This document shows positions 1-61,173 of a stretch of DNA of 61,173 nt, in pieces. Numbering within the stretch: the stretch's first letter is position 1; each line of letters starts with the position of its first letter. The notes under the pieces are model-generated. The model was not told where the DNA came from, searched no databases, and saw nothing but the letters and a program-made list of their open reading frames with translations. The translations under genes were made by a program, and so were the position numbers. Origin of the DNA: Syntrophaceae bacterium. GTDB lineage: Bacteria; Desulfobacterota; BSN033; UBA1163. The stretch covers positions 1-61,173 of the forward strand of contig JACAEX010000010.1 of assembly GCA_013388635.1 (NCBI GenBank), given 5' to 3'.

Positions 1-8
1 CACCATAA

Positions 9-155
9 TTAAATAAATTCTAAATTCGAAGCACGAAATCCGAAACAAACGCAAATGACGGAAGCCCCGTGTTTTAAACGAGACGGTTTAGAATTTTCGA
101 ATTAGGATTTTGAATTTGTTTCGAGTTTCGAAATTCGGATTTAGGATTTTCGGTC
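9..155. repeat. heptad-periodic inverted repeat (TTCGAA-rich type)
   Basis: This AT-rich gap has no gene. The left part is built from 7-base units such as AATTCGA, AGCACGA and AATCCGA. The right part (about 90-155) is built from roughly complementary units such as TCGAGTT, TCGAAAT and TCGGATT, so the whole can fold into an imperfect hairpin. The same family recurs at 39627-39790, 42399-42540 and 49220-49395. Confidence 0.75.
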
Positions 156-163
156 TTAGAGGA

Positions 164-241
164 GTCCCCATCGTCTAGCCAGGCCAAGGACACCGGCCTT
201 TCACGCCGGCAACAGGGGTTCAAATCCCCTTGGGGACGCCA
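164..241 (+). tRNA. tRNA-Glu (anticodon TTC)
   Basis: A complete cloverleaf is visible. The acceptor stem GTCCCCA (164-170) pairs with TGGGGAC (231-237). The anticodon stem CCGGC/GCCGG (193-197 and 205-209) encloses loop CTTTCAC with anticodon TTC at 200-202, which reads GAA/GAG glutamate codons. A T-arm with GGTTCAAAT follows. The discriminator base is G238 and CCA (239-241) is encoded. It lies just after a heptad-repeat element, and I see no clear promoter of its own. Confidence 0.95.
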
Positions 242-314
242 AGTGTATTGCTGTATTGCAAATCTTTACTCCTGCCCTTTTTTGTGTTATGAAAACCTGC
301 AACCTTTTCCAAAG

Positions 315-1043
315 ATGGGTGTCTCCTCATCTATGAAATTTTCGCTCAAATCGAGATGGAAATGGTCCCTGATCATTCTGGCAGTATTGGTTCTGTTATC
401 CATCTATCAGTACAACTCCCAATTGTGGAAGAAGTCCGTTGAGCTCTATGAGCTTCTCCATGATCGACAGCAATTAAAGATCAGCATCCTTTCCTACGGT
501 CCTTATTCCCCGTTGGCCTATATTCTGATCCAGGTTGCCCAGGTTGTCGTTGCGCCCATCCCAGGCGGGGCGATTGAGTTCTTGGGAGGATATCTCTTCG
601 GAGTGAAGGCCGGATTTTTCTATTCCATGATCGGTGTGGTCCTAGGTTCATGGATTGCCTTCAGCCTGGCCAGGATCTTTGAAAAGCTGGCGGTTGAGAA
701 GTTTGTCTCGCCACAGATTATAAGGAAATTTGATTACCTGATCGGGCATGAGGGCCTCATCCTCAGTTTTCTGCTCTTTTTGATCCCGGGCTTTCCTAAG
801 GATGCCCTGTGCTATCTCCTGGGACTGACGCCCATGCATACGGGTATCTTTCTGATCATCTCCACCATCGGTCGGGTGCCCGGTACGCTGATGGCCTGCC
901 TCCAGGGCGGAAAGGCCTTTGAGCATCAGTACAAGACGTTCTTGATCCTTCTTGGGATCTCTGGTCTGGTGATTTTGGTCTTTTATATTTATCATGAGGA
1001 GATCCATCGCTGGCTCAAGAGACTGAGAAAGGTTAAATCATAG
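315..1043 (+). CDS. TVP38/TMEM64 (DedA-like, VTT domain) membrane protein
   Basis: This is a 242-residue polytopic inner-membrane protein. Near the N-terminus is a hydrophobic segment rich in I, L and V. The centre carries the family signature: a Pro-Gly-Gly turn (VAPIPGGAIEFLGGYLFG), then GSWIAFSLAR, and later a second re-entrant region with LIPGFPKDALCYLLG. The C-terminus is a final membrane helix and a basic tail. Members of this family are thought to move lipids or related small molecules across the membrane, but the substrate here is unknown. The open frame reaches back to 243, directly against the tRNA. I prefer the ATG at 315 (or 333), since a start two bases from a tRNA 3' end is unlikely. 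The next gene begins within 25 bases, so the two are probably co-transcribed. Confidence 0.8.
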   Translation: MGVSSSMKFSLKSRWKWSLIILAVLVLLSIYQYNSQLWKKSVELYELLHDRQQLKISILSYGPYSPLAYILIQVAQVVVAPIPGGAIEFLGGYLFGVKAGFFYSMIGVVLGSWIAFSLARIFEKLAVEKFVSPQIIRKFDYLIGHEGLILSFLLFLIPGFPKDALCYLLGLTPMHTGIFLIISTIGRVPGTLMACLQGGKAFEHQYKTFLILLGISGLVILVFYIYHEEIHRWLKRLRKVKS

Positions 1044-1063
1044 CTGGAGGGTTGGCATCGGTT

Positions 1064-1450
1064 ATGAAAGAGGGCACCGGACGAGGGTTGCCTCCGGACC
1101 TCATCACGGATCTTTATTTAAATCTCCTGACAGAGATCTGGGAGATTGCCTCCGCCCTGATCGGGGAAGCCATTTTATCGCTTCTTTTTCTCTCAGCCAT
1201 TCAAAAGATTGGGGAGAGACACCCCTTCTTGCTCTCCCTGAAAGTTTCTGAGGAGGGCATCGGGTTGGATCGGGTGAGGGAGGAGGGAAAGAAGCTCTCG
1301 CCCCTGGAGGTCCATAAAGGGTTCCAGGGTCTGATCAACCAGCTCACCCATCTTTTTTCAGCACTGGCTGAGGGAGTGATCAACAAGGAACTCTTCCCGA
1401 AGGTCTTTCCGAAGATCAAGGAGGCCGAACGGATCGTCTCGTTGAAATAA
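1064..1450 (+). CDS. conserved-looking protein of unknown function
   Basis: This is a 128-residue mostly helical protein that I do not recognise. The first half is hydrophobic (around residues 20-50, with an ALIGEAILSLLFLSAI stretch) but contains acidic residues, so it could be an amphipathic or membrane-associated helix bundle rather than a classic transmembrane segment. The second half has regularly spaced charged residues. GGAGGG at 1046-1051 precedes ATG 1064 by 12 bases. An in-frame TTG at 1052 lies too close to that ribosome site. It sits between the TVP38-like gene and a diguanylate cyclase with gaps under 25 bases, so it is probably part of that transcription unit and possibly a partner of the cyclase. 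Confidence 0.6.
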   Translation: MKEGTGRGLPPDLITDLYLNLLTEIWEIASALIGEAILSLLFLSAIQKIGERHPFLLSLKVSEEGIGLDRVREEGKKLSPLEVHKGFQGLINQLTHLFSALAEGVINKELFPKVFPKIKEAERIVSLK

Positions 1451-1459
1451 GAGGCACCA

Positions 1460-2473
1460 TTGAGACTGATCTTCAAAAATCTGAATATCCTTCGGTCCAC
1501 GATCAACGCGATCAGCATGAATTTTGATCCTAAGGGGATCGTCGAGTCGGCCGGGACTAACCTTCCCCATCTGTTTCGCTTCACCTCCTTTGGCCTGCTC
1601 TGGAAAGAGGACCTGGTCCTCCACCTTTACGAGGAAGAGGCCTGTCCTCCTCCCTTTACGAAGAAGGTGGTGGAGAATATGGTTACGGTCCTTTCGATCT
1701 TAGGAAGGCAACCCATCGATGTCGGTCAGGTGAAGGTTCAAATAGAAAGAGGGGGCTCGAAGCCTGATCAGGCGATGCTCCCCGCGCAGGCTGTCTTGAA
1801 GTCCCATCTGACCTTGCCCCTTCCAGTGGAAGGGGAAGTGGTCGGCTGCATTTCGCTCAACAGCCGTGAGCCCAATGCCTTCGATGTTCAGGATCTGCAA
1901 TTCTTTTCGGTCATCGGATATCAGATCTCAGCGACGTTAAAGCACTGTCAACAGCTTAGCTCGATCAAGAATATCGCCGTCTATGATACCCTGACCAACC
2001 TCCATAATCGGAGATACTTTGAAGAGAAGCTGGCGATTGAGACAGAGAAGTCATTTTTCACCGGTACCCCTCTCTCTTTGATGATGGTGGACATTGACCA
2101 TTTCAAGAAGGTGAACGATACCTACGGCCATCCCGTGGGCGATAAGCTCCTTTGCCACATCGCCTCCTTATTAAAGAGTTCGGTGAGGAAGGACGATACG
2201 GTAGCCCGGTATGGGGGTGAGGAGTTCGTTCTGATCTTGCCCGGAGCAAGCTTGGAAGTGAGCTTCAGGATTGCAGAACGGATTCGAGACCTCGTTGAGA
2301 AGAGCGATTTTGAAACCGGGCTGAGTCACCTCCGGCTGACGGTAAGCATCGGGATCTCCAGTTTTCCAACTCATCGGGCAAGGTCAAAAGAAGAATTGGT
2401 GAAGATGGCGGACCAGGCACTCTACAGTGCAAAGAGGGGCGGGCGTAACCAGGTTCGTATTTTTACCCCGTAA
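1460..2473 (+). CDS. GAF-GGDEF diguanylate cyclase
   Basis: This 337-residue enzyme is predicted to make cyclic di-GMP from two GTP. Residues about 1-165 look like a GAF-type sensory domain. Residues about 170-335 form the GGDEF domain, with DxLTxLxNRR near 176-185, MMVDIDHFKKVNDTYGH near 208-224, and an intact active-site GGEEF at 252-256. An inhibitory I-site RKDD (RxxD) at 243-246 lies exactly five residues upstream, so product inhibition is expected. It starts at TTG 1460, with GAGG at 1451-1454 five bases upstream. There is no transmembrane segment, so the signal is probably cytosolic. The gene ends against a strong bidirectional hairpin terminator. Confidence 0.9.
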   Translation: MRLIFKNLNILRSTINAISMNFDPKGIVESAGTNLPHLFRFTSFGLLWKEDLVLHLYEEEACPPPFTKKVVENMVTVLSILGRQPIDVGQVKVQIERGGSKPDQAMLPAQAVLKSHLTLPLPVEGEVVGCISLNSREPNAFDVQDLQFFSVIGYQISATLKHCQQLSSIKNIAVYDTLTNLHNRRYFEEKLAIETEKSFFTGTPLSLMMVDIDHFKKVNDTYGHPVGDKLLCHIASLLKSSVRKDDTVARYGGEEFVLILPGASLEVSFRIAERIRDLVEKSDFETGLSHLRLTVSIGISSFPTHRARSKEELVKMADQALYSAKRGGRNQVRIFTP

Positions 2474-2514
2474 TCCTGAAAAACCTCAGTCTTCACACTG
2501 GGATGAAAGGGATT

Positions 2515-2549
2515 CCAAAAGGGCACACCCTTTGGGTGTGCCCTTTTGG
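2515..2549. terminator. bidirectional hairpin terminator
   Basis: A perfect 16-bp inverted repeat (2515-2530 and 2534-2549) with a TTT loop. The arms begin CCAAAAGGGC and end GCCCTTTTGG, giving A-tract and T-tract on either strand. It sits between two convergent genes, the diguanylate cyclase on plus and the small exported protein on minus, and can stop transcription from both sides. Confidence 0.92.
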
Positions 2550-2568
2550 CTTAAGACCTGCCTCCCGG

Positions 2569-2955
2569 CTACTTCTTCGGCGCTTCTTTCTTCGGTGCAG
2601 CCTTTGGAGCAGCCACCTTGATGGCCGTGGCGATCATCTTATCCCCATCTTTCTTGTAAGAGACGGAGACATTCATCCCTGCTTTCAATTCAGCAAAGGG
2701 CACATCCTTTCCGGCCTTGGTGATCTTCGTCTTGTCGTCGGTAGCAAAGGTTAAGGTCTTCTCCTCCTTCTTCACCTTGCCCTTTACATCGATGGCCTTT
2801 GCCACTTCGTCAACCTTTTCGATCACCCCAGAAAACTTTTCCACCTTTGCCGGCTTGGGTTTCTCCGGTGCAGGAGCTGGTTTTTGCTGGGCAATCGCTG
2901 CGGCGATAAAGACTACCAGCGTAAGCAGGGCAACCAGTAGGATCAATTTTCTCAT
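2569..2955 (-). CDS. small exported Ala/Pro/Lys-rich protein, sigma54-driven
   Basis: This 128-residue protein has an N-terminal signal peptide (MRKLILLVALLTLVVFIAAA, probable cut after AIAQ). A Pro/Ala/Lys linker follows, then a compact domain of about 65 residues (about 40-108) resembling small beta-barrel periplasmic domains of the DUF5666 kind, and an Ala-Pro-Lys tail ending APKK. No catalytic residues stand out. It starts behind a strong AGGAGGTG ribosome site. A sigma54-type promoter (3007-3025) lies about 50 bases upstream, and the gene directly upstream encodes an NtrC-type activator. It is therefore the likely target of that two-component system, perhaps an envelope-stress or surface protein. 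The function is unknown. Confidence 0.8.
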   Translation of the reverse strand: MRKLILLVALLTLVVFIAAAIAQQKPAPAPEKPKPAKVEKFSGVIEKVDEVAKAIDVKGKVKKEEKTLTFATDDKTKITKAGKDVPFAELKAGMNVSVSYKKDGDKMIATAIKVAAPKAAPKKEAPKK

Positions 2956-3006
2956 GCTTTTTCACCTCCTCTCTTTCTGAAGTCCTAATGGACTGATCGG
3001 GTTAAA

Positions 3007-3025
3007 GAGCAAAAGGAATGCCAAG
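3007..3025 (-). promoter_or_regulatory. sigma54 (-24/-12) promoter
   Basis: Read on the minus strand this is CTTGGCATTCCTTTTGCTC: TTGGCA at -24, exactly ten bases between the GG and GC pairs, and TTGCT at -12. It predicts transcription from about 2997, leaving a leader of about 40 bases with a good ribosome site before the start at 2955. Confidence 0.8.
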
Positions 3026-3103
3026 AGAGAGATGGGAATTGAAATTTGTAATATATTGAAATAACAGAGAAATTTCCAAATCAGAAGATTCTTGGTCGAG
3101 CGA

Positions 3104-3181
3104 GGTTGTTTAAAAATTAAACACAACCTATCACATTTTCTTAAAACTCTATAACCTATTTAAATCAAAAATGAAAATGTG
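3104..3181. promoter_or_regulatory. candidate activator-binding inverted repeats
   Basis: Two inverted repeats lie roughly 80-160 bases upstream of the sigma54 promoter. One spans 3104-3128, with GGTTGTTTAA facing TTAAACACAACC. The other has 9-base arms CACATTTTC (3132-3140) and GAAAATGTG (3173-3181). The distance suits enhancer sites for the NtrC-type regulator encoded next door. Binding is an inference from position and symmetry. Confidence 0.4.
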
Positions 3182-3197
3182 TCTAAGGATTGAACAC

Positions 3198-4550
3198 TCA
3201 CTCTTTCTCTAAGATTTGATAGAGTGTCGCCCTTGTAATGCCCAGAATTTCCGCCGCCTTCTTCTTATTGCCACCGGTCTCCTGGAGAACCTTTAGAACA
3301 TACCTTTTTTCCATCTCTTTTAAAGGCAGGAGTTTTTCCGGAGGCAGGGTATCGGCCTTCTTCGCCTCTTCGACCATCTTCGTGGGCAGGTCCTCGGGGA
3401 GGATAATGGGATGGGTTGTAAGCACCACGGCTCGTTCGATGGTATGTTCCAACTCTCGCACATTTCCTGGCCATGAATATCGGAGGAGTACTTCAAGGGC
3501 CTCTGGAGAGATATGGGAAATATTCTTCTTATTCTCTTCGGAGAATCTCTGGAGAAAATGGCTGGCCAGCAAGGGTATGTCCTCCTGCCTCTCTCTCAAT
3601 GGAGGAAGGGTGATCGAAACCACATTGAGCCGGTCGTAGAGATCCTCCCTGAACCTCCCATTTTTTACATGGGGTTCCAGGGGCTGATTGGTGGCGGCGA
3701 TCACCCGCACATCGACCTTGACACTTTCCATGCCTCCCACTGGTTTGATCTCATGTTCCTGCAGGAATCTCAGAAGTTTTGTCTGCATTGGAAGGCTGAG
3801 ATTGCTCACCTCATCGAGAAAGAGCGTTCCTCCGTCGGCTTCCTCGAGAAGGCCCTTCTTTGTGAAGAGGGCGCCTGTAAAGGCTCCTCGGACATGGCCG
3901 AACAGTTCACTTTCCATCAGATTTTCTACGAGGGAGGCACAGTCGACAGGGATGAAAGGCCGGCTGTTTCGATGACTGTTATAATGGATGGAACGGGCCA
4001 CCAGCTCTTTGCCCGTTCCTCGCTCGCCGTAGAGAAGGACCGTAGATTTCGTATCCGCCACCTTCGCGATGGTTTTATAGACCTGGAGCATCTGAGGAGT
4101 TCTTCCAATGACGTTCTTAAACTGGTACCTGGTCAGAAGCTCCTGTCGGAAAAATCTGTTCTCCTGGAGAAGCTTCCGTTGCTCGAGGGCCCTTCGGATC
4201 GTGATCTTGATCTCTTCGAGCTTGAAGGGTTTGCTGATATAGTCGAAGGCCCCCTCTCGGATGGCTTCGATGGCGGTTTCGATCGATCCAAAGGCTGTGA
4301 TCATGATCACCGTGGTCTCCGGAGAGATCTTCTTGAATGATCGAAGCACCTCCATTCCATCCTTATCACCCATGCGAACATCGGTGATGACAATATCAAA
4401 AAAACGGTCGCCACCCCGGGCAATGGCCTCTTCGCCACCCAAGGCAGCCTCCACCCTGTAACCCTCCTTTGCAAGGACTTCTTTCAAAAGGTTGAGCGTC
4501 ACAGGATCATCATCCACGACAAGCAGGTTCGGTGACGCTTGTTCGGCCAT
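3198..4550 (-). CDS. NtrC-family sigma54-dependent response regulator
   Basis: This is a 450-residue transcription activator. The receiver domain (about 8-120) has the acidic triad VVDDDP, phospho-acceptor Asp57 (VITDV) and Lys108 (SKPF). The AAA+ domain has Walker A GERGTGKE at 175-182, the sigma54-contact loop GAFTGA at 222-227, and Walker B in DGGTLFLDEV. The C-terminal Fis-type helix-turn-helix ends in GNKKKAAEILGITRATLYQI. The start at 4550 is chosen because AGGAG precedes it at good spacing, and it overlaps the 3' end of the sensor kinase gene by about 40 bases. It forms a pair with that kinase. The likely target is the sigma54 promoter just beyond its own stop codon. Confidence 0.93.
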   Translation of the reverse strand: MAEQASPNLLVVDDDPVTLNLLKEVLAKEGYRVEAALGGEEAIARGGDRFFDIVITDVRMGDKDGMEVLRSFKKISPETTVIMITAFGSIETAIEAIREGAFDYISKPFKLEEIKITIRRALEQRKLLQENRFFRQELLTRYQFKNVIGRTPQMLQVYKTIAKVADTKSTVLLYGERGTGKELVARSIHYNSHRNSRPFIPVDCASLVENLMESELFGHVRGAFTGALFTKKGLLEEADGGTLFLDEVSNLSLPMQTKLLRFLQEHEIKPVGGMESVKVDVRVIAATNQPLEPHVKNGRFREDLYDRLNVVSITLPPLRERQEDIPLLASHFLQRFSEENKKNISHISPEALEVLLRYSWPGNVRELEHTIERAVVLTTHPIILPEDLPTKMVEEAKKADTLPPEKLLPLKEMEKRYVLKVLQETGGNKKKAAEILGITRATLYQILEKE

Positions 4551-6189
4551 CTCTACTCTCCTGGCAAGCCGGGACATAAACGAAGAAGGTGCTTCCCTTT
4601 CCCACTTCGCTTTTCACATCCAATCGGCCTGAGTGTTCTTTGATAATCTTCTCGCAGATTGTCAGACCCAAACCCGTCCCTTCCCCTAACTTCTTTGTGG
4701 TGAAGAAGGGCTCGAAGATCCTCTTCTTCGCCTCCTCTGTGATGCCGATGCCCGTATCCGCAATCGAAATCCTCACCCATCCCTCCCCATCTTCTCCAGA
4801 CGCCTGGACTGGAAGAGCCTCTGTCTCAATTCTTAAAGAGCCTCCATGGGGCATGGCGTCAAGGGCATTGCTGATGAGATTGAGAAAGAGGGTCTGGAGG
4901 TACGTGGGATCTCCTGAGACCAGGGGAAGATCAGGGCAGAGGGAGGCGGAGAGTCTTACCTTTCTGGCAAAAAACCAGGGTTCGCTCAGGCGGATCAGAT
5001 CTTCGAGCACCCGATTGATATCAACCGGTCTCAACTGGGCCTCTGGTTGTCGGGTGAAGGCGAGGATCTTTTTCACGGAGTCTGCCAATCGGTCGAGTTG
5101 GGATTCGATAATATTCAGGCGTTCCCGATCCATGGGCGAGAAGTTTCCTTCCTGCAGCATCAGCTGAATGTAACCTGAAATGGAGTTGAGAGGCGTGCCG
5201 ATTTGATGGGCCATCGTGGCAGTGACCTGTCCCAATGCCGCGAGCTTCTCAGATTGGCTCAACTGCCTCTGGGATTCGAAAAGGGCTTCGTTGAGAAGCC
5301 TCAGCTCCTCGTTCCTTCTGGCCAGCTCAGAAGTAGCTGCTTCAACTTTTCGGGTGAGCTCCTCATTGAACTGGCTGACCTTCGATAGGAGCTGGACATT
5401 CTGTTCATGGGTCTCGCGGATCGTCTTGAGCATCCGGTTGAAGTGTCTTCCCAGCTCTCCTAACTCATCCTGGCTTAGAACGTGGGCCTGAGCCTCCAAA
5501 TTGCCTTGCTCTGCTTGAGACATAGCCTCGACCAGGTTCTGGATGGGGTTCCCAACTAACTTTCCGAAGAGGAGGGCAAAGGTGATCAGGATGGCGACGA
5601 TGCTCAGCAGGGTCAGGATGAAGGCCCGCTCCCTCTTCTTATTGAGAAAGCCTTCCACCTCAGCCAGGGAACTGACCACCCGAATCCCCCCGATCACTCT
5701 TTTCCCGGAGTGGAGGGGGACGATGACCTCCAATCCCTTCTCACCTTCCGCCTGGTGAACGGAGGAGAGATGTCTGTCCTTCTTCAGTTGGCGGATGTGA
5801 CCCTCGGATAGAGCAAGCGGCGGCTTGGGCACGTTCCACTTCGAGGTGGAAATGATCGGCTCCCAACCCTTTGAAGAGAGAAGAAATATGTCGATCTCCA
5901 TCAGTGTCGGTCGACTCAATAACCACTCCTCGATCTCCTCTCTCAGATGGGGGAGATTACCCATCATCCTCTGGTCCGGGATTCCCGCATCGATCTGTTT
6001 CGCGATATAGAGGTTTCGATCCAGGTAAAGACTGAGGTGGTCTTTTCTTGCGAAATGGTAATCCAAATAACTGGAAAGGAGGAGGACTCCAGCGACGATG
6101 AAGATGACGAATGCAGTGATTTTGGCCTTCAATCCGAAGGATCTCTTTTCAATCCTTGGCCATGCGAAAGATCTGATTCGTTGGATCAT
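4510..6189 (-). CDS. membrane sensor histidine kinase (HAMP-HisKA-HATPase)
   Basis: This 559-residue kinase has transmembrane helices at about 23-44 and 189-212, which enclose a periplasmic sensing domain of about 145 residues. A HAMP linker (about 209-262) and a long coiled coil (about 265-315) follow. The H-box AHQIGTPLNS carries His328. The ATPase domain has N, D-x-G-x-G (IADTGIGI) and GTGLGLTI boxes. It should phosphorylate the response regulator encoded immediately downstream. Its ATG overlaps the tatC-like stop codon by four bases, which suggests translational coupling and one tatC-kinase-regulator transcript. The ligand is unknown. Confidence 0.92.
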   Translation of the reverse strand: MIQRIRSFAWPRIEKRSFGLKAKITAFVIFIVAGVLLLSSYLDYHFARKDHLSLYLDRNLYIAKQIDAGIPDQRMMGNLPHLREEIEEWLLSRPTLMEIDIFLLSSKGWEPIISTSKWNVPKPPLALSEGHIRQLKKDRHLSSVHQAEGEKGLEVIVPLHSGKRVIGGIRVVSSLAEVEGFLNKKRERAFILTLLSIVAILITFALLFGKLVGNPIQNLVEAMSQAEQGNLEAQAHVLSQDELGELGRHFNRMLKTIRETHEQNVQLLSKVSQFNEELTRKVEAATSELARRNEELRLLNEALFESQRQLSQSEKLAALGQVTATMAHQIGTPLNSISGYIQLMLQEGNFSPMDRERLNIIESQLDRLADSVKKILAFTRQPEAQLRPVDINRVLEDLIRLSEPWFFARKVRLSASLCPDLPLVSGDPTYLQTLFLNLISNALDAMPHGGSLRIETEALPVQASGEDGEGWVRISIADTGIGITEEAKKRIFEPFFTTKKLGEGTGLGLTICEKIIKEHSGRLDVKSEVGKGSTFFVYVPACQESRDGRTSVTEPACRG

Positions 6190-6935
6190 CTCACCACCTG
6201 ACCTTCTGAGACGGAAGCTATGGTTTCAGCCCGTCTCCGTTCTATGATTTTCACCAAGATGACCCCGATCTCGAAAAGGATATATAAAGGACCTCCCATC
6301 AAGGCCATGTTGAAGACGTCGGGCGTGGGTGTCAGGACCGCAGATAAAATGGCGATCAGGAGAATGGCATACCTCCGGTTTCGACCCAGAAATGATGCGT
6401 TGACTACCTTGAGATAACTCAGCAGGGCAAGGACGAGCGGAAGCTCAAATGTCAGACCAAATCCAAAGATGAAAAAGGTGCAGAAGGAGACATATTTTCC
6501 AACAGAGATCATCGGTTTGATATGGGGGGATTGGTAACTTAAGAGAAATTGAACACCGAAAGGCAAGGTGATAAAGTAACAAAAGAAAGCCCCGAGGTAA
6601 AAAAGGATGATGGCGGTGAGAAGGACGGGGGTGGCAGACCTCAGACCTTTGAGGCGGAACATTGGAGCGAAGGCTCTCCAGATATAATAGAAGATGACCG
6701 GGATGGAGAAGAAGAGGCTCGCATAAAGGGTCAATTTGAGAAGGGAGAGGAAGCTTTCAGGAATGCCAAAGGCAACCAGATCCGCTCGAAGGTTTGTGCG
6801 ATAGAGATGGCGAAGCACAGTTTTAGAAAAGGGAAAGATCGCCATCCCGACGAGAGCGGTGGCGATGATGATTTGAAGGAGGCCTTTTCTGAGATTGCTT
6901 AGCGCTTGGAAGAGATCTCTCCGATCCATCTCCAT
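6186..6935 (-). CDS. tatC: divergent TatC-family protein translocase subunit
   Basis: This 249-residue protein has six hydrophobic segments and clear TatC landmarks: LRKGL near the N-terminus, YYIWRAFAPMF, FGLTFELPLVL, and the C-terminal TPDVFNMALMGGPLYILFEIGV. In canonical TatC the cytoplasmic N-terminal motif reads ELRKR and the first loop reads PALYKHE, and both glutamates contact the twin-arginine signal peptide. Here the aligned residues are Asn (SNLRKGL) and Gly (MFRLKGLRS). I therefore regard it as a TatC paralogue that may bind a different substrate. The start at 6935 (MEMDRRDLF) fits the family, although the open frame continues to 7052. No tatA or tatB is seen nearby. It appears to be the first gene of an operon with a two-component system. 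Confidence 0.82.
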   Translation of the reverse strand: MEMDRRDLFQALSNLRKGLLQIIIATALVGMAIFPFSKTVLRHLYRTNLRADLVAFGIPESFLSLLKLTLYASLFFSIPVIFYYIWRAFAPMFRLKGLRSATPVLLTAIILFYLGAFFCYFITLPFGVQFLLSYQSPHIKPMISVGKYVSFCTFFIFGFGLTFELPLVLALLSYLKVVNASFLGRNRRYAILLIAILSAVLTPTPDVFNMALMGGPLYILFEIGVILVKIIERRRAETIASVSEGQVVR

Positions 6936-7046
6936 CACAGGCCTAATGTAACACAAAAGTCCTCTTTGGGAAAAGAGCCGAGCGGGACACCTGGATTTTG
7001 CTTCTGCTCTGCGATTCTTCGTCTCCGAATGTGGCCTGAGCGGGGT

Positions 7047-7075
7047 TGACAAAGATCGAAAACAGGGGTATAGGG
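7047..7075 (+). promoter_or_regulatory. sigma70-type promoter of the ATP-grasp/two-component unit
   Basis: A perfect -35 box TTGACA (7047-7052), a 17-base spacer, and TATAGG (7070-7075) as the -10 box. It faces the ATP-grasp gene starting at 7121 and is divergent from the tatC-like operon. Confidence 0.6.
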
Positions 7076-7120
7076 AAATAAGGATTGGGCACGGCTGTTT
7101 CAGCGAGAAATATTTCTGAG

Positions 7121-8122
7121 ATGAGATTGAGGGTAGGCATTACCTACAACCTGAAGCAGGATTTCCTTTACACGGAAAACCAGCCGATCGATTTTTTGGA
7201 GGAGTTCGACTCAGAGGAGACGATCGAGGCGATTCGAAACGTTCTCGAAAGCGATGGTCACGAAGTGGTCAAGCTGGGCGGCGACCTCGGTCTGATTGAC
7301 CGGTTGAGACAGACCCCGATCGACATCGTATTCAACATCGCCGAAGGCCTTCAGGGCCGAAACAGAGAAGCCCACATCCCCGCCCTCTTAGAATATCTGA
7401 GGATCCCCTATACCGGTTCCGATCCCCTGACCCTCTCCCTGACCTTGGACAAGTCAATGGCAAAAAGGGTGGTGATGAGCGAAGGGATTCCAACCCCGCG
7501 TTTTATGAAAGTGGAGAGGATGGAGGATCTCCGTCAGTTGAACCTGAACTATCCCCTGTTTGTGAAGTTATGTTATGAGGGCTCGAGCAAGGGGGTTCGG
7601 CTGGATTCAAAGATCTCGAACCGTCGGTCTCTGGAAGAGAAAGCGGAATGGCTGTTGAAGACCTACGGCCCTCCTCTTCTGGTGGAAGAGTTTGTGAGCG
7701 GTCCAGAGTTCACTGTGGGCATCCTCGGCAATGAGAGCCCGACGGTGCTCGGGGTCATGCAGATCGAGATCAAGGGCAGTCCTGTGGAGGAGGCCATTTA
7801 TTCCGTGGAGGTGAAGAGGGAATGGGAGGAGAGGGTTCATTACCATTGTCCCCCTCCTGTGGATGTCCATCTTTTAAGGGAGATCGAGGCCGTGGCCCTC
7901 CGATCCTATCGTCTGCTCGATTGTCGTGACGTATCCAGAGTGGACATCCGCGTGGATCAGAACGGGACTCCGCATTTTTTGGAGATCAATCCCCTTCCAG
8001 GTCTCTCTCCAGTCTATGGAGATCTTCCGATCATGGCAGGCCGGATGGGATGGGATTATGCGCGGCTTATCAGAACGATCTTCGATCACGCCTTGAAGAG
8101 GAATGGTTTGTTAGGGAGATGA
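7121..8122 (+). CDS. D-Ala-D-Ala ligase-like ATP-grasp enzyme (copy 1)
   Basis: This 333-residue ATP-grasp ligase should join an amino acid or similar carboxylate to an amine using ATP. Visible family motifs are an N-terminal VFNIAEG loop, IPALLEYLRIPYTGSDPLT, the ATP-binding FVKLCYEGSSKGV, VEEFVSGPEFTVGI, and the metal-binding RVDIRV with FLEINPLPGLSP. D-Ala-D-Ala ligases share this plan, but a paralogue is encoded at 13199-14227 beside a lysine aminomutase, so the substrate is probably not D-Ala. I start it at ATG 7121 (MRLRVGITYN), where the Rossmann-like strand begins. A TTG at 7085 is possible. The kinase gene follows after seven bases, so it is co-transcribed with a regulatory pair. Confidence 0.82.
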   Translation: MRLRVGITYNLKQDFLYTENQPIDFLEEFDSEETIEAIRNVLESDGHEVVKLGGDLGLIDRLRQTPIDIVFNIAEGLQGRNREAHIPALLEYLRIPYTGSDPLTLSLTLDKSMAKRVVMSEGIPTPRFMKVERMEDLRQLNLNYPLFVKLCYEGSSKGVRLDSKISNRRSLEEKAEWLLKTYGPPLLVEEFVSGPEFTVGILGNESPTVLGVMQIEIKGSPVEEAIYSVEVKREWEERVHYHCPPPVDVHLLREIEAVALRSYRLLDCRDVSRVDIRVDQNGTPHFLEINPLPGLSPVYGDLPIMAGRMGWDYARLIRTIFDHALKRNGLLGR

Positions 8123-8129
8123 ATGGGTC

Positions 8130-9215
8130 ATGAATCGGACCGATCAAACTCTCTATGAGATTATTCTGAAGAATTTCAAAGAAGCGGTCGTCTTCGCGGA
8201 TGCCCAGGGCAGGGTTCAAATCTTCAACCCCGTTGCAGAGAGGTATTTTGAGATCAGCGGGAAAGAGGTGCTGGGAAAGAAGCTGGAACGGGTGATCCCC
8301 CATCCCAATATCCAGAGGCACTTCGATTTCGTATACGATAAGAAAGAGGGGAATTACGACGTCGATCTGGCCATCCCTGTTCCGGCCGCTTCTTCGGAAA
8401 GGGAGACGCGCCTGCTTCACTGCAACTTTTATCCGATCTTTGACCGAGGGGTGAAGTTTTTGGGATGTCTGGCCACATTCTCCGATGTCACCGAGAAGGG
8501 CCTGCTCTTGAGGGAGATCAGTAAGAGCCGTGATCTCTCCACGATCGGTGTCCTGGCCAGATGGATGGCCCATGAAATTCGTAATCCGCTGAGCTCTCTG
8601 AACATCAACATCGAACTGCTGAGAGAGGAGTTAAGGGAGGAGGCTCACCTTGCCCAAAAAGAGGAGATCCACTCCCTTCTCAATTTTATCAGTTATGAAA
8701 CGCTCCGTCTGGAGAACAACCTCAAAGACTTTTTGGATTTTAATCGCCTTCCGCCCCCCACATTCGAATGGGTCCAATTGAACGAGGTGCTGGACTCGGT
8801 CGTTCGGCTTCTGAGGCCGGATGCCCAGATGAAGAATGCCAGGATCGATACCCATTTTCAGAAGAATTTGCCGATGATGAAGATCGATGTCAGCCAATTC
8901 AATCTGGCGATTTCAAATCTCCTGGTCAACAGCATCCAGGCCGTTTCCGGGAAAGGGGAGATTCATCTCCACACCCGGGGATCGAAGAAGAACGTATTCA
9001 TCATCATCAAGGACAATGGTGTGGGCATATCGAAGGAACATCTCCCTAAGATTTTCGATTTCATGTTCAGCACCAAACCGACAGGATCGGGGCTGGGGCT
9101 CTCGATTGCGAAGAAGATCATTTCAGACCATCATGGAGAGATCACGGTGAGAAGCGAATTGAACAAAGGTGCGGAGTTCAGGATCAGACTCCCCGTGGGG
9201 CAGAAGGGGAGCTGA
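8130..9215 (+). CDS. soluble PAS-domain histidine kinase (NtrB-like)
   Basis: This 361-residue sensor kinase has no transmembrane helix, so the signal is cytosolic. A PAS domain spans about 5-125. The dimerisation and phosphotransfer helix carries AHEIRNPLSSLN with His148. The HATPase domain (about 250-358) shows N-box NLLVNSIQA, DNGVGI and GSGLGLSIAKKI. It is partner to the NtrC-type regulator encoded 56 bases downstream. The arrangement mirrors the divergent kinase-regulator pair at 3198-6189, except that this sensor is soluble. Confidence 0.92.
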   Translation: MNRTDQTLYEIILKNFKEAVVFADAQGRVQIFNPVAERYFEISGKEVLGKKLERVIPHPNIQRHFDFVYDKKEGNYDVDLAIPVPAASSERETRLLHCNFYPIFDRGVKFLGCLATFSDVTEKGLLLREISKSRDLSTIGVLARWMAHEIRNPLSSLNINIELLREELREEAHLAQKEEIHSLLNFISYETLRLENNLKDFLDFNRLPPPTFEWVQLNEVLDSVVRLLRPDAQMKNARIDTHFQKNLPMMKIDVSQFNLAISNLLVNSIQAVSGKGEIHLHTRGSKKNVFIIIKDNGVGISKEHLPKIFDFMFSTKPTGSGLGLSIAKKIISDHHGEITVRSELNKGAEFRIRLPVGQKGS

Positions 9216-9221
9216 TGTGCA

Positions 9222-9262
9222 CGGACAATAAACAATGGACAATGAACAATGAACGATGAACA
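9222..9262. repeat. heptad tandem repeat (AACAATG type)
   Basis: The 56-base gap between kinase and regulator genes is mostly a run of 7-base units: AACAATA, AACAATG, GACAATG, AACAATG, AACGATG, AACAACG. The related unit occurs at 26776-26850 and 33241-33345. Confidence 0.8.
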
Positions 9263-9271
9263 ACGGGTAGG

Positions 9272-10633
9272 ATGGAGCAGAAGCTGATTTTAATCGTTGA
9301 AGATGACCCAGCGGTTGGAGAGAGCCTCGGGCTCCTCCTGAAGAGGAAGGGGTACTCCGTCCTCCTTGCCCCGAACGGCAGGGAAGCCCTACAACTCTTC
9401 CGCCAGGAGAACGCAGACCTCGTCATCACGGATCTGGTGATGCCGAAAATGGACGGGATCGAACTCTTGGAGGCGGTCAAATCCCTGCGGCCGGAGACCG
9501 AGGTGATCGTCATATCCGCCCAAGGAACGATCGAGAAGGCTGTCCAGGCGATGAAGTTAGGTGCCTTCGATTTTATTGAAAAACCGATTAATCCCAGGGT
9601 GATTTCTCTTCTGGTCGAGAGGGCCTTGGAGAAACAGACGTTAATTCTTCAAAACCGGGATCTGCGATCCAAGTTGGAGGATAGATTTCAGCTCAAAAAT
9701 ATTATCGGGAAAAGCGACAAGATGGTGAAGATCTTCGAACTCATCCACCACATTGCGCCCTACGATAGCTCCGTTCTCATCATCGGCGAGAGCGGCACAG
9801 GGAAGGAGCTGATTGCCAATGCCATCCACTACCGGAGTCCCCGGGCATCGATGCCGTTCGTCAAGGTCAGCTGCGCTTCCTTGAGCGAGGGGATTATCGA
9901 AAGCGAACTCTTCGGCCATGAAAAGGGAGCCTTCACTGGTGCGATCGCCTCCCGAAAGGGTCGATTCGAAATGGCCCATCTGGGAACGCTCTTCCTCGAT
10001 GAGGTGGAGGACATCCCTCTCTCCACCCAGATCAAACTTCTGCGAGTCCTCCAGGAGGGGGAATTTGAGAGGGTGGGGGGGAACAAAACGATCAAGGTGA
10101 ATATTCGCATCATTGCTGCAAGCAATCGAGATCTCCAGGAGGCGGTCACAAATGGAGCGTTTCGCGAAGACCTTTACTATCGGTTGAACGTGGTCAATAT
10201 CAAAATTCCGCCGCTGAGGGAACGGAGAGAAGATATCCCCTTTCTGGTCAATTTCTTCATAGAAAAATTTAACCAGAAGTATAAGATGAAGGTGAAAGGG
10301 ATTTCCCAGAGGGCGATGAATCTTCTGACCGATTATAAATGGAGCGGGAACGTCAGGGAGCTGGAGAACACGATCGAATCCATCCTGGTCGTCAACAGCC
10401 CAGAAGTGGTGGATGTCCAGCATCTTCCTCAGGAGATCAGAGAGTTCAGGGAGACACCTGAGGTGATCCCGATCAGGATCGGGACCCCCCTTGATGAGGT
10501 GGAGAGGGAGATGTTGATCCAGACCCTTAAGGCAACAAAAGGAAACAAGCGGAAGGCAGCAGAGTTATTGGGGATTAATGTTCGGACGATCCATCGAAAG
10601 ATGGAAGGGATCGAAGAACCCTATTCAGCATGA
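9272..10633 (+). CDS. NtrC-family sigma54-dependent response regulator
   Basis: This is a 453-residue activator. The receiver domain has EDDP, phospho-acceptor Asp54 (VITDL) and Lys104 (IEKPI). The AAA+ domain has Walker A GESGTGKE at 172-179, GAFTGA at 219-224 and Walker B LGTLFLDEV. The Fis-type helix-turn-helix at the C-terminus reads KGNKRKAAELLGINVRTIHR. It is the cognate partner of the soluble kinase upstream. About 25-110 bases after its stop lie repeated TGGCA-A/T4-GTCGC motifs, and about 230 bases on a sigma54-like promoter, so it probably controls the next two genes. Confidence 0.94.
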   Translation: MEQKLILIVEDDPAVGESLGLLLKRKGYSVLLAPNGREALQLFRQENADLVITDLVMPKMDGIELLEAVKSLRPETEVIVISAQGTIEKAVQAMKLGAFDFIEKPINPRVISLLVERALEKQTLILQNRDLRSKLEDRFQLKNIIGKSDKMVKIFELIHHIAPYDSSVLIIGESGTGKELIANAIHYRSPRASMPFVKVSCASLSEGIIESELFGHEKGAFTGAIASRKGRFEMAHLGTLFLDEVEDIPLSTQIKLLRVLQEGEFERVGGNKTIKVNIRIIAASNRDLQEAVTNGAFREDLYYRLNVVNIKIPPLRERREDIPFLVNFFIEKFNQKYKMKVKGISQRAMNLLTDYKWSGNVRELENTIESILVVNSPEVVDVQHLPQEIREFRETPEVIPIRIGTPLDEVEREMLIQTLKATKGNKRKAAELLGINVRTIHRKMEGIEEPYSA

Positions 10634-10657
10634 TGAGCCAGAGGAGGGGAGATTTGA

Positions 10658-10745
10658 TGGCAAAATGTCGCACTGTTTCGGAATTAGGCCAGGATTGATG
10701 GCATTTTGTCGCTGTTGTGGTTGGATTGGAGCGGCATTTTGGTCA
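10658..10745 (+). promoter_or_regulatory. candidate enhancer sites for the NtrC-type activator
   Basis: Two 14-base copies of TGGCA-W4-GTCGC occur at 10658-10671 (centre AAAT) and 10699-10712 (centre TTTT). Their starts are 41 bases apart, close to four helical turns. A degenerate third copy, CGGCATTTTGGTCA, lies at 10732-10745. They are 115-200 bases upstream of the sigma54-like promoter, the usual distance for activator sites. Confidence 0.5.
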
Positions 10746-10859
10746 TTATCGAACCTCATCCTTGTTCGTCAGTCGGAGGCCGGGGAGCCTGTCAATAGCA
10801 TAACCCATTAATATTATTAATTTACTTTGTAGTAATGATTTTTTGGTTCTCAATGAAGA

Positions 10860-10877
10860 TTGGCACGGAAATTGACA
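10860..10877 (+). promoter_or_regulatory. sigma54-like promoter with an imperfect -12 box
   Basis: TTGGCACG matches the -24 consensus perfectly, and the spacing to the next element is correct. The -12 box reads TTGA instead of TTGC (GG, ten bases, GA). Expected transcription starts near 10887, only a few bases before the ATG at 10891. Confidence 0.45.
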
Positions 10878-10890
10878 TATCTTTCCCCGT

Positions 10891-11325
10891 ATGGTGGAGA
10901 GGGCCAAATGGGCTTTTATACTCGATAGGGATGAGTTCGTTCGTCTCAGCCTGAATAAGATTTTAAAAAAATATGGATTTCAGGTGGAGGAGATAGAAGA
11001 CTTTTCTCAGATTGTGAAAAGGAAAAGGGATGTCAGGGAAGGGGTGATCTTAGCGGATGTTGAGATCGAGACTCTGGAACGACAGATCTCTCTCTTCCGG
11101 AAATGGAATGATCGCTTCATTCTGATGAGCCCATTGATCACAGATGAACTCATCCTCCGTTTAAAGAGACTTGGTATTGAACGGATCATTAAGAAACCTG
11201 TCGATCCCAGGATGTTGAGGAAACAGATCCGAGAAATCCCTTTCCCTGATGGAGCGAAAGCTCTTTCATCAGGGGGAAAAAGGGAGGGTTCCCACGTCGA
11301 TCAGAAAGGAGGTGAAGAGGTATGA
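10891..11325 (+). CDS. single-domain receiver-like protein
   Basis: This 144-residue protein has the fold pattern of a response-regulator receiver without an output domain. Near the start is DRDEF in place of the usual acidic pair. A candidate phospho-acceptor Asp occurs in ILADVEIE (about residue 52), a Ser in LMSP takes the place of the usual Thr/Ser, and a Lys in KKPVDP occupies the conserved Lys position. The C-terminal 25 residues are polar and probably unstructured. No ribosome site is seen before ATG 10891, and the nearby promoter would give an almost leaderless message, so the start could be later. Its stop overlaps the start of the lipoprotein gene (ATGA). It may be a phosphate sink or adaptor for the upstream kinase. 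Confidence 0.65.
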   Translation: MVERAKWAFILDRDEFVRLSLNKILKKYGFQVEEIEDFSQIVKRKRDVREGVILADVEIETLERQISLFRKWNDRFILMSPLITDELILRLKRLGIERIIKKPVDPRMLRKQIREIPFPDGAKALSSGGKREGSHVDQKGGEEV

Positions 11326-11534
11326 AGAAGTGGATTTTTCTCTTCCTCGCAATGGTGTTGGTGATCAATTTGGCTGCGATAGGCATTGGCTGCAAGGCCA
11401 AAGCACCAGAGAAACCAGCGGTGAAAGAGGAGCCAAAGCCTGCTGAGGCACCCAAACCCGCTGAGGCACCAAAGCCTGCTGAGGCACCCAAACCCGCTGA
11501 GGCACCGAAACCGGCTGAAGCACCCAAGAAGTAA
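11322..11534 (+). CDS. small Pro-Ala-Glu-Lys repeat lipoprotein
   Basis: This 70-residue protein has a hydrophobic signal segment (about 4-22) ending in IGIGC, a likely lipidation cysteine at residue 24, although Gly at -3 is not ideal. It continues as an unstructured tail made of five KPAEAP-type hexapeptides and ends APKK. Such a tail could span the cell wall or periplasm as a flexible spacer. The start sits behind a strong AGGAGGTG ribosome site and overlaps the receiver gene by four bases. It is the likely effector of the second sigma54 module, matching the Ala/Pro/Lys-rich exported protein of the first module. No enzymatic function is expected. Confidence 0.75.
   Translation: MKKWIFLFLAMVLVINLAAIGIGCKAKAPEKPAVKEEPKPAEAPKPAEAPKPAEAPKPAEAPKPAEAPKK
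11433..11522 (+). repeat. five 18-bp coding tandem repeats
   Basis: Five 18-base units encode the Pro-Ala-Glu tail. Units 1 and 3 are identical, as are units 2 and 4, so a 36-base block has been duplicated exactly (11433-11468 and 11469-11504). The fifth unit has diverged. This suggests a recent length change of the tail. Confidence 0.9.
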
Positions 11535-11588
11535 GGCTGGGCTGAGAGGTGTTGAAGAGGTATGGGAAGGTATTTTCGTTATTGAAGA

Positions 11589-11625
11589 GTTGGCGCCTTC
11601 TCTCCAGTCAGGAGGGGGCGCCAAC
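11589..11625. terminator. GC-rich hairpin after the lipoprotein gene
   Basis: Arms GTTGGCGCC (11589-11597) and GGCGCCAAC (11617-11625) enclose an inner CTCC/GGAG stem. No T-tract follows, so it may slow or process the transcript rather than act as a classical terminator. Confidence 0.55.
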
Positions 11626-11688
11626 GGAAATCGGTCGATCAAGAGGAGGTTCCTATTAGTCAACGTCAACGCAGAAAGAAAAAAAGGT

Positions 11689-11817
11689 GCATGCCTGTTG
11701 TTCAAGAAGGAATGTTTTTTCCTGATGTCGCAGGAGGAGGTATCGGATGATATCTCCTCTTTTATTTTCTGAGGGAGCTCAAAAACGAGCTGTCCTGCGA
11801 CCTGCTGACAGGCATGC
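11689..11817 (+). ncRNA. candidate structured leader of the lysine aminomutase gene
   Basis: Nested inverted repeats fill the leader. An outer stem pairs GCATGCCTGT (11689-11698) with ACAGGCATGC (11808-11817). A second stem pairs GTCGCAGG (11726-11733) with CCTGCGAC (11794-11801). Inside is a terminator-like hairpin, GAGGAGGTATC/GATATCTCCTC (11734-11759), followed by a T-rich run. The GG of the second stem abuts or overlaps the terminator stem, so alternative pairings are possible. I do not recognise it as a known riboswitch. Confidence 0.45.
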
Positions 11818-11832
11818 CGGGAAGGAGTGAAA

Positions 11833-13116
11833 ATGGAGATTGCCTCAGACTGTAGTGTAGCCCTTCCTCTGAAGGGGACGGAAAGGACCTTGCAACTTCA
11901 ATTGTTTCCCATGCCGGCCGAGGAGAGAAAGCCGGAGGAGACAAGGGAGGTCGTTCCCCCCTTTTGGAGGAATGTTTCACAGAGGGAATGGGACGATTGG
12001 AGATGGCAACTTCGACACCGAATCACGACCTACGAACAGCTGAAGGATATCCTCGATCTGGTACCGGAGGAGATCGAGGGGATCAAACATTCCAAAGGAA
12101 GACTGGCCTTGGCCGTAACCCCCTATTTCGCCAGCCTGATGGACCCTTCCAATCCGAACTGCCCCATCCGGAGGCAGGCGATTCCCCGGATTGAGGAGAA
12201 CCACATCTCCAAAAGTGATATGGTGGATCCGTGTGGAGAGGACAGGGATTCACCTGTGCCAGGATTGGTCCATCGCTATCCGGATCGGGTACTCCTGCTC
12301 GTCACCGATCAATGCGCAGTCTATTGCCGGTATTGTACCCGGCGGCGATTGGTGGGAACAAACGAACGCTCCATCACACAGGGGAATTTTGAAGAGGTCT
12401 TAAAATATCTGAAGACCCATCGGAAGGTTCGGGACGTCCTCCTCTCCGGAGGCGATCCACTCCTCCTGGAGAATGAGAGGCTGGAGGAGATTTTGAGCCG
12501 GTTGAGGGTCATTCCCCATATCGAGATCCTCCGAATCGGGACGAGAGCGCCGGTCACCCTTCCCCAGAGGATTACCGGCGGATTGGTGAGGATGCTCAAG
12601 AAGTATCACCCCCTGATGATGTCCATCCACTTCACCCATCCGAAGGAGATCACCGAGACGGTCAAAAGGGCGTGTGGAGACCTGGCAGATGGGGGCATCC
12701 CATTGGGAAGTCAGACCGTTCTTCTGAAAGGGATCAATGATAAACCCTACGTCATGAAGAAGCTGGTCCAGGAGCTTCTCAAAATTCGGGTTCGGCCCTA
12801 CTACATTTACCAGTGCGACCTGGCTATGGGGACCGAGCATTTCCGAACCTCCATCGCCACCGGGATTCAGATCATTGAGAAATTGCGAGGTCATACCACG
12901 GGCTATGCTGTTCCCACATACGTCGTCGATGCCCCCGGAGGAGGGGGGAAAATTCCAGTCGATCCCGTATATGTGATCTCGAGGGGCAAAGGAAAGGTCG
13001 TCCTGAGAAACTATGAGGGGAAGACGTTCGAGTATCCAGAGCCGAATATCATTGAATTTAAGAGGGCCAGGTCAATCGGTGAGGAGAAGGTTGCCTCAAA
13101 GAAGGTGAGTGCATAG
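11833..13116 (+). CDS. kamA: lysine 2,3-aminomutase family radical SAM enzyme
   Basis: This 427-residue enzyme should convert L-lysine to beta-lysine using S-adenosylmethionine, a 4Fe-4S cluster and pyridoxal phosphate. The radical-SAM motif is C161-x3-C165-x2-C168 (CAVYCRYC). The PLP lysine is K373 in VDAPGGGGK. D329 (YQCDLAMG) and D366 (VVDAPG) match the two aspartates that hold the lysine side-chain amine in the clostridial enzyme, with the same 37- and 7-residue spacings. This argues for lysine rather than glutamate as substrate. The Cys-rich zinc tail of the clostridial enzyme is missing. The start at ATG 11833 follows AAGGAG by five bases. No beta-lysine acetyltransferase is encoded nearby. 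The neighbours are ATP-grasp ligases instead. The gene ends inside a large hairpin. Confidence 0.9.
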   Translation: MEIASDCSVALPLKGTERTLQLQLFPMPAEERKPEETREVVPPFWRNVSQREWDDWRWQLRHRITTYEQLKDILDLVPEEIEGIKHSKGRLALAVTPYFASLMDPSNPNCPIRRQAIPRIEENHISKSDMVDPCGEDRDSPVPGLVHRYPDRVLLLVTDQCAVYCRYCTRRRLVGTNERSITQGNFEEVLKYLKTHRKVRDVLLSGGDPLLLENERLEEILSRLRVIPHIEILRIGTRAPVTLPQRITGGLVRMLKKYHPLMMSIHFTHPKEITETVKRACGDLADGGIPLGSQTVLLKGINDKPYVMKKLVQELLKIRVRPYYIYQCDLAMGTEHFRTSIATGIQIIEKLRGHTTGYAVPTYVVDAPGGGGKIPVDPVYVISRGKGKVVLRNYEGKTFEYPEPNIIEFKRARSIGEEKVASKKVSA

Positions 13117-13149
13117 CCCTGAACCAGGCAGGGTTCAGGGCTATGCACT
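13108..13149 (+). terminator. 18-bp perfect hairpin across the aminomutase stop codon
   Basis: Arms 13108-13125 and 13132-13149 are perfectly complementary over 18 bases around a 6-base loop, beginning AGTGCATAGCCC. The stop codon lies in the left arm. There is no T-tract. It may limit read-through into the next ligase gene or protect the 3' end. Confidence 0.75.
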
Positions 13150-13198
13150 TCCGGTTATAGGAGGTCGGGCCGCCATCGAGGGAAGGACGGAGGGTTCC

Positions 13199-14227
13199 AT
13201 GTCGAATGTGGTGATCCTTTACAATCTTTTCGAATGGGTCGAAAAAGGGGAGGAAAAGGATAGCCTGGCAGAGCATGCGATTGTTGAAGAGATTGGAGCG
13301 GTCGAAGAAGCGGTCCGCTCTCTCGGCCATCAAAGCTATGTCATGGCCATTCAAGATGACATCCTGACCGTGGTTCACTGGTTGGAGGAGATCCGTCCCG
13401 ACGTCGTCTTCAACCTGTGCGAAAGCGTTTATGGGGATAGCTGTTTGGAGATGAATGTCCCAGCCCTGTTGGATCTCCTCCGAATCCCTTATACCGGGTC
13501 TCCAGCCCTTACTTTAGGTTTGTGTCAGAATAAAGGGAAGGTGAAAGACATCCTTCTCTCCCAGGGGATCCTCACCCCTCGATATAAGATCTTCGATCGA
13601 GCAGAGAACCATATCAAAGGGAATATTTTCCCCATCATTGTTAAACCCCTCCATGAGGATGGGAGCCTTGGCATTTCGAAGGAGAGTGTGGTCTATGACG
13701 ACGAGGGATTGAACAGGCAGATTCGATATGTGATCGAGAAATATAATCAACCCGCCTTGGTCGAGGAGTTCATCGAAGGCAGGGAGCTGAATGTGGGCCT
13801 GGTGGAGACCAATGGCAAGTTAGGGGTGCTTCCCATCTCGGAGATCGACTACTCCGAATTTCCGGAGGGCGTTCCCAAAATATGCGGCTATGAAGCCAAA
13901 TGGCTTCCTGGAAGTACGGAGTACCAGAAGTCGAAACCGATCTGTCCTGCTCCTCTGGAATGGGTGACGAAGAAGAGGGTGGAACATATTGCCACCAAGG
14001 TCTTTAGACTGTTCGAATGTCGAGATTATGCCAGGGTGGATATAAGGGTCGACCGAGATGGAAAGATCTATGTGATAGAAGTCAATCCAAATCCAGATAT
14101 CTCTCTCCAGTCCGGAATGACGAGATCCGTCAAAGTTGCAGGGATGACCTATACAGAATTCGTTGGAGGTTTGATCGAGAGGGCCCTTCAAAGAAGAGAT
14201 GGGAAGATGAACAATGCAACAAAATGA
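13199..14227 (+). CDS. D-Ala-D-Ala ligase-like ATP-grasp enzyme (copy 2)
   Basis: This 342-residue paralogue of the ligase at 7121-8122 shares VFNLCES, VPALLDLLRIPYTGS, VEEFIEGRELNVGL and the metal-binding RVDIRV with IEVNPNPDIS. The ATP loop reads IVKPLHEDGSLGI. The terminal motif NPNPD differs from the NPLPG of copy 1, so substrates may differ. ATG 13199 is preceded by GGAGGG at a suitable distance. Upstream in-frame codons lie within the kamA hairpin and are unlikely starts. Its position after kamA suggests use of beta-lysine or a derivative, which is an inference. The last residues (GKMNNATK) are encoded by the start of an AT-rich heptad repeat. Confidence 0.8.
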   Translation: MSNVVILYNLFEWVEKGEEKDSLAEHAIVEEIGAVEEAVRSLGHQSYVMAIQDDILTVVHWLEEIRPDVVFNLCESVYGDSCLEMNVPALLDLLRIPYTGSPALTLGLCQNKGKVKDILLSQGILTPRYKIFDRAENHIKGNIFPIIVKPLHEDGSLGISKESVVYDDEGLNRQIRYVIEKYNQPALVEEFIEGRELNVGLVETNGKLGVLPISEIDYSEFPEGVPKICGYEAKWLPGSTEYQKSKPICPAPLEWVTKKRVEHIATKVFRLFECRDYARVDIRVDRDGKIYVIEVNPNPDISLQSGMTRSVKVAGMTYTEFVGGLIERALQRRDGKMNNATK

Positions 14228-14325
14228 TCAATGAACAATTAGCCATGATCATTAACTATAGATTTTTTTCTCCCTGTCACCCTTTCTCCCCATCATCCCA
14301 TCCATTGCCTCAGTAGAGAAGAAAA

Positions 14326-15504
14326 ATGGCGGTCCTTCCAAGGGTTATCCTGAAGAGAGGCAAAGAGAAGCCAGTGCTGAGAGGGCACCCCTGGATCTTT
14401 TCAGGGGCAGTTGAAAAGATGGAGAGAGATCTTTCTCCTGGAGAGGTGGCAGAGGTCTACTCCAGAGAAGGGCAGTTCTTGGGTATCGGGCACGTCAATC
14501 CTCACTCCCAAATTATTGTCCGGATCCTCACACAGAAAAGAGAAGCACTGGAGAAAGATTTTTTTAGAGAGAGGATGTCTCGGGCTTTTCTCTTAAGGGA
14601 GAAATGGTTTCAGGGAAAGGTACAGGCCTACCGGTTGATCAACGGCGAGGGCGATTTTTTACCGGGTCTGGTGGTGGACCGCTACGGAGAGGTTTTTGTC
14701 CTTCAATGCCTCACCGCGGGGATGGAGCGGCTGAAGGTTTTTTTGACCGATCTGCTGGCCACCGATTTTCATCCTCAAAGTATCTATGAGAGGAGTGATG
14801 CGGCCACGAGGAAAGAAGAGGGCTTGCCGGAATCGAGAGGCCTTCTCTTCGGAAAGGAGATTCCCGATCGGATTGAGATAGAGGAGTACGGCTGTCGATT
14901 TGCCGTCAATGTGAAAGGAGGCCAGAAGACCGGTTTCTACCTGGATCAAAGGGAGAATCGCTTCTCTCTGAAAAGACTTTCTCAAGGGAGGAGGGTCCTG
15001 GACTGCTTTTCCTATACGGGGGCCTTTGCAATTCACGCAGGGCTGGGTGGTGCAAGAGATCTTACCCTGATCGATTCCTCGGAAGATGCATTGGACATGG
15101 CAGAGGTCCATTTTCAATTGAACCATTTAGGTGATCTCCCCCACCGATTGATTCGAGGAGATGCCTTTGAAGTGATGAGGAGCCTTGAACCAGGATACGA
15201 CATCATCATTCTTGACCCTCCTCCCTTTGCTAAGAAGAAAGGTCACCTCCCGAGCGCTTCGAGAGGATACAAGGATCTCAATCTCTTGGCCTTTCGTTTG
15301 TTGAATGAGGAAGGTCTGCTCCTCACCTTTTCCTGTTCCCAGCACATGAGCTGGGATCTGTTTCAAAAGATCGTCTTTTCCGCAGCGGTGGACGCAGGGA
15401 GAAGGGTTCAACTATTGGGCCGGAGAGGACACCCCGTCGACCACCCCGTCAATTTATCCCATCCCGAAGGAGAATATCTCAGGGGCCTTGGGGTCAGGTC
15501 TTGA
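14326..15504 (+). CDS. rlmI: RlmI-like 23S rRNA (cytosine-C5) methyltransferase
   Basis: This 392-residue SAM-dependent RNA methyltransferase has an N-terminal PUA domain (about 1-75, with KRGKEKPVLRGHPWIFSGA) and a central domain with INGEGDFLPGLVVDRYG. The Rossmann methyltransferase domain (about 185-385) shows KTGFYLDQRENR, VLDCFSYTGAFAIHA, the catalytic-loop DPPPFAKKK and a FSCSQHMSW cysteine motif typical of m5C enzymes. The expected target is a cytosine in 23S rRNA. The C-terminus is odd: the last five codons and stop (GVRS, TGA) are made by the left end of the adjacent transposon, so the native end has been replaced. It is probably still active, because only the extreme tail is changed. 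Confidence 0.88.
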   Translation: MAVLPRVILKRGKEKPVLRGHPWIFSGAVEKMERDLSPGEVAEVYSREGQFLGIGHVNPHSQIIVRILTQKREALEKDFFRERMSRAFLLREKWFQGKVQAYRLINGEGDFLPGLVVDRYGEVFVLQCLTAGMERLKVFLTDLLATDFHPQSIYERSDAATRKEEGLPESRGLLFGKEIPDRIEIEEYGCRFAVNVKGGQKTGFYLDQRENRFSLKRLSQGRRVLDCFSYTGAFAIHAGLGGARDLTLIDSSEDALDMAEVHFQLNHLGDLPHRLIRGDAFEVMRSLEPGYDIIILDPPPFAKKKGHLPSASRGYKDLNLLAFRLLNEEGLLLTFSCSQHMSWDLFQKIVFSAAVDAGRRVQLLGRRGHPVDHPVNLSHPEGEYLRGLGVRS

Positions 15505-16411
15505 AATATAAGTTGTTCTTTGTTAGATTGGTTGCATGGCGAGGCCGTTACGAATCGAGTATCCCGGCGCGGTTTATCATGTGACCTCCCGAGGCAATGG
15601 GAGGAACAGGATATTCAGAGACGATCAGGATCGGGAAATTTTCCTTTCCAGCCTGGAGGATGTGGTCACCCGATATAACTGGCTCTGCCATGCTTATTGT
15701 CTGATGGACAATCACTATCACCTTGTGGTTGAAACGCCAGATGGCAATCTCTCGATTGGGATGCGGCAGTTAAACGGGGTTTATACCCAGAGGTATAACA
15801 GGAGGCATCACAAGACCGGCCATCTTTTTGGGGGTCGATTCAAGGCGATTCTGGTAGAGAAGGGTGATTATCTTCTTGAGCTGTGTCGATATGTGGTTCT
15901 GAATCCTGTGCGTGCAAAGGTGGTTGAGAAGCCTGAGTTGTGGAGGTGGAGTAGCTATCAGGCGACTGTAGGGATGCGAAAGAGGCCTGACTATTTGACT
16001 ACGGAATGGATTTTGGGTTTGTTTGGTAGCAGGGCGGTCGTAGCGCGGAGGGAATATCGTAAGTTTGTGCAGGAGGGGATTGGCCAGGAGAGTCCATGGG
16101 GCAAGGTTCAGGGACAGGTGTTTTTGGGAGAGGAGGGGTTTGTTGAGAGGATCAAGGGTCTTTTTGGGGATAGAAAGGAGGTCAGGGAGATTCCTCGCTC
16201 CCAGAGGTATGTAAACAGGCCGGGTCTGGATCAGATATTCAGCGGACAGGAGGAGAAGGAGGGTAGAAATATCGGCATCCGTAGTGCTCACCTGAGTTAT
16301 GGGTATACCCTGAGAGAGATTGCTGATTATCTTGGGATTCATTATACCACCGTGAGCAAAGTGATAGGAGGGAAGGAGTAGATAAAAAATGATATTTCAA
16401 GACCTGACCCC
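15490..16411 (+). mobile_element. IS200-like/RAYT transposon unit with 20-bp terminal inverted repeats
   Basis: The ends GGGGTCAGGTCTTGAAATAT (15490-15509) and its exact complement (16392-16411) flank a single Y1-transposase gene. The element is about 920 bases. The left end overlaps the 3' end of the rRNA methyltransferase gene. No target-site duplication is obvious. Confidence 0.85.
15536..16381 (+). CDS. REP-associated tyrosine transposase (IS200-like Y1 HUH)
   Basis: This 281-residue single-strand transposase begins with the family signature MARPLRIEYPGAVYHVTSRG. It has the HUH metal motif in MDNHYHLVVE (about 61-70), a downstream Tyr in GVYTQRYN as the likely nucleophile, and LCRYVVLNPVRAKVV. 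Its C-terminal third is an extra domain ending in a helix-turn-helix-like LREIADYLGIHYTTVSKVI, common in this family. It is the only gene between the 20-base inverted ends. The frame is intact, so the element may still move. It probably arrived after the flanking methyltransferase and aspS genes were already neighbours. Confidence 0.9.
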   Translation: MARPLRIEYPGAVYHVTSRGNGRNRIFRDDQDREIFLSSLEDVVTRYNWLCHAYCLMDNHYHLVVETPDGNLSIGMRQLNGVYTQRYNRRHHKTGHLFGGRFKAILVEKGDYLLELCRYVVLNPVRAKVVEKPELWRWSSYQATVGMRKRPDYLTTEWILGLFGSRAVVARREYRKFVQEGIGQESPWGKVQGQVFLGEEGFVERIKGLFGDRKEVREIPRSQRYVNRPGLDQIFSGQEEKEGRNIGIRSAHLSYGYTLREIADYLGIHYTTVSKVIGGKE

Positions 16412-16526
16412 GCACGGTTGCTTGACCGGTTTGGAAGAGTTGGTTAATATACGGCCCTATTCGTCGGATAGTCTCAGGGGACTGCTCGAGTGATAGGTTA
16501 TCAGATTACGGGGCTCAAAGAGTACG

Positions 16527-18317
16527 ATGAAGATCGATCTTTTGGGGGATATGAAAAGGACGGATTATTGCGGAGATCTCCGTGAAGGAGATGCGGGCCG
16601 GGAGGTGACCCTCTTAGGATGGGTTCAACGGAGGAGGGATCTCGGAGGACTGATCTTCGTTGAAATGAGAGACCGTCAAGGGATCGTCCAGGTGGTGTTC
16701 AACTCAGAGGTGGACCCGGAGGTCCATGAGAAGGCCCAGTCGCTCCGCAGTGAGTATGTGATTGGCGTGAAAGGGAAGGTGGTTCTCAGGCCCAAAGGCA
16801 CGGCCAATCCAAAATTGGGTACAGGAGAGATTGAGGTGATCGCCACATCGCTCAAGATTCTCAACCTCTCCAAGACCCCTCCGTTTCTGATCGAGGATGA
16901 GGAAGAGGTGGCCGAGAATACCCGGTTGAAGTATCGATACCTCGATCTCAGGAAACCGCGGCTTCAGCAGAATCTGATCCTCCGACATCGGGTCGCAAGG
17001 GAGGTGAGAAATTACTTTGACCGCCTGGGATTTTTGGAGATCGAGACACCGATGCTGACCAAAAGCACGCCCGAAGGGGCGAGGGATTTCCTGGTTCCCA
17101 GCCGGCTTACCCCAGGCCATTTTTATGCGCTTCCGCAGTCTCCCCAGCTTTTTAAACAGATCCTGATGATCTCGGGCTTTGATCGGTACTTTCAGATCGT
17201 TCGCTGTTTTCGAGACGAGGACCTCCGCTCTGACCGTCAGCCGGAGTTCACACAGATCGATGTGGAGATGTCTTTTGTCAAGGTCGAGGATATCCAGAGG
17301 ACCATGGAAGGATTGATGGTCCATATCTTCAGGCAGGTCCTGGGAGTCGAGCTTGAGGCTCCATTTCCATCGATGACTTATGAAGAGGCGATGGACCGAT
17401 ATGGCGTGGACAAACCCGATATCCGATTCGGAATGGAATTGAGAGATGTGACCGAGGCCTTGAGGCATTCCCCCTTCCATGTATTTAAGGAGGCGATCGA
17501 AACCAAGGGCGCCATCAAGGCGATCAATGTGAAGGGAGGAGGTGTTTTCTCCCGTAAAGAGGTCGATGATCTCACACACTTCGTTCAGAACTTCGGAGCC
17601 AAGGGATTGCTTTCGGCCAAGATCGTCCAGAACGAGTGGCAATCCTCGATTCGAAAATTCATTACGGAGGAGGAGAGGAAAGCCATCGATGGGATATTGG
17701 ACGCCGGAGAGAACGACCTCCTTCTCTTCGTAGCGGGGCCAGGCGGAGTGGTCAACCAGTCCCTGGCGAACCTTCGCCTCCATCTCGGTGCGAAGCTGGG
17801 ACTCATTCCTGAGGATCAATACCGATTTGTCTGGATCGTCGATTTTCCCCTTCTGGAGTATGACGAGAAGGAAGGCCGTTTTGTTGCGGTTCACCACCCT
17901 TTCACCGCTCCGAAGGATGAGGATCTTGAGAAGCTGAGGGAGCATCCAGAATTGGTCAGGGCCAAGGCCTATGATCTGGTGTTGAACGGATCCGAAATCG
18001 GAGGAGGAAGCATCCGGAATCACTTAGAAGAGGTGCAATCGCTCGTCTTCGAAAAATTGGGGATGGGAGAGGAAGAGGCAAGAGAGAGGTTTGGTTTTTT
18101 ACTCGAAGCCCTTGAATACGGAACCCCTCCCCATGGAGGGATCGCTTTCGGATTCGACCGGCTCATTATGATCCTCAGCCATTCGGAGTCGATCAGGGAC
18201 GTGATCGCCTTTCCCAAGACACAAAAAGGGACCTGTTTGATGACAGAGGCACCCTCCAGGGTCGATTCAAAGCAACTGGATGAGCTATGGATCAAGTTGA
18301 AAGAGATGAAGGCTTAA
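16527..18317 (+). CDS. aspS: aspartyl-tRNA synthetase
   Basis: This 596-residue class II aminoacyl-tRNA synthetase charges tRNA-Asp. The N-terminal OB-fold (about 20-115) binds the anticodon ([15 protein letters not shown]). The catalytic core has class II motif 2 in [18 protein letters not shown] and motif 3 in GIAFGFDRL near the C-terminus. The inserted bacterial GAD domain lies about 305-425. Length is normal for bacteria. The ATG at 16551 (MKRTDYCG) resembles starts of other family members, but 16527 has a better-placed AAAGAG. Either is possible. It stands alone between the transposon and a metabolic gene. I cannot tell whether it is discriminating or also charges tRNA-Asn. Confidence 0.95.
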
Positions 18318-18477
18318 AAGAAGGAGGTTGAGGCTGAGGTTAAGAGTAGAAGCAAGCCCAAGCCGCTCCTGTCAGAAAAGAATTCAGTAAGTGAAAATGT
18401 AGACAAAGGTCCTTCAAATTTTAACCATCCATTCCCCTTCCCTTTCGATGGGTGGAGGGGAAGAAAGAGGAGAAGAG

Positions 18478-20292
18478 ATGGCCATCACACGAAAGAGAAA
18501 GACGTTTCAAAGCAAGCCTGTTGCAGGAAGGTTTCCCCTTCTCGACGTTCAGGAGCCGAATCTCTACCGGCATATCTTTCCGTATGATGAGGTCTGTCGG
18601 GTGGAATTCGATAATAAATTTGTCTTCAGCGATCCGCCCGAAGAGATCTTCATCACCGATACCACCTTCCGTGACGGCCAGCAGGCAAGACCTCCTTACA
18701 CGGTCGAGCAGATCGTTGACCTCTTCGATATGCTCCACAAATTGGGAGGGGCCAACGGAGTGATCCGACAGTCTGAGTTCTTCCTTTACAGCGAGAAGGA
18801 TAAAGAGGCTGTGACCAGATGTCTGGAGAGGCATTACCGGTACCCTGAGATCACGGGATGGATCCGTGCTTCGAAAGAGGATTTTAAACTGGTCAAGGAG
18901 ATGGGGCTGAAGGAGACAGGGATCCTCACCTCTGTTTCGGATTACCATATCTTTCTCAAGCTGAAGAAGAACAGAAGGGTGGTGCTCCGGGAGTACCTCT
19001 CCATCGTTTCCGCTGCCCTGGACCTCGGGATCATCCCTCGATGCCATTTTGAGGATATCACACGCGCGGACATCTACGGGTTCTGCGTCCCGTTTGCCCA
19101 GGATATCATGCGCCTTTCCGAGGAGGCGGGACTTCCCGTAAAGATCCGACTTTGCGATACCATGGGCTATGGGGTGACCTACCCGGGTGCCGCGCTTCCG
19201 CGTTCCGTGCCCAAGATCATTCGGGCGATGATCGATGATGCGGGCGTTCCCTCTGAATACTTAGAATGGCACGGCCATAACGATTTCTACCAGGGGTTGA
19301 CCAATGCGGCTACGGCCTGGCTCTACGGGTGTGCGGCAGCCAATGGCACGCTCTTGGGCTTTGGTGAGCGGACCGGAAACGCACCGATCGAGGCCCTGAT
19401 CATCGAGTACATCAGCCTGACCGGCCATACTAATGGGATCGATACGACCATGATCACAGAGATTCGAAACTACTATGAGCGGGTGATCGGCATTCCCATT
19501 CCGGCCAATATGCCCTTTGTCGGGGCCAACTTCAATGCCACCAGCGCAGGGATCCATGCCGACGGCATTTTGAAGAACGAGGAGATTTACAATATCTTCA
19601 ATACGGCCAAAATCCTGAACCGGCCGATCTCCATCTCGGTCAACGACAAGTCCGGACTGGCGGGGATAGCCCAGTGGATCAACTCTCACTTTGCCTTGAC
19701 CGGAAAGGACAGGATCGAAAAGACCCATCCAGGAGTGGCCAAGATCAATCGCTGGGTCACGAAGCAGTACGAGGACGGAAGGACGACGGCCATTTCCGAT
19801 CAGGAGATGGAGAAGGTTACCCGGAAATACCTCCCTGAGATTTTCGTCTCAGAGTTCGACATGCTGAAGGCGAAGGCCCATGAAATGGCAGCTCACATCA
19901 TTGAACGGGTGATCGAGGAGCCCAGCATGAAATCGATGGACCCCCAGCAGATGGAGCCCGTTCTCCAATCTTTGGTGGACGACTATCCTTATATCCAGTT
20001 CGCTTATGTGGTCAATATTCACGGGACCAAGATCACGCGAAATATCTGCCAGGCCGTGGACCAATCCAAATATGAGCATGTGGGTGTAGGAGAGAACTAC
20101 TCGAACCGTTCCTGGTTCATCGAGCCTTTGAAGGATGGGAAGGTCCATGTCACCGATCTCTACTCCTCAAAGATCACGGGCGCGCTCTGCATCACGGTCT
20201 CAGGTCCGATCCGGAACGAAACAGGAGAGATCAAAGGGATCCTCGGCCTTGATATCCGGTTCGAGGATTTGACCAAGAGCGAGGGAGAGTAG
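18478..20292 (+). CDS. homocitrate/isopropylmalate synthase-like enzyme fused to a Cache-like domain; candidate Re-citrate synthase
   Basis: This is a 604-residue protein. Residues about 50-400 are a DRE-TIM metallolyase domain with ITDTTFRDGQQ (Asp61, Arg65), RCHFEDITRA and the metal-binding EWHGHNDFYQG. Enzymes of this group condense acetyl-CoA with 2-oxo acids to give isopropylmalate, homocitrate, citramalate or (Re-type) citrate. Residues about 490-604 resemble a periplasmic-type Cache/PDC ligand domain (YIQFAYVVNIHGTKITRN, GENYSNRSWF, GLDIRFEDL), but no transmembrane helix precedes it, so it would be cytosolic. With malate dehydrogenase, fumarase and succinyl-CoA synthetase encoded nearby and no ordinary citrate synthase in view, Re-citrate synthase is my preferred guess. 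The start at 18478 follows AGGAG. ATG 18448 lacks a ribosome site. Confidence 0.7.
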   Translation: MAITRKRKTFQSKPVAGRFPLLDVQEPNLYRHIFPYDEVCRVEFDNKFVFSDPPEEIFITDTTFRDGQQARPPYTVEQIVDLFDMLHKLGGANGVIRQSEFFLYSEKDKEAVTRCLERHYRYPEITGWIRASKEDFKLVKEMGLKETGILTSVSDYHIFLKLKKNRRVVLREYLSIVSAALDLGIIPRCHFEDITRADIYGFCVPFAQDIMRLSEEAGLPVKIRLCDTMGYGVTYPGAALPRSVPKIIRAMIDDAGVPSEYLEWHGHNDFYQGLTNAATAWLYGCAAANGTLLGFGERTGNAPIEALIIEYISLTGHTNGIDTTMITEIRNYYERVIGIPIPANMPFVGANFNATSAGIHADGILKNEEIYNIFNTAKILNRPISISVNDKSGLAGIAQWINSHFALTGKDRIEKTHPGVAKINRWVTKQYEDGRTTAISDQEMEKVTRKYLPEIFVSEFDMLKAKAHEMAAHIIERVIEEPSMKSMDPQQMEPVLQSLVDDYPYIQFAYVVNIHGTKITRNICQAVDQSKYEHVGVGENYSNRSWFIEPLKDGKVHVTDLYSSKITGALCITVSGPIRNETGEIKGILGLDIRFEDLTKSEGE

Positions 20293-20320
20293 CTCCGGTG
20301 GAAGGGGTGAAGCGAAGGTC

Positions 20321-21901
20321 ATGATTCTTACAGAGACCCTGAAGAAGGCTGTCAAGCTCTTTGCTACGAAAGAGGCCATTGTTTGTGGAGGAAAGAGGTG
20401 GACGTATGGAGGATTTTATGATCGCGTCAGCCGTCTTTCTGTCTGTTTAAGGAACATGGGAGTCGGCAAAGGCGATCAGGTGGCCATCCTTCACCCTAAC
20501 TGCCACTACTTCTTGGAGGCCTATTACGGGATTGCGAGCCTCGGGGCTGTCTCCGTTCCGATCAATTATCGACTCTCGCCTGGAGAGATCGCCTTCATCC
20601 TGAAGGACTCTGAGTCAAAAGTGTTGATTGCGGATCCGATCTTTCAGAGGCAGGTTGATCCCATCCGGAACGAGATTCAAGAGATCGGAGCGATCATCTG
20701 GACCGGCGAGGAAAAGGTCAAAAAAGGGGATCGCGACTTAAGTTATGAAGCCCTGCTCGAGCAGCGCAATTCCGAGCCACTTCCGGAAGTCCAGATCTCG
20801 GATGAAGGGATCGCCCAGATCTATTATACGAGCGGTACCACGGGCCGGCCCAAGGGGGTGATGCTCTCACATAAGAATGTGGGGACCCATGCTCTTGGAA
20901 CGATCGCAGAGATCCATCTGACCGATCGCGATGTGTGGATCCATGTCGCCCCGCTTTTTCATCTTGCGGATGCCTGGGCGACCTGGGCCGTGACCTGGGT
21001 CGGCGGGACCCACGTCTTGGTCAGGGAGTTCGACCCAAAATTGGTTCTTGAGACGATTGAGAGGGAGAGGGTGACGGTGACCAACCTCATCCCCACGATG
21101 CTCAACCTGATGGTCAACCATCCGGAGGCAGGAAGATTTGATTACAGTAGTTTAAGGGTACTTTTGAGCGGAGGGGCTCCCATTGCGCCCGAGGTGGTCC
21201 GAAAGATCGTCGAGACATTCAGATGCGACTACATCCAGACCTACGGGATGACCGAGACCAGCCCGTACCTGACCCTTTCGATTCTGAAGGATCACTTGAG
21301 GAAATTGCCTTATGAGGATCAACTTCGATTCAAATCGAAGACGGGAAGAGAGTTCATCGGCGTGGAGCTGAAGGTGGTCAACGAGAAGGGTGAGGAGGTT
21401 AAACGGGATGAAAAGGAGGTGGGAGAGATCATTGTCAGAGGGGACATTGTGACCCAGGGGTATTGGAAGCTACCCGAGGAGACCAGAAAATCGATAAAGG
21501 ACGGGTGGCTCTACACAGGCGATATGGCGGTGATGGACGAGGAAGGCTATGTGACGATTGTCGACCGGAAGAAGGACATGATCCTGACCGGTGGGGAGAA
21601 TGTCTACTCCACCGAGGTTGAGAATGTGCTCTATATGCATCCCGATATCTTAGAGTGTGCAGTGGTGGGTGTCCCCGATCAGAAGTGGGGTGAGGCGGTG
21701 AAAGGGATCGTCGTCTTGAAGCCCGGTCGAAATGCGAGTGAACAAGAGATCATCCAGTTCTGTAAGGACCGGATGGCTCATTATAAGGCCCCCAAATCGA
21801 TCGATTTCATCGATGTCCTTCCGAGAACCGGTTCCGGTAAGATCCACAAAAAGGGTTTGAGAGACAAATACTGGGCAGGGTACGAGAAGAAAGTCCATTA
21901 G
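20321..21901 (+). CDS. AMP-forming acyl-CoA synthetase
   Basis: This 526-residue member of the adenylate-forming family activates a carboxylic acid to its CoA thioester via an acyl-AMP. Motifs include the ATP/AMP loop YYTSGTTGRPKG (about 168-179), TYGMTETSP, GWLYTGDMAVMDEEGY, the hinge DRKKDMILTGGENV, and the C-terminal catalytic lysine region RTGSGKIHKKGL. The length and motifs fit medium- or long-chain or aryl acid ligases. The substrate cannot be fixed from sequence. It follows the synthase-like gene by 28 bases and is likely co-transcribed with it. Confidence 0.9.
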   Translation: MILTETLKKAVKLFATKEAIVCGGKRWTYGGFYDRVSRLSVCLRNMGVGKGDQVAILHPNCHYFLEAYYGIASLGAVSVPINYRLSPGEIAFILKDSESKVLIADPIFQRQVDPIRNEIQEIGAIIWTGEEKVKKGDRDLSYEALLEQRNSEPLPEVQISDEGIAQIYYTSGTTGRPKGVMLSHKNVGTHALGTIAEIHLTDRDVWIHVAPLFHLADAWATWAVTWVGGTHVLVREFDPKLVLETIERERVTVTNLIPTMLNLMVNHPEAGRFDYSSLRVLLSGGAPIAPEVVRKIVETFRCDYIQTYGMTETSPYLTLSILKDHLRKLPYEDQLRFKSKTGREFIGVELKVVNEKGEEVKRDEKEVGEIIVRGDIVTQGYWKLPEETRKSIKDGWLYTGDMAVMDEEGYVTIVDRKKDMILTGGENVYSTEVENVLYMHPDILECAVVGVPDQKWGEAVKGIVVLKPGRNASEQEIIQFCKDRMAHYKAPKSIDFIDVLPRTGSGKIHKKGLRDKYWAGYEKKVH

Positions 21902-22027
21902 TCTTATCGACCCCTTTGAAGAGGATCTTATCATTATCTGATGGGGTTCAGATCCAAAGACGCAGCCCCTGAAGATTTGGAATTTTGATTCCTTTGTCTC
22001 CTTCTCCGGCCTGTATGCAATCACTCC

Positions 22028-22110
22028 TTGACAAAAATTCTTGTCTGGGTTAACGTTAACGCAATTTGAGGTGTGGGAAGTTAACCACCTAATAACGTTT
22101 ACGTTTTAAC
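22028..22110 (+). promoter_or_regulatory. promoter with LacI-type operators upstream of the carboxyltransferase gene
   Basis: TTGACA (22028-22033) is followed after exactly 17 bases by TAACGTTAACGCAA (from 22051), so the palindrome GTTAACGTTAAC (22049-22060) covers the -10 region. Further related sequence, AACGTTTACGTTTTAACG, lies about 22093-22110. The same layout occurs before the LacI-family gene at 32136. Confidence 0.7.
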
Positions 22111-22171
22111 GAATATCTGTAGAATTTGCTCAGCCCCTGGTTTAAGATAGACTTCAAAAAGGAGGACGAAG

Positions 22172-23668
22172 ATGGAAGGCATGGATAAGATTGAGCGAAA
22201 GCCACTGCGGATAACGGATACGACATTTCGGGATGGGCATCAGTCGTCATTGGCGACGCGGATGAGGACAGAAGATATGGTCCCCATAGCGGAAGAGTTG
22301 GACCAGGTGGGATTCCATTCAGTGGAGATGTGGGGAGGCGCCACGTTCGATGTGGCCCATCGGTTTTTGGGGGAGGATCCCTGGGAGAGGATTAAGACCT
22401 TAAAGAAACTGATGCCGAAGACCCCGTTTCAGATGTTACTCCGGGGTCAGAATTTAGTGGGTTATCGTCATTACGCCGATGATCTGGTGGAGGCCTTTAT
22501 TGAGAAGGCGGCCGAACTTGGAATCGATATCTTTCGTTGTTTCGATGCGGTCAATGATGAGCGTAATTTTGATACCGCCTTTAAGGTGATCAAGCGTTGC
22601 GGAAAGCATATTCAGGGGACGATCTGTTACTCCTTGACAGAACGGAGGATGGGAGGCCCGGTTTACAACCTCAACTATTATCTCGAGAAGGCGAAGATCC
22701 TGGTGGATATGGGATCGGATTCATTATGTATTAAGGACATGGCCGGGCTATTGGCTCCTTATGACGCGTTTGAATTGATAAAGGCTCTGAAAAAGACGAT
22801 TAAGATCCCCATTCAACTTCACACCCATTATACCAGCGGGATGGCTTCGATGACCTATTTGAAGGCGATCGAGGCGGGCGTAGACATTGTTGATACAGCC
22901 CTGGCACCGTTTGCCCTTCGTTCTTCCCAGCCCGCTGTGGAACCGATCGTGGTGGCCCTGGAGGGGACGCCATGGGACACGAAGCTTGATCTTTCAAAAC
23001 TTCTGAAACTGGGAGAGTATTTAGAGACGATCGCACCCAAATATCGGGACTTCTTAGATACGACGAAGATGGCGGTGATCGATACAGGGGTTCTGAAACA
23101 TCAGATACCCGGAGGGATGATCTCAAACATGGTGAGCCAACTCAAGCAGCAGAATGCGGTCCACAGGATTTCGGAGGTTTATGCGGAGTTGCCCCGGACC
23201 CGGAAGGACCTTGGATACCCTCCACTCGTGACCCCGACCTCACAGATCGTAGGGGTTCAGGCGGTGCTCAACGTTCTCTTCGGTCGTTATAAGATGGTGT
23301 CAAGAGAGACGCAGGACTATGTCTACGGCCTTTACGGGAAGCCTCCTGTTCCAATATCGGATGAGGTCAAGAATGCCGTGCTCAAAGGATATAAGAAAGG
23401 AAAGGAGCCAATTACTTGCCGTCCTGCGGATACGATTGAACCTGAGTTGGAGAAGGTGAAAGAAGAGTCGAAGCCACTGGCCAAAGACCTTTCGGATACC
23501 TTGATCTATGCCCTTTTCCCCCAGACCGGAACGCAGTTTTTAAAATGGAAGTATGGGCTTGAGCCTGTGCCGGAAAAGATCAAACCGAAGACCTTGGAGG
23601 ATGTGAAGCGGGAGGATGAGGCCATAGCCAAGGCCAAGGCCGAGGTTCAGAAGAAGGCTGCCCCATAA
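22172..23668 (+). CDS. pyruvate/oxaloacetate carboxyltransferase subunit (PycB/OadA-like)
   Basis: This 498-residue biotin-dependent carboxyltransferase transfers carboxyl groups between carboxybiotin and pyruvate/oxaloacetate. The TIM barrel (about 12-280) shows ITDTTFRDGHQS, FRCFDAVND, the carboxylated-lysine motif SLCIKDMAG and metal-binding HTHYTSG. The conserved carboxylase domain (about 300-455) follows. There is no biotin-carrier domain at the C-terminus, which ends in a charged Lys/Ala tail, and no biotin carboxylase gene is in view, so partners must be elsewhere. It could run as pyruvate carboxylase or as a decarboxylase. The ATG at 22172 follows AGGAGG. The upstream LacI-type operator suggests control by the regulator at 32136. 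An antiporter cluster begins 53 bases downstream. Confidence 0.88.
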   Translation: MEGMDKIERKPLRITDTTFRDGHQSSLATRMRTEDMVPIAEELDQVGFHSVEMWGGATFDVAHRFLGEDPWERIKTLKKLMPKTPFQMLLRGQNLVGYRHYADDLVEAFIEKAAELGIDIFRCFDAVNDERNFDTAFKVIKRCGKHIQGTICYSLTERRMGGPVYNLNYYLEKAKILVDMGSDSLCIKDMAGLLAPYDAFELIKALKKTIKIPIQLHTHYTSGMASMTYLKAIEAGVDIVDTALAPFALRSSQPAVEPIVVALEGTPWDTKLDLSKLLKLGEYLETIAPKYRDFLDTTKMAVIDTGVLKHQIPGGMISNMVSQLKQQNAVHRISEVYAELPRTRKDLGYPPLVTPTSQIVGVQAVLNVLFGRYKMVSRETQDYVYGLYGKPPVPISDEVKNAVLKGYKKGKEPITCRPADTIEPELEKVKEESKPLAKDLSDTLIYALFPQTGTQFLKWKYGLEPVPEKIKPKTLEDVKREDEAIAKAKAEVQKKAAP

Positions 23669-23721
23669 CGAAAGGTGATCGAGCCTGAGCCTTTTGAGTC
23701 CACGATGGAGGCGAGGAGAGA

Positions 23722-23985
23722 ATGATTACGATATTCTGGATTGCCTGTTTGATCATTGCCGTCACGATGGGGCTCTCTCTTTACAGGGGAGTGGCCGGCC
23801 CCGGGGTCTTTAATCGAACCGCAGCGGTCAATGTCATTGGAACAAAGACGATCGCCCTCCTGGTCATCATGGGATACTATTTCGAAAGACCCCACTTTTT
23901 CGATATCGCTCTGCTCTATGCCATGATGAACTTCATTGGCACTCTGGTATTTGCGAAATATCTCGAGAGGGGTGGGTTATGTTGA
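23722..23985 (+). CDS. mrpF: Mrp antiporter subunit F-like (MbhB-like)
   Basis: This 87-residue protein has three hydrophobic helices and the family pattern GVAGPGVFNRTAAVNVIGT followed by a conserved FFDIALLYAMMNFIG helix. It forms part of the membrane core of Mrp-type cation/proton antiporters and of membrane-bound hydrogenases. It is the first gene of an eleven-gene cluster and overlaps the next gene by seven bases. Confidence 0.88.
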   Translation: MITIFWIACLIIAVTMGLSLYRGVAGPGVFNRTAAVNVIGTKTIALLVIMGYYFERPHFFDIALLYAMMNFIGTLVFAKYLERGGLC

Positions 23986-24308
23986 TCGTCCATGTTGCCG
24001 TGACCGTGCTCCTGGGGATCGGCGCCTTCTTTCTCTTAGTCGGGTCCATAGGATTGCTGAGATTTCCAGATTTCTATACCCGGCTCCACGCCACAGGCAA
24101 GTGCGACACACTCGGGGGAGGACTGATCATCCTCGGCGCGATGATTTATCATCTCTTCCAGTATCCCGAAACGCTCCTCGTCTCTGCCAAACTTGCCTTC
24201 CTCATTTTTTTCGTCTTTATCGCCAATCCGACGGCAACCCATGCCATCATGAAAGCAGCATATAAAACAGGAGTGAAGCCCTGGCGTTTGGGGGAGGAGA
24301 GGAGATGA
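23979..24308 (+). CDS. mrpG: Mrp antiporter subunit G-like (MbhC-like)
   Basis: This 109-residue protein has three membrane helices and the MrpG signature: GSIGLLRFPDFYTRLHATGKCDTLG. The final helix is followed by a short polar tail. GAGAGGGG lies before its ATG. The gene overlaps mrpF upstream and the MrpE-like gene downstream (ATGA), so translation is coupled along the start of the operon. Confidence 0.9.
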   Translation: MLIVHVAVTVLLGIGAFFLLVGSIGLLRFPDFYTRLHATGKCDTLGGGLIILGAMIYHLFQYPETLLVSAKLAFLIFFVFIANPTATHAIMKAAYKTGVKPWRLGEERR

Positions 24309-24841
24309 AGTTCAAGGGAAAGAGGTTCGGGATTCTCCTTACCTTTTGCATCATGGCGGTGTTCTGGGTTCTTCTATCCGGGATCTTTGATGCCTTCCAC
24401 CTCATCTCCGGACTGGTCTGTTGCGCCATTGTGAGCCTGATCTCCCATGACCTCCTCGTTAAGGGTGAAAGTGAGAAAAAGCTTCTCAAATCGCTCCGGC
24501 TCCTGATCTATATTCCGTGGGAGCTGTGGCAGATCGTCTTAGCCAATATCGATGTGGCCTACAGGGTTTTGCATCCCAGGATGCCCATTGACCCTCAGAT
24601 TATTGAATTTGAGACGACCCTTCGAGGGGACTTTTCCCTGGTCACCCTGGCCAATTCAATCACCCTCACACCGGGGACGATCACGATCGAGGTGGAGCCC
24701 GACCGAGGGAAATTCGTGGTGCACGCCATTGGCAAGGAGCCTGCGGATGCTCTTCTTGTAGATCAGACGATGCAAAAGAAAGTGGCCCATGTGTTTATGG
24801 AGACGGCAGTTAGGACAGAGGATCTGCCGACCAGAAAATGA
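24305..24841 (+). CDS. mrpE: Mrp antiporter subunit E-like (MbhA-like)
   Basis: This 178-residue protein has two N-terminal hydrophobic helices (about 8-48), a third around the IYIPWELWQIVLANIDVAYRVL segment, and then a cytoplasmic domain with LANSITLTPGTITIEV, the strongest MrpE hallmark. It contributes to complex assembly in Mrp and Mbh systems. A 172-base spacer with an imperfect inverted repeat separates it from the next subunit. Confidence 0.88.
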   Translation: MKFKGKRFGILLTFCIMAVFWVLLSGIFDAFHLISGLVCCAIVSLISHDLLVKGESEKKLLKSLRLLIYIPWELWQIVLANIDVAYRVLHPRMPIDPQIIEFETTLRGDFSLVTLANSITLTPGTITIEVEPDRGKFVVHAIGKEPADALLVDQTMQKKVAHVFMETAVRTEDLPTRK

Positions 24842-24853
24842 AGGTCGTAGGTA

Positions 24854-24941
24854 ATGGTTAGGGCAGAGATGCCAGTTTAGCAGATGGGTTAGGTCATCGG
24901 TCTTAAAGCTTTCACTTTACCCAAACTGGCTTCTTAACCAT
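24854..24941. repeat. imperfect intergenic inverted repeat
   Basis: ATGGTTA (24854-24860) and GCCAGTTT (24871-24878) are answered by AAACTGGC (24923-24930) and TAACCAT (24935-24941). This makes a hairpin in the spacer inside the antiporter cluster. It resembles the other heptad-built gaps but is shorter. Confidence 0.6.
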
Positions 24942-25013
24942 AGCCTTGTTCGAGGGAGATTAAGCCATCGTTGGAGGATTGCCCTGGAAAGGTGTTTTGC
25001 AGGGGGCCTTTAA

Positions 25014-25262
25014 ATGATCTTGTCCATTGACCTCATCCTGCTGTTCTTTGTTGTGCTGATCGCTGTGGCAGCGATCACGCTCAGAGACCTTTTGAGCGCG
25101 GTGATTCTTTTGGGGGCTTACAGTTTCCTCATGGCATTGATCTGGGTCGAACTGCAGTCCGTGGATGTGGGTTTTACCGAGGCGGCAGTCGGCGCCGGCG
25201 CCACGACCGCATTCCTTATTGCAGCTGTCTCCAGAACAACGAGGTGGGAGAAGAAGAAATGA
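25014..25262 (+). CDS. MbhD-like / MrpA C-terminal-like membrane subunit (DUF4040)
   Basis: This 82-residue protein has two or three helices, with ITLRDLLSAVILLGAYSFLMALIW and VGFTEAAVGAGATTAFLI. These match the region that in Mrp systems is the middle of the large MrpA C-terminus and in membrane-bound hydrogenase is the separate subunit MbhD. Its stop overlaps the next start (ATGA at 25259-25262). Confidence 0.82.
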   Translation: MILSIDLILLFFVVLIAVAAITLRDLLSAVILLGAYSFLMALIWVELQSVDVGFTEAAVGAGATTAFLIAAVSRTTRWEKKK

Positions 25263-25789
25263 GAGGGCTGAGGCTGATCACCCTCATTTTGATCATTCTT
25301 CTTTGCGGCCTTTTTGCTTACGTGGCCGAGGACATCCCGGTCTTTGGCGATCCGGATGCACCCGCGATCAAGTCTGTTGAGCTCTTCACCATGAAGGGAG
25401 CTGAGGGGGTCTCACTTTTAAACCGGCAGATCGTCCCGGGTCCATTATCGGGAGAGTTGGTGAGACGAGGGTTTCCGCGTCCCTCTCGTGTTGAGAAGGC
25501 AGCTGGCCGTGAGGGTGAATGGAATGGTTTCATCAAGAAAGAGGAACCCCGTTACGCAGCGGAGGAGAAGTATTATCGGATAGAGAGAGAGGGGGATGAT
25601 CTGAGGGTGTCTCGGTATGCCTTTGTCGTCCGATGGATGGAAAAAGGGTTAGAGGAAACTGCAGTTCCGAACATGGTCACCTATGGTCTGGCCGACTACC
25701 GGGGATATGACACCCTGGGAGAGACGACGGTGATCTTCACTGCGGGAGTTTCTGTGATTCTGTTGCTCAGGAGGCGAAGCAGGCTTTGA
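25259..25789 (+). CDS. MbhE-like membrane subunit
   Basis: This 176-residue protein has an N-terminal helix, a long soluble middle part (about 25-145), and a C-terminal helix preceded by MVTYGLADYRGYDTLGE. That last motif is typical of the MbhE/MrpA-terminal segment. The soluble part is longer than in the usual short MbhE subunits and contains charged Arg/Glu/Lys stretches I cannot assign. I start it at ATG 25259, coupled to the previous gene. The next gene starts at TTG 25786, overlapping this stop. Confidence 0.72.
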   Translation: MRGLRLITLILIILLCGLFAYVAEDIPVFGDPDAPAIKSVELFTMKGAEGVSLLNRQIVPGPLSGELVRRGFPRPSRVEKAAGREGEWNGFIKKEEPRYAAEEKYYRIEREGDDLRVSRYAFVVRWMEKGLEETAVPNMVTYGLADYRGYDTLGETTVIFTAGVSVILLLRRRSRL

Positions 25790-26256
25790 AGGAAGAACAG
25801 GGAGAGAGAGACGTCATCATCGAGACCGTGGCGCGTGTCATGATCCCCTTTATTCAGCTCTTCGCGCTCTACGTGATCATCCATGGAGCCGGAGGGCCAG
25901 GAGGAGGGTTCCAGGGAGGTGTTGTCTTTGCGTCGGGTTTCATCTTATATATCATCGCCTTCAACCTCGCCGGTGGAAGGAAAAGATTCCCAGAATCGGC
26001 CAATACCATTTTGAGCTCTGTAGGATTATACATCTATGCCGGCATCGGGCTCCTCGCCATCCTTTTCAGTTTTGGAGCAGCTCAGTATCTGAACTATGGA
26101 TTCATTCCCTTCACCTCCCATTTTGAAGAGAACAGGGCCCTTGGCATGGACTTTGTTGAGATGGGCATAGGGATCACGGTCATGGCGATCATCGCCTCCA
26201 TCTTCTTTGACCTCGCGGAGAAGGATGAGAAACAGAAAGAGGGAGAGGACGGATAA
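25786..26256 (+). CDS. mrpB: Mrp antiporter subunit B-like (MnhB domain)
   Basis: This 156-residue protein has four helices and the MnhB signature HGAGGPGGGFQGGVVFASGFIL, followed by a conserved membrane stretch and a charged C-terminal tail. It begins at TTG 25786 overlapping the previous stop, with AGGAGG about a dozen bases upstream. It is a core membrane subunit of Mrp and Mbh complexes. Confidence 0.88.
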   Translation: MKEEQGERDVIIETVARVMIPFIQLFALYVIIHGAGGPGGGFQGGVVFASGFILYIIAFNLAGGRKRFPESANTILSSVGLYIYAGIGLLAILFSFGAAQYLNYGFIPFTSHFEENRALGMDFVEMGIGITVMAIIASIFFDLAEKDEKQKEGEDG

Positions 26257-26340
26257 AGAGAGTTGGGAGTTTATGGTTATGACCCCGAAGTCAGGGTTGC
26301 CGGACACGAGGCAAGGATACGATAAGAGGGGGTTAAGATA

Positions 26341-26739
26341 ATGGAGTGGTTTATCGCAAAGATCTTCGCCAAGTATAATTACTGGATCTTTATCATCCTG
26401 ATGATGATCGGTTTCTACGGGATCGTTGCAAAGGATAACCTCATCAAGAAGATCATCGGCCTCAACATATTCCAGACGGCGATCTTTCTGTATTTTATCT
26501 CCCTGGGAGCGGTCAGGGGCGGAACAGCCCCCATCGTCGACGAAGAGATCATCCGCAAGGGATATGTCTATGCCAATCCGCTTCCCCATGTCCTTATCCT
26601 GACGGCCATTGTCGTCTCTGTAGCCACGACAGCGGTCGCCCTTTCCCTGGTGATCCGTATGAACCAGGAGTACGGCACAATCGAAGAGAGCGAAATTATC
26701 CAGAAGCTGGGTGAAGGAGGAATGACCCGGACCGATTAG
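26341..26739 (+). CDS. mrpC: Mrp antiporter subunit C-like (NuoK-type)
   Basis: This 132-residue protein has three membrane helices. GLNIFQTAIFLYFI and PLPHVLILTAIVVSVATTAVALSLVIR match MrpC/MbhG/NuoK, and the latter is the conserved third helix. It follows MrpB by an 84-base gap. A 145-base heptad-repeat spacer separates it from the first large antiporter subunit. Confidence 0.88.
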   Translation: MEWFIAKIFAKYNYWIFIILMMIGFYGIVAKDNLIKKIIGLNIFQTAIFLYFISLGAVRGGTAPIVDEEIIRKGYVYANPLPHVLILTAIVVSVATTAVALSLVIRMNQEYGTIEESEIIQKLGEGGMTRTD

Positions 26740-26775
26740 ACCATGGCTCGGGCTGGATCAAAGTTACGAGGCCTG

Positions 26776-26850
26776 AAAATGGACGATGAACGATGAACCA
26801 TGAATGATGAACAAAAGACAATGAACTGTTGATCGTCCATCGTCGTTACC
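26776..26850. repeat. heptad repeat (GACGATG/AACGATG type)
   Basis: Seven-base units GACGATG, AACGATG, AACCATG, AATGATG and GACAATG are followed by the partly complementary GATCGTC and CATCGTC. The gap lies within the antiporter cluster between mrpC-like and mrpD-like genes. Confidence 0.75.
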
Positions 26851-26884
26851 GTGAGAAGGGCCGCTTCATTTTCTAATTGGGACT

Positions 26885-28423
26885 ATGTTAAGTTTTGTGG
26901 AACATCTTCCTGTCCTGGTGGTCGTCATCTCGCTCCTGTCTGCGATCACGATCTTCATCACAGGATGGATCAACAAAAAAACGGCCTGGTACATCTCCAC
27001 CGCCACCCTTCTCAGCCAATTCATCTCTTCCATCTTTATCTTACATCATGTCATGACCGTGGGTCCCATCCGTTACCGGCTGGGAGGATGGGTGCCGCCC
27101 TGGGGGATCGAGTATGTGATGGATGCACTCAACGCTTATGTCCTGGTCATCCTTCTCTTCCTCGGTCTGGTCTGCGTCATCTATTCAAAAAGAAATATTG
27201 ACCATGAACTCCCTGATAAGGGCGTCTCCTTTTATACCGTTTACCAGCTGCTGATTACCGGGCTCTGCGGCATCACGGTCACGGGCGATATTTTCAACAT
27301 GTACGTTTTCATTGAGATTACATCCCTTTCCGCTTATGCCCTCATCGCATCAAGAGGCAAGATCGCCCTGAAGGCCAGCTTTACCTATCTGGTTCTGGGT
27401 TCCATTGGTGCCTGTTTCTTCCTGCTGGGAATAGGGTTTCTCTATTCGGTGACCGGTTCGCTCAACATCCATGACCTGTCCTTGCTGCTGCCTCCCTTGT
27501 ACGGCAACAGAGTGGTGCTGGCAGCCTTTGTCTTCTTCATCGTGGGATTGAGCATCAAGATGGCCCTCTTCCCGCTTCATACTTGGCTGCCCGATGCCCA
27601 TGCCTTTGCCCCCGCGGAGATCAGCGCGATGCTCTCCGGCATCATCATTGAGATTTCGACCTATGCCTTCATCCGGGTGGCCTTCTCCGTATTCACGGCC
27701 AGGTTTCTTCAGTCGCTACCTGTATTCGACATCCTTTGCTGGCTGGCCGCAGCCGCAATTATCATCGGCTCGGTTCTCGCCATCAGCCAGACGAATTTAA
27801 AAAGGATGCTGGCCTATTCGAGCGTTGCCAATATGGGTTATATCGTTTTGGCCCTCGGCCTGTCGATCTCTGCACGGAAAGCGCCCTGGGGGGGGCTCAA
27901 CCCTTCCATGATGCATATCCTGAATCACGCTTTGATGAAGGGATGCCTCTTTCTCGTCGCGGGCGCATTCATCTATAAGGCGGATCTCTGGGAGATCAGG
28001 GATTTTCGAGGATTGGGGAGAAGGATGCCCTACACCTGCGCTGCATTTGTGATCGCCGCACTCTCCATGATCGGGATCCCGCCGAGTGTGGGTTTTGTAT
28101 CGAAGCTCTATATCATCCTTGCCTCCATCGAGGCAAAGAAATTCTTCTTCGTGCCCGTTCTGCTCCTCAGTTCTCTTCTGAATCTGATCTACTTCTGGCG
28201 TGTGATCGAAACGATGTATATGAAGAGGGTCGAAGGGAAGGACTCTGCCCATACCTCCCATGAACTTCATCTCCAAAAGGAAGAAATCCCCCTCGGCATG
28301 CTGGCGCCGATCTGGGTGTTGGCTTCTCTCTGCGTCATCATGGGAATTCTTTGGCTCGCCAACATTCCCATCCCCCTCCTGAATCAGATCAATTCCACTT
28401 TTGGACTGGGCGGAATACGATGA
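26885..28423 (+). CDS. mrpD: large antiporter-type subunit 1 (MrpD/MbhH/NuoN-like)
   Basis: This is a 512-residue, about 14-helix membrane protein of the proton-pumping complex I family. The helix-5 glutamate is present (FNMYVFIEITSLSAYALI). The helix-7 lysine is in GLSIKMALFPLHTWLPDAH. In the next helix the usual lysine before GxYALxR reads glutamate here (IIIEISTYAFIR). The later HALMKGCLFLVAG lysine is present. These residues normally line the proton or cation path. The stop overlaps the next antiporter gene (ATGA), so two large subunits are translated together. Confidence 0.88.
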   Translation: MLSFVEHLPVLVVVISLLSAITIFITGWINKKTAWYISTATLLSQFISSIFILHHVMTVGPIRYRLGGWVPPWGIEYVMDALNAYVLVILLFLGLVCVIYSKRNIDHELPDKGVSFYTVYQLLITGLCGITVTGDIFNMYVFIEITSLSAYALIASRGKIALKASFTYLVLGSIGACFFLLGIGFLYSVTGSLNIHDLSLLLPPLYGNRVVLAAFVFFIVGLSIKMALFPLHTWLPDAHAFAPAEISAMLSGIIIEISTYAFIRVAFSVFTARFLQSLPVFDILCWLAAAAIIIGSVLAISQTNLKRMLAYSSVANMGYIVLALGLSISARKAPWGGLNPSMMHILNHALMKGCLFLVAGAFIYKADLWEIRDFRGLGRRMPYTCAAFVIAALSMIGIPPSVGFVSKLYIILASIEAKKFFFVPVLLLSSLLNLIYFWRVIETMYMKRVEGKDSAHTSHELHLQKEEIPLGMLAPIWVLASLCVIMGILWLANIPIPLLNQINSTFGLGGIR

Positions 28424-29913
28424 TGGAGATACCGGAGACTCTTAAACCTCTCTTTGCTCTCGGATGCCCTGCGCTGGCCGCGATCCTCATTCTGGTCTTC
28501 GGCAGAAGACCAAATCTCAGGGAAGGCGTGACCCTGTTGGCAAGCCTCTCGCAGTTCTCGATCATTCTCTCCATGGCCTCCAGGGTCGTGTCCGGAGTGA
28601 AGATCCAATCCTATCTCTTTCCTATTGTCCCGGGCATCTCCTTTGGATTTCGCGTGGATGCCTTTGGTCTTCTGTTTGCGCTTACTGCTTCTTCCCTTTG
28701 GATTTTGGTCTCCATATATTCCATCGGGTATATGCGCGCATTGAAGGAACATGCCCAAACGCGCTTTTATTTCTGCTTTGCCCTTGCGATCTTAGGGGCA
28801 GTGGGCGTTGCCCTCTCCGGGAATCTGGTTACGATGTATATCTTCTACGAGATCCTGACCATCTCCACCTATCCATTGGTTGCCCATGAACAATCCCAGG
28901 AAGCGATTTTTGCTGGAAGAAAGTATCTTGCTTATTTGCTGACCTCGGGCGTCTTTCTCCTGGCGGCCATTGTGTTTACCTATGCCACAGCGCAGACGAC
29001 CGATTTCAACCCAGGAGGCATCCTGTCGCTCACCTCTTCATCCCGGTCGACATTAATCACCCTGTTCATCCTCTTCATCCTTGGATTCATGAAAGCGGCT
29101 TATATGCCTTTCCATTCCTGGCTCCCAGCGGCCATGGTGGCACCCACTCCGGTGAGCGCCCTTTTACATGCGGTCGCTGTGGTGAAAGCTGGTGTCTTTG
29201 GTATTGTCAGAACCGTAGCTTATATCTATGGAATCGATTTGATGCGGGAACTCGGGCTTGGTATTCTGCTTGCCTCCTTTGCTGGGGTTACGATGATTGT
29301 CGCTTCCCTTTTTGCGATCGCCCAGGACAATTTGAAAAGAAGGCTGGCTTACTCGACTATCAGTCAACTCTCATACATTGTCTTTGGCGTTGCGCTTCTG
29401 AGTCCTATGGGCATCACAGGGGCCATCCTGCACATCCCCTTTCACGGATTTATGAAGATCACCCTTTTTCTCTGTGCGGGTTCCATTCTTGTTGCTTCTG
29501 GGAAAAAGAACATCAGTGAGATGGGAGGCATCGGACATTCCATGCCCATCACAATGCTGGCCTTTACTGTTGGAGCCCTCGGGATGTGTGGTCTACCTCC
29601 TGCCTGTGGATTCGTCAGCAAATGGTTCCTCGGTTTAGGCACAGTAGAAGCGGACAGCCTCCTCTTTTTAGCGGTGCTGCTGATCAGTTCCCTGCTGGAT
29701 GTGGTCTACTTCTTCCCCATAGTGTACATCGCTTTCTTTGGCGATCGGGAAAGAGGAACATTGAATCTGAGCGAAGGAAGGATGATGAAAGAAGCACCCT
29801 TGTCCATGGTTATACCGCTGAGCATCACTGCCCTTTTTTCCATTATTTTCTCTTTCCCGAATCCCATTACCAGTATGTTGTTCGACCTTGTCAGGCTGGC
29901 GATTAGTCATTGA
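28420..29913 (+). CDS. large antiporter-type subunit 2 (MrpD/NuoM-like)
   Basis: This 497-residue paralogue keeps every expected path residue. There is a glutamate in TMYIFYEILTISTYPL, a lysine in GFMKAAYMPFHSWLPAAM, a lysine in AVAVVKAGVFGIVR, and a lysine in GFMKITLFLCAGS. It begins at ATG 28420 overlapping the previous stop. With its neighbours it gives this cluster three large antiporter subunits rather than the two of classical Mrp. It ends with AGGAGGTG, leading to a small membrane protein. Confidence 0.88.
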   Translation: MMEIPETLKPLFALGCPALAAILILVFGRRPNLREGVTLLASLSQFSIILSMASRVVSGVKIQSYLFPIVPGISFGFRVDAFGLLFALTASSLWILVSIYSIGYMRALKEHAQTRFYFCFALAILGAVGVALSGNLVTMYIFYEILTISTYPLVAHEQSQEAIFAGRKYLAYLLTSGVFLLAAIVFTYATAQTTDFNPGGILSLTSSSRSTLITLFILFILGFMKAAYMPFHSWLPAAMVAPTPVSALLHAVAVVKAGVFGIVRTVAYIYGIDLMRELGLGILLASFAGVTMIVASLFAIAQDNLKRRLAYSTISQLSYIVFGVALLSPMGITGAILHIPFHGFMKITLFLCAGSILVASGKKNISEMGGIGHSMPITMLAFTVGALGMCGLPPACGFVSKWFLGLGTVEADSLLFLAVLLISSLLDVVYFFPIVYIAFFGDRERGTLNLSEGRMMKEAPLSMVIPLSITALFSIIFSFPNPITSMLFDLVRLAISH

Positions 29914-29931
29914 GGAGGTGAATGGATCAGG

Positions 29932-30171
29932 ATGAAAATTAAGGTCAAACATTTGTTCGGGGTTCTTTATGGATGCCTTTTTTTAAGTATTTTGGCGGGT
30001 TTTTTTGTTCATCTCTATCTTCATCCTGAAGTCCACTTTTTTTGGGAAAGGTTACCGGTTTTCAGTGCCGTATATGGCTTTATCGGTTGTATTATGATCA
30101 TCCTTGGTTCAAAAGCGATAGGGCATCTTTGGCTGCAGAAAGATGAAGATTATTATGAGAAACACGAATAA
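29932..30171 (+). CDS. small two-helix membrane protein in the antiporter cluster
   Basis: This 79-residue protein has hydrophobic helices at about 8-28 and 41-60 and a charged C-terminal tail rich in Asp, Glu, Tyr and Lys. I do not recognise the family. It is AT-richer than its neighbours. AGGAGG (29913-29918) is better spaced for a 6-codon mini-frame at 29922 (ATG to TAA, overlapping this start) than for the ATG at 29932. It sits between the second and third large antiporter subunits, 20 bases before the latter, so it is probably an accessory subunit. Confidence 0.6.
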   Translation: MKIKVKHLFGVLYGCLFLSILAGFFVHLYLHPEVHFFWERLPVFSAVYGFIGCIMIILGSKAIGHLWLQKDEDYYEKHE

Positions 30172-30191
30172 ATTCGGGGGCGAGGACATAG

Positions 30192-32042
30192 ATGACTGAG
30201 TGGTTTCATCCTGGGCTCATTTACCTCATTGGGGCACTTCTGATTCCCTTGTTCAGGGGAAGGCTGAAAAAGGTTTATCTTCTCTCTCTTCCTATCCTGG
30301 CTTTTGTCAACCTTCTGCTCATATCAAATGGGTTTTTTTTACCGGAAGGAAAAACATGGGTTCTTCCTTTCCTGGGGTATGATCTGGTCCTTGGCAGGAT
30401 TGACAGGCTAAGCATGGTTTTCGCCTATGTCTTTGTCATCGCCTCCTTCTGCATGATGCTCTATGCTCTCCATGTCAAGGAGGAGGGAGAACATGTGGCT
30501 GCCTATCTCTACGTCGGTAGCACCTTGGGAGTCGTTTTTGCAGGGGACCTCTTTACCCTCTTCTTCTTTTGGGAGGTGATGGCATGGTCTGCACTCTATC
30601 TCATCTGGTATCGAAAAACGAGGGCTGCCTACGGAGCCGGCCTTCGATATATCCTGGTCCACTTTTTCGGCGGCCTTTGTTTGCTGGGAGGAATTCTCCT
30701 CCATTTCCACGCAACCGGTTCGATTGCCTTTGAAATCTTTCCGTGGGGAGGTGAGTCGAGCGGAATCCCTTTAGCTTCCGTTCTCATCCTCCTCGCCTTC
30801 GTCATTAATGCCGCTGTCCCTCCCTTCCATGCATGGCTGTCTGATGCCTATCCTGAAGCAACGGTTACAGGAGCAGTATTTTTAACTGCTTTTACTACGA
30901 AGAGTGCCATTTATGCGCTGATCAGGGGTTTCCCGGGTTTGGAGATCCTCGTATGGTCAGGGGCCATCATGGCGGTGTATGGGGTGGTCTTTGCTGTTCT
31001 TGAAAATGATATCAGGAGGCTTTTGGCCTACCATATTATTTCCCAGGTAGGCTACATGGTCGCCGGGGTCGGGATGGGCGTGATGGGAACAGCCGCCGGA
31101 GAGATGGCTCTCAATGGGGCCGCGGCCCACGCCTTCTGTCACATTTTGTATAAGGCTCTCCTTTTCATGGGGGCGGGAGCAGTCCTTCATGTTACCGGGA
31201 GGAGTAAACTGACAGAACTGGGGGGCCTATACAGATACATGCCCGTTACATTCCATCTTTATATGGTGGGTGCTTATTCGATTTCTGGATTCCCCTTATT
31301 CAATGGATTTGTGAGCAAGACAATGGTCGTCCAAGCCTCAGCGATGTGGCATATGCCAATAGTGTGGCTGATGCTCGAAGGCGCATCCATAGGAACATTT
31401 CTCCATACAGGGCTGAAACTTCCCTGGGGGACCTGGTTTGCAAAGGATAAACCTGTATGCGAAGGTAAGGAACCTCCTATGAATATGCTCGTTGCGATGG
31501 GCCTTACCTCCTTTTTGTGCATCGTTCTTGGGGTGTATCCTAAGCTCCTTTATGACCTGCTTCCTTATCCTGTTCATTATCAACCTTACGCACCTGCCCA
31601 TTTGGTCTCCATGTCTCAACTTCTCGGGTTTACTTTTATCGCCTTTTGGCTTTTGAGAAGAAAGCTCTATGGCGAACGGACCATCACGCTCGATACCGAT
31701 TGGTTCTATCGTTTTGCTGGCAAATGGGTGATTTGGTTCTGCGAAAAACCTCTGATGGCCTTCGCAGACTTTGTTGATGAGAAGGTGATGGACCTGGTCC
31801 ATTTTCTCGTCTGGTTTAGCAGGAATCCGGCGGCGGCTTTAAACATAAAGGGAAAAGAATTGAAGTTGAAGGCCGGGATGCTGGTTTCAAACCCTGTAGG
31901 GCTGAGGGAATATGAACGAATGATCGAAGAGGAGAGGAAAAGATATCCCGGAGAACTTCCAAAATTGACATTGGGCGCTTCCCTCGTCTTAGTCCTCCTC
32001 TCCTTTTCTGTCTATCTAATTCTATACCTATTGGTGAAGTAA
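30192..32042 (+). CDS. large antiporter-type subunit 3 (NuoL/MrpA-like)
   Basis: This 616-residue protein is the longest of the three antiporter subunits. The core helices show the helix-5 glutamate in LFFFWEVMAWSALYLIW and a lysine in TAFTTKSAIYALIR, plus HILYKALLFMGAG. The expected helix-7 lysine reads asparagine (FVINAAVPPFHAWLSDA). After the core is a C-terminal extension (about 480-616) with amphipathic stretches (VIWFCEKPLMAFADFVDEK) and a final helix. This recalls the lateral helix of NuoL-type subunits that clamps the complex. It is the last gene of the cluster and is followed by a short gap and the LacI-type regulator. Confidence 0.85.
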   Translation: MTEWFHPGLIYLIGALLIPLFRGRLKKVYLLSLPILAFVNLLLISNGFFLPEGKTWVLPFLGYDLVLGRIDRLSMVFAYVFVIASFCMMLYALHVKEEGEHVAAYLYVGSTLGVVFAGDLFTLFFFWEVMAWSALYLIWYRKTRAAYGAGLRYILVHFFGGLCLLGGILLHFHATGSIAFEIFPWGGESSGIPLASVLILLAFVINAAVPPFHAWLSDAYPEATVTGAVFLTAFTTKSAIYALIRGFPGLEILVWSGAIMAVYGVVFAVLENDIRRLLAYHIISQVGYMVAGVGMGVMGTAAGEMALNGAAAHAFCHILYKALLFMGAGAVLHVTGRSKLTELGGLYRYMPVTFHLYMVGAYSISGFPLFNGFVSKTMVVQASAMWHMPIVWLMLEGASIGTFLHTGLKLPWGTWFAKDKPVCEGKEPPMNMLVAMGLTSFLCIVLGVYPKLLYDLLPYPVHYQPYAPAHLVSMSQLLGFTFIAFWLLRRKLYGERTITLDTDWFYRFAGKWVIWFCEKPLMAFADFVDEKVMDLVHFLVWFSRNPAAALNIKGKELKLKAGMLVSNPVGLREYERMIEEERKRYPGELPKLTLGASLVLVLLSFSVYLILYLLVK

Positions 32043-32094
32043 GCGGGACAGTTAGTTTTTAAGTTTTTGATTTTATAAGCAAATTCGAACCGGA

Positions 32095-32133
32095 TTGAAA
32101 ACCTGAGACCATTGTGTTATCGTTAACGCAAAA
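32095..32133 (+). promoter_or_regulatory. LacI-type promoter-operator of the regulator gene
   Basis: TTGAAA (32095-32100), 17 bases, then TATCGTTAACGCAA. The near-palindrome GTTATCGTTAAC (32116-32127) covers the -10 box. The layout aligns base for base with 22028-22064. Transcription would start near 32130, so the message is almost leaderless. This suggests autoregulation. Confidence 0.7.
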
Positions 32134-32135
32134 GG

Positions 32136-33236
32136 ATGAAAAAGAGGATCACCATAAAGGATATTGCCCGAATGGCCAATGTCTCTCATACCACGGTCTC
32201 AAGGGCGCTCAATAACAAATCCCGTATCCGGACTGAGACAAAAGAAAGAATTCTTTCCATTGCAAGAGAGTTAAACTACCAGCCTGACTTCATCGCGCGA
32301 AGTCTCGTGATGAGACGAACCAAGACCTTAGGCCTTGTCATCACGACCATCGCCAACCCTTTTTACACGGAGCTGGCCCAAGGGATCGAAACGACGGCCA
32401 GGGGATTGGGATACAATATCATTCTCTGCTCTACCCAGAATGATCTGTTGAACGAAAAACAGTATATTGACATGCTACGGAGCAAGGGTGTAGATGGTAT
32501 TATCTTCACCTCCGCTCAATTAGGCGATCCCAATATCTGTGCTTTGGCGGAGGAGGGGTTTCCGATCATCCTGGTCAATCGGAGGACTTATCATCCCGTC
32601 GTCAAGGAGAGGGTGGACTATGTGGGGGTGGATAACACCCTCGGCGGCTTTTTGGCCGTTGAACACTTGGTCAGGCTTGGCCATAAAAGGATCGGGATGA
32701 TCGGCGGATCCTCAGAATCCTCTGTGGGCTTCGAACGTCTGGAGGGTGGGAAAAGAGCGTTCGAGACTTACCAGATCGAGAAAAGGGATGAATACTTTGT
32801 GGAGGGTGATTTCTTAAAAGAGTCGGGCTATCAAGGGGCCAGGCGTTTTCTCAAAATGGCGGAGCCGCCAACCGCCATCTTTGCTACAAACGATTACATG
32901 GCACTGGGTGCTTATCAGGCGATCCTCGAGGAAGGGGTGAAGATCCCGGAGGAGATGGCGTTAGTCGGATTTAACGATATTGAATTTACTTCGATGAAAG
33001 GAATTGAGCTGACCACGATCGGCCAAAAAAAGTTTGAGATGGGGGCTCTGGCTGTAAAGATGCTGGTGGAGAGGGTTGAAGGGGGTGAGATGAAGCCCCT
33101 GGGCAAGGAGGTCTTGTTGAAGCCTGAACTGATCATCCGGAGGACCTGTGGATTCCATTTGAAAGGCTATCAGATAGATTCTCGAAAAAGGCATGGGGTA
33201 AATCATATTATATCCGAAGCACGGCATCCTAAATAA
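32136..33236 (+). CDS. LacI-family transcriptional regulator
   Basis: This 366-residue repressor-type protein has an N-terminal helix-turn-helix ITIKDIARMANVSHTTVSRAL (about 5-25), the hinge region, and then a periplasmic-binding-protein-like effector domain (about 60-335) with TLGLVITTIANPFYTELA, DGIIFTSA and FATNDYMALGAYQAI. The start at ATG 32136 matches the family, with no ribosome site because the operator abuts the start. It probably binds GTTAACGTTAAC-type sites before itself and before the carboxyltransferase gene, so it may sense a central-carbon metabolite or sugar phosphate. The effector is unknown. The C-terminal about 30 residues are basic. Confidence 0.92.
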   Translation: MKKRITIKDIARMANVSHTTVSRALNNKSRIRTETKERILSIARELNYQPDFIARSLVMRRTKTLGLVITTIANPFYTELAQGIETTARGLGYNIILCSTQNDLLNEKQYIDMLRSKGVDGIIFTSAQLGDPNICALAEEGFPIILVNRRTYHPVVKERVDYVGVDNTLGGFLAVEHLVRLGHKRIGMIGGSSESSVGFERLEGGKRAFETYQIEKRDEYFVEGDFLKESGYQGARRFLKMAEPPTAIFATNDYMALGAYQAILEEGVKIPEEMALVGFNDIEFTSMKGIELTTIGQKKFEMGALAVKMLVERVEGGEMKPLGKEVLLKPELIIRRTCGFHLKGYQIDSRKRHGVNHIISEARHPK

Positions 33237-33240
33237 CTAC

Positions 33241-34286
<1,046 letters not shown>

Positions 34287-34440
34287 TCGTGAATGGTGAA
34301 TCGTGTTGGTGAATCGTAGGGAAAAATCTATCGATAGATGGCCGCCGGTTTATTCTTCACGACTCACGAATCACGATTCACGGATCACGCCTGCGTGCTG
34401 GAACGTAGGCACTTCGGCGTACAGACACGGATCACGAGGA
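34287..34440. repeat. heptad inverted repeat (GTGAATC / TCACGAN type)
   Basis: Left units GTGAATG and GTGAATC are answered by five clean right units: TCACGAC, TCACGAA, TCACGAT, TCACGGA and TCACGCC. The element contains an extra GC-richer insertion near 34388-34425. It fills the gap between malate dehydrogenase and fumarase. Confidence 0.85.
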
Positions 34441-34444
34441 TAAG

Positions 34445-35284
34445 ATGCGAGAGATCGATGTGAAGTTGATCACGGCGAAGGTACGAGATCTTTGCATGGA
34501 GGCCAATACCGATCTGGGTGAGGATGTGCTCCAGGCCTTTGATCGAGCCTTAAGGGAGGAGGAATCCCCACTGGCCCGGGAGATATTGAAGGAGTTGAAG
34601 GAGAACGCCCGGATTGCAAAAGAGGAGAAGGTGGCGATCTGCCAGGATACAGGCTTTGCCGTGGTCTTCGTGGAATTGGGTCAGGATGTTCACCTCGTGG
34701 GAGGAGATCTGAAAGAGGCCATCTTTGAAGGGGTGCGTCAGGGTTATCGGGATGGATACCTAAGAAAATCGATCTGCCATCCCTTCACTCGGGCGAATAC
34801 GGGTGATAACACCCCTCCCATCATCCATACGGAAATCGTTCCCGGTGAGAAGATTAAGATCGTGGTCGCTCCCAAAGGCGGGGGCAGTGAAAATATGAGC
34901 CGGGTGATGATGCTGACTCCATCGGATGGGGTTGAGGGCATCAAACGGTCCGTCATTGAGAGAGTGAGAGAGTCAGGTTCAAATCCCTGCCCTCCCACCA
35001 TTGTTGGAGTTGGGATCGGTGGGACGTTTGAGCAGGCCGCTCTCCTTGCAAAGAAGAGTCTGCTCCGACCTCTCGGGAGTAAGAATGCGGACCCTGAGTT
35101 AGGAAAGCTGGAGGCTGAGATATTGACTGGGATCAATAAGCTTGGAATCGGACCACAGGGATTGGGGGGTCGGACGACCTCGTTGGCTGTCCACATCCTG
35201 ATGATGCCCTGCCATATCGCCAGCTTTCCCCTGGCCGTGAACATCCAGTGCCATGCCCATCGGCACAAGGAAACAGAAATTTAA
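34445..35284 (+). CDS. class I fumarase alpha subunit
   Basis: This is the 279-residue iron-sulfur subunit of a two-part fumarate hydratase. Cluster cysteines appear in AICQDTGFAVV, SNPCPPTIVG and MMPCHIASFP, and the family motif GGGSENMSRVMMLTPSDG is present. It works with the beta subunit encoded 86 bases downstream to interconvert fumarate and malate. An L-tartrate dehydratase assignment is less likely given the malate dehydrogenase neighbour. Start ATG 34445 has GAGGA upstream. Confidence 0.92.
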   Translation: MREIDVKLITAKVRDLCMEANTDLGEDVLQAFDRALREEESPLAREILKELKENARIAKEEKVAICQDTGFAVVFVELGQDVHLVGGDLKEAIFEGVRQGYRDGYLRKSICHPFTRANTGDNTPPIIHTEIVPGEKIKIVVAPKGGGSENMSRVMMLTPSDGVEGIKRSVIERVRESGSNPCPPTIVGVGIGGTFEQAALLAKKSLLRPLGSKNADPELGKLEAEILTGINKLGIGPQGLGGRTTSLAVHILMMPCHIASFPLAVNIQCHAHRHKETEI

Positions 35285-35362
35285 GGAGGTGAGGAAGTGA
35301 GGAGATGAGGAGATAGGGTTTTCCGTTTCTCCCTACCCCCTTATCGCCTCACTTCCCCAAAG
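35285..35362. repeat. heptad inverted repeat (GTGAGGA type)
   Basis: The gap between the fumarase subunits has purine-rich units GTGAGGA, AGTGAGG, AGATGAG and GAGATAG facing the pyrimidine-rich TTTCTCCCTACCCCC and TCGCCTCACTTCCCC. It can form a hairpin within the fumarase transcript. Confidence 0.7.
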
Positions 35363-35369
35363 GAGCGAT

Positions 35370-35927
35370 ATGAGCGAGCCTATTCGATTAAGGACACCTC
35401 TGACGGACGAGGATGTGGAACGACTGAAGATCGGAGACCGAGTGTTGCTAAACGGGGTCATCTACACCGGAAGGGATGCAGCGCACAAGAGGCTTTTCGA
35501 CCTTTTGAGGGAAGGGAAGGCACTTCCTTTTGACCTCAAAGGACAGATCATCTACTACGTCGGTCCTGCACCCGCCAAACCCGGGCAGGTCTTTGGATCC
35601 GCGGGTCCAACGACCAGTTATCGTATGGATGCCTATTCCCCGTCCCTCATCGAAAAAGGGCTGAAGGGGATGATCGGAAAGGGGATGCGATCGCAAGACG
35701 TGAAAGAGGCGATGAAGAGACATAAAGCGGTCTACTTTGCTGCGACCGGCGGGGCGGGTGCGCTTTTGGCCAAACGGGTGAAGAAGGCGCGAATCATTGC
35801 TTATGAGGACCTCGGACCGGAGGCGATCCGGGAGTTGGAGGTTGAAGATCTACCTGTGATCGTCGTCAATGACGTTCGGGGGAATGATCTCTATATCGAA
35901 GGGGAGAAGAAATATCATAAAGATTAA
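35370..35927 (+). CDS. class I fumarase beta subunit
   Basis: This 185-residue C-terminal subunit has VLLNGVIYTGRDAAHKRLF, YYVGPAPAKPGQVFGSAGPTT and AVYFAATGGAGALLA, all standard for the fumarase/tartrate dehydratase beta fold. AAAGGAGC precedes the ATG. It partners with the alpha subunit just upstream. The separate-subunit form is common in anaerobes. Confidence 0.93.
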   Translation: MSEPIRLRTPLTDEDVERLKIGDRVLLNGVIYTGRDAAHKRLFDLLREGKALPFDLKGQIIYYVGPAPAKPGQVFGSAGPTTSYRMDAYSPSLIEKGLKGMIGKGMRSQDVKEAMKRHKAVYFAATGGAGALLAKRVKKARIIAYEDLGPEAIRELEVEDLPVIVVNDVRGNDLYIEGEKKYHKD

Positions 35928-35985
35928 GGTCAAGGGTTAGGCTAAGGGCAAAGCGTTTTCTTAACCTGAACCTCATCCTCAACCC
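35928..35985. repeat. heptad inverted repeat (AGGGTTA type)
   Basis: Units AAGGTCA, AGGGTTA, GGCTAAG and GGCAAAG are answered by TTAACCTGAACCTCATCCTCAA-like sequence. It lies between the fumarase and prenyltransferase genes. Confidence 0.65.
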
Positions 35986-36009
35986 ACTTTGGATTGTGGA
36001 GGCCTGAGA

Positions 36010-36921
36010 ATGGAAAGAGTAAATCCTGGGTCCCTCAGGGCATGGCTGATACTTCCTCGTTTCCAGTTTTTACCGCTCACCGTCATCCTGGCCTCTTTAG
36101 GCACGGCTATCGCTGCCTATGAAGGCTATTTTCATCTCGGCCATTTTCTTCTGGCGATGTTCGGCTCCATCCTCGTCCATATGACGGTCAATGTGATCAA
36201 TGACTATTACGACTATGTGGACGGGATCGATCTGAATACCGAGAGGACCCCTTTCAGCGGAGGCAGTGGGGTTCTTCCGTCATCTCTTCTAAGGCCGAAG
36301 CAGGCCTTCTGGTTCGCTACGATCTGCCTGTTGGTCGCAATGGTGATCGGAGCCTATTTCTGCATGGTGAAGGGCTGGCTGCTCTTTCCTCTCCTCCTCG
36401 TCGCTGGATTTTCGGCCTATTTCTATAATGTTTACCTATCGAAATGGTTAATGGGTGAATTCTTTGCAGGCCTCAATTTTGGACCACTCCTCGTCCTCGG
36501 TGCCTACTACGTCCAGACAGGGAGATATAGCTGGGAGCCATTGGTCGCATCCGTTGCGCCAGGCATCCTGACCTCCACCCTTCTCTTTTTGAACGAATTT
36601 CCCGACCAAGAGGCGGATCAGAAGGGTGGCAGAAGGCACCTGGTCATTGCAATGGGAAAGAGGAAGGCCAGCTTCTTCTATGTAGTTTTGATCGCCGCGT
36701 CCTATCTCTCCATCGTCATCGGGGTCATGACAAGGATGATGCCCCTGCTGACCCTCATCGGCCTGGGGACGATCGGCTTTGGTTGGAAGGCGGCTCAGGG
36801 TGCCTTGAGGTACTATCATGACACCCATCGACTGGTTCCTGTCCTGGGGATGAATGTCATCACCATCTTAGGGACTCAAGCCCTTTTGACGGTCGGTTAC
36901 GTGATCGCCACTTTCGTATAA
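36010..36921 (+). CDS. UbiA-family prenyltransferase (MenA-like)
   Basis: This 303-residue integral membrane enzyme has about eight helices. The first Asp-rich motif is NVINDYYDYVDGID (about 62-75). The second is FPDQEADQKGGRRHL. Together these bind magnesium and the prenyl diphosphate. The closest well-known function is 1,4-dihydroxy-2-naphthoate prenylation for menaquinone, consistent with an anaerobe, but other aromatic acceptors are possible. Start ATG 36010 follows GGAGG by seven bases. A terminator overlaps its stop codon. Confidence 0.8.
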   Translation: MERVNPGSLRAWLILPRFQFLPLTVILASLGTAIAAYEGYFHLGHFLLAMFGSILVHMTVNVINDYYDYVDGIDLNTERTPFSGGSGVLPSSLLRPKQAFWFATICLLVAMVIGAYFCMVKGWLLFPLLLVAGFSAYFYNVYLSKWLMGEFFAGLNFGPLLVLGAYYVQTGRYSWEPLVASVAPGILTSTLLFLNEFPDQEADQKGGRRHLVIAMGKRKASFFYVVLIAASYLSIVIGVMTRMMPLLTLIGLGTIGFGWKAAQGALRYYHDTHRLVPVLGMNVITILGTQALLTVGYVIATFV

Positions 36922-36957
36922 CCCCTTGGTAGAAAGAGGCCAGGGGGTTAAGATTTT
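36920..36957 (+). terminator. hairpin terminator after the prenyltransferase
   Basis: AACCCCTTGG (36920-36929) pairs with CCAGGGGGTT (36940-36949) with one wobble, followed by AAGATTTTT. It separates the TCA/prenyltransferase unit from the Hdr block. Confidence 0.75.
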
Positions 36958-36975
36958 TGCCTGTGGAGAGAAGCG

Positions 36976-37389
36976 ATGAAGATAGAGCTGACGAGACAGA
37001 AGGTTCACAACGAATTTGCAAAGAAGGTGGAGCTGATCAGCGGGCAGAATCTCTTCGCCTGTTATCAGTGCGGGAATTGCACAGCGGGGTGTCCGATTTC
37101 CTTCGCGATGGAGATCGGTCCTCATGAAGCCATTCGTTATACCCTTCTCGGTCTGGAAGAAGAGGTCCTTGGAGTGAATACTTTTTGGCTCTGCGCCTCC
37201 TGCCTTCAGTGTACATCGAGATGTCCGAAGGGGATCGATATCGCCAGGGTAATGGATGCCTTACGAATGGTCGTGTTGAGAAGAAAGGAGAGGAGGGATC
37301 ACATTCAGATTTCCGAATTTCCAGAAGGATTTTTGGAAAAGGTTCCTCAGATCGCGTTTATCAGTGGATTCAGAAAGTTCCTTTCCTAA
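36976..37389 (+). CDS. HdrC-like iron-sulfur protein (copy 1)
   Basis: This 137-residue protein has two 4Fe-4S motifs, C29-C32-C35-C39 (CYQCGNCTAGCP) and C73-C76-C79-C83 (CASCLQCTSRCP), the arrangement of heterodisulfide reductase subunit C. It should pass electrons between an HdrA flavoprotein and HdrB. GGAGAG precedes ATG 36976. It is the first gene of a C-B-A set. Confidence 0.9.
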   Translation: MKIELTRQKVHNEFAKKVELISGQNLFACYQCGNCTAGCPISFAMEIGPHEAIRYTLLGLEEEVLGVNTFWLCASCLQCTSRCPKGIDIARVMDALRMVVLRRKERRDHIQISEFPEGFLEKVPQIAFISGFRKFLS

Positions 37390-37445
37390 TCAAAGCCAGG
37401 GCATGGAGTTGTTCTTTTTTAACGCTATGCAGGTAGGAGTTGTGG

Positions 37446-38315
37446 ATGGATTACCTTTATTTTCCAGGATGCACCCTTTATACGAAGGCAAAGAATTTCG
37501 ATCAGACAGCCCGGAACTGTTCTCTTCTTCTGGGATTTGAGCTGAAGGAGCTTCCCAATTGGACCTGTTGCGGAGCGACCTTTCCCTTAGCAACCGACAA
37601 CCTGATGGCCCTCCTTCCCCCTGCGAGGATCCTGGCCAGTGCGAGGGAGCAGGGCACGGTCCTCACCACGCTCTGCGCCGTCTGCTTTAACGTGATCAAG
37701 AGGACGAATCGGCTCTTTCAGGAAGACGGCGAGAAGAGGGATAAGATCAACAATTTTATCGAAAAGAATTATCAGGGTGACCTCCGGGTGGTCCATTACC
37801 TGGAAATCCTGAAGCAGGAAGTCGGATTTCCCCAGCTCAAGGAGAGGGTGAAGAGACCTTTGACCGGGCTCCGGGCAGCCCCGTATTATGGGTGTATGCT
37901 CCTCCGTCCCTTTGAGGAGATGGAATTTGATGACAAAGAGAGACCCACGATTTTTGAAGGGTTCTTAGAGGCATTGGGAGCAAAGGTGGTCGAGTTCCCC
38001 TATAAGATCGAATGCTGTGGGTCCTTCCAATCCGTGGGTTCGCCCGATGTGGCCACAGAGTGTGCCTACAAGATCCTGGGCTCTGCCATGAAGAACGGAG
38101 CAGAGGTGGTCGTCTCCACGTGCCCGATGTGTACCTTCAACATCGATCACAAGCAGTCTGACATCAAGCAGAAGTATCTGGACTTCAAAACGATCCCGGT
38201 CCTCTATTTTACCCAACTGCTCGGAATCGCCATGGGCCTTGACCATCGAACCCTCGGATTTGAGCAGAACTTTGTTGATCCTTTACCATTGTTGAAGGGG
38301 AAAGGGCTCGTATAG
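37446..38315 (+). CDS. HdrB-like protein with two CCG domains (copy 1)
   Basis: This 289-residue protein has both cysteine-rich CCG modules complete: C9, C41-C42, C77, C80, and then C150, C190-C191, C226, C229. In HdrB these ligate two noncubane 4Fe-4S clusters that split a disulfide. It therefore probably performs thiol/disulfide chemistry on a still unknown partner. ATG 37446 follows AGGAG. An upstream TTG is less likely. Its stop directly touches the HdrA-like start. Confidence 0.9.
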   Translation: MDYLYFPGCTLYTKAKNFDQTARNCSLLLGFELKELPNWTCCGATFPLATDNLMALLPPARILASAREQGTVLTTLCAVCFNVIKRTNRLFQEDGEKRDKINNFIEKNYQGDLRVVHYLEILKQEVGFPQLKERVKRPLTGLRAAPYYGCMLLRPFEEMEFDDKERPTIFEGFLEALGAKVVEFPYKIECCGSFQSVGSPDVATECAYKILGSAMKNGAEVVVSTCPMCTFNIDHKQSDIKQKYLDFKTIPVLYFTQLLGIAMGLDHRTLGFEQNFVDPLPLLKGKGLV

Positions 38316-39626
38316 ATGAAAGGCAATGGTGCCTTTGTAAAAAGGGCGATGGTGATCGGTGGAGGGATTGCTGGAATCTCTGCCTCTCTTGATTTGGGAA
38401 ATGCGGGGTATGATGTGGTTCTGGTGGAGAAACTTCCCTCGATCGGAGGCCGGATGCTTCAGCTTTCGGAAACCTTTCCGACGCTGGACTGCGCCCAGTG
38501 CACCTTGACCCCTAAGACAGTGGAGACAGGCCAGCATCCTCGAATCAAACTGGTCACCTATTCAGAAGTGGAGGGGATTGAGGGAAAGGCTGGAGATTTC
38601 TCGGTGAGCATCCGGAGAAAGGCGGCCTACGTCGATTGGGAGAGGTGCACGGGTTGCGGCCTCTGTCAGCAGAAATGCCCCTCGAAGAATCCATCTGAAT
38701 TTGATCGAGGGATGGGACTGGGCAAGGCGATCTATACGCTATCGCCGCAGGCCGTTCCGAACAAACCTGTGATCGATCCCTCTCACTGTCGGTACTTTAA
38801 AGAGGGGAAGTGTCGGGTGTGTGAAAAGATCTGTCCGGTCAAAGCGATCGACTATGAACAGAAGGATCGCCTAGTGGAGGAGAGGGTCGGGGCCATTGTG
38901 GTCGCCGTCGGTTTTGATTTGATCCCGAAAGAGAGCTTTGGGGAGTATGGATATGGCGAACTCCCCGATCTGATCGATGGCCTTGCCTTTGAAAGGCTCA
39001 ATTCAGCCTCCGGCCCGACCACCGGTGAGATCAGGAGGCCCTCAGATGGAAAAGTCCCGAAGGAGGTGGTCTTCATCCAGTGCACGGGATCAAGGGACCC
39101 TGAACGTTATATGCCCTATTGCTCCCGGGTCTGTTGCATGTACACGGCCAAGCACGCCCGGCTCTACAAACATAAAGTCCATGATGGTCAGGCCTATATC
39201 TTCTATATGGATATCCGTTCAACGGGCAAGGGTTATGAGGAGTTCATCCAGCAGGGGATGGAAGAGGAGGGGATTCTCTATCTGAGGGGAAGGGTCTCCC
39301 GAATCTTCAGGGATGGAGAGAAGCTGATCGTCTGGGGTGCGGACACATTAACCGGAAGGAAGGTTGAGGTTTCTGCAGACCTGGTGGTCCTGGCTACGGC
39401 CATGACCCCGCGAAAAGAGGCAAAGGAACTGGCCAAGAAACTGGGGATCGAGGCCGATGACCACGGGTTCCTGACCGAGGCTGAGAGGAAATTGAGGCCT
39501 GTGGAGACCAAGGTCGAAGGAATCTATCTCGCAGGCTGTGCCCAGGGGCCGAAGGATATTGCGGATTCCGTGGCCCACGCCAATGCTGCAGCGAGCAAGG
39601 TTCAGGCGCTGTTTGCAAAACATTAA
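38316..39626 (+). CDS. short HdrA-like flavoprotein (copy 1)
   Basis: This 436-residue FAD and iron-sulfur protein begins directly with the FAD motif GGGIAG (15-20) and lacks the N-terminal domain of full HdrA. The HdrA-specific cysteine motif FPTLDCAQCTLTPK (C59, C62) is intact. Two ferredoxin-like motifs follow: C111-C114-C117-C121, and C158 with C166-C169-C173. The conserved CTGSRDPERYMPYCSRVCCMYTAKHA is present. It lacks the C-terminal ferredoxin domain, so it resembles the QmoA-like short forms. It probably forms a complex with the HdrC and HdrB just upstream. Confidence 0.9.
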   Translation: MKGNGAFVKRAMVIGGGIAGISASLDLGNAGYDVVLVEKLPSIGGRMLQLSETFPTLDCAQCTLTPKTVETGQHPRIKLVTYSEVEGIEGKAGDFSVSIRRKAAYVDWERCTGCGLCQQKCPSKNPSEFDRGMGLGKAIYTLSPQAVPNKPVIDPSHCRYFKEGKCRVCEKICPVKAIDYEQKDRLVEERVGAIVVAVGFDLIPKESFGEYGYGELPDLIDGLAFERLNSASGPTTGEIRRPSDGKVPKEVVFIQCTGSRDPERYMPYCSRVCCMYTAKHARLYKHKVHDGQAYIFYMDIRSTGKGYEEFIQQGMEEEGILYLRGRVSRIFRDGEKLIVWGADTLTGRKVEVSADLVVLATAMTPRKEAKELAKKLGIEADDHGFLTEAERKLRPVETKVEGIYLAGCAQGPKDIADSVAHANAAASKVQALFAKH

Positions 39627-39790
39627 AGCATAATATCGAAATTCGAAGCACGAAATCCGAAACAGACACGAATTCTCCAAATAACAATGACCCAAACAAG
39701 AGTAATTGGTTTAGAATTTTGAAATTTGAAATTTAGGATTTGTTTCGAGTTTCGATATTCGGATTTCGAATTTATTCACAAACATGATTG
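39627..39790. repeat. heptad-periodic inverted repeat (TTCGAA-rich type)
   Basis: AATTCGA, AGCACGA and AATCCGA units are answered by CGAGTTT, CGATATT, CGGATTT and CGAATTT. It closely matches the first 160 bases of the window. It lies between two HdrA genes. Confidence 0.82.
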
Positions 39791-39828
39791 TTACGATCAG
39801 AGCGAGTTAGGCATATTAGAAGCGCATC

Positions 39829-41781
39829 ATGAGAAAGCTGGGTGTCTTTATCTGCCACTGTGGCGTCAATATTGCGGGAACGGTTGATGTGAAATCGGTC
39901 GCCGAAGAGATGGGCAGGGTGGAAGACGTTGCCCACAGCACGGATTACATCTACATGTGTTCTGAGCCAGGGCAGCAGATCATCCGGGAGGCCATTCGTG
40001 AGAAAGGGCTGGAGGGGGTGGTGGTCGCTTGCTGCTCGCCCAGCATGCACGAGAACACATTCCGAAAGGCGGTCAAGTCTCAAGGGATGAACCCTTATCT
40101 CTGTGAGATCGCCAATATCAGGGAACAGTGTAGCTGGGTTCATCAGAAGGATAGAGAAGAGGCAACCCGAAAGGCAGCGGAGATCATTTTAGCCACCCTT
40201 GAGAAGGTGAGAAAGAATGAATCCCTTGAACCGATTGCGATGGCCATCGATCGGAGGGTGTTAGTGATCGGCGGAGGGATTGCGGGGATGACCGCTGCCC
40301 TCGATCTGGCTGAAGGGGGGTATGGGGTCGTCCTGATCGAAAGAGAGCCTGGCCTGGGCGGGCACATGGCTCAACTCTCGAGAACCTTTCCGGACCTTGA
40401 CCCGGCTCTTCCCGGGCTGGTCGCAAAGGCCTCCGCGGTCGAAAGACATCCGAAGATCAACCTTCTCTGTTATTCAGAGCTCGAGGACGTGAAGGGTTAT
40501 GTTGGGAATTTCGATCTGACCGTCCGGAAAAAGGCGACGCTGGTCGATTGGGAGAAATGCAACGGGTGTGGCGATTGTATAAGGGATTGTCCAGTGGAGT
40601 ACGCCTCTCCGTTTGAGAGGGGTCTGGGGATGCGAAAAGCGATCGATCTCTTCTATCCAGACTCTGTTCCCAGCAAGCCTGTCATCGATCGGGAACACTG
40701 CCAGTATTTCCTGGATAAGGGATGCAGACGGTGTGAGGAGATCTGCCCTAAGAAGGCGATCAACTTTGCACAGAAGGATGAGCGGATCGAGCTCAAGGCC
40801 GGAGCCATTGTCGTTGCGACCGGATACGAGCTCTATCCGATGGAGCGGTTGGGAGAGTACGGATATGGTCAGATTCCCGATGTGATTGACGGCCTGGCCT
40901 TCGAACGGATGCTCTCTCCCAATGGCCCGACCAGAGGGAAGATCCTCAGGCCCTCCGATGGGAAGGTGCCGAAGGAGATGGTCTTTATCCAGTGCGTGGC
41001 ATCAAGAGATCCGGATCGATATATGCCTTACTGCTCCAGGGTCTGCTGCATGTACACAGCCAAACACGCCTCCTTCTATAAAGAGCAGGTTCCGGATGGG
41101 CAGCCCTATATCTTCTACATGGATATCCGCTCGGACTGCAAAGGCTATGAGGAGTTCCTTCAGAAGACGATCGAAGAGAGGGGGCTCCTTTACCTCAGAG
41201 GCCGGGTGTCAAGGGTCTTCCAGGACGATGGCAAGGTGAGGGTGCTTGGAGTGGATACCCTGACTGGAAGAATGGTGGAGGTGGCAGCCGACATGGTGGT
41301 CTTGGCCACGGCCATCGTTCCGAGTCCAGGGGTGAAAGATCTGGCAGCCAAATTGAGAGCAACGGTGGATCGACACGGTTTTTTGACGGAGGCCCATATC
41401 AAGCTCTATCCCGTGGAGAGTTCGACCAAAGGGATCTACCTTGCAGGATGCGGCCAGAGCCCGAAGGACATTTCAGACACGGTCTCTCAGGCATCAGCCA
41501 CGGCCAGCAAGATTCAGGCCCTGCTCTCAACGGACAAACTCCTTCAGGATCCCCTGATCGCCTTTGTCGACGAGGGGATCTGCAGCGGATGCGGGATCTG
41601 CGTGGAGATCTGTCCCTATGAAGCGAGGGAGATGGATCGGCGTCGAGGGATTTCCGTCGTTCACGAAGCCCTTTGCCAGGGATGCGGAGCGTGCATCGCT
41701 GCCTGTCCGAATTTTGCATGTGAACTGCGCAACAGCTCTGCGAGTCAGACCCTTCGGATGGTCGATACGTTTGTGGCTTAG
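39829..41781 (+). CDS. full-length HdrA-like flavoprotein (copy 2), altered cluster motif
   Basis: This is a 650-residue protein with the complete HdrA layout: N-terminal domain GVFICHCGVNIAG, FAD motif GGGIAG (148-153), ferredoxin motifs CNGCGDCIRDCP and CRRCEEICP, and a C-terminal double ferredoxin (CSGCGICVEICP and CQGCGACIAACP). The HdrA-specific LDCAxC motif is changed to LDPALP, with both cysteines replaced by proline (P192, P195), so that cluster is probably missing. It forms a set with the HdrC and HdrB copies downstream. Its ribosome site is weak. Confidence 0.9.
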   Translation: MRKLGVFICHCGVNIAGTVDVKSVAEEMGRVEDVAHSTDYIYMCSEPGQQIIREAIREKGLEGVVVACCSPSMHENTFRKAVKSQGMNPYLCEIANIREQCSWVHQKDREEATRKAAEIILATLEKVRKNESLEPIAMAIDRRVLVIGGGIAGMTAALDLAEGGYGVVLIEREPGLGGHMAQLSRTFPDLDPALPGLVAKASAVERHPKINLLCYSELEDVKGYVGNFDLTVRKKATLVDWEKCNGCGDCIRDCPVEYASPFERGLGMRKAIDLFYPDSVPSKPVIDREHCQYFLDKGCRRCEEICPKKAINFAQKDERIELKAGAIVVATGYELYPMERLGEYGYGQIPDVIDGLAFERMLSPNGPTRGKILRPSDGKVPKEMVFIQCVASRDPDRYMPYCSRVCCMYTAKHASFYKEQVPDGQPYIFYMDIRSDCKGYEEFLQKTIEERGLLYLRGRVSRVFQDDGKVRVLGVDTLTGRMVEVAADMVVLATAIVPSPGVKDLAAKLRATVDRHGFLTEAHIKLYPVESSTKGIYLAGCGQSPKDISDTVSQASATASKIQALLSTDKLLQDPLIAFVDEGICSGCGICVEICPYEAREMDRRRGISVVHEALCQGCGACIAACPNFACELRNSSASQTLRMVDTFVA

Positions 41782-41783
41782 GG

Positions 41784-41828
41784 GACCGCTATGCGCATAA
41801 CGCTGAGCGCTTAGCGTCCTTCAGAGTT
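41784..41828. repeat. heptad repeat (CGCTNAG type)
   Basis: Units CGCTATG, CGCATAA, CGCTGAG, CGCTTAG and CGTCCTT fill the short gap before the second HdrC gene. Related units occur at 46630-46715 and 47144-47185. Confidence 0.75.
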
Positions 41829-41843
41829 AAGGAGGAGATAAAA

Positions 41844-42398
41844 TTGGAATCGGTTGTCGAAACTGTAAAAACTGGTACCTCTTTCTTGGAAGAGGCCAAA
41901 AGGCGGAGCGGAGAGGATCTCAGCCTCTGTTACCAGTGTCTGAAGTGTACGGCAGGCTGTCCGACTGCACCCTTCATGGACGTCCGGCCCAATAACCTCA
42001 TCCGGATGATTCAGATGGGAAGGAAGGAGGAGGTGCTCGGAAGCAGCGCCATCTGGCTCTGCGTCTCCTGCGAGACCTGCGGGACGCGATGTCCCAACAA
42101 GATTGATATCGGTGTGTTGATGGATGCGCTAAGAGAGATGGCCATTGAGGAGGGGATACCGGCCAAGGAGAGGAATATCCATCTGCTTCATGAGGCCTTT
42201 GTTCAGAGCATCAAACGGGGAGGAAGGGTTCATGAGGCGACCATGCTGATTGACTATAAACTGAGAAGCAGGGATTTCCTGACAGACCTCATCCCCGGCA
42301 TGATGCTGTTTCTAAAAGGTAAGATCCCGCTCTTCCCCAGCTTCATCAAGGGAAGGGAGGAGATCAAAAGGATCTTTGAAAAATGTGAAAAGAAGTAA
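41844..42398 (+). CDS. HdrC-like iron-sulfur protein (copy 2)
   Basis: This is a 184-residue protein with CYQCLKCTAGCP and CVSCETCGTRCP 4Fe-4S motifs in its first 90 residues. The C-terminal extension (about 105-184) is longer than in copy 1 and ends in a basic amphipathic stretch. Translation begins at TTG 41844 behind GGAGGAG. It should relay electrons between the second HdrA and the second HdrB. Confidence 0.88.
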   Translation: MESVVETVKTGTSFLEEAKRRSGEDLSLCYQCLKCTAGCPTAPFMDVRPNNLIRMIQMGRKEEVLGSSAIWLCVSCETCGTRCPNKIDIGVLMDALREMAIEEGIPAKERNIHLLHEAFVQSIKRGGRVHEATMLIDYKLRSRDFLTDLIPGMMLFLKGKIPLFPSFIKGREEIKRIFEKCEKK

Positions 42399-42540
42399 AT
42401 CCGAAGCACGAAATCCGAATTGCGAAACAAATTCGAATGACCGAAATGGAAAATTGAAAGGGTTGATGACGATGTTTGGGAAATTTGGTCATTTGGATTT
42501 CGGATTTAGATATTGGAGTTTCGAATTTTCGCGGGCTAGG
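42399..42540. repeat. heptad-periodic inverted repeat (TTCGAA-rich type)
   Basis: Left units CCGAAGC, ACGAAAT, CCGAATT and GCGAAAC are answered by TTTGGTC, ATTTGGA, TTTCGGA, TTTAGAT and TTCGAAT on the right. It lies between the second HdrC and HdrB genes. Confidence 0.8.
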
Positions 42541-42549
42541 GAGGGTTAG

Positions 42550-43395
42550 ATGAAATTTTCTTATTTTCCAGGTTGCACGGATCACTCTACCTCTTATGAG
42601 TATGGCCGGTCAACCGAGGCGGTCTTCAGGGCCCTGGGTGGGGAATTGGTCGAGATCGAGGATTGGAACTGCTGTGGAGCGGCAGCCACTCACAGCATCA
42701 ATCGTCTGCTCTCCCTCTGCCTTCCAGCAAGAAATATCTCCAAGGCTCAATCCGCGCAAGTCGGACCTCTGGTCGTTCCCTGCGCCGGTTGTTTCAATAT
42801 GCTCAAGAGGACGGAGTATGCCCTCAAAAACGATGAGGCCAAACGGAAGGAGATCGAGGAGATCGTGGGCTTCAGGTACGATCCATCGTTTGAGATCCTG
42901 GCCCTGATGGATCTGATCGTCAATCGGATCGGTACGGAGAAGGTCCGGGAGAGGGTCAAACGGTCCTTGAAAGGACTGAAGCCTGCTTGCTACTATGGGT
43001 GCGCGCTGGTCCGGCATCCCAAGATAACCCAGCTCGATGACCCGGAGAATCCTCAATATCTCGATCGTTTGATGAAGGCCCTGGGCGCTGAACCGATCGA
43101 ATGGTCTTATAAAGTAGACTGCTGCGGTGCGGACTTAGCCCTCACCTATGGCAATGTGGTGAAGAAATTGGTGGGCAGGATTGTGTCGATGGCCAAAGAG
43201 GCAGGCGCTCAATGCATTGTCACCTCCTGCGGCCTCTGTCAGGCCAACCTCGAGATGAGGCAGGAAGTGGATCTTCCCATCTTTTACTTTACAGAGTTGA
43301 TGGGCGTTGCCTTCGATGTGGAGGGAAGAGACCAATGGTGGAAGAAACATATGATCTCTCCCAAAAGGCTGTTAGAATCGTTGGGGTTGGCATAG
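42550..43395 (+). CDS. HdrB-like protein with two CCG domains (copy 2)
   Basis: This 281-residue protein has both CCG modules: YFPGCTDHS with CCGAAATHS and PCAGC, then YYGCALV with DCCGADLAL and SCGLC. The cysteines expected for two noncubane clusters are retained. AGGGAGG precedes ATG 42550. With the HdrA and HdrC just upstream it makes a second A-C-B set, in an order different from the first C-B-A set. Confidence 0.9.
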   Translation: MKFSYFPGCTDHSTSYEYGRSTEAVFRALGGELVEIEDWNCCGAAATHSINRLLSLCLPARNISKAQSAQVGPLVVPCAGCFNMLKRTEYALKNDEAKRKEIEEIVGFRYDPSFEILALMDLIVNRIGTEKVRERVKRSLKGLKPACYYGCALVRHPKITQLDDPENPQYLDRLMKALGAEPIEWSYKVDCCGADLALTYGNVVKKLVGRIVSMAKEAGAQCIVTSCGLCQANLEMRQEVDLPIFYFTELMGVAFDVEGRDQWWKKHMISPKRLLESLGLA

Positions 43396-43565
43396 ATGAT
43401 GCAGTAACCAATGACCCAGCACCCATGACCATATAGTAACGAAAAAACCAATATGCAATTTTAATTGGAACATTGTTTGGTGATTGGAATTGGGTAACTG
43501 GTGATTATGTGGTGATTGGGATTTGGTTATTGGAAATTCAATTCCAACAATAAATATTAGCAGCA
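43396..43565. repeat. heptad repeat (GGTGATT type)
   Basis: CCAATGA, CCCAGCA and CCCATGA units are followed by a run of GGTGATT, GGAATTG, GGTAACT, GGTGATT, GGGATTT and GGTTATT. The gap lies before the double HdrA gene. A related spacer occurs at 57379-57535. Confidence 0.78.
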
Positions 43566-43575
43566 GAGGAACGAA

Positions 43576-46500
43576 ATGCAAAATGGGAAGGTCAAGGGGG
43601 ATAGAGGGTCGGTATTGGTGATCGGTGCGGGGATTGCAGGAATGCAGTCTGCGCTTCTACTGGCAGAGACGGGGAGAAAGGTATTTCTCTTGGAACAGGG
43701 GCCTGCCATCGGCGGATATTTTCCTCTGCTCGACAAAACCTTTCCTACAAACTCCTGCGGGGTCTGTTTCATGAGCCCGACGCCCCCTGCTTTTTGCCCG
43801 ATTTATGAATGTCACCTCCACGAGCATATCGAATTGTTGCCCTACTCCGAGGTTTTGAAAATTGAAGGAGAGGGAGGCGATTTTAGAGTCTCGGTCCTCC
43901 GGAAACCTCGGTTCGTCGACCCCGGACGATGCACGCTCTGCGAGGCCTGCATCAAGGTCTGTCCTGTCGAGGTGGAGAGAGAATTCGGCGGAGGGCTGGA
44001 GAAACGGAAAGCGATCTACCTTCCATTTCCCCAGGCGATTCCCCATAGCCTGGTTATCGATCCGAAGACCTGCGTCCGATGCCAGGAGTGTGTCAAGGTC
44101 TGCGCTCCGGGTGCGATCGATCTCAATATGAAAGAGGAGCAGGAGACGATCAACGTGGGAGCGATGATCTTAGGATTTGGGTTTGAACCATTCTGGGCAC
44201 AGAGGAAAGGGGAGTACGGCTTTGGTCGGTATGCAAATGTGCTGACGAGCATTCAGTTTGAACGGATGCTCTCGACATCGAGCCCTACGCAGGGGGTTCC
44301 GAAGCGGCTTTCAGATGGAAAGAGGATCGAGAGGATTGCATTTATTCAGTGTGTGGGGTCGCGCGACCCTTCCTGCGGCCAGGATCATTGCTCCACCATC
44401 TGCTGTATGTATGCGACCAAACAGGCCATGATTGCAAAGGAAAGATCCCCGGACCTCGAGGTCACCTTCTTCTACATGGATGTCCGGCCGATGGGAAAGG
44501 ATTATGAACGATATTACGAGCGGGCAAAGGGCGAATACGGGATCGAATACAGGCGGTGTGCCATCTCAACCATCAAAGAACTGCCCGGGAGCAGGGATCT
44601 TCGGATCACCTATGTCAAAGAGGATGGGACCTTTGAGGAGAAGGATTTTGATGCGGTTGTCCTTTCCGTGGGTTTCACCCCGCCGCAGACCATTAAGGAT
44701 TTGGCGGAGAGGATGGGTCTTCTCTTAAACCCGCAGGGCTTCTGCCAGACCGGTGAGTTCAATCCGGCTGAGACCTCGGTTAAGGGAATCTTTGTAGGAG
44801 GGGCATTCCGAGGGCCCAAGGACATCCCGGAGACAGTGGTAGAAGGGGCGAGTGCGGCAGCTGGAGCCGCCTCCTTTCTTTCGATGTATCGTCCTCCTGA
44901 TCAGAAGAAGGAGTATCCTGCAGAGGGGGCCATATCCGAAGAGGTTCCGAAGATCGGGGTCTTCGTCTGCCATTGTGGAGAGGAACTGAAGAAGTACCTC
45001 TCCATCTCCAACCTGATGGATGAGGCCAAAGGAATGAGAGAGGTGGCCCATGTGGAAGAGGTCGGTTTGGCATGCCTTCCCGAGGGTCTCGATTTGATCA
45101 AGAGGAGGATAGGAGAGCACGGCCTGAACCGAGTCGTGGTTGCGGGTTGTTCCCATCGGGAGATTCGGAAGGCCATGGAAGAGATGGCGAAAGCCATGGG
45201 CTTCAATCCTTACCTGATCGAGTACGCCAACATCCGGGAGCAATGCGCTTTTGTCCATCGAAACGATCAGGAGCTTGCGACCGAAAAGGCAGAGGTTCTG
45301 ATCCGAATGGCTGTCGAGCGGGCCCGGAAAGCCCAGCCCATTCGGAAAGGGAGAGCGATGGTTGTGAAGAAGGGCTTGGTGGTCGGGGGGGGCCTTTCCG
45401 GCATGACCGTCTCTCTTCGGCTGGCAGAGCAGGGATACGAGGTCCACCTGGTCGAGAAAGAAAGAGAACTCGGCGGGAATTTGAAAGAGGCGTTTTATAC
45501 GTTGAAGGGCTCTGATCCCCAAGCCCTTTTACAGAACCTGGTCAGGGAAGTGGAGAAGAATGGGATGATCCGCATCTATACCGGAGCAGAGGTCCTCGGA
45601 TTTGAAAAGAGAAACGGACACTACCGGACAAAGATCCGCTTTCAGGGCGTCGGAGGCTCGACTCTACGAGAAGAGAAGGACCTCGACCATGGGGTTCTGA
45701 TCCTGGCAACAGGTGGAAAGGAGATCAGTCCGAAGGGGTATCTTTACGGAGAGGATAGCCGGGTGATCACGCAGCGGCAGTTGGAGAAGATGATCCATCT
45801 GAATGACGAAAACCTGAAGGATTTCCGTTCCGTGGTGATGATCCAGTGTGTAGGCTCGAGGGATGAAGAGCATCCTTACTGCAGTCGCATCTGCTGTGGT
45901 CATGCGGTAAAGAACGCCCTGAAGTTAAAGGAGAGAGATCCCGGTATGGATGTTTATGTCCTCTACCGAGACGTCCGGACCTATGGGTTTTACGAGAGCT
46001 ACTACCATGAGGCAAGAGGCAAAGGGGTGATCTTCATTCGCTATGACCTGGAGAACAGGCCAGAGGTGACTCTTCGAAATGGGAACCTTGAAGTCTCGGT
46101 CTTCGATCCGGCGATGGGCAGGCCGGTCACGTTATCTCCGGACCGCATCGTTCTGAGCACGGGGATCGAACCCAACGACCAGCAGGAGCTGGCAAAGATT
46201 TTCGGTGTCGAGCTTAATTCGGATGGTTTCTTTGCGGAGGCCAATCCAAAATCGGCGCCGCTCGATTCGGTGGACCGCGGAAAATTCTTCTGCGGCCTCT
46301 GTCATTCACCCAATTTCATCGAGGATTCGATCTCTCAGGGGAATGCCGCAGCGATCCGGGCTGCGACGATCCTGTCCAAGGAGGCGGTTGAGGAGAAGGC
46401 CTATCTGGCTTATGTGATCAAGAGGCTCTGCTGCGGGTGCGGCCTCTGTGTCACGGTTTGTCCGTATGGAGCAAGGGTCCTCAATGAGGAGGAAGGGAAG

Positions 46501-46629
46501 GCAGAGGTGATCGGGGCGCTCTGCCAGGGATGTGGCTCCTGCGTGGTCGCCTGTCGGAATGCAGCCTCTCAGCAGCGAAACTTTGAGAAAGATCTGAACA
46601 TGGCTGTCCTCGATGCAGCCATCGAATGA
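43576..46629 (+). CDS. double HdrA-like fusion flavoprotein (copy 3)
   Basis: This 1017-residue protein contains two HdrA-like units. Unit 1 (about 1-450) starts at FAD motif GAGIAG, with a variant FPTNSCGVCFMSPTPP cysteine region and ferredoxin motifs CTLCEACIKVCP and CVRCQECVKVCA. Unit 2 (about 455-1017) begins with the HdrA N-terminal domain GVFVCHCGEEL, has FAD motif GGGLSG, and ends with a double ferredoxin (CGCGLCVTVCP and CQGCGSCVVACR). Two FADs in one chain suit electron bifurcation. The MvhD-like gene immediately downstream would dock at the C-terminal ferredoxin region. AGAGGAAC lies before the ATG. Confidence 0.9.
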   Translation: MQNGKVKGDRGSVLVIGAGIAGMQSALLLAETGRKVFLLEQGPAIGGYFPLLDKTFPTNSCGVCFMSPTPPAFCPIYECHLHEHIELLPYSEVLKIEGEGGDFRVSVLRKPRFVDPGRCTLCEACIKVCPVEVEREFGGGLEKRKAIYLPFPQAIPHSLVIDPKTCVRCQECVKVCAPGAIDLNMKEEQETINVGAMILGFGFEPFWAQRKGEYGFGRYANVLTSIQFERMLSTSSPTQGVPKRLSDGKRIERIAFIQCVGSRDPSCGQDHCSTICCMYATKQAMIAKERSPDLEVTFFYMDVRPMGKDYERYYERAKGEYGIEYRRCAISTIKELPGSRDLRITYVKEDGTFEEKDFDAVVLSVGFTPPQTIKDLAERMGLLLNPQGFCQTGEFNPAETSVKGIFVGGAFRGPKDIPETVVEGASAAAGAASFLSMYRPPDQKKEYPAEGAISEEVPKIGVFVCHCGEELKKYLSISNLMDEAKGMREVAHVEEVGLACLPEGLDLIKRRIGEHGLNRVVVAGCSHREIRKAMEEMAKAMGFNPYLIEYANIREQCAFVHRNDQELATEKAEVLIRMAVERARKAQPIRKGRAMVVKKGLVVGGGLSGMTVSLRLAEQGYEVHLVEKERELGGNLKEAFYTLKGSDPQALLQNLVREVEKNGMIRIYTGAEVLGFEKRNGHYRTKIRFQGVGGSTLREEKDLDHGVLILATGGKEISPKGYLYGEDSRVITQRQLEKMIHLNDENLKDFRSVVMIQCVGSRDEEHPYCSRICCGHAVKNALKLKERDPGMDVYVLYRDVRTYGFYESYYHEARGKGVIFIRYDLENRPEVTLRNGNLEVSVFDPAMGRPVTLSPDRIVLSTGIEPNDQQELAKIFGVELNSDGFFAEANPKSAPLDSVDRGKFFCGLCHSPNFIEDSISQGNAAAIRAATILSKEAVEEKAYLAYVIKRLCCGCGLCVTVCPYGARVLNEEEGKAEVIGALCQGCGSCVVACRNAASQQRNFEKDLNMAVLDAAIE

Positions 46630-46715
46630 TAGAAAAAGCATAGCGCATAGAGCATCGCGCATAGCGAAAAATCTCTCGACGCTCAGCGCTTTGCGCTCTG
46701 CGACGAAGAAGGAGG
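46630..46715. repeat. heptad inverted repeat (CGCATAG / CGCTCTG type)
   Basis: AGCATAG, CGCATAG, AGCATCG and CGCATAG are answered by CGCTCAG, CGCTTTG and CGCTCTG. The gap separates the HdrA fusion from the MvhD-like gene. Confidence 0.8.
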
Positions 46716-46720
46716 AAGAG

Positions 46721-47143
46721 ATGGCCGACTTTGAGCCGAGGATCGTAGCCTTTCTATGCCACTGGTGTACGTATACAGGAGCTGATCTTGCAGGAACGAC
46801 CCGGCAGCAATATCCGCCGAACATCCGTATCATTCACCTGATGTGTTCCGGAGCGGTCGATTCCATCTATGTGCTTAAGGCATTGATCGACGGAGCGGAT
46901 GGGGTGCTGATCGGAGGCTGCCATCCGGGAGACTGCCATTACCAAACAGGAAACTATAAGGCCCGGAGAAGGGTGGCCATTCTGAAGGGGATCCTGAATC
47001 AGATGGGCTTTACCGAGGATCGCATCTGGCTGAGGTGGATCAGCGCCAGCGAGGGAAAGCTCTTTGCGGATACCGTGACGAAGATGGTCGAGGAACTGAA
47101 GAAGATGGGTCCAAATCCTATGAAACAACTCTGGGATGCCTAA
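46721..47143 (+). CDS. MvhD/FrhD-type 2Fe-2S electron transfer subunit
   Basis: This 140-residue protein has FLCHWCTYTGADLAG, RIIHLMCSGAVDSIYVLKAL and DGVLIGGCHPGDCHYQTGN, the hallmark cysteines of the hydrogenase delta subunit that feeds electrons to HdrA. The true start is ATG 46721 behind GGAGG. The longer frame upstream is repeat DNA. It links a donor module to the double HdrA upstream. No hydrogenase large subunit is in view, so the donor is probably the FrhB-like protein next to it. Confidence 0.92.
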   Translation: MADFEPRIVAFLCHWCTYTGADLAGTTRQQYPPNIRIIHLMCSGAVDSIYVLKALIDGADGVLIGGCHPGDCHYQTGNYKARRRVAILKGILNQMGFTEDRIWLRWISASEGKLFADTVTKMVEELKKMGPNPMKQLWDA

Positions 47144-47185
47144 TAAAAAGCACGCTAAGCGCTATGCGCCTGGCGATAGGGAAAG
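47144..47185. repeat. heptad repeat (GCGCTAT type)
   Basis: CACGCTA, AGCGCTA, TGCGCCT and GGCGATA units lie between the MvhD-like and FrhB-like genes. They are short and related to the 46630 element. Confidence 0.6.
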
Positions 47186-47199
47186 GAGATTTGCTGAAG

Positions 47200-48348
47200 A
47201 TGGCGAGACATGGGGTGATTAAGGTTTCGGAGGGGAGGACCGAAGAGGCTATCATCGGGATTCTGAAGTCCCTTTTGGAAAAGAGGGTCGTTGAGGCCAT
47301 TCTCATACCCAAAGGAGTTCCTTCTGGAGAGGGGTTCGTCCAGAGTTTGATCCGGGATCCCGAGAAGCTGAATGGGGTATCTGTGATTTCACCCACGATG
47401 CCGGTTCAGTCTGCGAGGGTGGCTTCCAATCTGACCTTTAAAAACCTGGGTAAGAAAGTGGCTGCCGTGTTAAAACCCTGCGAGATCAGGGCCACTGTGG
47501 AGCTGGCCAAGTTTCTTCAGGTCAAACTGGACAATCTCTATCTCATCGGAACCGATTGCCCCGGAACTTTTGAAGTGCCTGATTATGCAAAGATGTCTCA
47601 GGAGGGAAAGGGAGGCGAGAGGTTGAGAGCGGCATTGCTCAAAGGGATGAGCGAAGGCGAGGTTCCGATGATCGATGGATACGCCTTTCGGACAGCCTGT
47701 CAGATGTGCGAATATCCGGTCCCGCAGGCAGATATGGTCTTCGAGCTTTTTGGTTACCCAAGCGATCAGGAGATAGGCGTTGAGGTGGGAGAAAATTTAG
47801 AAAAGGAGATTGAGGAGAAGGAAATTCTCTCTTTTTCCAAAGAGGGCTCCAGGAATCGAGCCGATGTGATCGGAAAGGTGACTGCTGAGAGGATGAAGAA
47901 AAGAGATGGGTTCTTCCAGGAATTTAGAGAGGTGGTCAAGGACCTCCGATCCTTCCTGGATCGATTTTCTACCTGCATTCGATGTCACAACTGCATGGTG
48001 GCCTGTCCGATCTGTTACTGCAAGGAATGTGTCTTCAGGACACCGGTCTTTGAGCACGAGGGGGACCAGTTTCTGAGATGGGCGGATCGAAAGGGTGCGA
48101 TCCGGATGCCGACCGACACCCTGATCTTTCACCTCATCCGGATGTCTCACATGGTCACCTCCTGCATCGGATGTGGACTCTGCGATAGCGCCTGTCCAAG
48201 CCGGCTGCCGGTAGCCACCCTCTTTCGAAGCGTAGGAGACAGGATTCAGAAGATGTTCCAGTATGTCCCCGGAAGGGATGTGAAGGAGACGCCACCTGTG
48301 GCCACCTTCAGAGAGGATGAACTGAAGATCGAATCAGGATCACTTTGA
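47200..48348 (+). CDS. FrhB/FdhB-family flavin iron-sulfur oxidoreductase
   Basis: This 382-residue protein belongs to the F420-hydrogenase/formate dehydrogenase beta-subunit family. The core reads VAAVLKPCEIRATVELAKF and GTDCPGTFEV, with a cysteine pair in FRTACQMCEYP. Iron-sulfur motifs occur in CIRCHNCMVACPICYCKECVF and CIGCGLCDSACPSRLP. Such proteins bind FAD and oxidise F420, NAD(P)H or another carrier. The substrate cannot be read from sequence. I choose ATG 47200 (AGGAG at 47184-47188). An earlier ATG at 47164 lies inside the heptad repeat. It lies between the MvhD-like and fumarate-reductase-like genes. Confidence 0.85.
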   Translation: MARHGVIKVSEGRTEEAIIGILKSLLEKRVVEAILIPKGVPSGEGFVQSLIRDPEKLNGVSVISPTMPVQSARVASNLTFKNLGKKVAAVLKPCEIRATVELAKFLQVKLDNLYLIGTDCPGTFEVPDYAKMSQEGKGGERLRAALLKGMSEGEVPMIDGYAFRTACQMCEYPVPQADMVFELFGYPSDQEIGVEVGENLEKEIEEKEILSFSKEGSRNRADVIGKVTAERMKKRDGFFQEFREVVKDLRSFLDRFSTCIRCHNCMVACPICYCKECVFRTPVFEHEGDQFLRWADRKGAIRMPTDTLIFHLIRMSHMVTSCIGCGLCDSACPSRLPVATLFRSVGDRIQKMFQYVPGRDVKETPPVATFREDELKIESGSL

Positions 48349-48440
48349 AAAGCATTATGGGATAATGGAACGATGGAATAATGTTTTTTAAAAATTAGGC
48401 AATCCCATAGTTCCAATATTCCATTATTCCAGAAGGGAAT
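48349..48440. repeat. imperfect inverted repeat (GGAATAATG type)
   Basis: AGCATTATGGGATAATGGAA on the left and AATATTCCATTATTCCAG on the right can pair across a T/A-rich middle. It fills the gap before the iron-sulfur subunit gene and belongs to the same class of gap element. Confidence 0.7.
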
Positions 48441-48478
48441 GTTGCATGAACGTTGGTTGATGACGGCAGGAGGATTCA

Positions 48479-49219
48479 ATGGAAGCAGAAAAGAAAGAGA
48501 AGGAAGATCTCGTTCCGATCTTTATCATGGGAAAGCGGTACGAAGTTCCCTCTTCCCTGACCATCCAGAAGGCGATGGAGTATGCCGGGTATCAGTTGAT
48601 CCGAGGATGTGGCTGTCGGGGAGGGATCTGCGGGGCTTGCGCCACGGTCTACCGATTTCCGGGAAGTTATAAGATCGAGGTGGGGCTGGCCTGTCAGACC
48701 GTTGTCCAGCCCAATATGTACCTGACGCAGATCCCCTTCTTTCCGGCGACGAAAAGTGTCTATGACATCGAGAAGATAAAACCCACGATTGAAACGCTGG
48801 TAAAGGCGTACCCGGAACTGTTGCGATGTCTGCAATGCAATACGTGTACGAAGTCCTGCCCGATGGAGATCGAGGTCATGGACTACATCGCAGCGGCGAT
48901 GAGGGGCGACGTGGCTCGACTGGCGGAACTTTCATTCGACTGTGTGATGTGCGGCCTTTGCACGGCCCGATGCCCGGCTGAGATCTGCCAGTACAATATC
49001 GCGATCCTTGGAAGGCGGCTTTACGGCAAATATATTGCCCCGAAGGCAGAACACTTAGCCTCGATGGTGAAGGAGGTTGAGAAAGGTAGGTATGAGCAGA
49101 TGCTCAGGGAACTGATGGACACCGATGAAGAGACTCTTAAAAAGCTCTACAACGAAAGGGAGATCGAGCCTGAACAGGCGGGTGAAGACTGGACGCCAAA
49201 AGACAAAACGTACCTATAG
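48479..49219 (+). CDS. soluble fumarate reductase/succinate dehydrogenase-like iron-sulfur subunit
   Basis: This 246-residue protein has an N-terminal 2Fe-2S domain (C46, C51, C54, C72, in CRGGICGACATVY). Two four-cysteine motifs follow, C117-C120-C123-C127 (CLQCNTCTKSCP) and C155-C158-C161-C165 (CVMCGLCTARCP). Ordinary SdhB has a 3Fe-4S cluster in last place, whereas here the motif is that of a 4Fe-4S. The C-terminal tail is charged. AGGAGG precedes ATG 48479. It pairs with the flavoprotein gene downstream. No membrane-anchor subunit is present. Confidence 0.87.
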   Translation: MEAEKKEKEDLVPIFIMGKRYEVPSSLTIQKAMEYAGYQLIRGCGCRGGICGACATVYRFPGSYKIEVGLACQTVVQPNMYLTQIPFFPATKSVYDIEKIKPTIETLVKAYPELLRCLQCNTCTKSCPMEIEVMDYIAAAMRGDVARLAELSFDCVMCGLCTARCPAEICQYNIAILGRRLYGKYIAPKAEHLASMVKEVEKGRYEQMLRELMDTDEETLKKLYNEREIEPEQAGEDWTPKDKTYL

Positions 49220-49395
49220 AAAGAAAAATTCGAAGCACGAAATTCGAAATCCGAGACAATCCCTAATGACCCAAATTCAAAAATTAAAACCTATAATTTA
49301 TCGCGTTTTGGAAATTAGGACTTTTGAATTTAGATTTGTTTCGACTTTCAATATTCGGATTTCGGATTTTCCGATGCGTAAAACGCATTGGAGCG
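49220..49395. repeat. heptad-periodic inverted repeat (TTCGAA-rich type)
   Basis: AATTCGA, AGCACGA, AATTCGA and AATCCGA units on the left are answered by TTCGACT, TTCAATA, TTCGGAT and TTCGGAT on the right. It matches the elements at 9-155 and 39627-39790. It lies between the two subunit genes. Confidence 0.82.
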
Positions 49396-49405
49396 CGGAG
49401 GTTTT

Positions 49406-51079
49406 ATGCCATATACGAGAGAATTAAAGGAGCTGATCAAAAGAGTGGAGGCAACCAGACCTGCACGGGTGGAAAGAAAGAGGAGGGGCGAGGAGTTTCC
49501 CGTGCTTTCCCTGAAGGAGAGGGAGGAACGACTCAGAAAGTATCACCCCGATTTCAAGGAGGGTTCGAGGACGGAGATCCGTGTGGGACCGAGTAAGGGG
49601 TATGCGATCTCTCCTGAGATCGTAAACCTTTTGGAGGCTAAAAGCAGGGTCGATCCGGATGCGATCGATCTGACAAAGGTTGCGTATGAAACCGATGTGC
49701 TCATCCTTGGCGGAGGCGGTGCTGGCACAGCCGCGGCCTTGACCGCTCAGGAGAATGGAGCAAAGGTCCTGATTGCGACCAAATTGAGGCACGGGGATGC
49801 CAACACCATGATGGCCGAGGGTGGCATCCAGGCGGCCACCAAAGGGACGAAGGATTCACCTTACTATCATTACCTCGATGTATTGGGAGGAGGCCATTTT
49901 AAGAACGTTCCAGAACTTGTTTACACCCTTGTGACGGAAGCGCCGAAGGTTATAGCGTGGTTAGAGGGGCTGGGCTGTATGCTCACCAAATTCCCTGAAG
50001 GACAGCTCAAGGCCCTCCACGGAGGTGGGACGTGCCGGAAGAGGATGCATTATGCCGCGGATATCACCGGCGCAGAGATTATGAGAACCCTAAGGGATGA
50101 GGCGAGGAACCGGCCTGAAGATATCAAGGTCCTCGAGTTTTGCCCGGCCGTGGAGTTGATCTTGAATGAATATGGACACTGTGCGGGCGCAGTTCTCTAT
50201 AATTTAGAGACCGAGGAATATTTTGTCGTAAAGGCCAAAGCGGTCATTATGGCGACAGGTGGTTCGGGAAGGCTCCATATCCAGGGATTCATGACGACCA
50301 ATCATTACGGTGCAACCGGGGATGGCCTGATTTTAGGCTATCGTGCCGGTGTTAAATTGTGTTTCCTCCATACCGTCCAGTACCATCCGACTGGTGCCGT
50401 CTTCCCCGAACAGGCAGAGGGCCTCCTGATCACAGAGAAGTTTAGAGGGGCAGGGGCCAATGCCCTTAATATTGATGGGGAGCAATTTGTCAATGAGAGA
50501 GAGCCGAGGGATGTGGAATCTGCCTCATTCATCCGTGAATGCACGGAGGTGGGGAAAGGGGTTCCAACCCCAACAGGGAAGGTGGGTGTTTGGTTGGATT
50601 CACCGATGATCGACATCCTGATGGGCGAAGGAGCGGTGAAAAGAGAATTTCCTGGAAAGTACATCCTATTCAAGCGGTTCGGGATCGACATCTCAAAGGA
50701 GCCCATGCTGGTCTATCCCACGCTCCATTATCAGAACGGAGGGTTGGAATATAACAGTCGTTGTGAGACCTCCATTCCTGGATTCTTTGCGGCAGGCGAG
50801 GTTTCAGGCGGTGTCCATGGAGAGAATCGATTGATGGGGAATTCTCTTCTCGACGTCTGCGTCTTCGGAAGAATTGCCGGCGTCAGCGCTGCTCTTTACG
50901 CGAAAGAGAGATTCCAAGAGGGGAGATTGACCCTGGATCATGTGCGCAGGTACCACAGGGAACTGGAGGAGGCAGGGATCATCACGGACCGTGTGGCGCC
51001 GATGCTGCTTCCCGATTACTCCAATCCCAAAGTGCGAGAGCGGCAGCTGACCACCCGCTATCTCGGCACGATCCGTTAG
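49406..51079 (+). CDS. soluble fumarate reductase/succinate dehydrogenase-like flavoprotein
   Basis: This 557-residue FAD enzyme has the FAD motif GGGGAG at 102-107, preceded by an unusual basic N-terminal extension of about 95 residues. The catalytic site is kept: HTVQYHPTG (322-330), TEKFRGAGA with Arg347, and HGENRLMGNSLLD. In SdhA/FrdA the FAD is bound through a His in HTVAAEGG. Here the matching position is Asn133 (NTMMAEGG), so FAD is probably non-covalent, as in soluble thiol-linked fumarate reductases or aspartate oxidase. It starts at ATG 49406 behind GCGGAGG. With Hdr genes upstream and succinyl-CoA synthetase downstream, I favour fumarate/succinate chemistry linked to Hdr. Confidence 0.87.
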   Translation: MPYTRELKELIKRVEATRPARVERKRRGEEFPVLSLKEREERLRKYHPDFKEGSRTEIRVGPSKGYAISPEIVNLLEAKSRVDPDAIDLTKVAYETDVLILGGGGAGTAAALTAQENGAKVLIATKLRHGDANTMMAEGGIQAATKGTKDSPYYHYLDVLGGGHFKNVPELVYTLVTEAPKVIAWLEGLGCMLTKFPEGQLKALHGGGTCRKRMHYAADITGAEIMRTLRDEARNRPEDIKVLEFCPAVELILNEYGHCAGAVLYNLETEEYFVVKAKAVIMATGGSGRLHIQGFMTTNHYGATGDGLILGYRAGVKLCFLHTVQYHPTGAVFPEQAEGLLITEKFRGAGANALNIDGEQFVNEREPRDVESASFIRECTEVGKGVPTPTGKVGVWLDSPMIDILMGEGAVKREFPGKYILFKRFGIDISKEPMLVYPTLHYQNGGLEYNSRCETSIPGFFAAGEVSGGVHGENRLMGNSLLDVCVFGRIAGVSAALYAKERFQEGRLTLDHVRRYHRELEEAGIITDRVAPMLLPDYSNPKVRERQLTTRYLGTIR

Positions 51080-51110
51080 GTTTTATCATCTCTTTGAATG
51101 GATAGATCGG

Positions 51111-51140
51111 GGGCTCGGTTTTCAACCGAGCCCTTTGATT
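51111..51140 (+). terminator. intrinsic terminator closing the Hdr-fumarate reductase block
   Basis: A perfect 10-bp stem, GGGCTCGGTT (51111-51120) with AACCGAGCCC (51124-51133), a TTC loop, and a T-rich tail. It separates the redox block from sucCD. Confidence 0.9.
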
Positions 51141-51229
51141 TTCAATTAAATAGGTCTTTCGAACATCTTCTTTTGAGCCCTTCGTATTATTGCTGGCATT
51201 TTTTTCTTTTTTAGGTTGATGAAATCCGT

Positions 51230-51235
51230 TATAAT
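51230..51235 (+). promoter_or_regulatory. -10 box (TATAAT) of the sucCD promoter
   Basis: A perfect TATAAT at 51230-51235 lies 38 bases before the sucC start. The -35 region is only a T-run, so the promoter may be weak or need an activator. Confidence 0.45.
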
Positions 51236-51272
51236 ACGCTGGCCTAATTTCGAAGAGGGGAGGAAAAGGTGA

Positions 51273-52436
51273 ATGAAGATTCATGAATATCAGGCCAAGG
51301 AGGTTCTGAAAGGATACGGCGTTCCCGTTCCCAGAGGGAGGGTTGCCGGGGATTCTGAGGAGGCGCGAAAGATTGCCGAAGAGATTGGCACAAAGCCGAT
51401 TGTGGTGAAGGCACAGATCCACGCGGGTGGAAGAGGTAAGGGCGGCGGCGTCCGTGTGGTGACGAGTCCTGAAGAAGCGGAGAGGGCAGCCAAGGAAATA
51501 TTAGGAATGACACTGGTTACCCATCAGACCGGGCCAAAAGGAAGGGTGGTTCGAAAAGTCCTGATCGAAGAGGGAGTGCAAATTCAGAGGGAGTTCTATG
51601 TGGGTGTGGTCATCGATCGTTCGAAGGCCTGTCCGGTTGTGATGGCCAGCGCAGAGGGAGGGGTGGAGATTGAGAAGGTGGCCGAAGAGTCTCCCGAGAA
51701 GATTGTGAAGGAATGGGTAGACCCTTCCACGGGATTCAGACCCTTTCAGGCAAATAAGATCGGCTATGGACTGGGCCTCGATCCGGGCCAGGTTGGAAAG
51801 ATGAGGGGAATTCTTATCGGCCTTTATCGGGTCTTTCAGGAGAAGGACTGCTTACTTGCAGAGATCAACCCCCTGGTCCTCACCCAGGCCGGAGACTTCA
51901 TCGCCCTCGATGCCAAGATGAATCTCGACGATAACGGACTCTTTCGTCATAAGGAGATGGCTGCCCTGAGGGATTTGAATGAGGAGGCCCCGCTGGAGAT
52001 CGAAGCCTCTCGGTACAATCTCAATTATATCAAGCTCGATGGGAACGTGGGTTGCATGGTGAACGGGGCCGGCCTGGCCATGGCCACGATGGACATCATT
52101 AAGGTAGTCGGAGCTCAGCCTGCCAATTTTCTCGACGTTGGCGGAGGAGCAACGGTTGAGATGGTGAAAAACGGCTTCAAGATCCTGATGTCTGACCCTG
52201 ACGTGAAGGTCGTCTTTATCAACATATTCGGTGGCATTCTCAGATGTGATACCCTGGCAAAGGGTGTGACAGAAGCTGTTCGAGAGGTGAACGTAAAAGT
52301 CCCCATCGTGGTGAGATTGGAAGGGACAAACGTCGAGGAAGGCAGAAGGATTCTGAACGAATCCGGCCTTAATTTTGCTGTTGCCATTGGAATGAAGGAA
52401 GGAGCCGAGAAGGTGGTGGCAGCACTAAGGAAATAG
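51273..52436 (+). CDS. sucC: succinyl-CoA synthetase beta subunit
   Basis: This 387-residue ATP-grasp subunit starts MKIHEYQAKEVLKGYGVPVP, the family signature. Nucleotide-binding features include VKAQIHAGGRGKGGGV and EINPLVLT. GNVGCMVNGAGLAMATMD and NIFGGILRCD are intact. With SucD it interconverts succinyl-CoA and succinate with ATP or GTP. GAGGGGAGGAAAAGG precedes the start. In an anaerobe it can run in either direction of the TCA cycle. Confidence 0.96.
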   Translation: MKIHEYQAKEVLKGYGVPVPRGRVAGDSEEARKIAEEIGTKPIVVKAQIHAGGRGKGGGVRVVTSPEEAERAAKEILGMTLVTHQTGPKGRVVRKVLIEEGVQIQREFYVGVVIDRSKACPVVMASAEGGVEIEKVAEESPEKIVKEWVDPSTGFRPFQANKIGYGLGLDPGQVGKMRGILIGLYRVFQEKDCLLAEINPLVLTQAGDFIALDAKMNLDDNGLFRHKEMAALRDLNEEAPLEIEASRYNLNYIKLDGNVGCMVNGAGLAMATMDIIKVVGAQPANFLDVGGGATVEMVKNGFKILMSDPDVKVVFINIFGGILRCDTLAKGVTEAVREVNVKVPIVVRLEGTNVEEGRRILNESGLNFAVAIGMKEGAEKVVAALRK

Positions 52437-52515
52437 TCTGGAGTAATGAGTTCGTAGTTCGGAGTCTCTAGTTTGAGGCTCAAAACTCAAAACTATGAAC
52501 TCTCAATTCTTACCG
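52437..52515. repeat. heptad inverted repeat (GTTCGGA / AACTCAA type)
   Basis: GTCTGGA, GTAATGA, GTTCGTA, GTTCGGA and GTCTCTA are answered by AACTCAA, AACTATG, AACTCTC and AATTCTT. It fills the sucC-sucD gap without breaking the operon. Confidence 0.82.
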
Positions 52516-52524
52516 GAGGTAAGC

Positions 52525-53406
52525 ATGAGCATCTTAGTTGATGAGAAGACGCGAGTGGTGGTTCAGGGGATCACAGGGAACGAAGGAATGTTTCATACCC
52601 GGCAGATGGTGGAGTATGGAACAAAGGTTGTGGCCGGCGTGACCCCGGGCAAGGGCGGTCAGAGGATAGATGAAATTCCTGTGTTCAATACGGTGACGGC
52701 CGCGGTCAAGGAGACCGGTGCCAATGCCTCCGCGATCTTCGTTCCTCCCGCCTTTGCAGCCGATGCGATCATGGAGGCAGCCGATTCAGGAATATCTCTC
52801 ATCGTCTGCCTCACAGAGGGGATTCCAACGCTGGATATGGTCATGGTGCGGGACTATCTGAGGAAAAGAGGGACGAGATTAATTGGACCGAATACGCCTG
52901 GAATTATCTCTCCCGGGAAGTGTAAGATCGGTGTGATGGCGGGCTACATTCACCGAGCTGGCTCAGTGGGGATCATCTCACGGAGCGGGACGCTTACCTA
53001 CGAGGTTGTCGATCAACTGACGAAGAGAGGCATCGGACAGTCGACCTGCGTGGGCATCGGAGGGGATCAGATCATCGGTCTCAACTATATTGACCTGCTG
53101 GAACTGTTTGAAGGCGACCCTGATACAGAGGCAGTGATTATGATCGGCGAGATCGGAGGTACAGCTGAGGAGGAGGCAGCCCGGTTCATTGAGAAGGGTG
53201 TGACCAAACCGGTTGTGGCATTCGTGGCTGGTTTAACCGCTCCTCCTGGAAGGAGGATGGGCCATGCGGGTGCGATCATTGCAGGCGGAAAGGGTACGGC
53301 AAACGAGAAGATGGCGGCTCTCGAGAAAGCAGGGGTGCGTGTGGTCAGAAACCCGGCCCTCGTCGGAGAAGAGATGGCTTTGATCCTGGCGGGTAGCAAA
53401 AAATAG
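52525..53406 (+). CDS. sucD: succinyl-CoA synthetase alpha subunit
   Basis: This 293-residue subunit binds CoA through [15 protein letters not shown] and carries the phosphorylated active-site histidine in [28 protein letters not shown] and [10 protein letters not shown] are standard. Start ATG 52525 follows GGAGG. The open frame upstream is repeat DNA. It forms the functional enzyme with SucC. Confidence 0.96.
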
Positions 53407-53512
53407 AGAGTTTCCAATAAATTTCGAGAGGTTATACGTACATATTTATCTTTTTATTGATTTATGTTATCCTAATTTTTAGAAATCAAATAAGAATGAG
53501 AAGGTGATGGAT

Positions 53513-54608
53513 ATGTCAGCTGAATTGAGGAATCGCTTAAAAGATCTGAGTAATCGTTTGGAGATCCTTCGAGGCCATCTTTGACGTCGATGGAAAGATG
53601 AAGAGGTTGGAAGAGATCGGCAAGATGATGGCAGATCCTAACTTTTGGGAGGGGGGTGATAGCACACAGAAGATTTTGAAGGAACGCACCTCCATCTTGG
53701 AGAATCTGTCGCCTTGGCAGCAAACCCAGAAGGAGTTGGAGGAGATGGAGATTCTCCTCCAGCTCATTGAAGAACAGGGAGATGAGGAGGAGGCTCAGGA
53801 GTTATTGAAAAGAGTGGAGCAAAGCGAAGCGGCGATCAACGAGATGGAGTTTAAGAAGATGCTGGGAGGAGAGCATGACGAGGGCAATGCGATCGTCAGC
53901 ATCAATTCGGGCGCGGGTGGAACCGAGGCCCAGGACTGGGTCGAAATGCTTCTCAGGATGTATTTGCGGTGGGCTGAACAAAAAGGGTATCAGACCCAGA
54001 TCGTGGATATCCTTCCCGGCGAAGAAGCAGGTCTGAAGAATGTGACCTTCACGGTGAACGGGCGTTACGCCTACGGATATTTGAAGGCTGAAGTGGGCAT
54101 TCACCGGCTCGTTCGAATCTCCCCCTTCGATGCAGGGGCGAGACGTCATACCTCTTTTGCTTCGGTCTTTGTCTATCCTGAAATCCCTGATGAGATCGTG
54201 ATCGACATCGATGAAAAAGACCTCAGGGTCGATACCTTCCGGTCGAGCGGCGCGGGCGGGCAGCATGTGAACAAAACCGATTCCGCTGTGCGGATCACCC
54301 ATCTGCCCACAGGGATCGTTGTCCAATGTCAGAATGAACGCTCCCAGCATAAGAATAAGGCGACCGCCCTGAAGATATTAAAAGCACGCCTCTATGAAAA
54401 GGAGCTGAAAGAGAAGGAACAGAAGATCGACGAACTTCGCAACGCGAAGAGGGAGATCGCCTGGGGCAGTCAGATCCGTTCTTATGTGTTGCACCCGTAC
54501 AAAATGGTGAAGGATCACCGAACCAACAAGGTCGTCCATCAGGTCGATCGGGTGCTGGACGGGGAGATTGACGATTTGATGAAAGCCTATTTGCTGAAAG
54601 CGGCCTGA
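53513..54608 (+). CDS. prfB: peptide chain release factor 2 with programmed +1 frameshift
   Basis: The first 23 codons (53513-53581) end at CTT followed by in-frame TGA (53582-53584). Skipping one base (T53582) continues the protein in the +1 frame from GAC at 53583 to 54608, giving a 364-residue product. The slippery CTTTGAC with an upstream GAGG Shine-Dalgarno-like sequence is the classic autoregulatory frameshift of release factor 2. The TGA-recognition motif SPF (RISPFDAG) and catalytic GGQ (GAGGQHVNK) are intact. The factor releases peptides at UGA and UAA. It begins at ATG 53513 behind AAGGTG. Confidence 0.96.
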
Positions 54609-54729
54609 GAAAAGATTATTTAGCATTGCAAAATTAGCAACTAACGGCAGACGTACAAAAATGATAAAGAAATTTGTATCAGAGTCCGTTCCGTGACTCA
54701 ATGATGATTTTTCTTAGGATTGACTTTTC

Positions 54730-55005
54730 ATGCCAAGAGAAATATCATTGGAGGAAGAAAGAGAAAAAAGGGCTCCCGATGAAGAGGGAGGGGTGCTCCG
54801 AAACCTCGAAGAAAAGTTGAGCTTCCTTCTGAGAGATTACCAGAAACTCAAGAAAGAGCGGGACGCGTTGGCTCTCGCCCTTGATGCCGAGAAAGAGAAG
54901 ATAGCTCGACTGGAAAGGAAGCTGGAACTCCTCTCCCGGGATCGAGAGAAAGTAAAAACCCGGATTGATCAACTTCTTTATCGTTTGAAAAGCGTCGACC
55001 TATAG
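54730..55005 (+). CDS. small coiled-coil protein upstream of zapA
   Basis: This 91-residue, highly charged protein is almost entirely coiled coil from about residue 22 to 90 (leucines at heptad positions, Lys/Glu/Arg rich). Position 34 bases before zapA and its size suggest a ZapB-like division accessory, but coiled coils of this kind cannot be assigned by sequence alone. The spacer before it (54609-54729) holds no recognisable feature. Confidence 0.65.
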   Translation: MPREISLEEEREKRAPDEEGGVLRNLEEKLSFLLRDYQKLKKERDALALALDAEKEKIARLERKLELLSRDREKVKTRIDQLLYRLKSVDL

Positions 55006-55038
55006 CCCCGGGGTATCGGGCTTCTGGGGAAGGCGGAA

Positions 55039-55356
55039 ATGTCAAAGGAGCGGAGCGTAGAGATCAAGATATTTGGTCAAACCTACACGGTCAGGACCGA
55101 TGCCGAAGAGGGCCATATTCAAGAGGTGGCGCGGTATGTCAACGAGAAAATGGAGGAGGTTTTAAGAAGGTCGAAGAGTGTATCTACGCTGAATGTGGCA
55201 ATATTGACGGCCCTCAATATTGCGGACGAGCTTTTGAGGGAGAAGGAAAGAAGGGCTGCCCTTCTCCGCGAAATTGAGACGAAGTCAATGGATCTGGCAG
55301 AAAGGATTGATATAGAGTTGGGCCAGGAAAAGGTAAAGAAGGTTTCGATGGTTTAG
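55039..55356 (+). CDS. zapA: cell division protein ZapA
   Basis: This 105-residue protein has the ZapA start VEIKIFGQTYTVRTDAEE and the helix pair LNVAILTALNIADELLREK, followed by a C-terminal coiled coil. It promotes FtsZ filament bundling at the division site. It is co-directional with the coiled-coil gene upstream. The 456-base stretch downstream has no gene. Confidence 0.88.
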   Translation: MSKERSVEIKIFGQTYTVRTDAEEGHIQEVARYVNEKMEEVLRRSKSVSTLNVAILTALNIADELLREKERRAALLREIETKSMDLAERIDIELGQEKVKKVSMV

Positions 55357-55725
55357 AAGTTGCACGGTCGTGGGTGGGGCAAGATGCCACGGCATAGAGG
55401 AGAGGACAGAATTTCATTGATCCCGAAATCACCTGTCTACGGGCGGGCGATAGGGAAACAAATAGGTTAGATGAAGATGTCTTGGAGGATGATTGAGACT
55501 CTGGTGAAGTTTTTAGCCATTGGGATTCCACGGAGAAGAGGATTCGGTCGTGAAACCGATCACCCCTTCTTTCTAAGGGGTGTGGGGTTTTGTGAGATAA
55601 GAGAGACAGATTTGAAGTTACACTCGGGATTCCCTTCATGTTATGCTTCTTGCAGAGTTCCACTTAACCTATTCCTCCCTCTGCCTCAACCCGGACGGCG
55701 GTCTCATCCTGAGTAATTCAGGAGG
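55357..55725 (+). other. gene-free stretch with strong RNA-like pairing between zapA and rny
   Basis: I find no coding frame of weight here. Long-range pairing is present: AGGGA (55452-55456) and AATAGGTTA (55461-55469) with TAACCTATT (55665-55673) and TCCCT (55676-55680). Inside lie two local hairpins, CGGT/ACCG (55545-55558) and CACCCCTT/AAGGGGTG (55561-55582), the latter followed by TGGGGTTTT. In many proteobacteria the 6S RNA gene follows zapA. This is a candidate for a structured RNA, not a proven one. Confidence 0.4.
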
Positions 55726-55812
55726 GTGATGCCACCCGGTGGCCCGGGCCACCCATCACAGGCAACCCATTCCATCGGTTTAGGTTTTAGCGCAAAGGAG
55801 GTGAGCGGACCC

Positions 55813-57378
55813 TTGTTATCACTGGAGACCTACATCATTATCGTTTGCGTCATTGCATTCCTCGGAGGGGTCGTCGGATTCCTTGTGAGGAAGAGATTTT
55901 CCGAGGCAAGCATCGTTTCAGCCAAAGAGGTTGCAAAGCGTCTGATCGAGGAGGCTGAGCAGAAGGCCGAGATGTTGAAGAAAGAAGCCCTTCTGCAGGC
56001 CAAAGACCAGTTTTATCAAGAGAAGGCTGAGTTTGAAAAAGAGATGGCGGATAAGCGGCAGGAGTTGCAAAATCTGGAGAGGAGGATCGCCCAGAGAGAA
56101 TCCCATCTGGATAAGAAGATTGAGGTCCTCGATGCGAAAGAGGCGGACATAGGTCGAAGGGAGAATGTCCTGATCCAGAGGGAGAGGATGATTCAAGAAC
56201 AGGAGAGGAAGTTAGCTGCGATGCTTGAGAAGCAGCGTGCCCAATTGGAGAGCATCGCGAAGATGTCTTCTGAAGAGGCAAAGCGGTTACTGATCGAATC
56301 CATGGAAGATGAAGCGAAGCATGAGGCCGCGAAGAGGATTAAAAAGATCGAGGACGAGATGAGGGAGCAGGCTGATAAGAAGGCCAAAGAGATCATCAGC
56401 TTAGCGATTCAGCGCTATGCCGGAGAGTATGTGGCCGAGAAGACGGTTTCAGTGGTCAATTTGCCCAATGAAGAGATGAAGGGGCGGATCATCGGCAGGG
56501 AAGGTCGAAACATTCGGGCCCTTGAAACGGCCACGGGAATCGATTTGATCATTGACGATACCCCGGAGGCGGTGATCCTCTCTGGTTTCAATCCGATTCG
56601 GAGAGAAATCGCCCGAATCGCACTGGAACGGCTGGTCAGTGACGGACGGATCCACCCGGCTCGCATTGAAGAGATCGTCCAAAAGGTGGAACAGGAGGTC
56701 GAAACGGCGATCCGGGAAGCCGGAGAACAGGCCACGTTCGACGTGGGGGTTCACGGAATTCATCCAGAGTTGATTAAGCTCATCGGTCGCCTCAAGTATC
56801 GAACCAGTTTTGGTCAGAACGTCTACCAGCACTCTTTGGAGGTGGCATTCCTCTGCGGTATTATGGCCTCCGAACTGGGCCTCAACGTAAAACAGGCCAA
56901 AAGGGCAGGGCTTCTTCATGATATTGGGAAGGCGGTCGATCACGAAACAGAAGGATCCCATGGAAAGATCGGTGCGGAACTGGCAAAGAAATACGGGGAG
57001 TCGGCCGCCGTCGTCCATGCGATCGCGTGCCATCACGAAGAGGAAAGGCCAGAATCCATCCTGGATATCCTGGTGGAGGCTGCGGATGCCCTTTCAGGAG
57101 CAAGACCAGGCGCCAGGCGCGAGATGCTCGAGACCTATGTGAAGCGGCTGGAAGATCTCGAGAAGATCGCCCAATCTTTTCCCGGGGTGGAAAAATCCTA
57201 TGCCATTCAAGCGGGAAGGGAGGTCCGGATTATGGTTCAGCCGGACCGTATCTCGGATGAGGATTCCGTCGTTCTTTGCCGGGACATCGCCCGGAAGATA
57301 GAAAAGGAGATGACGTACCCCGGACAGATCAAGGTAACCGTGATCAGAGAGATGCGTTCGGTGGATTACGCGAAATAA
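55813..57378 (+). CDS. rny: ribonuclease Y
   Basis: This 521-residue membrane-anchored endoribonuclease has one N-terminal helix ([19 protein letters not shown]), then a long coiled coil (about 30-200), a KH domain with [15 protein letters not shown], and an HD domain with [12 protein letters not shown]. It starts mRNA decay in bacteria lacking RNase E-type control. Start TTG 55813 is chosen because AAAGGAGG (55794-55801) lies 11 bases upstream and the resulting length equals the usual 520 residues. A longer frame to 55726 is unlikely. The YmdB-type gene downstream is a common neighbour. Confidence 0.92.
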
Positions 57379-57535
57379 TAAAATTACAATAACCAAATTC
57401 CAAGCTCCAAATAAATTTCAATGACCAAATAACCAGAAGTTACCTGAAAATCTTTTTTGGAATTTTGATGACTGGGAAATTGGTTATTGTTTGGACATTG
57501 GTGTTTGGGATTTGGTGCTTGTTGCAATAAGGTTG
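57379..57535. repeat. heptad inverted repeat (TTGGTGC / AAATTCC type)
   Basis: AATAACC, AAATTCC, AAGCTCC and AAATAAA on the left are answered by AAATTGG, TTATTGT, TTGGACA, TTGGTGT, TTGGGAT and TTGGTGC on the right. It lies between rny and the YmdB-type gene. Confidence 0.8.
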
Positions 57536-57593
57536 ATATTATTGGTTAGTAAAAAGTCCGGGAAATAGTTAATCGTAGGCAGAGTGAGGACGA

Positions 57594-58403
57594 ATGAGGA
57601 TTCTCTTCGTTGCGGACATCGTTGGGAGACCAGGCCGGAGGGCCATCGAACAACTGCTCGAAAAGGTCGTGAGGGATTACGGAGTTGACTTTACCATTGC
57701 CAATGCAGAGAATTCGGCAGGAGGGATGGGCATTACGCCTCCGATCGCAGTCGATCTCTTGAACCAGGGGATCCATGTCCTGACCTCTGGGAACCATGTC
57801 TGGGCGAAGAAAGAGATATTTCCTTTCTTAGATGAGGAGAGTCGGATCCTCAGACCCGCTAACTATCCGGAGGGGGTTCCAGGACGAGGCAGGGGACTTT
57901 TCTCAGCGAAGAACGGAAAAAAGGTCGGAGTGCTCAACTTGGAAGGGAGGGTTTTTATGAAGCATTTGGATTGCCCCTTCCGGGTGGGAGAGAGGGAAGT
58001 TGAGACATTGCGGAGGGAGACGAACATCATCATTGTCGATTTTCACGCAGAGGCCACCTCTGAAAAGATGGCAATGGGTTGGTTTTTGAATGGGAAGGTC
58101 AGCGCTGTTTTGGGCACCCATACGCATGTCCAGACCAGTGACGAGAGGATACTGGAGGACGGGACGGCCTACATGACCGATGCCGGAATGACCGGCCCTT
58201 TAGCCTCTGTGATCGGCATTCGGAAGCAGGTTGCTTTGGAGCGGTTGTTAACGCAGATCCCGTGGAAGTTCGATGTGGCAACAGAGGAGATCGAACTCCA
58301 GGGAGCAGTGGTGGAAATCGATTCGGAAACGGGAAAATCGAAAAGTATCGAGCGGATCAGGATTCCACTGAAGGAGAAGGTTTCACCCGATGAAAAAGGC
58401 TGA
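57594..58403 (+). CDS. YmdB-type metallophosphoesterase
   Basis: This 269-residue metal-dependent phosphodiesterase has metal-binding motifs in FVADIVGRPGRRAI, ANAENSAGGMGI, TSGNHVWAK, DFHAEATSEK and GTHTHVQTSDERIL. Relatives hydrolyse cyclic nucleotides and act with RNase Y. Position after rny supports that partnership. Its stop overlaps the start of tyrS by 14 bases, so the two are translated together. Confidence 0.9.
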   Translation: MRILFVADIVGRPGRRAIEQLLEKVVRDYGVDFTIANAENSAGGMGITPPIAVDLLNQGIHVLTSGNHVWAKKEIFPFLDEESRILRPANYPEGVPGRGRGLFSAKNGKKVGVLNLEGRVFMKHLDCPFRVGEREVETLRRETNIIIVDFHAEATSEKMAMGWFLNGKVSAVLGTHTHVQTSDERILEDGTAYMTDAGMTGPLASVIGIRKQVALERLLTQIPWKFDVATEEIELQGAVVEIDSETGKSKSIERIRIPLKEKVSPDEKG

Positions 58404-59643
58404 CCACGAGAAGACGGTTTATGATGTCTTGGAAGAGAGGGGCTTTATTGAACAGGTGACCGATCCGGCGGGCATCAGGCAGCTCCTCAAGGAGCGGGTG
58501 ACCTGTTATATCGGTTTCGATCCCACAGCCTCCAGTTTTCATGTGGGAAATCTGGTACCGATTATGTCGCTGGCCCATATGCAGAGGCATGGCCATCAGC
58601 CCATTGCCCTGGTCGGCGGTGGCACAGGGTTGGTGGGAGATCCAAGCGGCAAGGACCAAATGCGACAGATTATGACCTACGAGGAGATCCGTCGAAATGC
58701 GGAAGGTCAGAAGAGACAGTTTGCCCGGTTCCTCGACTTCTCGGAGGGGCGTGCCCTTCTCTTGAATAACGCCGATTGGCTGACGAAACTCAATTACATC
58801 GATTTCTTGAGGGACATCGGGGTTCATTTTAGCGTCAACCGGATGTTGGCGACCGAATCAATAAAGATCCGTTTGGAGACAGGGCTTTCTTTTATCGAAT
58901 TCAATTATCAACTCCTTCAGGCTTACGATTTCTGGTATCTGTTTAAATATCATAACTGTTTGATTCAGATGGGAGGAAGTGATCAATGGGGCAACATCGT
59001 GGCCGGGATCGACCTGATCCGACGCCTTGAAGGAGAGCAGGCCTATGGGATCACGTTCCCTCTGATCATGACCGCGGACGGAAAGAAGATGGGAAAGACC
59101 GAGAAAGGGGCTGTCTGGCTGGATGCCGACCGCACCTCTCCCTATGAGTACTATCAATTCTGGATCAACACAGACGATCGGGATGTACAAAGATTTCTGG
59201 CCCTTTTCACCTTTCTTCCAATGGAGGAGGTGAGGGAGTACGGTAGGCTAAGGGGGGCGGATCTGAGAAGAGCCAAAGAGGTTCTTGCCTTTGAAGCGAC
59301 GAAGATTGTTCACGGAGAGGAAGAGGCGAAGAAGGCAAGGGAGGCATCGAGGGCTCTTTTCCTGAGTGAAGAGGGAGATGATGCCTCGATCCCTACGACC
59401 TTCGTCGAAAAAGAACGGTTTGTCCAAGGCATTGCGGCCTTTAAGCTATTTGAGATGACCCATCTCTGCGCCTCAGGATCTGAGGCAAGGAGGTTGATCG
59501 AGCAGGGAGGAGGCTACATCAATAATAAGAGAGTGGATAGATTCGATGCGCTTGTGAAATTAGATGATTTAAAGGGGGGAGGCATCTTGTTGAGGGCGGG
59601 GAAGAAGAAATTCCACCGCATAAAAGTACTTGACAAAATATAA
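58390..59643 (+). CDS. tyrS: tyrosyl-tRNA synthetase
   Basis: This 417-residue class I synthetase has the HIGH-like motif HVGN at 51-54 and a KMSKS-like KMGKT at 233-237. The C-terminal S4 RNA-binding domain spans about 350-417. The KMGKT form and length place it with the TyrRS subgroup common in anaerobes and Gram-positives. The gene ends in a TTGACA that is also the -35 box of the first rRNA promoter. Confidence 0.94.
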   Translation: MKKADHEKTVYDVLEERGFIEQVTDPAGIRQLLKERVTCYIGFDPTASSFHVGNLVPIMSLAHMQRHGHQPIALVGGGTGLVGDPSGKDQMRQIMTYEEIRRNAEGQKRQFARFLDFSEGRALLLNNADWLTKLNYIDFLRDIGVHFSVNRMLATESIKIRLETGLSFIEFNYQLLQAYDFWYLFKYHNCLIQMGGSDQWGNIVAGIDLIRRLEGEQAYGITFPLIMTADGKKMGKTEKGAVWLDADRTSPYEYYQFWINTDDRDVQRFLALFTFLPMEEVREYGRLRGADLRRAKEVLAFEATKIVHGEEEAKKAREASRALFLSEEGDDASIPTTFVEKERFVQGIAAFKLFEMTHLCASGSEARRLIEQGGGYINNKRVDRFDALVKLDDLKGGGILLRAGKKKFHRIKVLDKI

Positions 59644-59659
59644 CATGATGCAGTAAAAT
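59630..59659 (+). promoter_or_regulatory. rRNA promoter P1
   Basis: TTGACA (59630-59635) sits inside the end of tyrS. After 18 bases comes TAAAAT (59654-59659). It faces the rRNA genes. Confidence 0.7.
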
Positions 59660-59707
59660 ATCAATTTGCGTCATGGATGAAAAAGGTTTTTCGGGGTGAT
59701 TTTCTCC

Positions 59708-59736
59708 TTGACAAAAGGGGTTCTCTGTATTACTAT
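59708..59736 (+). promoter_or_regulatory. rRNA promoter P2
   Basis: TTGACA (59708-59713), a 17-base spacer, and TACTAT (59731-59736). It is the second of two tandem promoters, about 100 bases before the mature 16S start. Confidence 0.72.
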
Positions 59737-59756
59737 TTATGAATTGCGAAGTTATC

Positions 59757-59768
59757 GCTCTTTGAAAA
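59757..59768 (+). promoter_or_regulatory. boxA antitermination element
   Basis: GCTCTTTGAAAA resembles boxA of rRNA leaders, which recruits Nus factors to stop early termination. It lies between P2 and the 16S gene, as expected. Confidence 0.6.
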
Positions 59769-59836
59769 AGGAATAGGGGTTACCGCTTCTGGGTGCCATA
59801 AGAGTTCCTTTACGAAGGATCAACTTTTAAAGATAT

Positions 59837-61173
<1,337 letters not shown>

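Follow-up and report, generated by a model that had tools for sequence, protein, structure and literature searches.

The kamA leader of this Syntrophaceae genome probably acts in cis as a transcription attenuator for kamA alone, since it combines an intrinsic terminator, a covarying outer stem (P1) that touches the ribosome site and an exclusive link to this gene. The preliminary description had proposed a riboswitch or an attenuator. The attenuator-like side of that proposal agrees with a terminator found in 17/17 leaders, the covariation of P1 and the one-to-one association with kamA, while a riboswitch is unsupported. We consider the leader most likely a new, family-restricted attenuator. 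The window, meaning the whole stretch of 61,173 nucleotides that was analysed, is one contig of a 3.4-Mb draft genome. The features of the locus are listed below.

11322-11534, small lipoprotein-like gene with PAEAPK repeats, upstream of kamA in 17/17 genomes
11589-11625, + strand, hairpin H0 (GTTGGCGCC...GGCGCCAAC) without a U-tract, 3′ of the lipoprotein gene
11641-11649, + strand, Shine-Dalgarno-like AAGAGGAGG of the putative leader ORF, matched in most relatives
11655-11750, + strand, putative leader ORF with an ATT start, ISQRQRRKKKRCMPVVQEGMFFPDVAGGGIG, its TGA stop in the P3 loop
11664-11687, + strand, run of Arg/Lys codons (RQRRKKKR), the same stretch as the purine tract conserved in the 17 leaders
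11689-11698, + strand, P1 5′ arm (region 1), the proposed switch strand
11708-11723, + strand, hairpin P2 (AGGAA...UUCCU) of the predicted fold
11727-11735, + strand, middle stem 5′ arm of the predicted fold, this genome only
11732-11769, + strand, P3, intrinsic terminator hairpin with its U-rich tail, from the terminator scan
11738-11743, + strand, AGGTAT in the P3 5′ arm, candidate antiterminator partner of 11691-11696
11793-11801, + strand, middle stem 3′ arm, partner of 11727-11735, this genome only
11808-11817, + strand, P1 3′ arm, immediately 5′ of the kamA ribosome site
11820-11827, + strand, kamA Shine-Dalgarno GGAAGGAG, invariant in the 17 leaders
11833-13116, + strand, kamA, a KamA-family radical SAM enzyme, with a conserved start ATG at 11833

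The kamA product is a probable lysine 2,3-aminomutase: it scored 366 against TIGR00238 (over the cut-off of 199) and 522.4 bits against TIGR03820 (under the cut-off of 525.4), and it matched PF12544. The leader lies between kamA and the 70-residue lipoprotein-like gene, for which searches of Pfam and NCBIfam gave zero matches. H0 (consensus GTTGGCG[C/T]C...G[G/A]CGCCAAC) lies 3′ of the lipoprotein gene, ahead of the kamA leader, and is single-copy in its own genome. An exact hairpin was located by script 5′ of kamA in 16 of the 17 genomes, L011 having a near-match whose arm includes one G-U, and the H0 arms covary, as in L012 (GTTAGCGCC/GGCGCTAAC). The sole find of a promoter scan was a weak site within the leader.

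Several other genes of the neighbourhood were recorded. ATP-grasp genes resembling D-Ala-D-Ala ligases (7085-8122 and 13109-14227) lie near kamA, all scoring under the curated NCBIfam cut-offs, and in L055 kamA is apparently followed by two similar ATP-grasp genes; from these arrangements a beta-lysine ligation pathway is conceivable. Also near kamA is a REP-associated tyrosine transposase (15536-16381; NF047646, 82.3 bits, cut-off 80). The gene at 18448-20292 fuses an HMGL/isopropylmalate-synthase-like domain to a C-terminal PDC/Cache-type sensor domain, an uncommon pairing.

P1 was found exactly as first described: GCATGCCTGT (11689-11698) is perfectly complementary to ACAGGCATGC (11808-11817), and the stem is part of the predicted minimum-energy fold of the window. 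A conserved counterpart is present in 16 relatives. In the alignment of the 17 leaders 91.4% of the cells are paired, and sliding the arms out of register lowers pairing to 27-54%. Two-sided changes occur at three pairs (A-U/G-C, C-G/U-A and C-G/U-A); they are common within genera and so probably represent about three evolutionary events. Neither the covariation score nor the count of cells with two-sided changes was matched by any of 500 shuffles. A G-G mismatch sits in the middle of P1 in most leaders of genus g2, and the stem is formed only weakly (0.11) in L018.

The inner hairpin, also taken to be terminator-like from the start, was identified as such by the terminator scan (11732-11761, tail TTATTTTC). 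A hairpin with a T-rich tail, as in a Rho-independent terminator, is conserved in all the leaders, with 98.2% of the cells paired. P3 is located about 70 nt upstream of kamA, inside P1, and RNAalifold recovered P1 and P3 together unaided. The ribosome site had been placed directly after the outer stem, and GGAAGGAG is indeed found there, followed by the conserved start codon.

The middle stem fared less well. It exists in this genome, as a 9-bp helix, with GTCGCAGGA at 11727-11735 as its 5′ arm (and not 11726-11733, as initially given), paired with TCCTGCGAC at 11793-11801. It was rejected as a conserved element because only 49.5% of the cells are paired in the 17-leader alignment; relatives of genus g2 tend toward a different stem at this position. 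The comparison of homologues thus upheld the outer stem and the presence of the terminator, but not the middle stem. Similarly, the competition suggested between the middle and inner stems around 11733-11734 comes down to an overlap of a few bases at most, and both coexist in the predicted fold. The P2 hairpin is paired in 81% of the cells in one common register, with zero two-sided changes, and most of it is missing from L021. As a whole, the region 11680-11840 (161 nt) folds with z = -4.5, and none of 200 shuffles was equally stable.

A blastn search with the leader gave a match in 16/16 other genomes of the family, each immediately 5′ of kamA. A covariance model retrieved exactly one strong copy (E <= 2e-24) per genome in 17/17 genomes of the order; as the model was built from these same 17 leaders, those hits arise by construction and the informative result is that no further copies were found. 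The leader was rejected as a dispersed repeat or regulon element, there being only one copy, and the weak hits of the model were rejected as leader paralogues, those inspected being ordinary terminators or chance. Searches with the covariance model and blastn in six other genomes of the class found no leader; kamA scored over threshold in only one of these six non-family genomes, and the leader is not present there. No such leader was seen ahead of three other kamA-family genes (the f2 gene and two second paralogues), nor, by eye, in the upstream regions of the distant kamA genes L050-L054, L056-L059, L072, L102 and L114.

Among the other KamA-family loci, L165 (G000:C59:7145-8185) is a second gene in the same genome, 49% identical and without the kamA leader. 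Several distant kamA loci seem, from their sequences, to have a MerR-like regulator gene upstream. The Nitrospinota kamA genes L051, L053 and L054 have similar-looking leaders of their own (GGAGGTGGTAA, ACC...GGT hairpins) with a TTGACA-type promoter ahead; by eye, these are unrelated to the Syntrophaceae kamA leader.

The sequence of the P1 5′ arm makes it plausible that this strand pairs alternatively with the terminator 5′ arm or with the arm beside the kamA ribosome site. This conflict was missed earlier and is more widely shared than the clash of the middle and inner stems. AUGCCU of the P1 5′ arm (as it reads in the window) can pair with AGGUAU of the P3 5′ arm in 95.1% of the cells, in a register picked after inspection, and in 31-74% when slid; the helix shows no two-sided changes. 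When nascent chains reaching as far as the P3 loop are folded, region 1 pairs with the terminator arm in 17/17 leaders. Against controls in which the columns of region 1 were permuted, the pair count was marginal (P = 0.07) and the energy gain was not higher (P = 0.28). An antiterminator formed by the A-rich tract and the U-tract would be of low complexity and is not compelling.

Upstream of these hairpins lies a stretch that could be read by ribosomes. The Lys/Arg codon run adjoins the 5′ side of P1, with the frame ending ...QRKxKKRC. Lys or Arg make up at least five of 12 codons in 16 of the 17 leaders and at least seven in 14 (L021 has three). Most relatives have the Shine-Dalgarno-like site 4-8 nt 5′ of an in-frame ATT or ATC; a canonical in-frame start is absent in about 7 of the 17 leaders, the Syntrophaceae window included. 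Pairwise BLOSUM similarity, normalised for the number of changes, gave z of about 3.5-3.9 in the basic-run frame (0 of 300-600 column shuffles), in coding tests that covered several stretches and groupings and are uncorrected; part of this score may be due to purine-rich codons all being Lys, Arg or Gln. The synonymous-change test reached significance in none of the stretches examined (P 0.14-0.75), and third positions had no excess of change. After the TGC codon, the g1 and g4 leaders taken together gave no coding signal (z = -1.2), and the frame is broken in four leaders (L012, L018, L021 and L024). Judged on these data, the odds that the ORF is translated are slightly better than even.

A rather unlikely alternative is that P3 is a fixed partial terminator that sets the ratio of lipoprotein to kamA, with P1 stabilising or exposing the ribosome site or marking a processing site, and that no switching takes place. 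Nearly all genomes have the lipoprotein gene and H0 ahead of the leader, which agrees with such an arrangement, as does the failure of the antiterminator energy to exceed the composition controls. Thermodynamic estimates of the ribosome site can be read in the same way: its mean unpaired probability is 0.66 in the full fold with P1 and P3, that is, fairly open, and 0.18 when everything up to the P3 3′ arm is masked and P3 is disrupted. These modelled values also fit P1 plus P3 being the translatable state after readthrough, with the ribosome site opened. Against a terminator without a switch stand a P1 5′ arm that remains able to pair with the terminator arm as well as with the P1 3′ arm, and the conservation of an upstream Lys/Arg-rich run together with a Shine-Dalgarno-like site.

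A metabolite riboswitch, in which the purine tract and P1 would form an aptamer for lysine, beta-lysine, SAM or an ion and P3 the expression platform, is improbable. The leader is structured, has a terminator and stands ahead of a metabolic gene, and its A-rich tract and P1 are strongly conserved. However, no Rfam family fits it. The whole window gave no gathering-level match except to rRNA and tRNA; a permissive search of 11400-12000 found no riboswitch family at E <= 10, the Na+ and c-di-AMP riboswitches included; and on nine related loci nothing came near the gathering score at the leader. The lysine riboswitch (RF00168), which the leader resembles in preceding a lysine-related gene and in having a terminator, matched neither the leader nor any other part of the 17 genomes, in a search that was positive in four known control genomes; the initial impression that this is not a lysine riboswitch was correct. 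Moreover, the invariant positions, one column excepted, are in the purine tract, the P1 arms, the terminator and the ribosome site, and so no conserved junction is left for a ligand-binding core: there is one invariant column between the P1 5′ arm and P3, and none from the P3 tail to the P1 3′ arm. The length of the interior differs greatly among leaders, and the element serves one gene in one family, with no regulon.

Still less probable is that the g2 leaders also encode a functional small protein (IIRRQRKQKKRCMPAFEDRGRFLCVAGGG...GCGKE, about 50 residues) whose translation is coupled to that of kamA, with the hairpins of secondary importance. In eight g2 leaders the frame is open through P3 to the kamA start, the whole stretch scores as coding (0/300 shuffles), the second codon position changes least and the stop TGA is just 5′ of the kamA ATG. 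Against this, the frame is broken in L021 and L024, which belong to the same genus, and in g1, g4 and g3, and searches with the peptide gave nothing over cut-off in Pfam and no relative in the PDB; a known protein was therefore rejected. Finally, a site for a regulatory protein, for instance a repressor that binds RNA, or an independent small RNA ending at P3, is highly improbable: a conserved structured RNA with its own terminator would suit either, but P1 always ties the element to the kamA ribosome site, and a free RNA would have no use for such a tie.

For the attenuator, known systems offer partial likenesses. In the his-, trp-, thr- and leu-type attenuators, codons for the related amino acid are likewise found just 5′ of alternative hairpins, one of which is an intrinsic terminator. 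Those leaders serve genes that make the amino acid and are turned on by its shortage. The logic proposed for kamA is the opposite, and no Rfam leader family matches. The nearest working analogue is the speF leader with orf34 of the Salmonella ornithine decarboxylase. There, ribosomes translating a short ORF keep transcription from terminating early and free the main ribosome site (PMC6386406). In each of the two leaders a short ORF, putative in the case of kamA, carries basic codons in a row; the gene that follows encodes an enzyme of basic amino-acid metabolism, and its ribosome site is reached by a long-range stem. They differ in that speF relies on Rho, starts its ORF at a canonical AUG and has two Arg codons (PMC6386406), whereas the kamA leader has an intrinsic terminator, Lys as well as Arg codons and a putative ORF with AUU or AUC as its start; no Rfam model of the speF leader matched the kamA leader. 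A Na+/c-di-AMP tandem riboswitch precedes the lysine-2,3-aminomutase gene of Dehalobacter, so an RNA leader with terminators governs the same kind of gene there, but it has recognisable aptamers (PMC9337991), of which the kamA leader matched none. None of the papers searched describes a leader peptide of lysine 2,3-aminomutase or a similar leader.

If the leader is an attenuator, control by ribosomes is somewhat favoured, by analogy with these systems, because the Lys/Arg run stands before P1, a Shine-Dalgarno-like site accompanies AUU or AUC, and the P1 5′ arm can pair with the terminator arm. Under ribosome control, lysine would probably be the signal. Our best explanation of the whole, held tentatively, is a kamA attenuator with the P1 5′ arm as its switch and ribosomes on the Lys/Arg ORF. 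During transcription, we infer, the P1 5′ arm acts as the switch strand and would pair with the terminator 5′ arm as an antiterminator; once RNA polymerase had passed, it would pair with the arm beside the ribosome site, leaving that site largely open. The switch would be set by ribosomes on the short Lys/Arg-rich ORF, the last basic codons of which lie just 5′ of the switch strand. With ample charged Lys and Arg tRNA, the ribosome would enter P3 (in this genome the stop is in the P3 loop) and hold it open, and kamA would be transcribed. A ribosome stalled at the Lys/Arg codons would cover the switch strand, P3 would form and transcription would end. The net effect would be that a lysine-consuming enzyme is turned off under lysine shortage. 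In its most specific form, an inverted-logic Lys/Arg sensor with an AUU- or AUC-start ORF, a stop in the terminator loop and a shared switch strand, the scheme is unlikely.

For the uncultured Deltaproteobacteria concerned, we found no account in the literature of the regulation of lysine 2,3-aminomutase. A conserved attenuator serving this gene alone would mean that their production of beta-lysine is gated through RNA. Were ribosomes the sensor, the leader peptide would be an unusual one, tuned to lysine, through which shortage of the amino acid switches the consuming enzyme off.

Follow-up and report, generated by a model that had tools for sequence, protein, structure and literature searches.

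Eleven genes on the forward strand at positions 36976-51079 of the window (the whole analysed stretch of 61,173 nucleotides) probably encode, as far as can be judged from their sequences, a soluble, Hdr-coupled and probably electron-bifurcating fumarate reductase of the reductive TCA branch, a reading to which we assign a probability of about 0.57. The reduction of fumarate by NADH is strongly exergonic, and in a soluble enzyme this energy is lost unless the reaction is coupled. The predicted design could save energy otherwise lost as heat and appears to be present in many bacterial lineages; if it is common and bifurcating, it would explain how many anaerobes could gain the reduced ferredoxin that reductive carboxylation requires, with no membrane step involved.

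Gene Content of the Hdr-Tfr Unit

The genes run in the order HdrC-B-A, HdrA-C-B, double HdrA, MvhD, FdhB/FrhB-like subunit and TfrB-TfrA, and the gene content, order and strand given in the initial annotation were all recovered, including its three types of HdrA. The first set comprises HdrC1 (36976-37389, 137 aa) with two 4Fe-4S motifs, HdrB1 (37440-38315, 291 aa) with two CCG stretches (PF02754 twice), and HdrA1 (38316-39626, 436 aa), which is a core-only protein made up of the FAD domain and the inserted ferredoxin, without the N-terminal and C-terminal cluster domains. It is followed by the full-length HdrA2 (39829-41781, 650 aa), HdrC2 (41844-42398, 184 aa) and HdrB2 (42550-43395, 281 aa), again with two CCG stretches (PF02754 twice); both motifs are complete in 48/48 relatives, some contigs being counted twice. 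The double HdrA, HdrA3 (43576-46629, 1017 aa), was delineated by alignment to 5odc_A in three stretches and by a list of its cysteines: behind a core HdrA (residues about 12-436) come an N-terminal domain, then another FAD domain, this one without the ferredoxin insertion, and lastly a C-terminal ferredoxin. A CxxC motif adjoins the FAD domain in HdrA1 and HdrA3 and is missing from HdrA2.

The putative donor arm consists of an MvhD-type 2Fe-2S subunit (46721-47143, 140 aa; PF02662, 175 bits) and a flavo-iron-sulfur subunit (47200-48348, 382 aa). The latter had been called FrhB-type: such a subunit is indeed present, but alignment to PDB chains and Foldseek both place its best likeness with full-length FdhB/ElpB. 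It aligns over almost its full length to 9t1s_M, 7bkb_E and 8rvu_E, and its 15 cysteines are invariant in 16 aligned proteins, each lying opposite a cysteine of 9t1s_M; the predicted model is confident in the N-terminal part only (mean pLDDT 65, below 50 for residues 255-382). FlxA and FlxB are absent among the eleven genes, which do include the FlxD-like MvhD and the FdhB-like gene. Neither ElpA nor FdhA is encoded in the operon, the largest other open reading frame at 36976-51079 (265 aa) lying antisense to HdrA3. The unit closes with TfrB (48479-49219, 246 aa) and TfrA (49406-51079, 557 aa), a flavoprotein of the fumarate reductase/aspartate oxidase superfamily.

Profile matches confirmed that the unit is flanked by mdh, fumarase and sucCD, all on the same strand. 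The upstream unit contains malate dehydrogenase (mdh, 33357-34286; TIGR01763, 507.5 bits, above cut-off), which also lies 5' of the Hdr genes in relatives from the order, fumarase alpha (fumA, 34445-35284; NF004885 above cut-off, PF05681), fumarase beta (fumB, 35370-35927; PF05683) and a UbiA-family prenyltransferase (35989-36921; PF01040), the last of which recurs at this position in a single one of the order loci retrieved (L050). The next unit downstream encodes succinyl-CoA synthetase beta (sucC, 51273-52436; PF08442, PF00549) and alpha (sucD, 52495-53406; PF02629, PF00549). One strong terminator had been proposed, at 51111-51140; a terminator-like hairpin of 12 pairs is found there, at 51109-51135, but a second one of 12 pairs delimits the unit on its left side (36919-36950). 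Of the 18 terminator-like sites, only these two have stems of 12 pairs, and such sites are not enriched in the window (18 observed vs. 17.8 in shuffles).

None of the eleven proteins resembles a membrane anchor by hydropathy: two stretches of HdrA3 barely exceed the cut-off, as does one in the soluble SdhA used as control. The claim that no anchor is encoded thus stands for the operon but not for the genome, where an anchored SdhCAB is found elsewhere. A separate anchor gene paired with TfrAB had been named as a counter-indication; SdhCAB does provide a membrane enzyme, but one that carries its own A and B subunits.

The Catalytic Subunits

In TfrA, about 95 aa precede the FAD domain, and no Succ_DH_flav_C match was obtained at E 1e-10. 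As initially noted, asparagine occupies the position of the FAD-binding histidine of E. coli FrdA; this holds for the window protein and for 159 of 161 aligned rows (the window being one row and some contigs entering twice), and the two rows with histidine are probably SdhA-type proteins from the same loci. The histidine is present in 6/6 SdhA proteins from loci with canonical SdhB. Active-site residues are conserved: His233, Glu246, Arg288 and His356 (FrdA positions, Met counted) are found in 161/161 rows, and Arg391 in 159/161, the other two being gaps. On the methanogen TfrA model NF004900, the protein scores 333 bits (cut-off 718), below E. coli FrdA (438.8) and NadB (399.9), a comparison by model scores only. 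On the flavoprotein model of 8-methylmenaquinol:fumarate reductase (MFR) it reaches 211 bits against a cut-off of 1100, and identity with L-aspartate oxidase was rejected (TIGR00551, 261 bits, cut-off 452.75). Falling below every NCBIfam cut-off shown, this flavoprotein is, on present sequence evidence, a new element. The TfrA tree holds 100 of 170 rows, sequences sharing 88% identity or more having been thinned out, and the tool issued a long-branch warning; in the tree labels, partial loci are included and any locus with an FdhB-like gene counts as window type.

TfrB carries one 2Fe-2S and two 4Fe-4S motifs. The 4Fe-4S motif reported at the usual place of the 3Fe-4S cluster is there (CxxCxxCxxxCP), and all eight 4Fe-4S cysteines are invariant across 35 aligned proteins. 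The protein scores 23 bits on the dhsB model (cut-off 88). It has no PF02754 match and hence no fused CCG domain, the CCG proteins being encoded by separate genes: on the methanogen TfrB model (488 positions), TfrB covers positions 19-108, HdrB2 263-465 and HdrB1 408-477. The predicted structure of TfrB has a pLDDT of 86, and HdrC chains are among its top Foldseek matches, with FrdB (1kf6_B) in 14th place, all at low TM-scores, a result that fits either type of protein and does not decide between them.

Conservation of the Hdr-Tfr Association

Orthologous TfrA and TfrB occur in 15/17 genomes of the order; in G010 the two lie on different contigs, and G003 and G006 hold only a lone paralogue. 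Across the phylum, the TfrB family was found in 100/395 sampled genomes. Outside the order 87 genomes have TfrB, of which seven were left out (G093, G058, G181, G226, G199, G149, G041), and phylum counts take one locus per genome, second copies excluded. Neighbourhoods were read from retrieved contig stretches, and loci with too short a flank were not counted (30/80 phylum loci and 25/69 named loci). Many neighbours, including transporters, PrpF, aconitase, IDH, cytochromes, NrfD and CoA-transferase, were named by eye. The cluster is also present in three single-contig genomes of the sample (G207, G036, G375).

A search for the same gene order in relatives, suggested in the initial annotation, placed HdrA or HdrB beside TfrB in 43/50 phylum loci with enough flank. 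Related loci are not independent, and the count by families (21/25) is therefore preferred. Hdr genes likewise adjoin TfrBA in 36/44 named loci with enough flank, a set that overlaps in part with the phylum set and includes loci of the order itself, whereas 0/7 loci with canonical SdhB have an adjoining HdrA or HdrB. Given about seven HdrA clusters in the 3.42 Mb of the window genome (matches grouped by hand), the adjacency in 43/50 loci is far above chance, and this conservation backs the proposal that Hdr and TfrAB belong together. FrdAB-like genes without Hdr genes, which had been named as evidence against it, do occur: TfrAB lacks HdrA and HdrB in 7/50 phylum loci and 8/44 named loci, the window genome has a second such TfrAB pair, and in two loci (L202, L113) TfrAB lies beside genes read by eye as cytochrome and NrfD-like membrane genes. 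The catalytic head is thus not tied to Hdr. As in the window, sucC lies inside the retrieved flank of 27/50 phylum loci and fumB in that of 14/50.

Exchangeable Hdr Modules

The TfrAB head is combined with different modules: the double HdrA-MvhD-FdhB-like arm of the window, FlxABCD-HdrABC, HdrABC with 2-oxoglutarate:ferredoxin oxidoreductase, HdrABC-MvhD, or HdrCB alone. Among the 50 phylum loci, MvhD, double HdrA and FdhB-like subunit were found together in 17, FlxABCD with Hdr in 11, 2-oxoglutarate:ferredoxin oxidoreductase genes between Hdr and Tfr in six, and HdrC-HdrB alone ahead of TfrBA in eight. This module swapping singles out which donor arms to compare.

The initial annotation had proposed coupling to ferredoxin and to a thiol or NADH/F420 pool. 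F420 is unsupported as the coupled pool: F420_cofD had no match in any of the 17 genomes of the order, while the control was above cut-off in 3/14, and the cofactor is probably not made in these bacteria. Coupling to ferredoxin and NADH remains plausible, since the clusters of relatives hold either FlxABCD, an NADH module, or 2-oxoglutarate:ferredoxin oxidoreductase.

Proposed Mechanism and Alternative Explanations

In the proposed mechanism, the Hdr part would be the electron source for TfrAB. The FdhB-like flavin subunit would be reduced by hydride transfer from a donor in the cytoplasm, most likely NAD(P)H because these bacteria probably do not make F420, and MvhD would relay the electrons to an HdrA flavin. 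There they might be split: one would travel up to TfrAB and fumarate via HdrC/HdrB-type clusters, the other down to ferredoxin, which in its reduced form could feed 2-oxoglutarate synthase or ion pumps. TfrB, with one 2Fe-2S cluster and two 4Fe-4S clusters, would conduct electrons to TfrA, where fumarate would be reduced to succinate. The mdh, fumarase and sucCD neighbours and the conserved active-site residues point to fumarate/succinate as the substrate, in agreement with the earlier proposal. For 2 NADH, fumarate and ferredoxin we estimate about -17 to -48 kJ/mol from midpoint potentials, which would make bifurcation affordable. We infer all four of the following: a single complex, the direction of the reaction, the donor, and bifurcation. 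A minimal bifurcating complex would need fewer than the two HdrBC sets and three HdrA genes encoded here, which counts against this explanation.

The same complex might run in reverse, as a confurcating succinate dehydrogenase in which electrons from succinate and reduced ferredoxin meet at HdrA and reduce an intermediate carrier, allowing quinone-free succinate oxidation by a sulfate reducer or syntroph. The mdh, fum and sucCD genes fit both directions, and the window genome holds, on one contig, dsrA (above cut-off), another dsr-like match and DsrC, making an oxidative metabolism likely; however, the reverse reaction with NADH would cost an estimated 17-48 kJ/mol and the genome already holds an anchored SDH, so that we consider this direction rather unlikely. 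Alternatively, HdrA might be a mere conduit without bifurcation, HdrBC oxidizing a dithiol or protein thiol and TfrAB reducing fumarate, as in a split thiol:fumarate reductase. The loci with only HdrC-HdrB ahead of TfrBA, the two CCG stretches in each of HdrB1 and HdrB2, and the placement of TfrB and HdrB2 on the methanogen TfrB model, as if TfrB had been split, would agree with this. It is nevertheless unlikely, as it leaves MvhD, double HdrA and FdhB-like subunit (17/50 loci) and FlxABCD (11/50) unaccounted for. DsrC is reported to interact with Flx-Hdr (Ferreira 2023, as cited in PMC10553843); as an obligatory partner it was rejected, since 12/17 genomes of the order have no DsrC match although orthologous TfrA and TfrB are present in every one of these 12, and this too speaks against the thiol-linked enzyme.

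TfrAB might instead act on aconitate/tricarballylate, mesaconate or aspartate: the TfrAB2 pair adjoins TctABC, a PrpF-like gene, aconitase and IDH, and a lone TfrA adjoins CoA-transferase, MaoC, TctABC and a PrpD-like gene (all named by eye). Since mdh and fumAB lie on one side of the window copy and sucCD on the other, sucC or fumB recurs at phylum loci, and the NadB cut-off is missed, another substrate is very unlikely for it. Finally, an HdrB-like subunit might serve as a monotopic membrane anchor of a quinone-linked enzyme, like SdhE of 8-methylmenaquinol:fumarate reductase. HdrB1 scores 186.6 bits on the SdhE model and 186.8 on the HdrB model, HdrB2 144.7 and 140.4, and a UbiA-family gene lies upstream; yet these near-equal scores are all far under the cut-offs (500 and 345), TfrA falls far short of the MFR flavoprotein model, the UbiA gene is mostly missing there in relatives, and bifurcation from menaquinol would be strongly uphill, which leaves a quinone-linked enzyme of this kind highly improbable.

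Beyond the soluble, Hdr-coupled fumarate reductase of the window, the loci might represent a widespread class of reversible, soluble, bifurcating fumarate reductases, a generalization to which we give somewhat less than even odds. One conserved catalytic head, whose flavoprotein forms a deep lineage scoring under the cut-offs of the curated fumarate reductase, SDH, TfrA and NadB families, would be joined to one of several Hdr donor arms that can replace each other: FlxABCD for NADH, the double HdrA with its Elp-like FdhB-MvhD arm, or a direct link to 2-oxoglutarate synthase. The Elp-like arm would then serve an unspecified donor in bacteria where F420 is probably lacking, and fumarate reduction would be linked to the supply of ferredoxin within the reductive TCA branch in many anaerobes.

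Comparison With Known Systems

The thiol:fumarate reductase TfrAB of methanogens is anchor-less. Its B subunit has one 2Fe-2S and two 4Fe-4S clusters, according to the accessible part of PMC11223495, as does TfrB of the window, which differs in lacking the fused CCG domain; the window TfrA scores lower on the methanogen model than E. coli FrdA and NadB do (333 vs. 439 and 400 bits). Quinone-linked SDH/FRD (complex II) differs from the window enzyme in the covalent-FAD histidine, the 3Fe-4S motif and the anchor gene, none of which is present in the operon.

Hdr complexes with known structure have an FdhB-MvhD arm to which the putative donor arm corresponds (PMC12350162, as far as available). 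In the Elp-Hdr and Fdh-Hdr complexes of methanogens (PDB 8rvu, 7bkb), as predicted for the window, an FdhB/ElpB-like flavin subunit and MvhD/ElpC form the arm that supplies HdrA; the window operon differs by lacking an FdhA/ElpA gene and by including a fumarate reductase pair, in a bacterium that probably does not make F420.

The closest systems, described here from the parts of the papers available to us, come from cultured organisms, Pseudoclostridium (PMC7282089) and Thioflavicoccus (PMC6315080). For the "succinate operon" of Pseudoclostridium thermosuccinogenes, a Flx-Hdr-linked fumarate reductase with ferredoxin coupling has been proposed (PMC7282089); as in the window, fumarase and Hdr genes lie near a two-gene fumarate reductase, a comparison at the level of operons. 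That operon also has NADH dehydrogenase genes, whereas the window lacks FlxA/FlxB and has a double HdrA, MvhD, an FdhB-like subunit and a second Hdr set. In Thioflavicoccus and tubeworm symbionts, an rTCA cluster comprises korABCD, tfrAB and flxABCD-hdrABC, and it was suggested that fumarate reductase and OGOR are both fed by one complex (PMC6315080, PMC11636981). Here, too, tfrAB is interspersed with Hdr genes, but the window belongs to another phylum and has another donor module, and its kor genes lie outside the unit, on contig C30 of the same genome. Common to the Flx-Hdr-coupled enzymes and the window, as known here from genes, is an anchor-less pair in one cluster with HdrABC. The proposal of a Flx-Hdr-coupled fumarate reductase, which the initial annotation had left unmentioned, is thus already in print for both systems; new are the Elp-like donor arm in bacteria that probably do not make F420, the swapping of modules, and the breadth of occurrence.

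Gene Organization of the Hdr-Tfr Unit

The Hdr genes and the FrdB/FrdA-like pair, which the initial annotation had placed in one direction, do indeed form a series of eleven plus-strand genes within positions 36976-51079: HdrC1, HdrB1, HdrA1, HdrA2, HdrC2, HdrB2, HdrA3, MvhD, an FdhB/FrhB-like subunit, the iron-sulfur protein TfrB and the flavoprotein TfrA. HdrA1 (436 aa) consists of the core only, HdrA2 has 650 aa, and HdrA3 (1017 aa) is a double HdrA. Intergenic gaps measure 0-202 bases, and much of the length of three of the longer ones is due to pieces of one dispersed, partly inverted, REP/MITE-like repeat (39636-39776, 42397-42529 and 49225-49369; ~130-145 bases per gap). Terminator-like hairpins of 12 pairs flank the unit on both sides (36919-36950 and 51109-51135); since terminator-like sites in the region (18) are as numerous as in shuffles (17.8), only these two strongest hairpins were taken as borders. 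The 5′ neighbors are mdh, fumA, fumB and a UbiA-family gene, the 3′ neighbors sucC and sucD. Upstream of mdh lie genes named by eye as Mrp-antiporter/NADH dehydrogenase-like membrane subunits (24305-32042). The window also encodes an HMGL-like protein (homocitrate/isopropylmalate synthase type; 18448-20292) that carries a fused PDC sensor domain and may be a Re-citrate synthase.

The TfrA and TfrB Subunits

TfrA is homologous to fumarate reductase, succinate dehydrogenase (SDH) and aspartate oxidase and passes the Pfam model FAD_binding_2, but stays under the cut-off of each of 25 NCBIfam models (among the matches listed, 25 of 48): it reaches 333 bits against the methanogen TfrA model (cut-off 718), 281 against SdhA/FrdA (567) and 261 against NadB (452.75). 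On the model of methanogen TfrA, E. coli FrdA (438.8) and NadB (399.9) both outscore it, so Tfr serves here as a label of convenience only. The stretch ahead of the FAD domain comprises ~95 residues, and Succ_DH_flav_C, a domain present in canonical relatives, had no match in TfrA at the threshold used. In a tree of 100 rows, built by a quick method and with long-branch warnings, a long branch (100% SH-aLRT) sets 89 TfrA-kind proteins apart from SdhA, FrdA and NadB. The residues known to form the dicarboxylate site are conserved: His233, Glu246, Arg288 and His356 (FrdA positions, Met counted) in 161/161 aligned rows, and Arg391 (FrdA position) in 159/161, with two gaps. The Asn noticed initially in place of the FAD-binding His is found in 159 of the 161 rows. 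The 4Fe-4S motif ascribed to the FrdB-like protein is likewise confirmed: next to a single 2Fe-2S set, TfrB carries the CxxCxxCxxxCP set twice, all without variation across 35 aligned proteins, and it has no fused CCG domain. HdrC chains are among the top structural matches of its predicted model (pLDDT 86), with FrdB in 14th place, all matches being weak.

Hdr Proteins and the Donor Arm

HdrB1 and HdrB2 each contain two CCG stretches; two full motifs are found in 55 of 63 HdrB1 relatives (three in five, one in three) and in 48/48 HdrB2 relatives. HdrA3 aligns with a known HdrA structure in three stretches, corresponding to a core HdrA, to an N-terminal domain plus the beginning of a second FAD domain, and to the end of that FAD domain plus the C-terminal ferredoxin; cysteines are absent from residues 557-758, the expected place of the inserted ferredoxin. 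The CxxC adjoining the FAD domain, present in HdrA1 and HdrA3, is missing from HdrA2. With its HdrBC set doubled and HdrA in three copies, the unit holds more than a minimal bifurcating complex would require, a point against the bifurcation reading.

The 382-aa subunit aligns nearly end to end with FdhB/ElpB chains of methanogen Hdr complexes, and each of its 15 invariant cysteines lies opposite a cysteine of 9t1s_M in the alignment. In the Elp-Hdr complex, F420H2 is described as being oxidized by the FdhB/ElpB-type subunit, from which electrons pass via ElpC/MvhD to HdrA (PMC12350162). F420 had been considered a possible partner of the window unit as well. None of the order's 17 genomes had an F420_cofD match, although the control worked (over cut-off in 3/14 named genomes), so the donor to this arm is probably not F420H2; NAD(P)H would be the likelier donor. 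A thiol partner had also been envisaged: DsrC matches occur in 5/17 genomes of the order (dsrA over cut-off in 4/17), and all 12 genomes lacking a DsrC match keep orthologous TfrA and TfrB, which rules DsrC out as a required partner. Elsewhere in the window genome, two other HdrA/MvhD clusters (G000:C44:16038-19626 and G000:C64:30894-34353) have matches crossing in-frame TGA codons, possibly selenocysteine.

Distribution and Exchange of Modules

Orthologues of TfrA (84-91% identity) and of TfrB are present in 15 of the 17 genomes of the order, including that of the window, once on different contigs (G010); two genomes (G003, G006) show only a lone TfrA paralogue (72-73% identical). The complete order from mdh to TfrA is found in nine relatives, and in three genomes (G014, G013, G009) the contig stops within the Hdr part. 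The TfrB family is present in 100/395 genomes drawn from the phylum (E at most 1e-30) and, in a scan that used only two peptide patterns, in 69 named loci, including records titled Zixibacteria, KSB1, Aminicenantes, Fermentibacteria/Aegiribacteria and Gemmatimonadota.

From the 87 non-order genomes with a TfrB match, 80 loci were fetched, 50 of which offered flanks of 5 kb or more upstream and 2 kb or more downstream. The linkage to Hdr proved far wider than first seen: HdrA or HdrB of any kind accompanies TfrAB in 43 of these 50 loci (21/25 families) and in 36 of the 44 named loci with enough flank, and neither was found beside canonical SdhB (0/7 loci examined, all from the order). The tie is not exclusive, as seven of the 50 phylum loci have neither HdrA nor HdrB nearby and the window genome itself holds an Hdr-free pair. 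The window type (double HdrA-MvhD-FdhB-like) accounts for 17 of the 50, in 9 families, some with HdrC-HdrB downstream rather than upstream; Hdr with the NADH module FlxABCD for 11, HdrC-HdrB only for eight, HdrCBA with 2-oxoglutarate:ferredoxin oxidoreductase (kor) placed between Hdr and Tfr for six, and HdrCBA-MvhD for one, the last being the most frequent type (16) among the 44 named loci. Two loci illustrate this: fumB-HdrC-HdrB-HdrA-MvhD/FlxD-FlxC-FlxB-FlxA-TfrB-TfrA-sucC-sucD followed by kor genes (L262), and mdh-fumA-fumB-HdrC-HdrB-HdrA-KorD-KorA-KorBC-TfrB-TfrA-sucC-sucD (L206). On the TfrA tree, arm labels change 23 times vs. 66.6 in shuffles (minimum 10), some changes possibly reflecting assembly gaps, so the TfrA head mostly stays with its arm, with several swaps. 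The window-type label changes 7 times, at least five by starred branches, so the history of this arm includes more than one gain or loss.

TfrAB Outside Hdr and Other Succinate Dehydrogenases

The second, Hdr-free pair of the window genome (L061 8217-10593; G000:C30:13217-15593) is ~55% (TfrA) and ~51% (TfrB) identical. By eye, TctABC-like transporter and PrpF-like genes precede it, and aconitase, isocitrate dehydrogenase and then kor follow; its substrate might be aconitate/tricarballylate, or it might have a role in the TCA cycle. Lone TfrA paralogues, with no TfrB within the fetched stretch, occur at L045 (11303-12973), L039, L040, L047, L052, L056, L058, L059 and L060; eight tree rows of this kind form one supported group. 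Neighbors at L045, by eye, are CoA-transferase, MaoC-like, TctABC-like transporter and PrpD/MmgE-like genes. At two further loci (L202 4951-12933, L113 3969-12423), cytochrome, FMN-binding membrane and NrfC/NrfD-like genes (by eye) adjoin TfrAB in place of Hdr, which may be the same head in a membrane-linked form.

A separate anchor gene for the FrdAB-like pair was weighed initially as an alternative. The window genome does encode an anchored SdhCAB, which has A and B subunits of its own. Sdh_cyt exceeds its cut-off in this genome only (1/17 of the order). Canonical SdhB is over cut-off in 15/17 genomes of the order and in 18 of 25 hand-picked genomes (three from the order), so the two enzymes usually coexist, which fits, and does not prove, a division of labor by direction.

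Energetics and Relation to Known Systems

The relevant potentials are +30 mV for fumarate, -280 to -320 mV for NADH and -420 to -500 mV for ferredoxin. Computed from these values, the reaction of two donors with fumarate and ferredoxin would give -17 to -48 kJ/mol with NADH and cost 47 to 62 kJ/mol with menaquinol; a ferredoxin-coupled fumarate reductase would thus be affordable with NADH. We infer complex formation, donor, direction and bifurcation. The ferredoxin from coupled fumarate reduction would be used by 2-oxoglutarate synthase, which is encoded near 16 of the 50 phylum loci.

Related arrangements are on record: Thioflavicoccus and tubeworm symbionts combine tfrAB with flxABCD-hdrABC and korABCD, and direct electron transfer has been suggested for this combination (PMC6315080, PMC11636981); Desulfobacterium autotrophicum has HdrA and HdrL genes with mvhD, and formate dehydrogenase subunit B at four loci (PMC2702500); and an HdrA-MvhD fusion enzyme bifurcates with F420H2 (PMC5296606). 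No description of double HdrA, MvhD, FdhB-like subunit and TfrAB together was found in the literature searched, which is weak evidence of absence, as the search covered few subscription papers and no preprints. On this reading, the window unit represents a new form of the Hdr-coupled fumarate reductase already proposed, one distinguished by its Elp-like arm.
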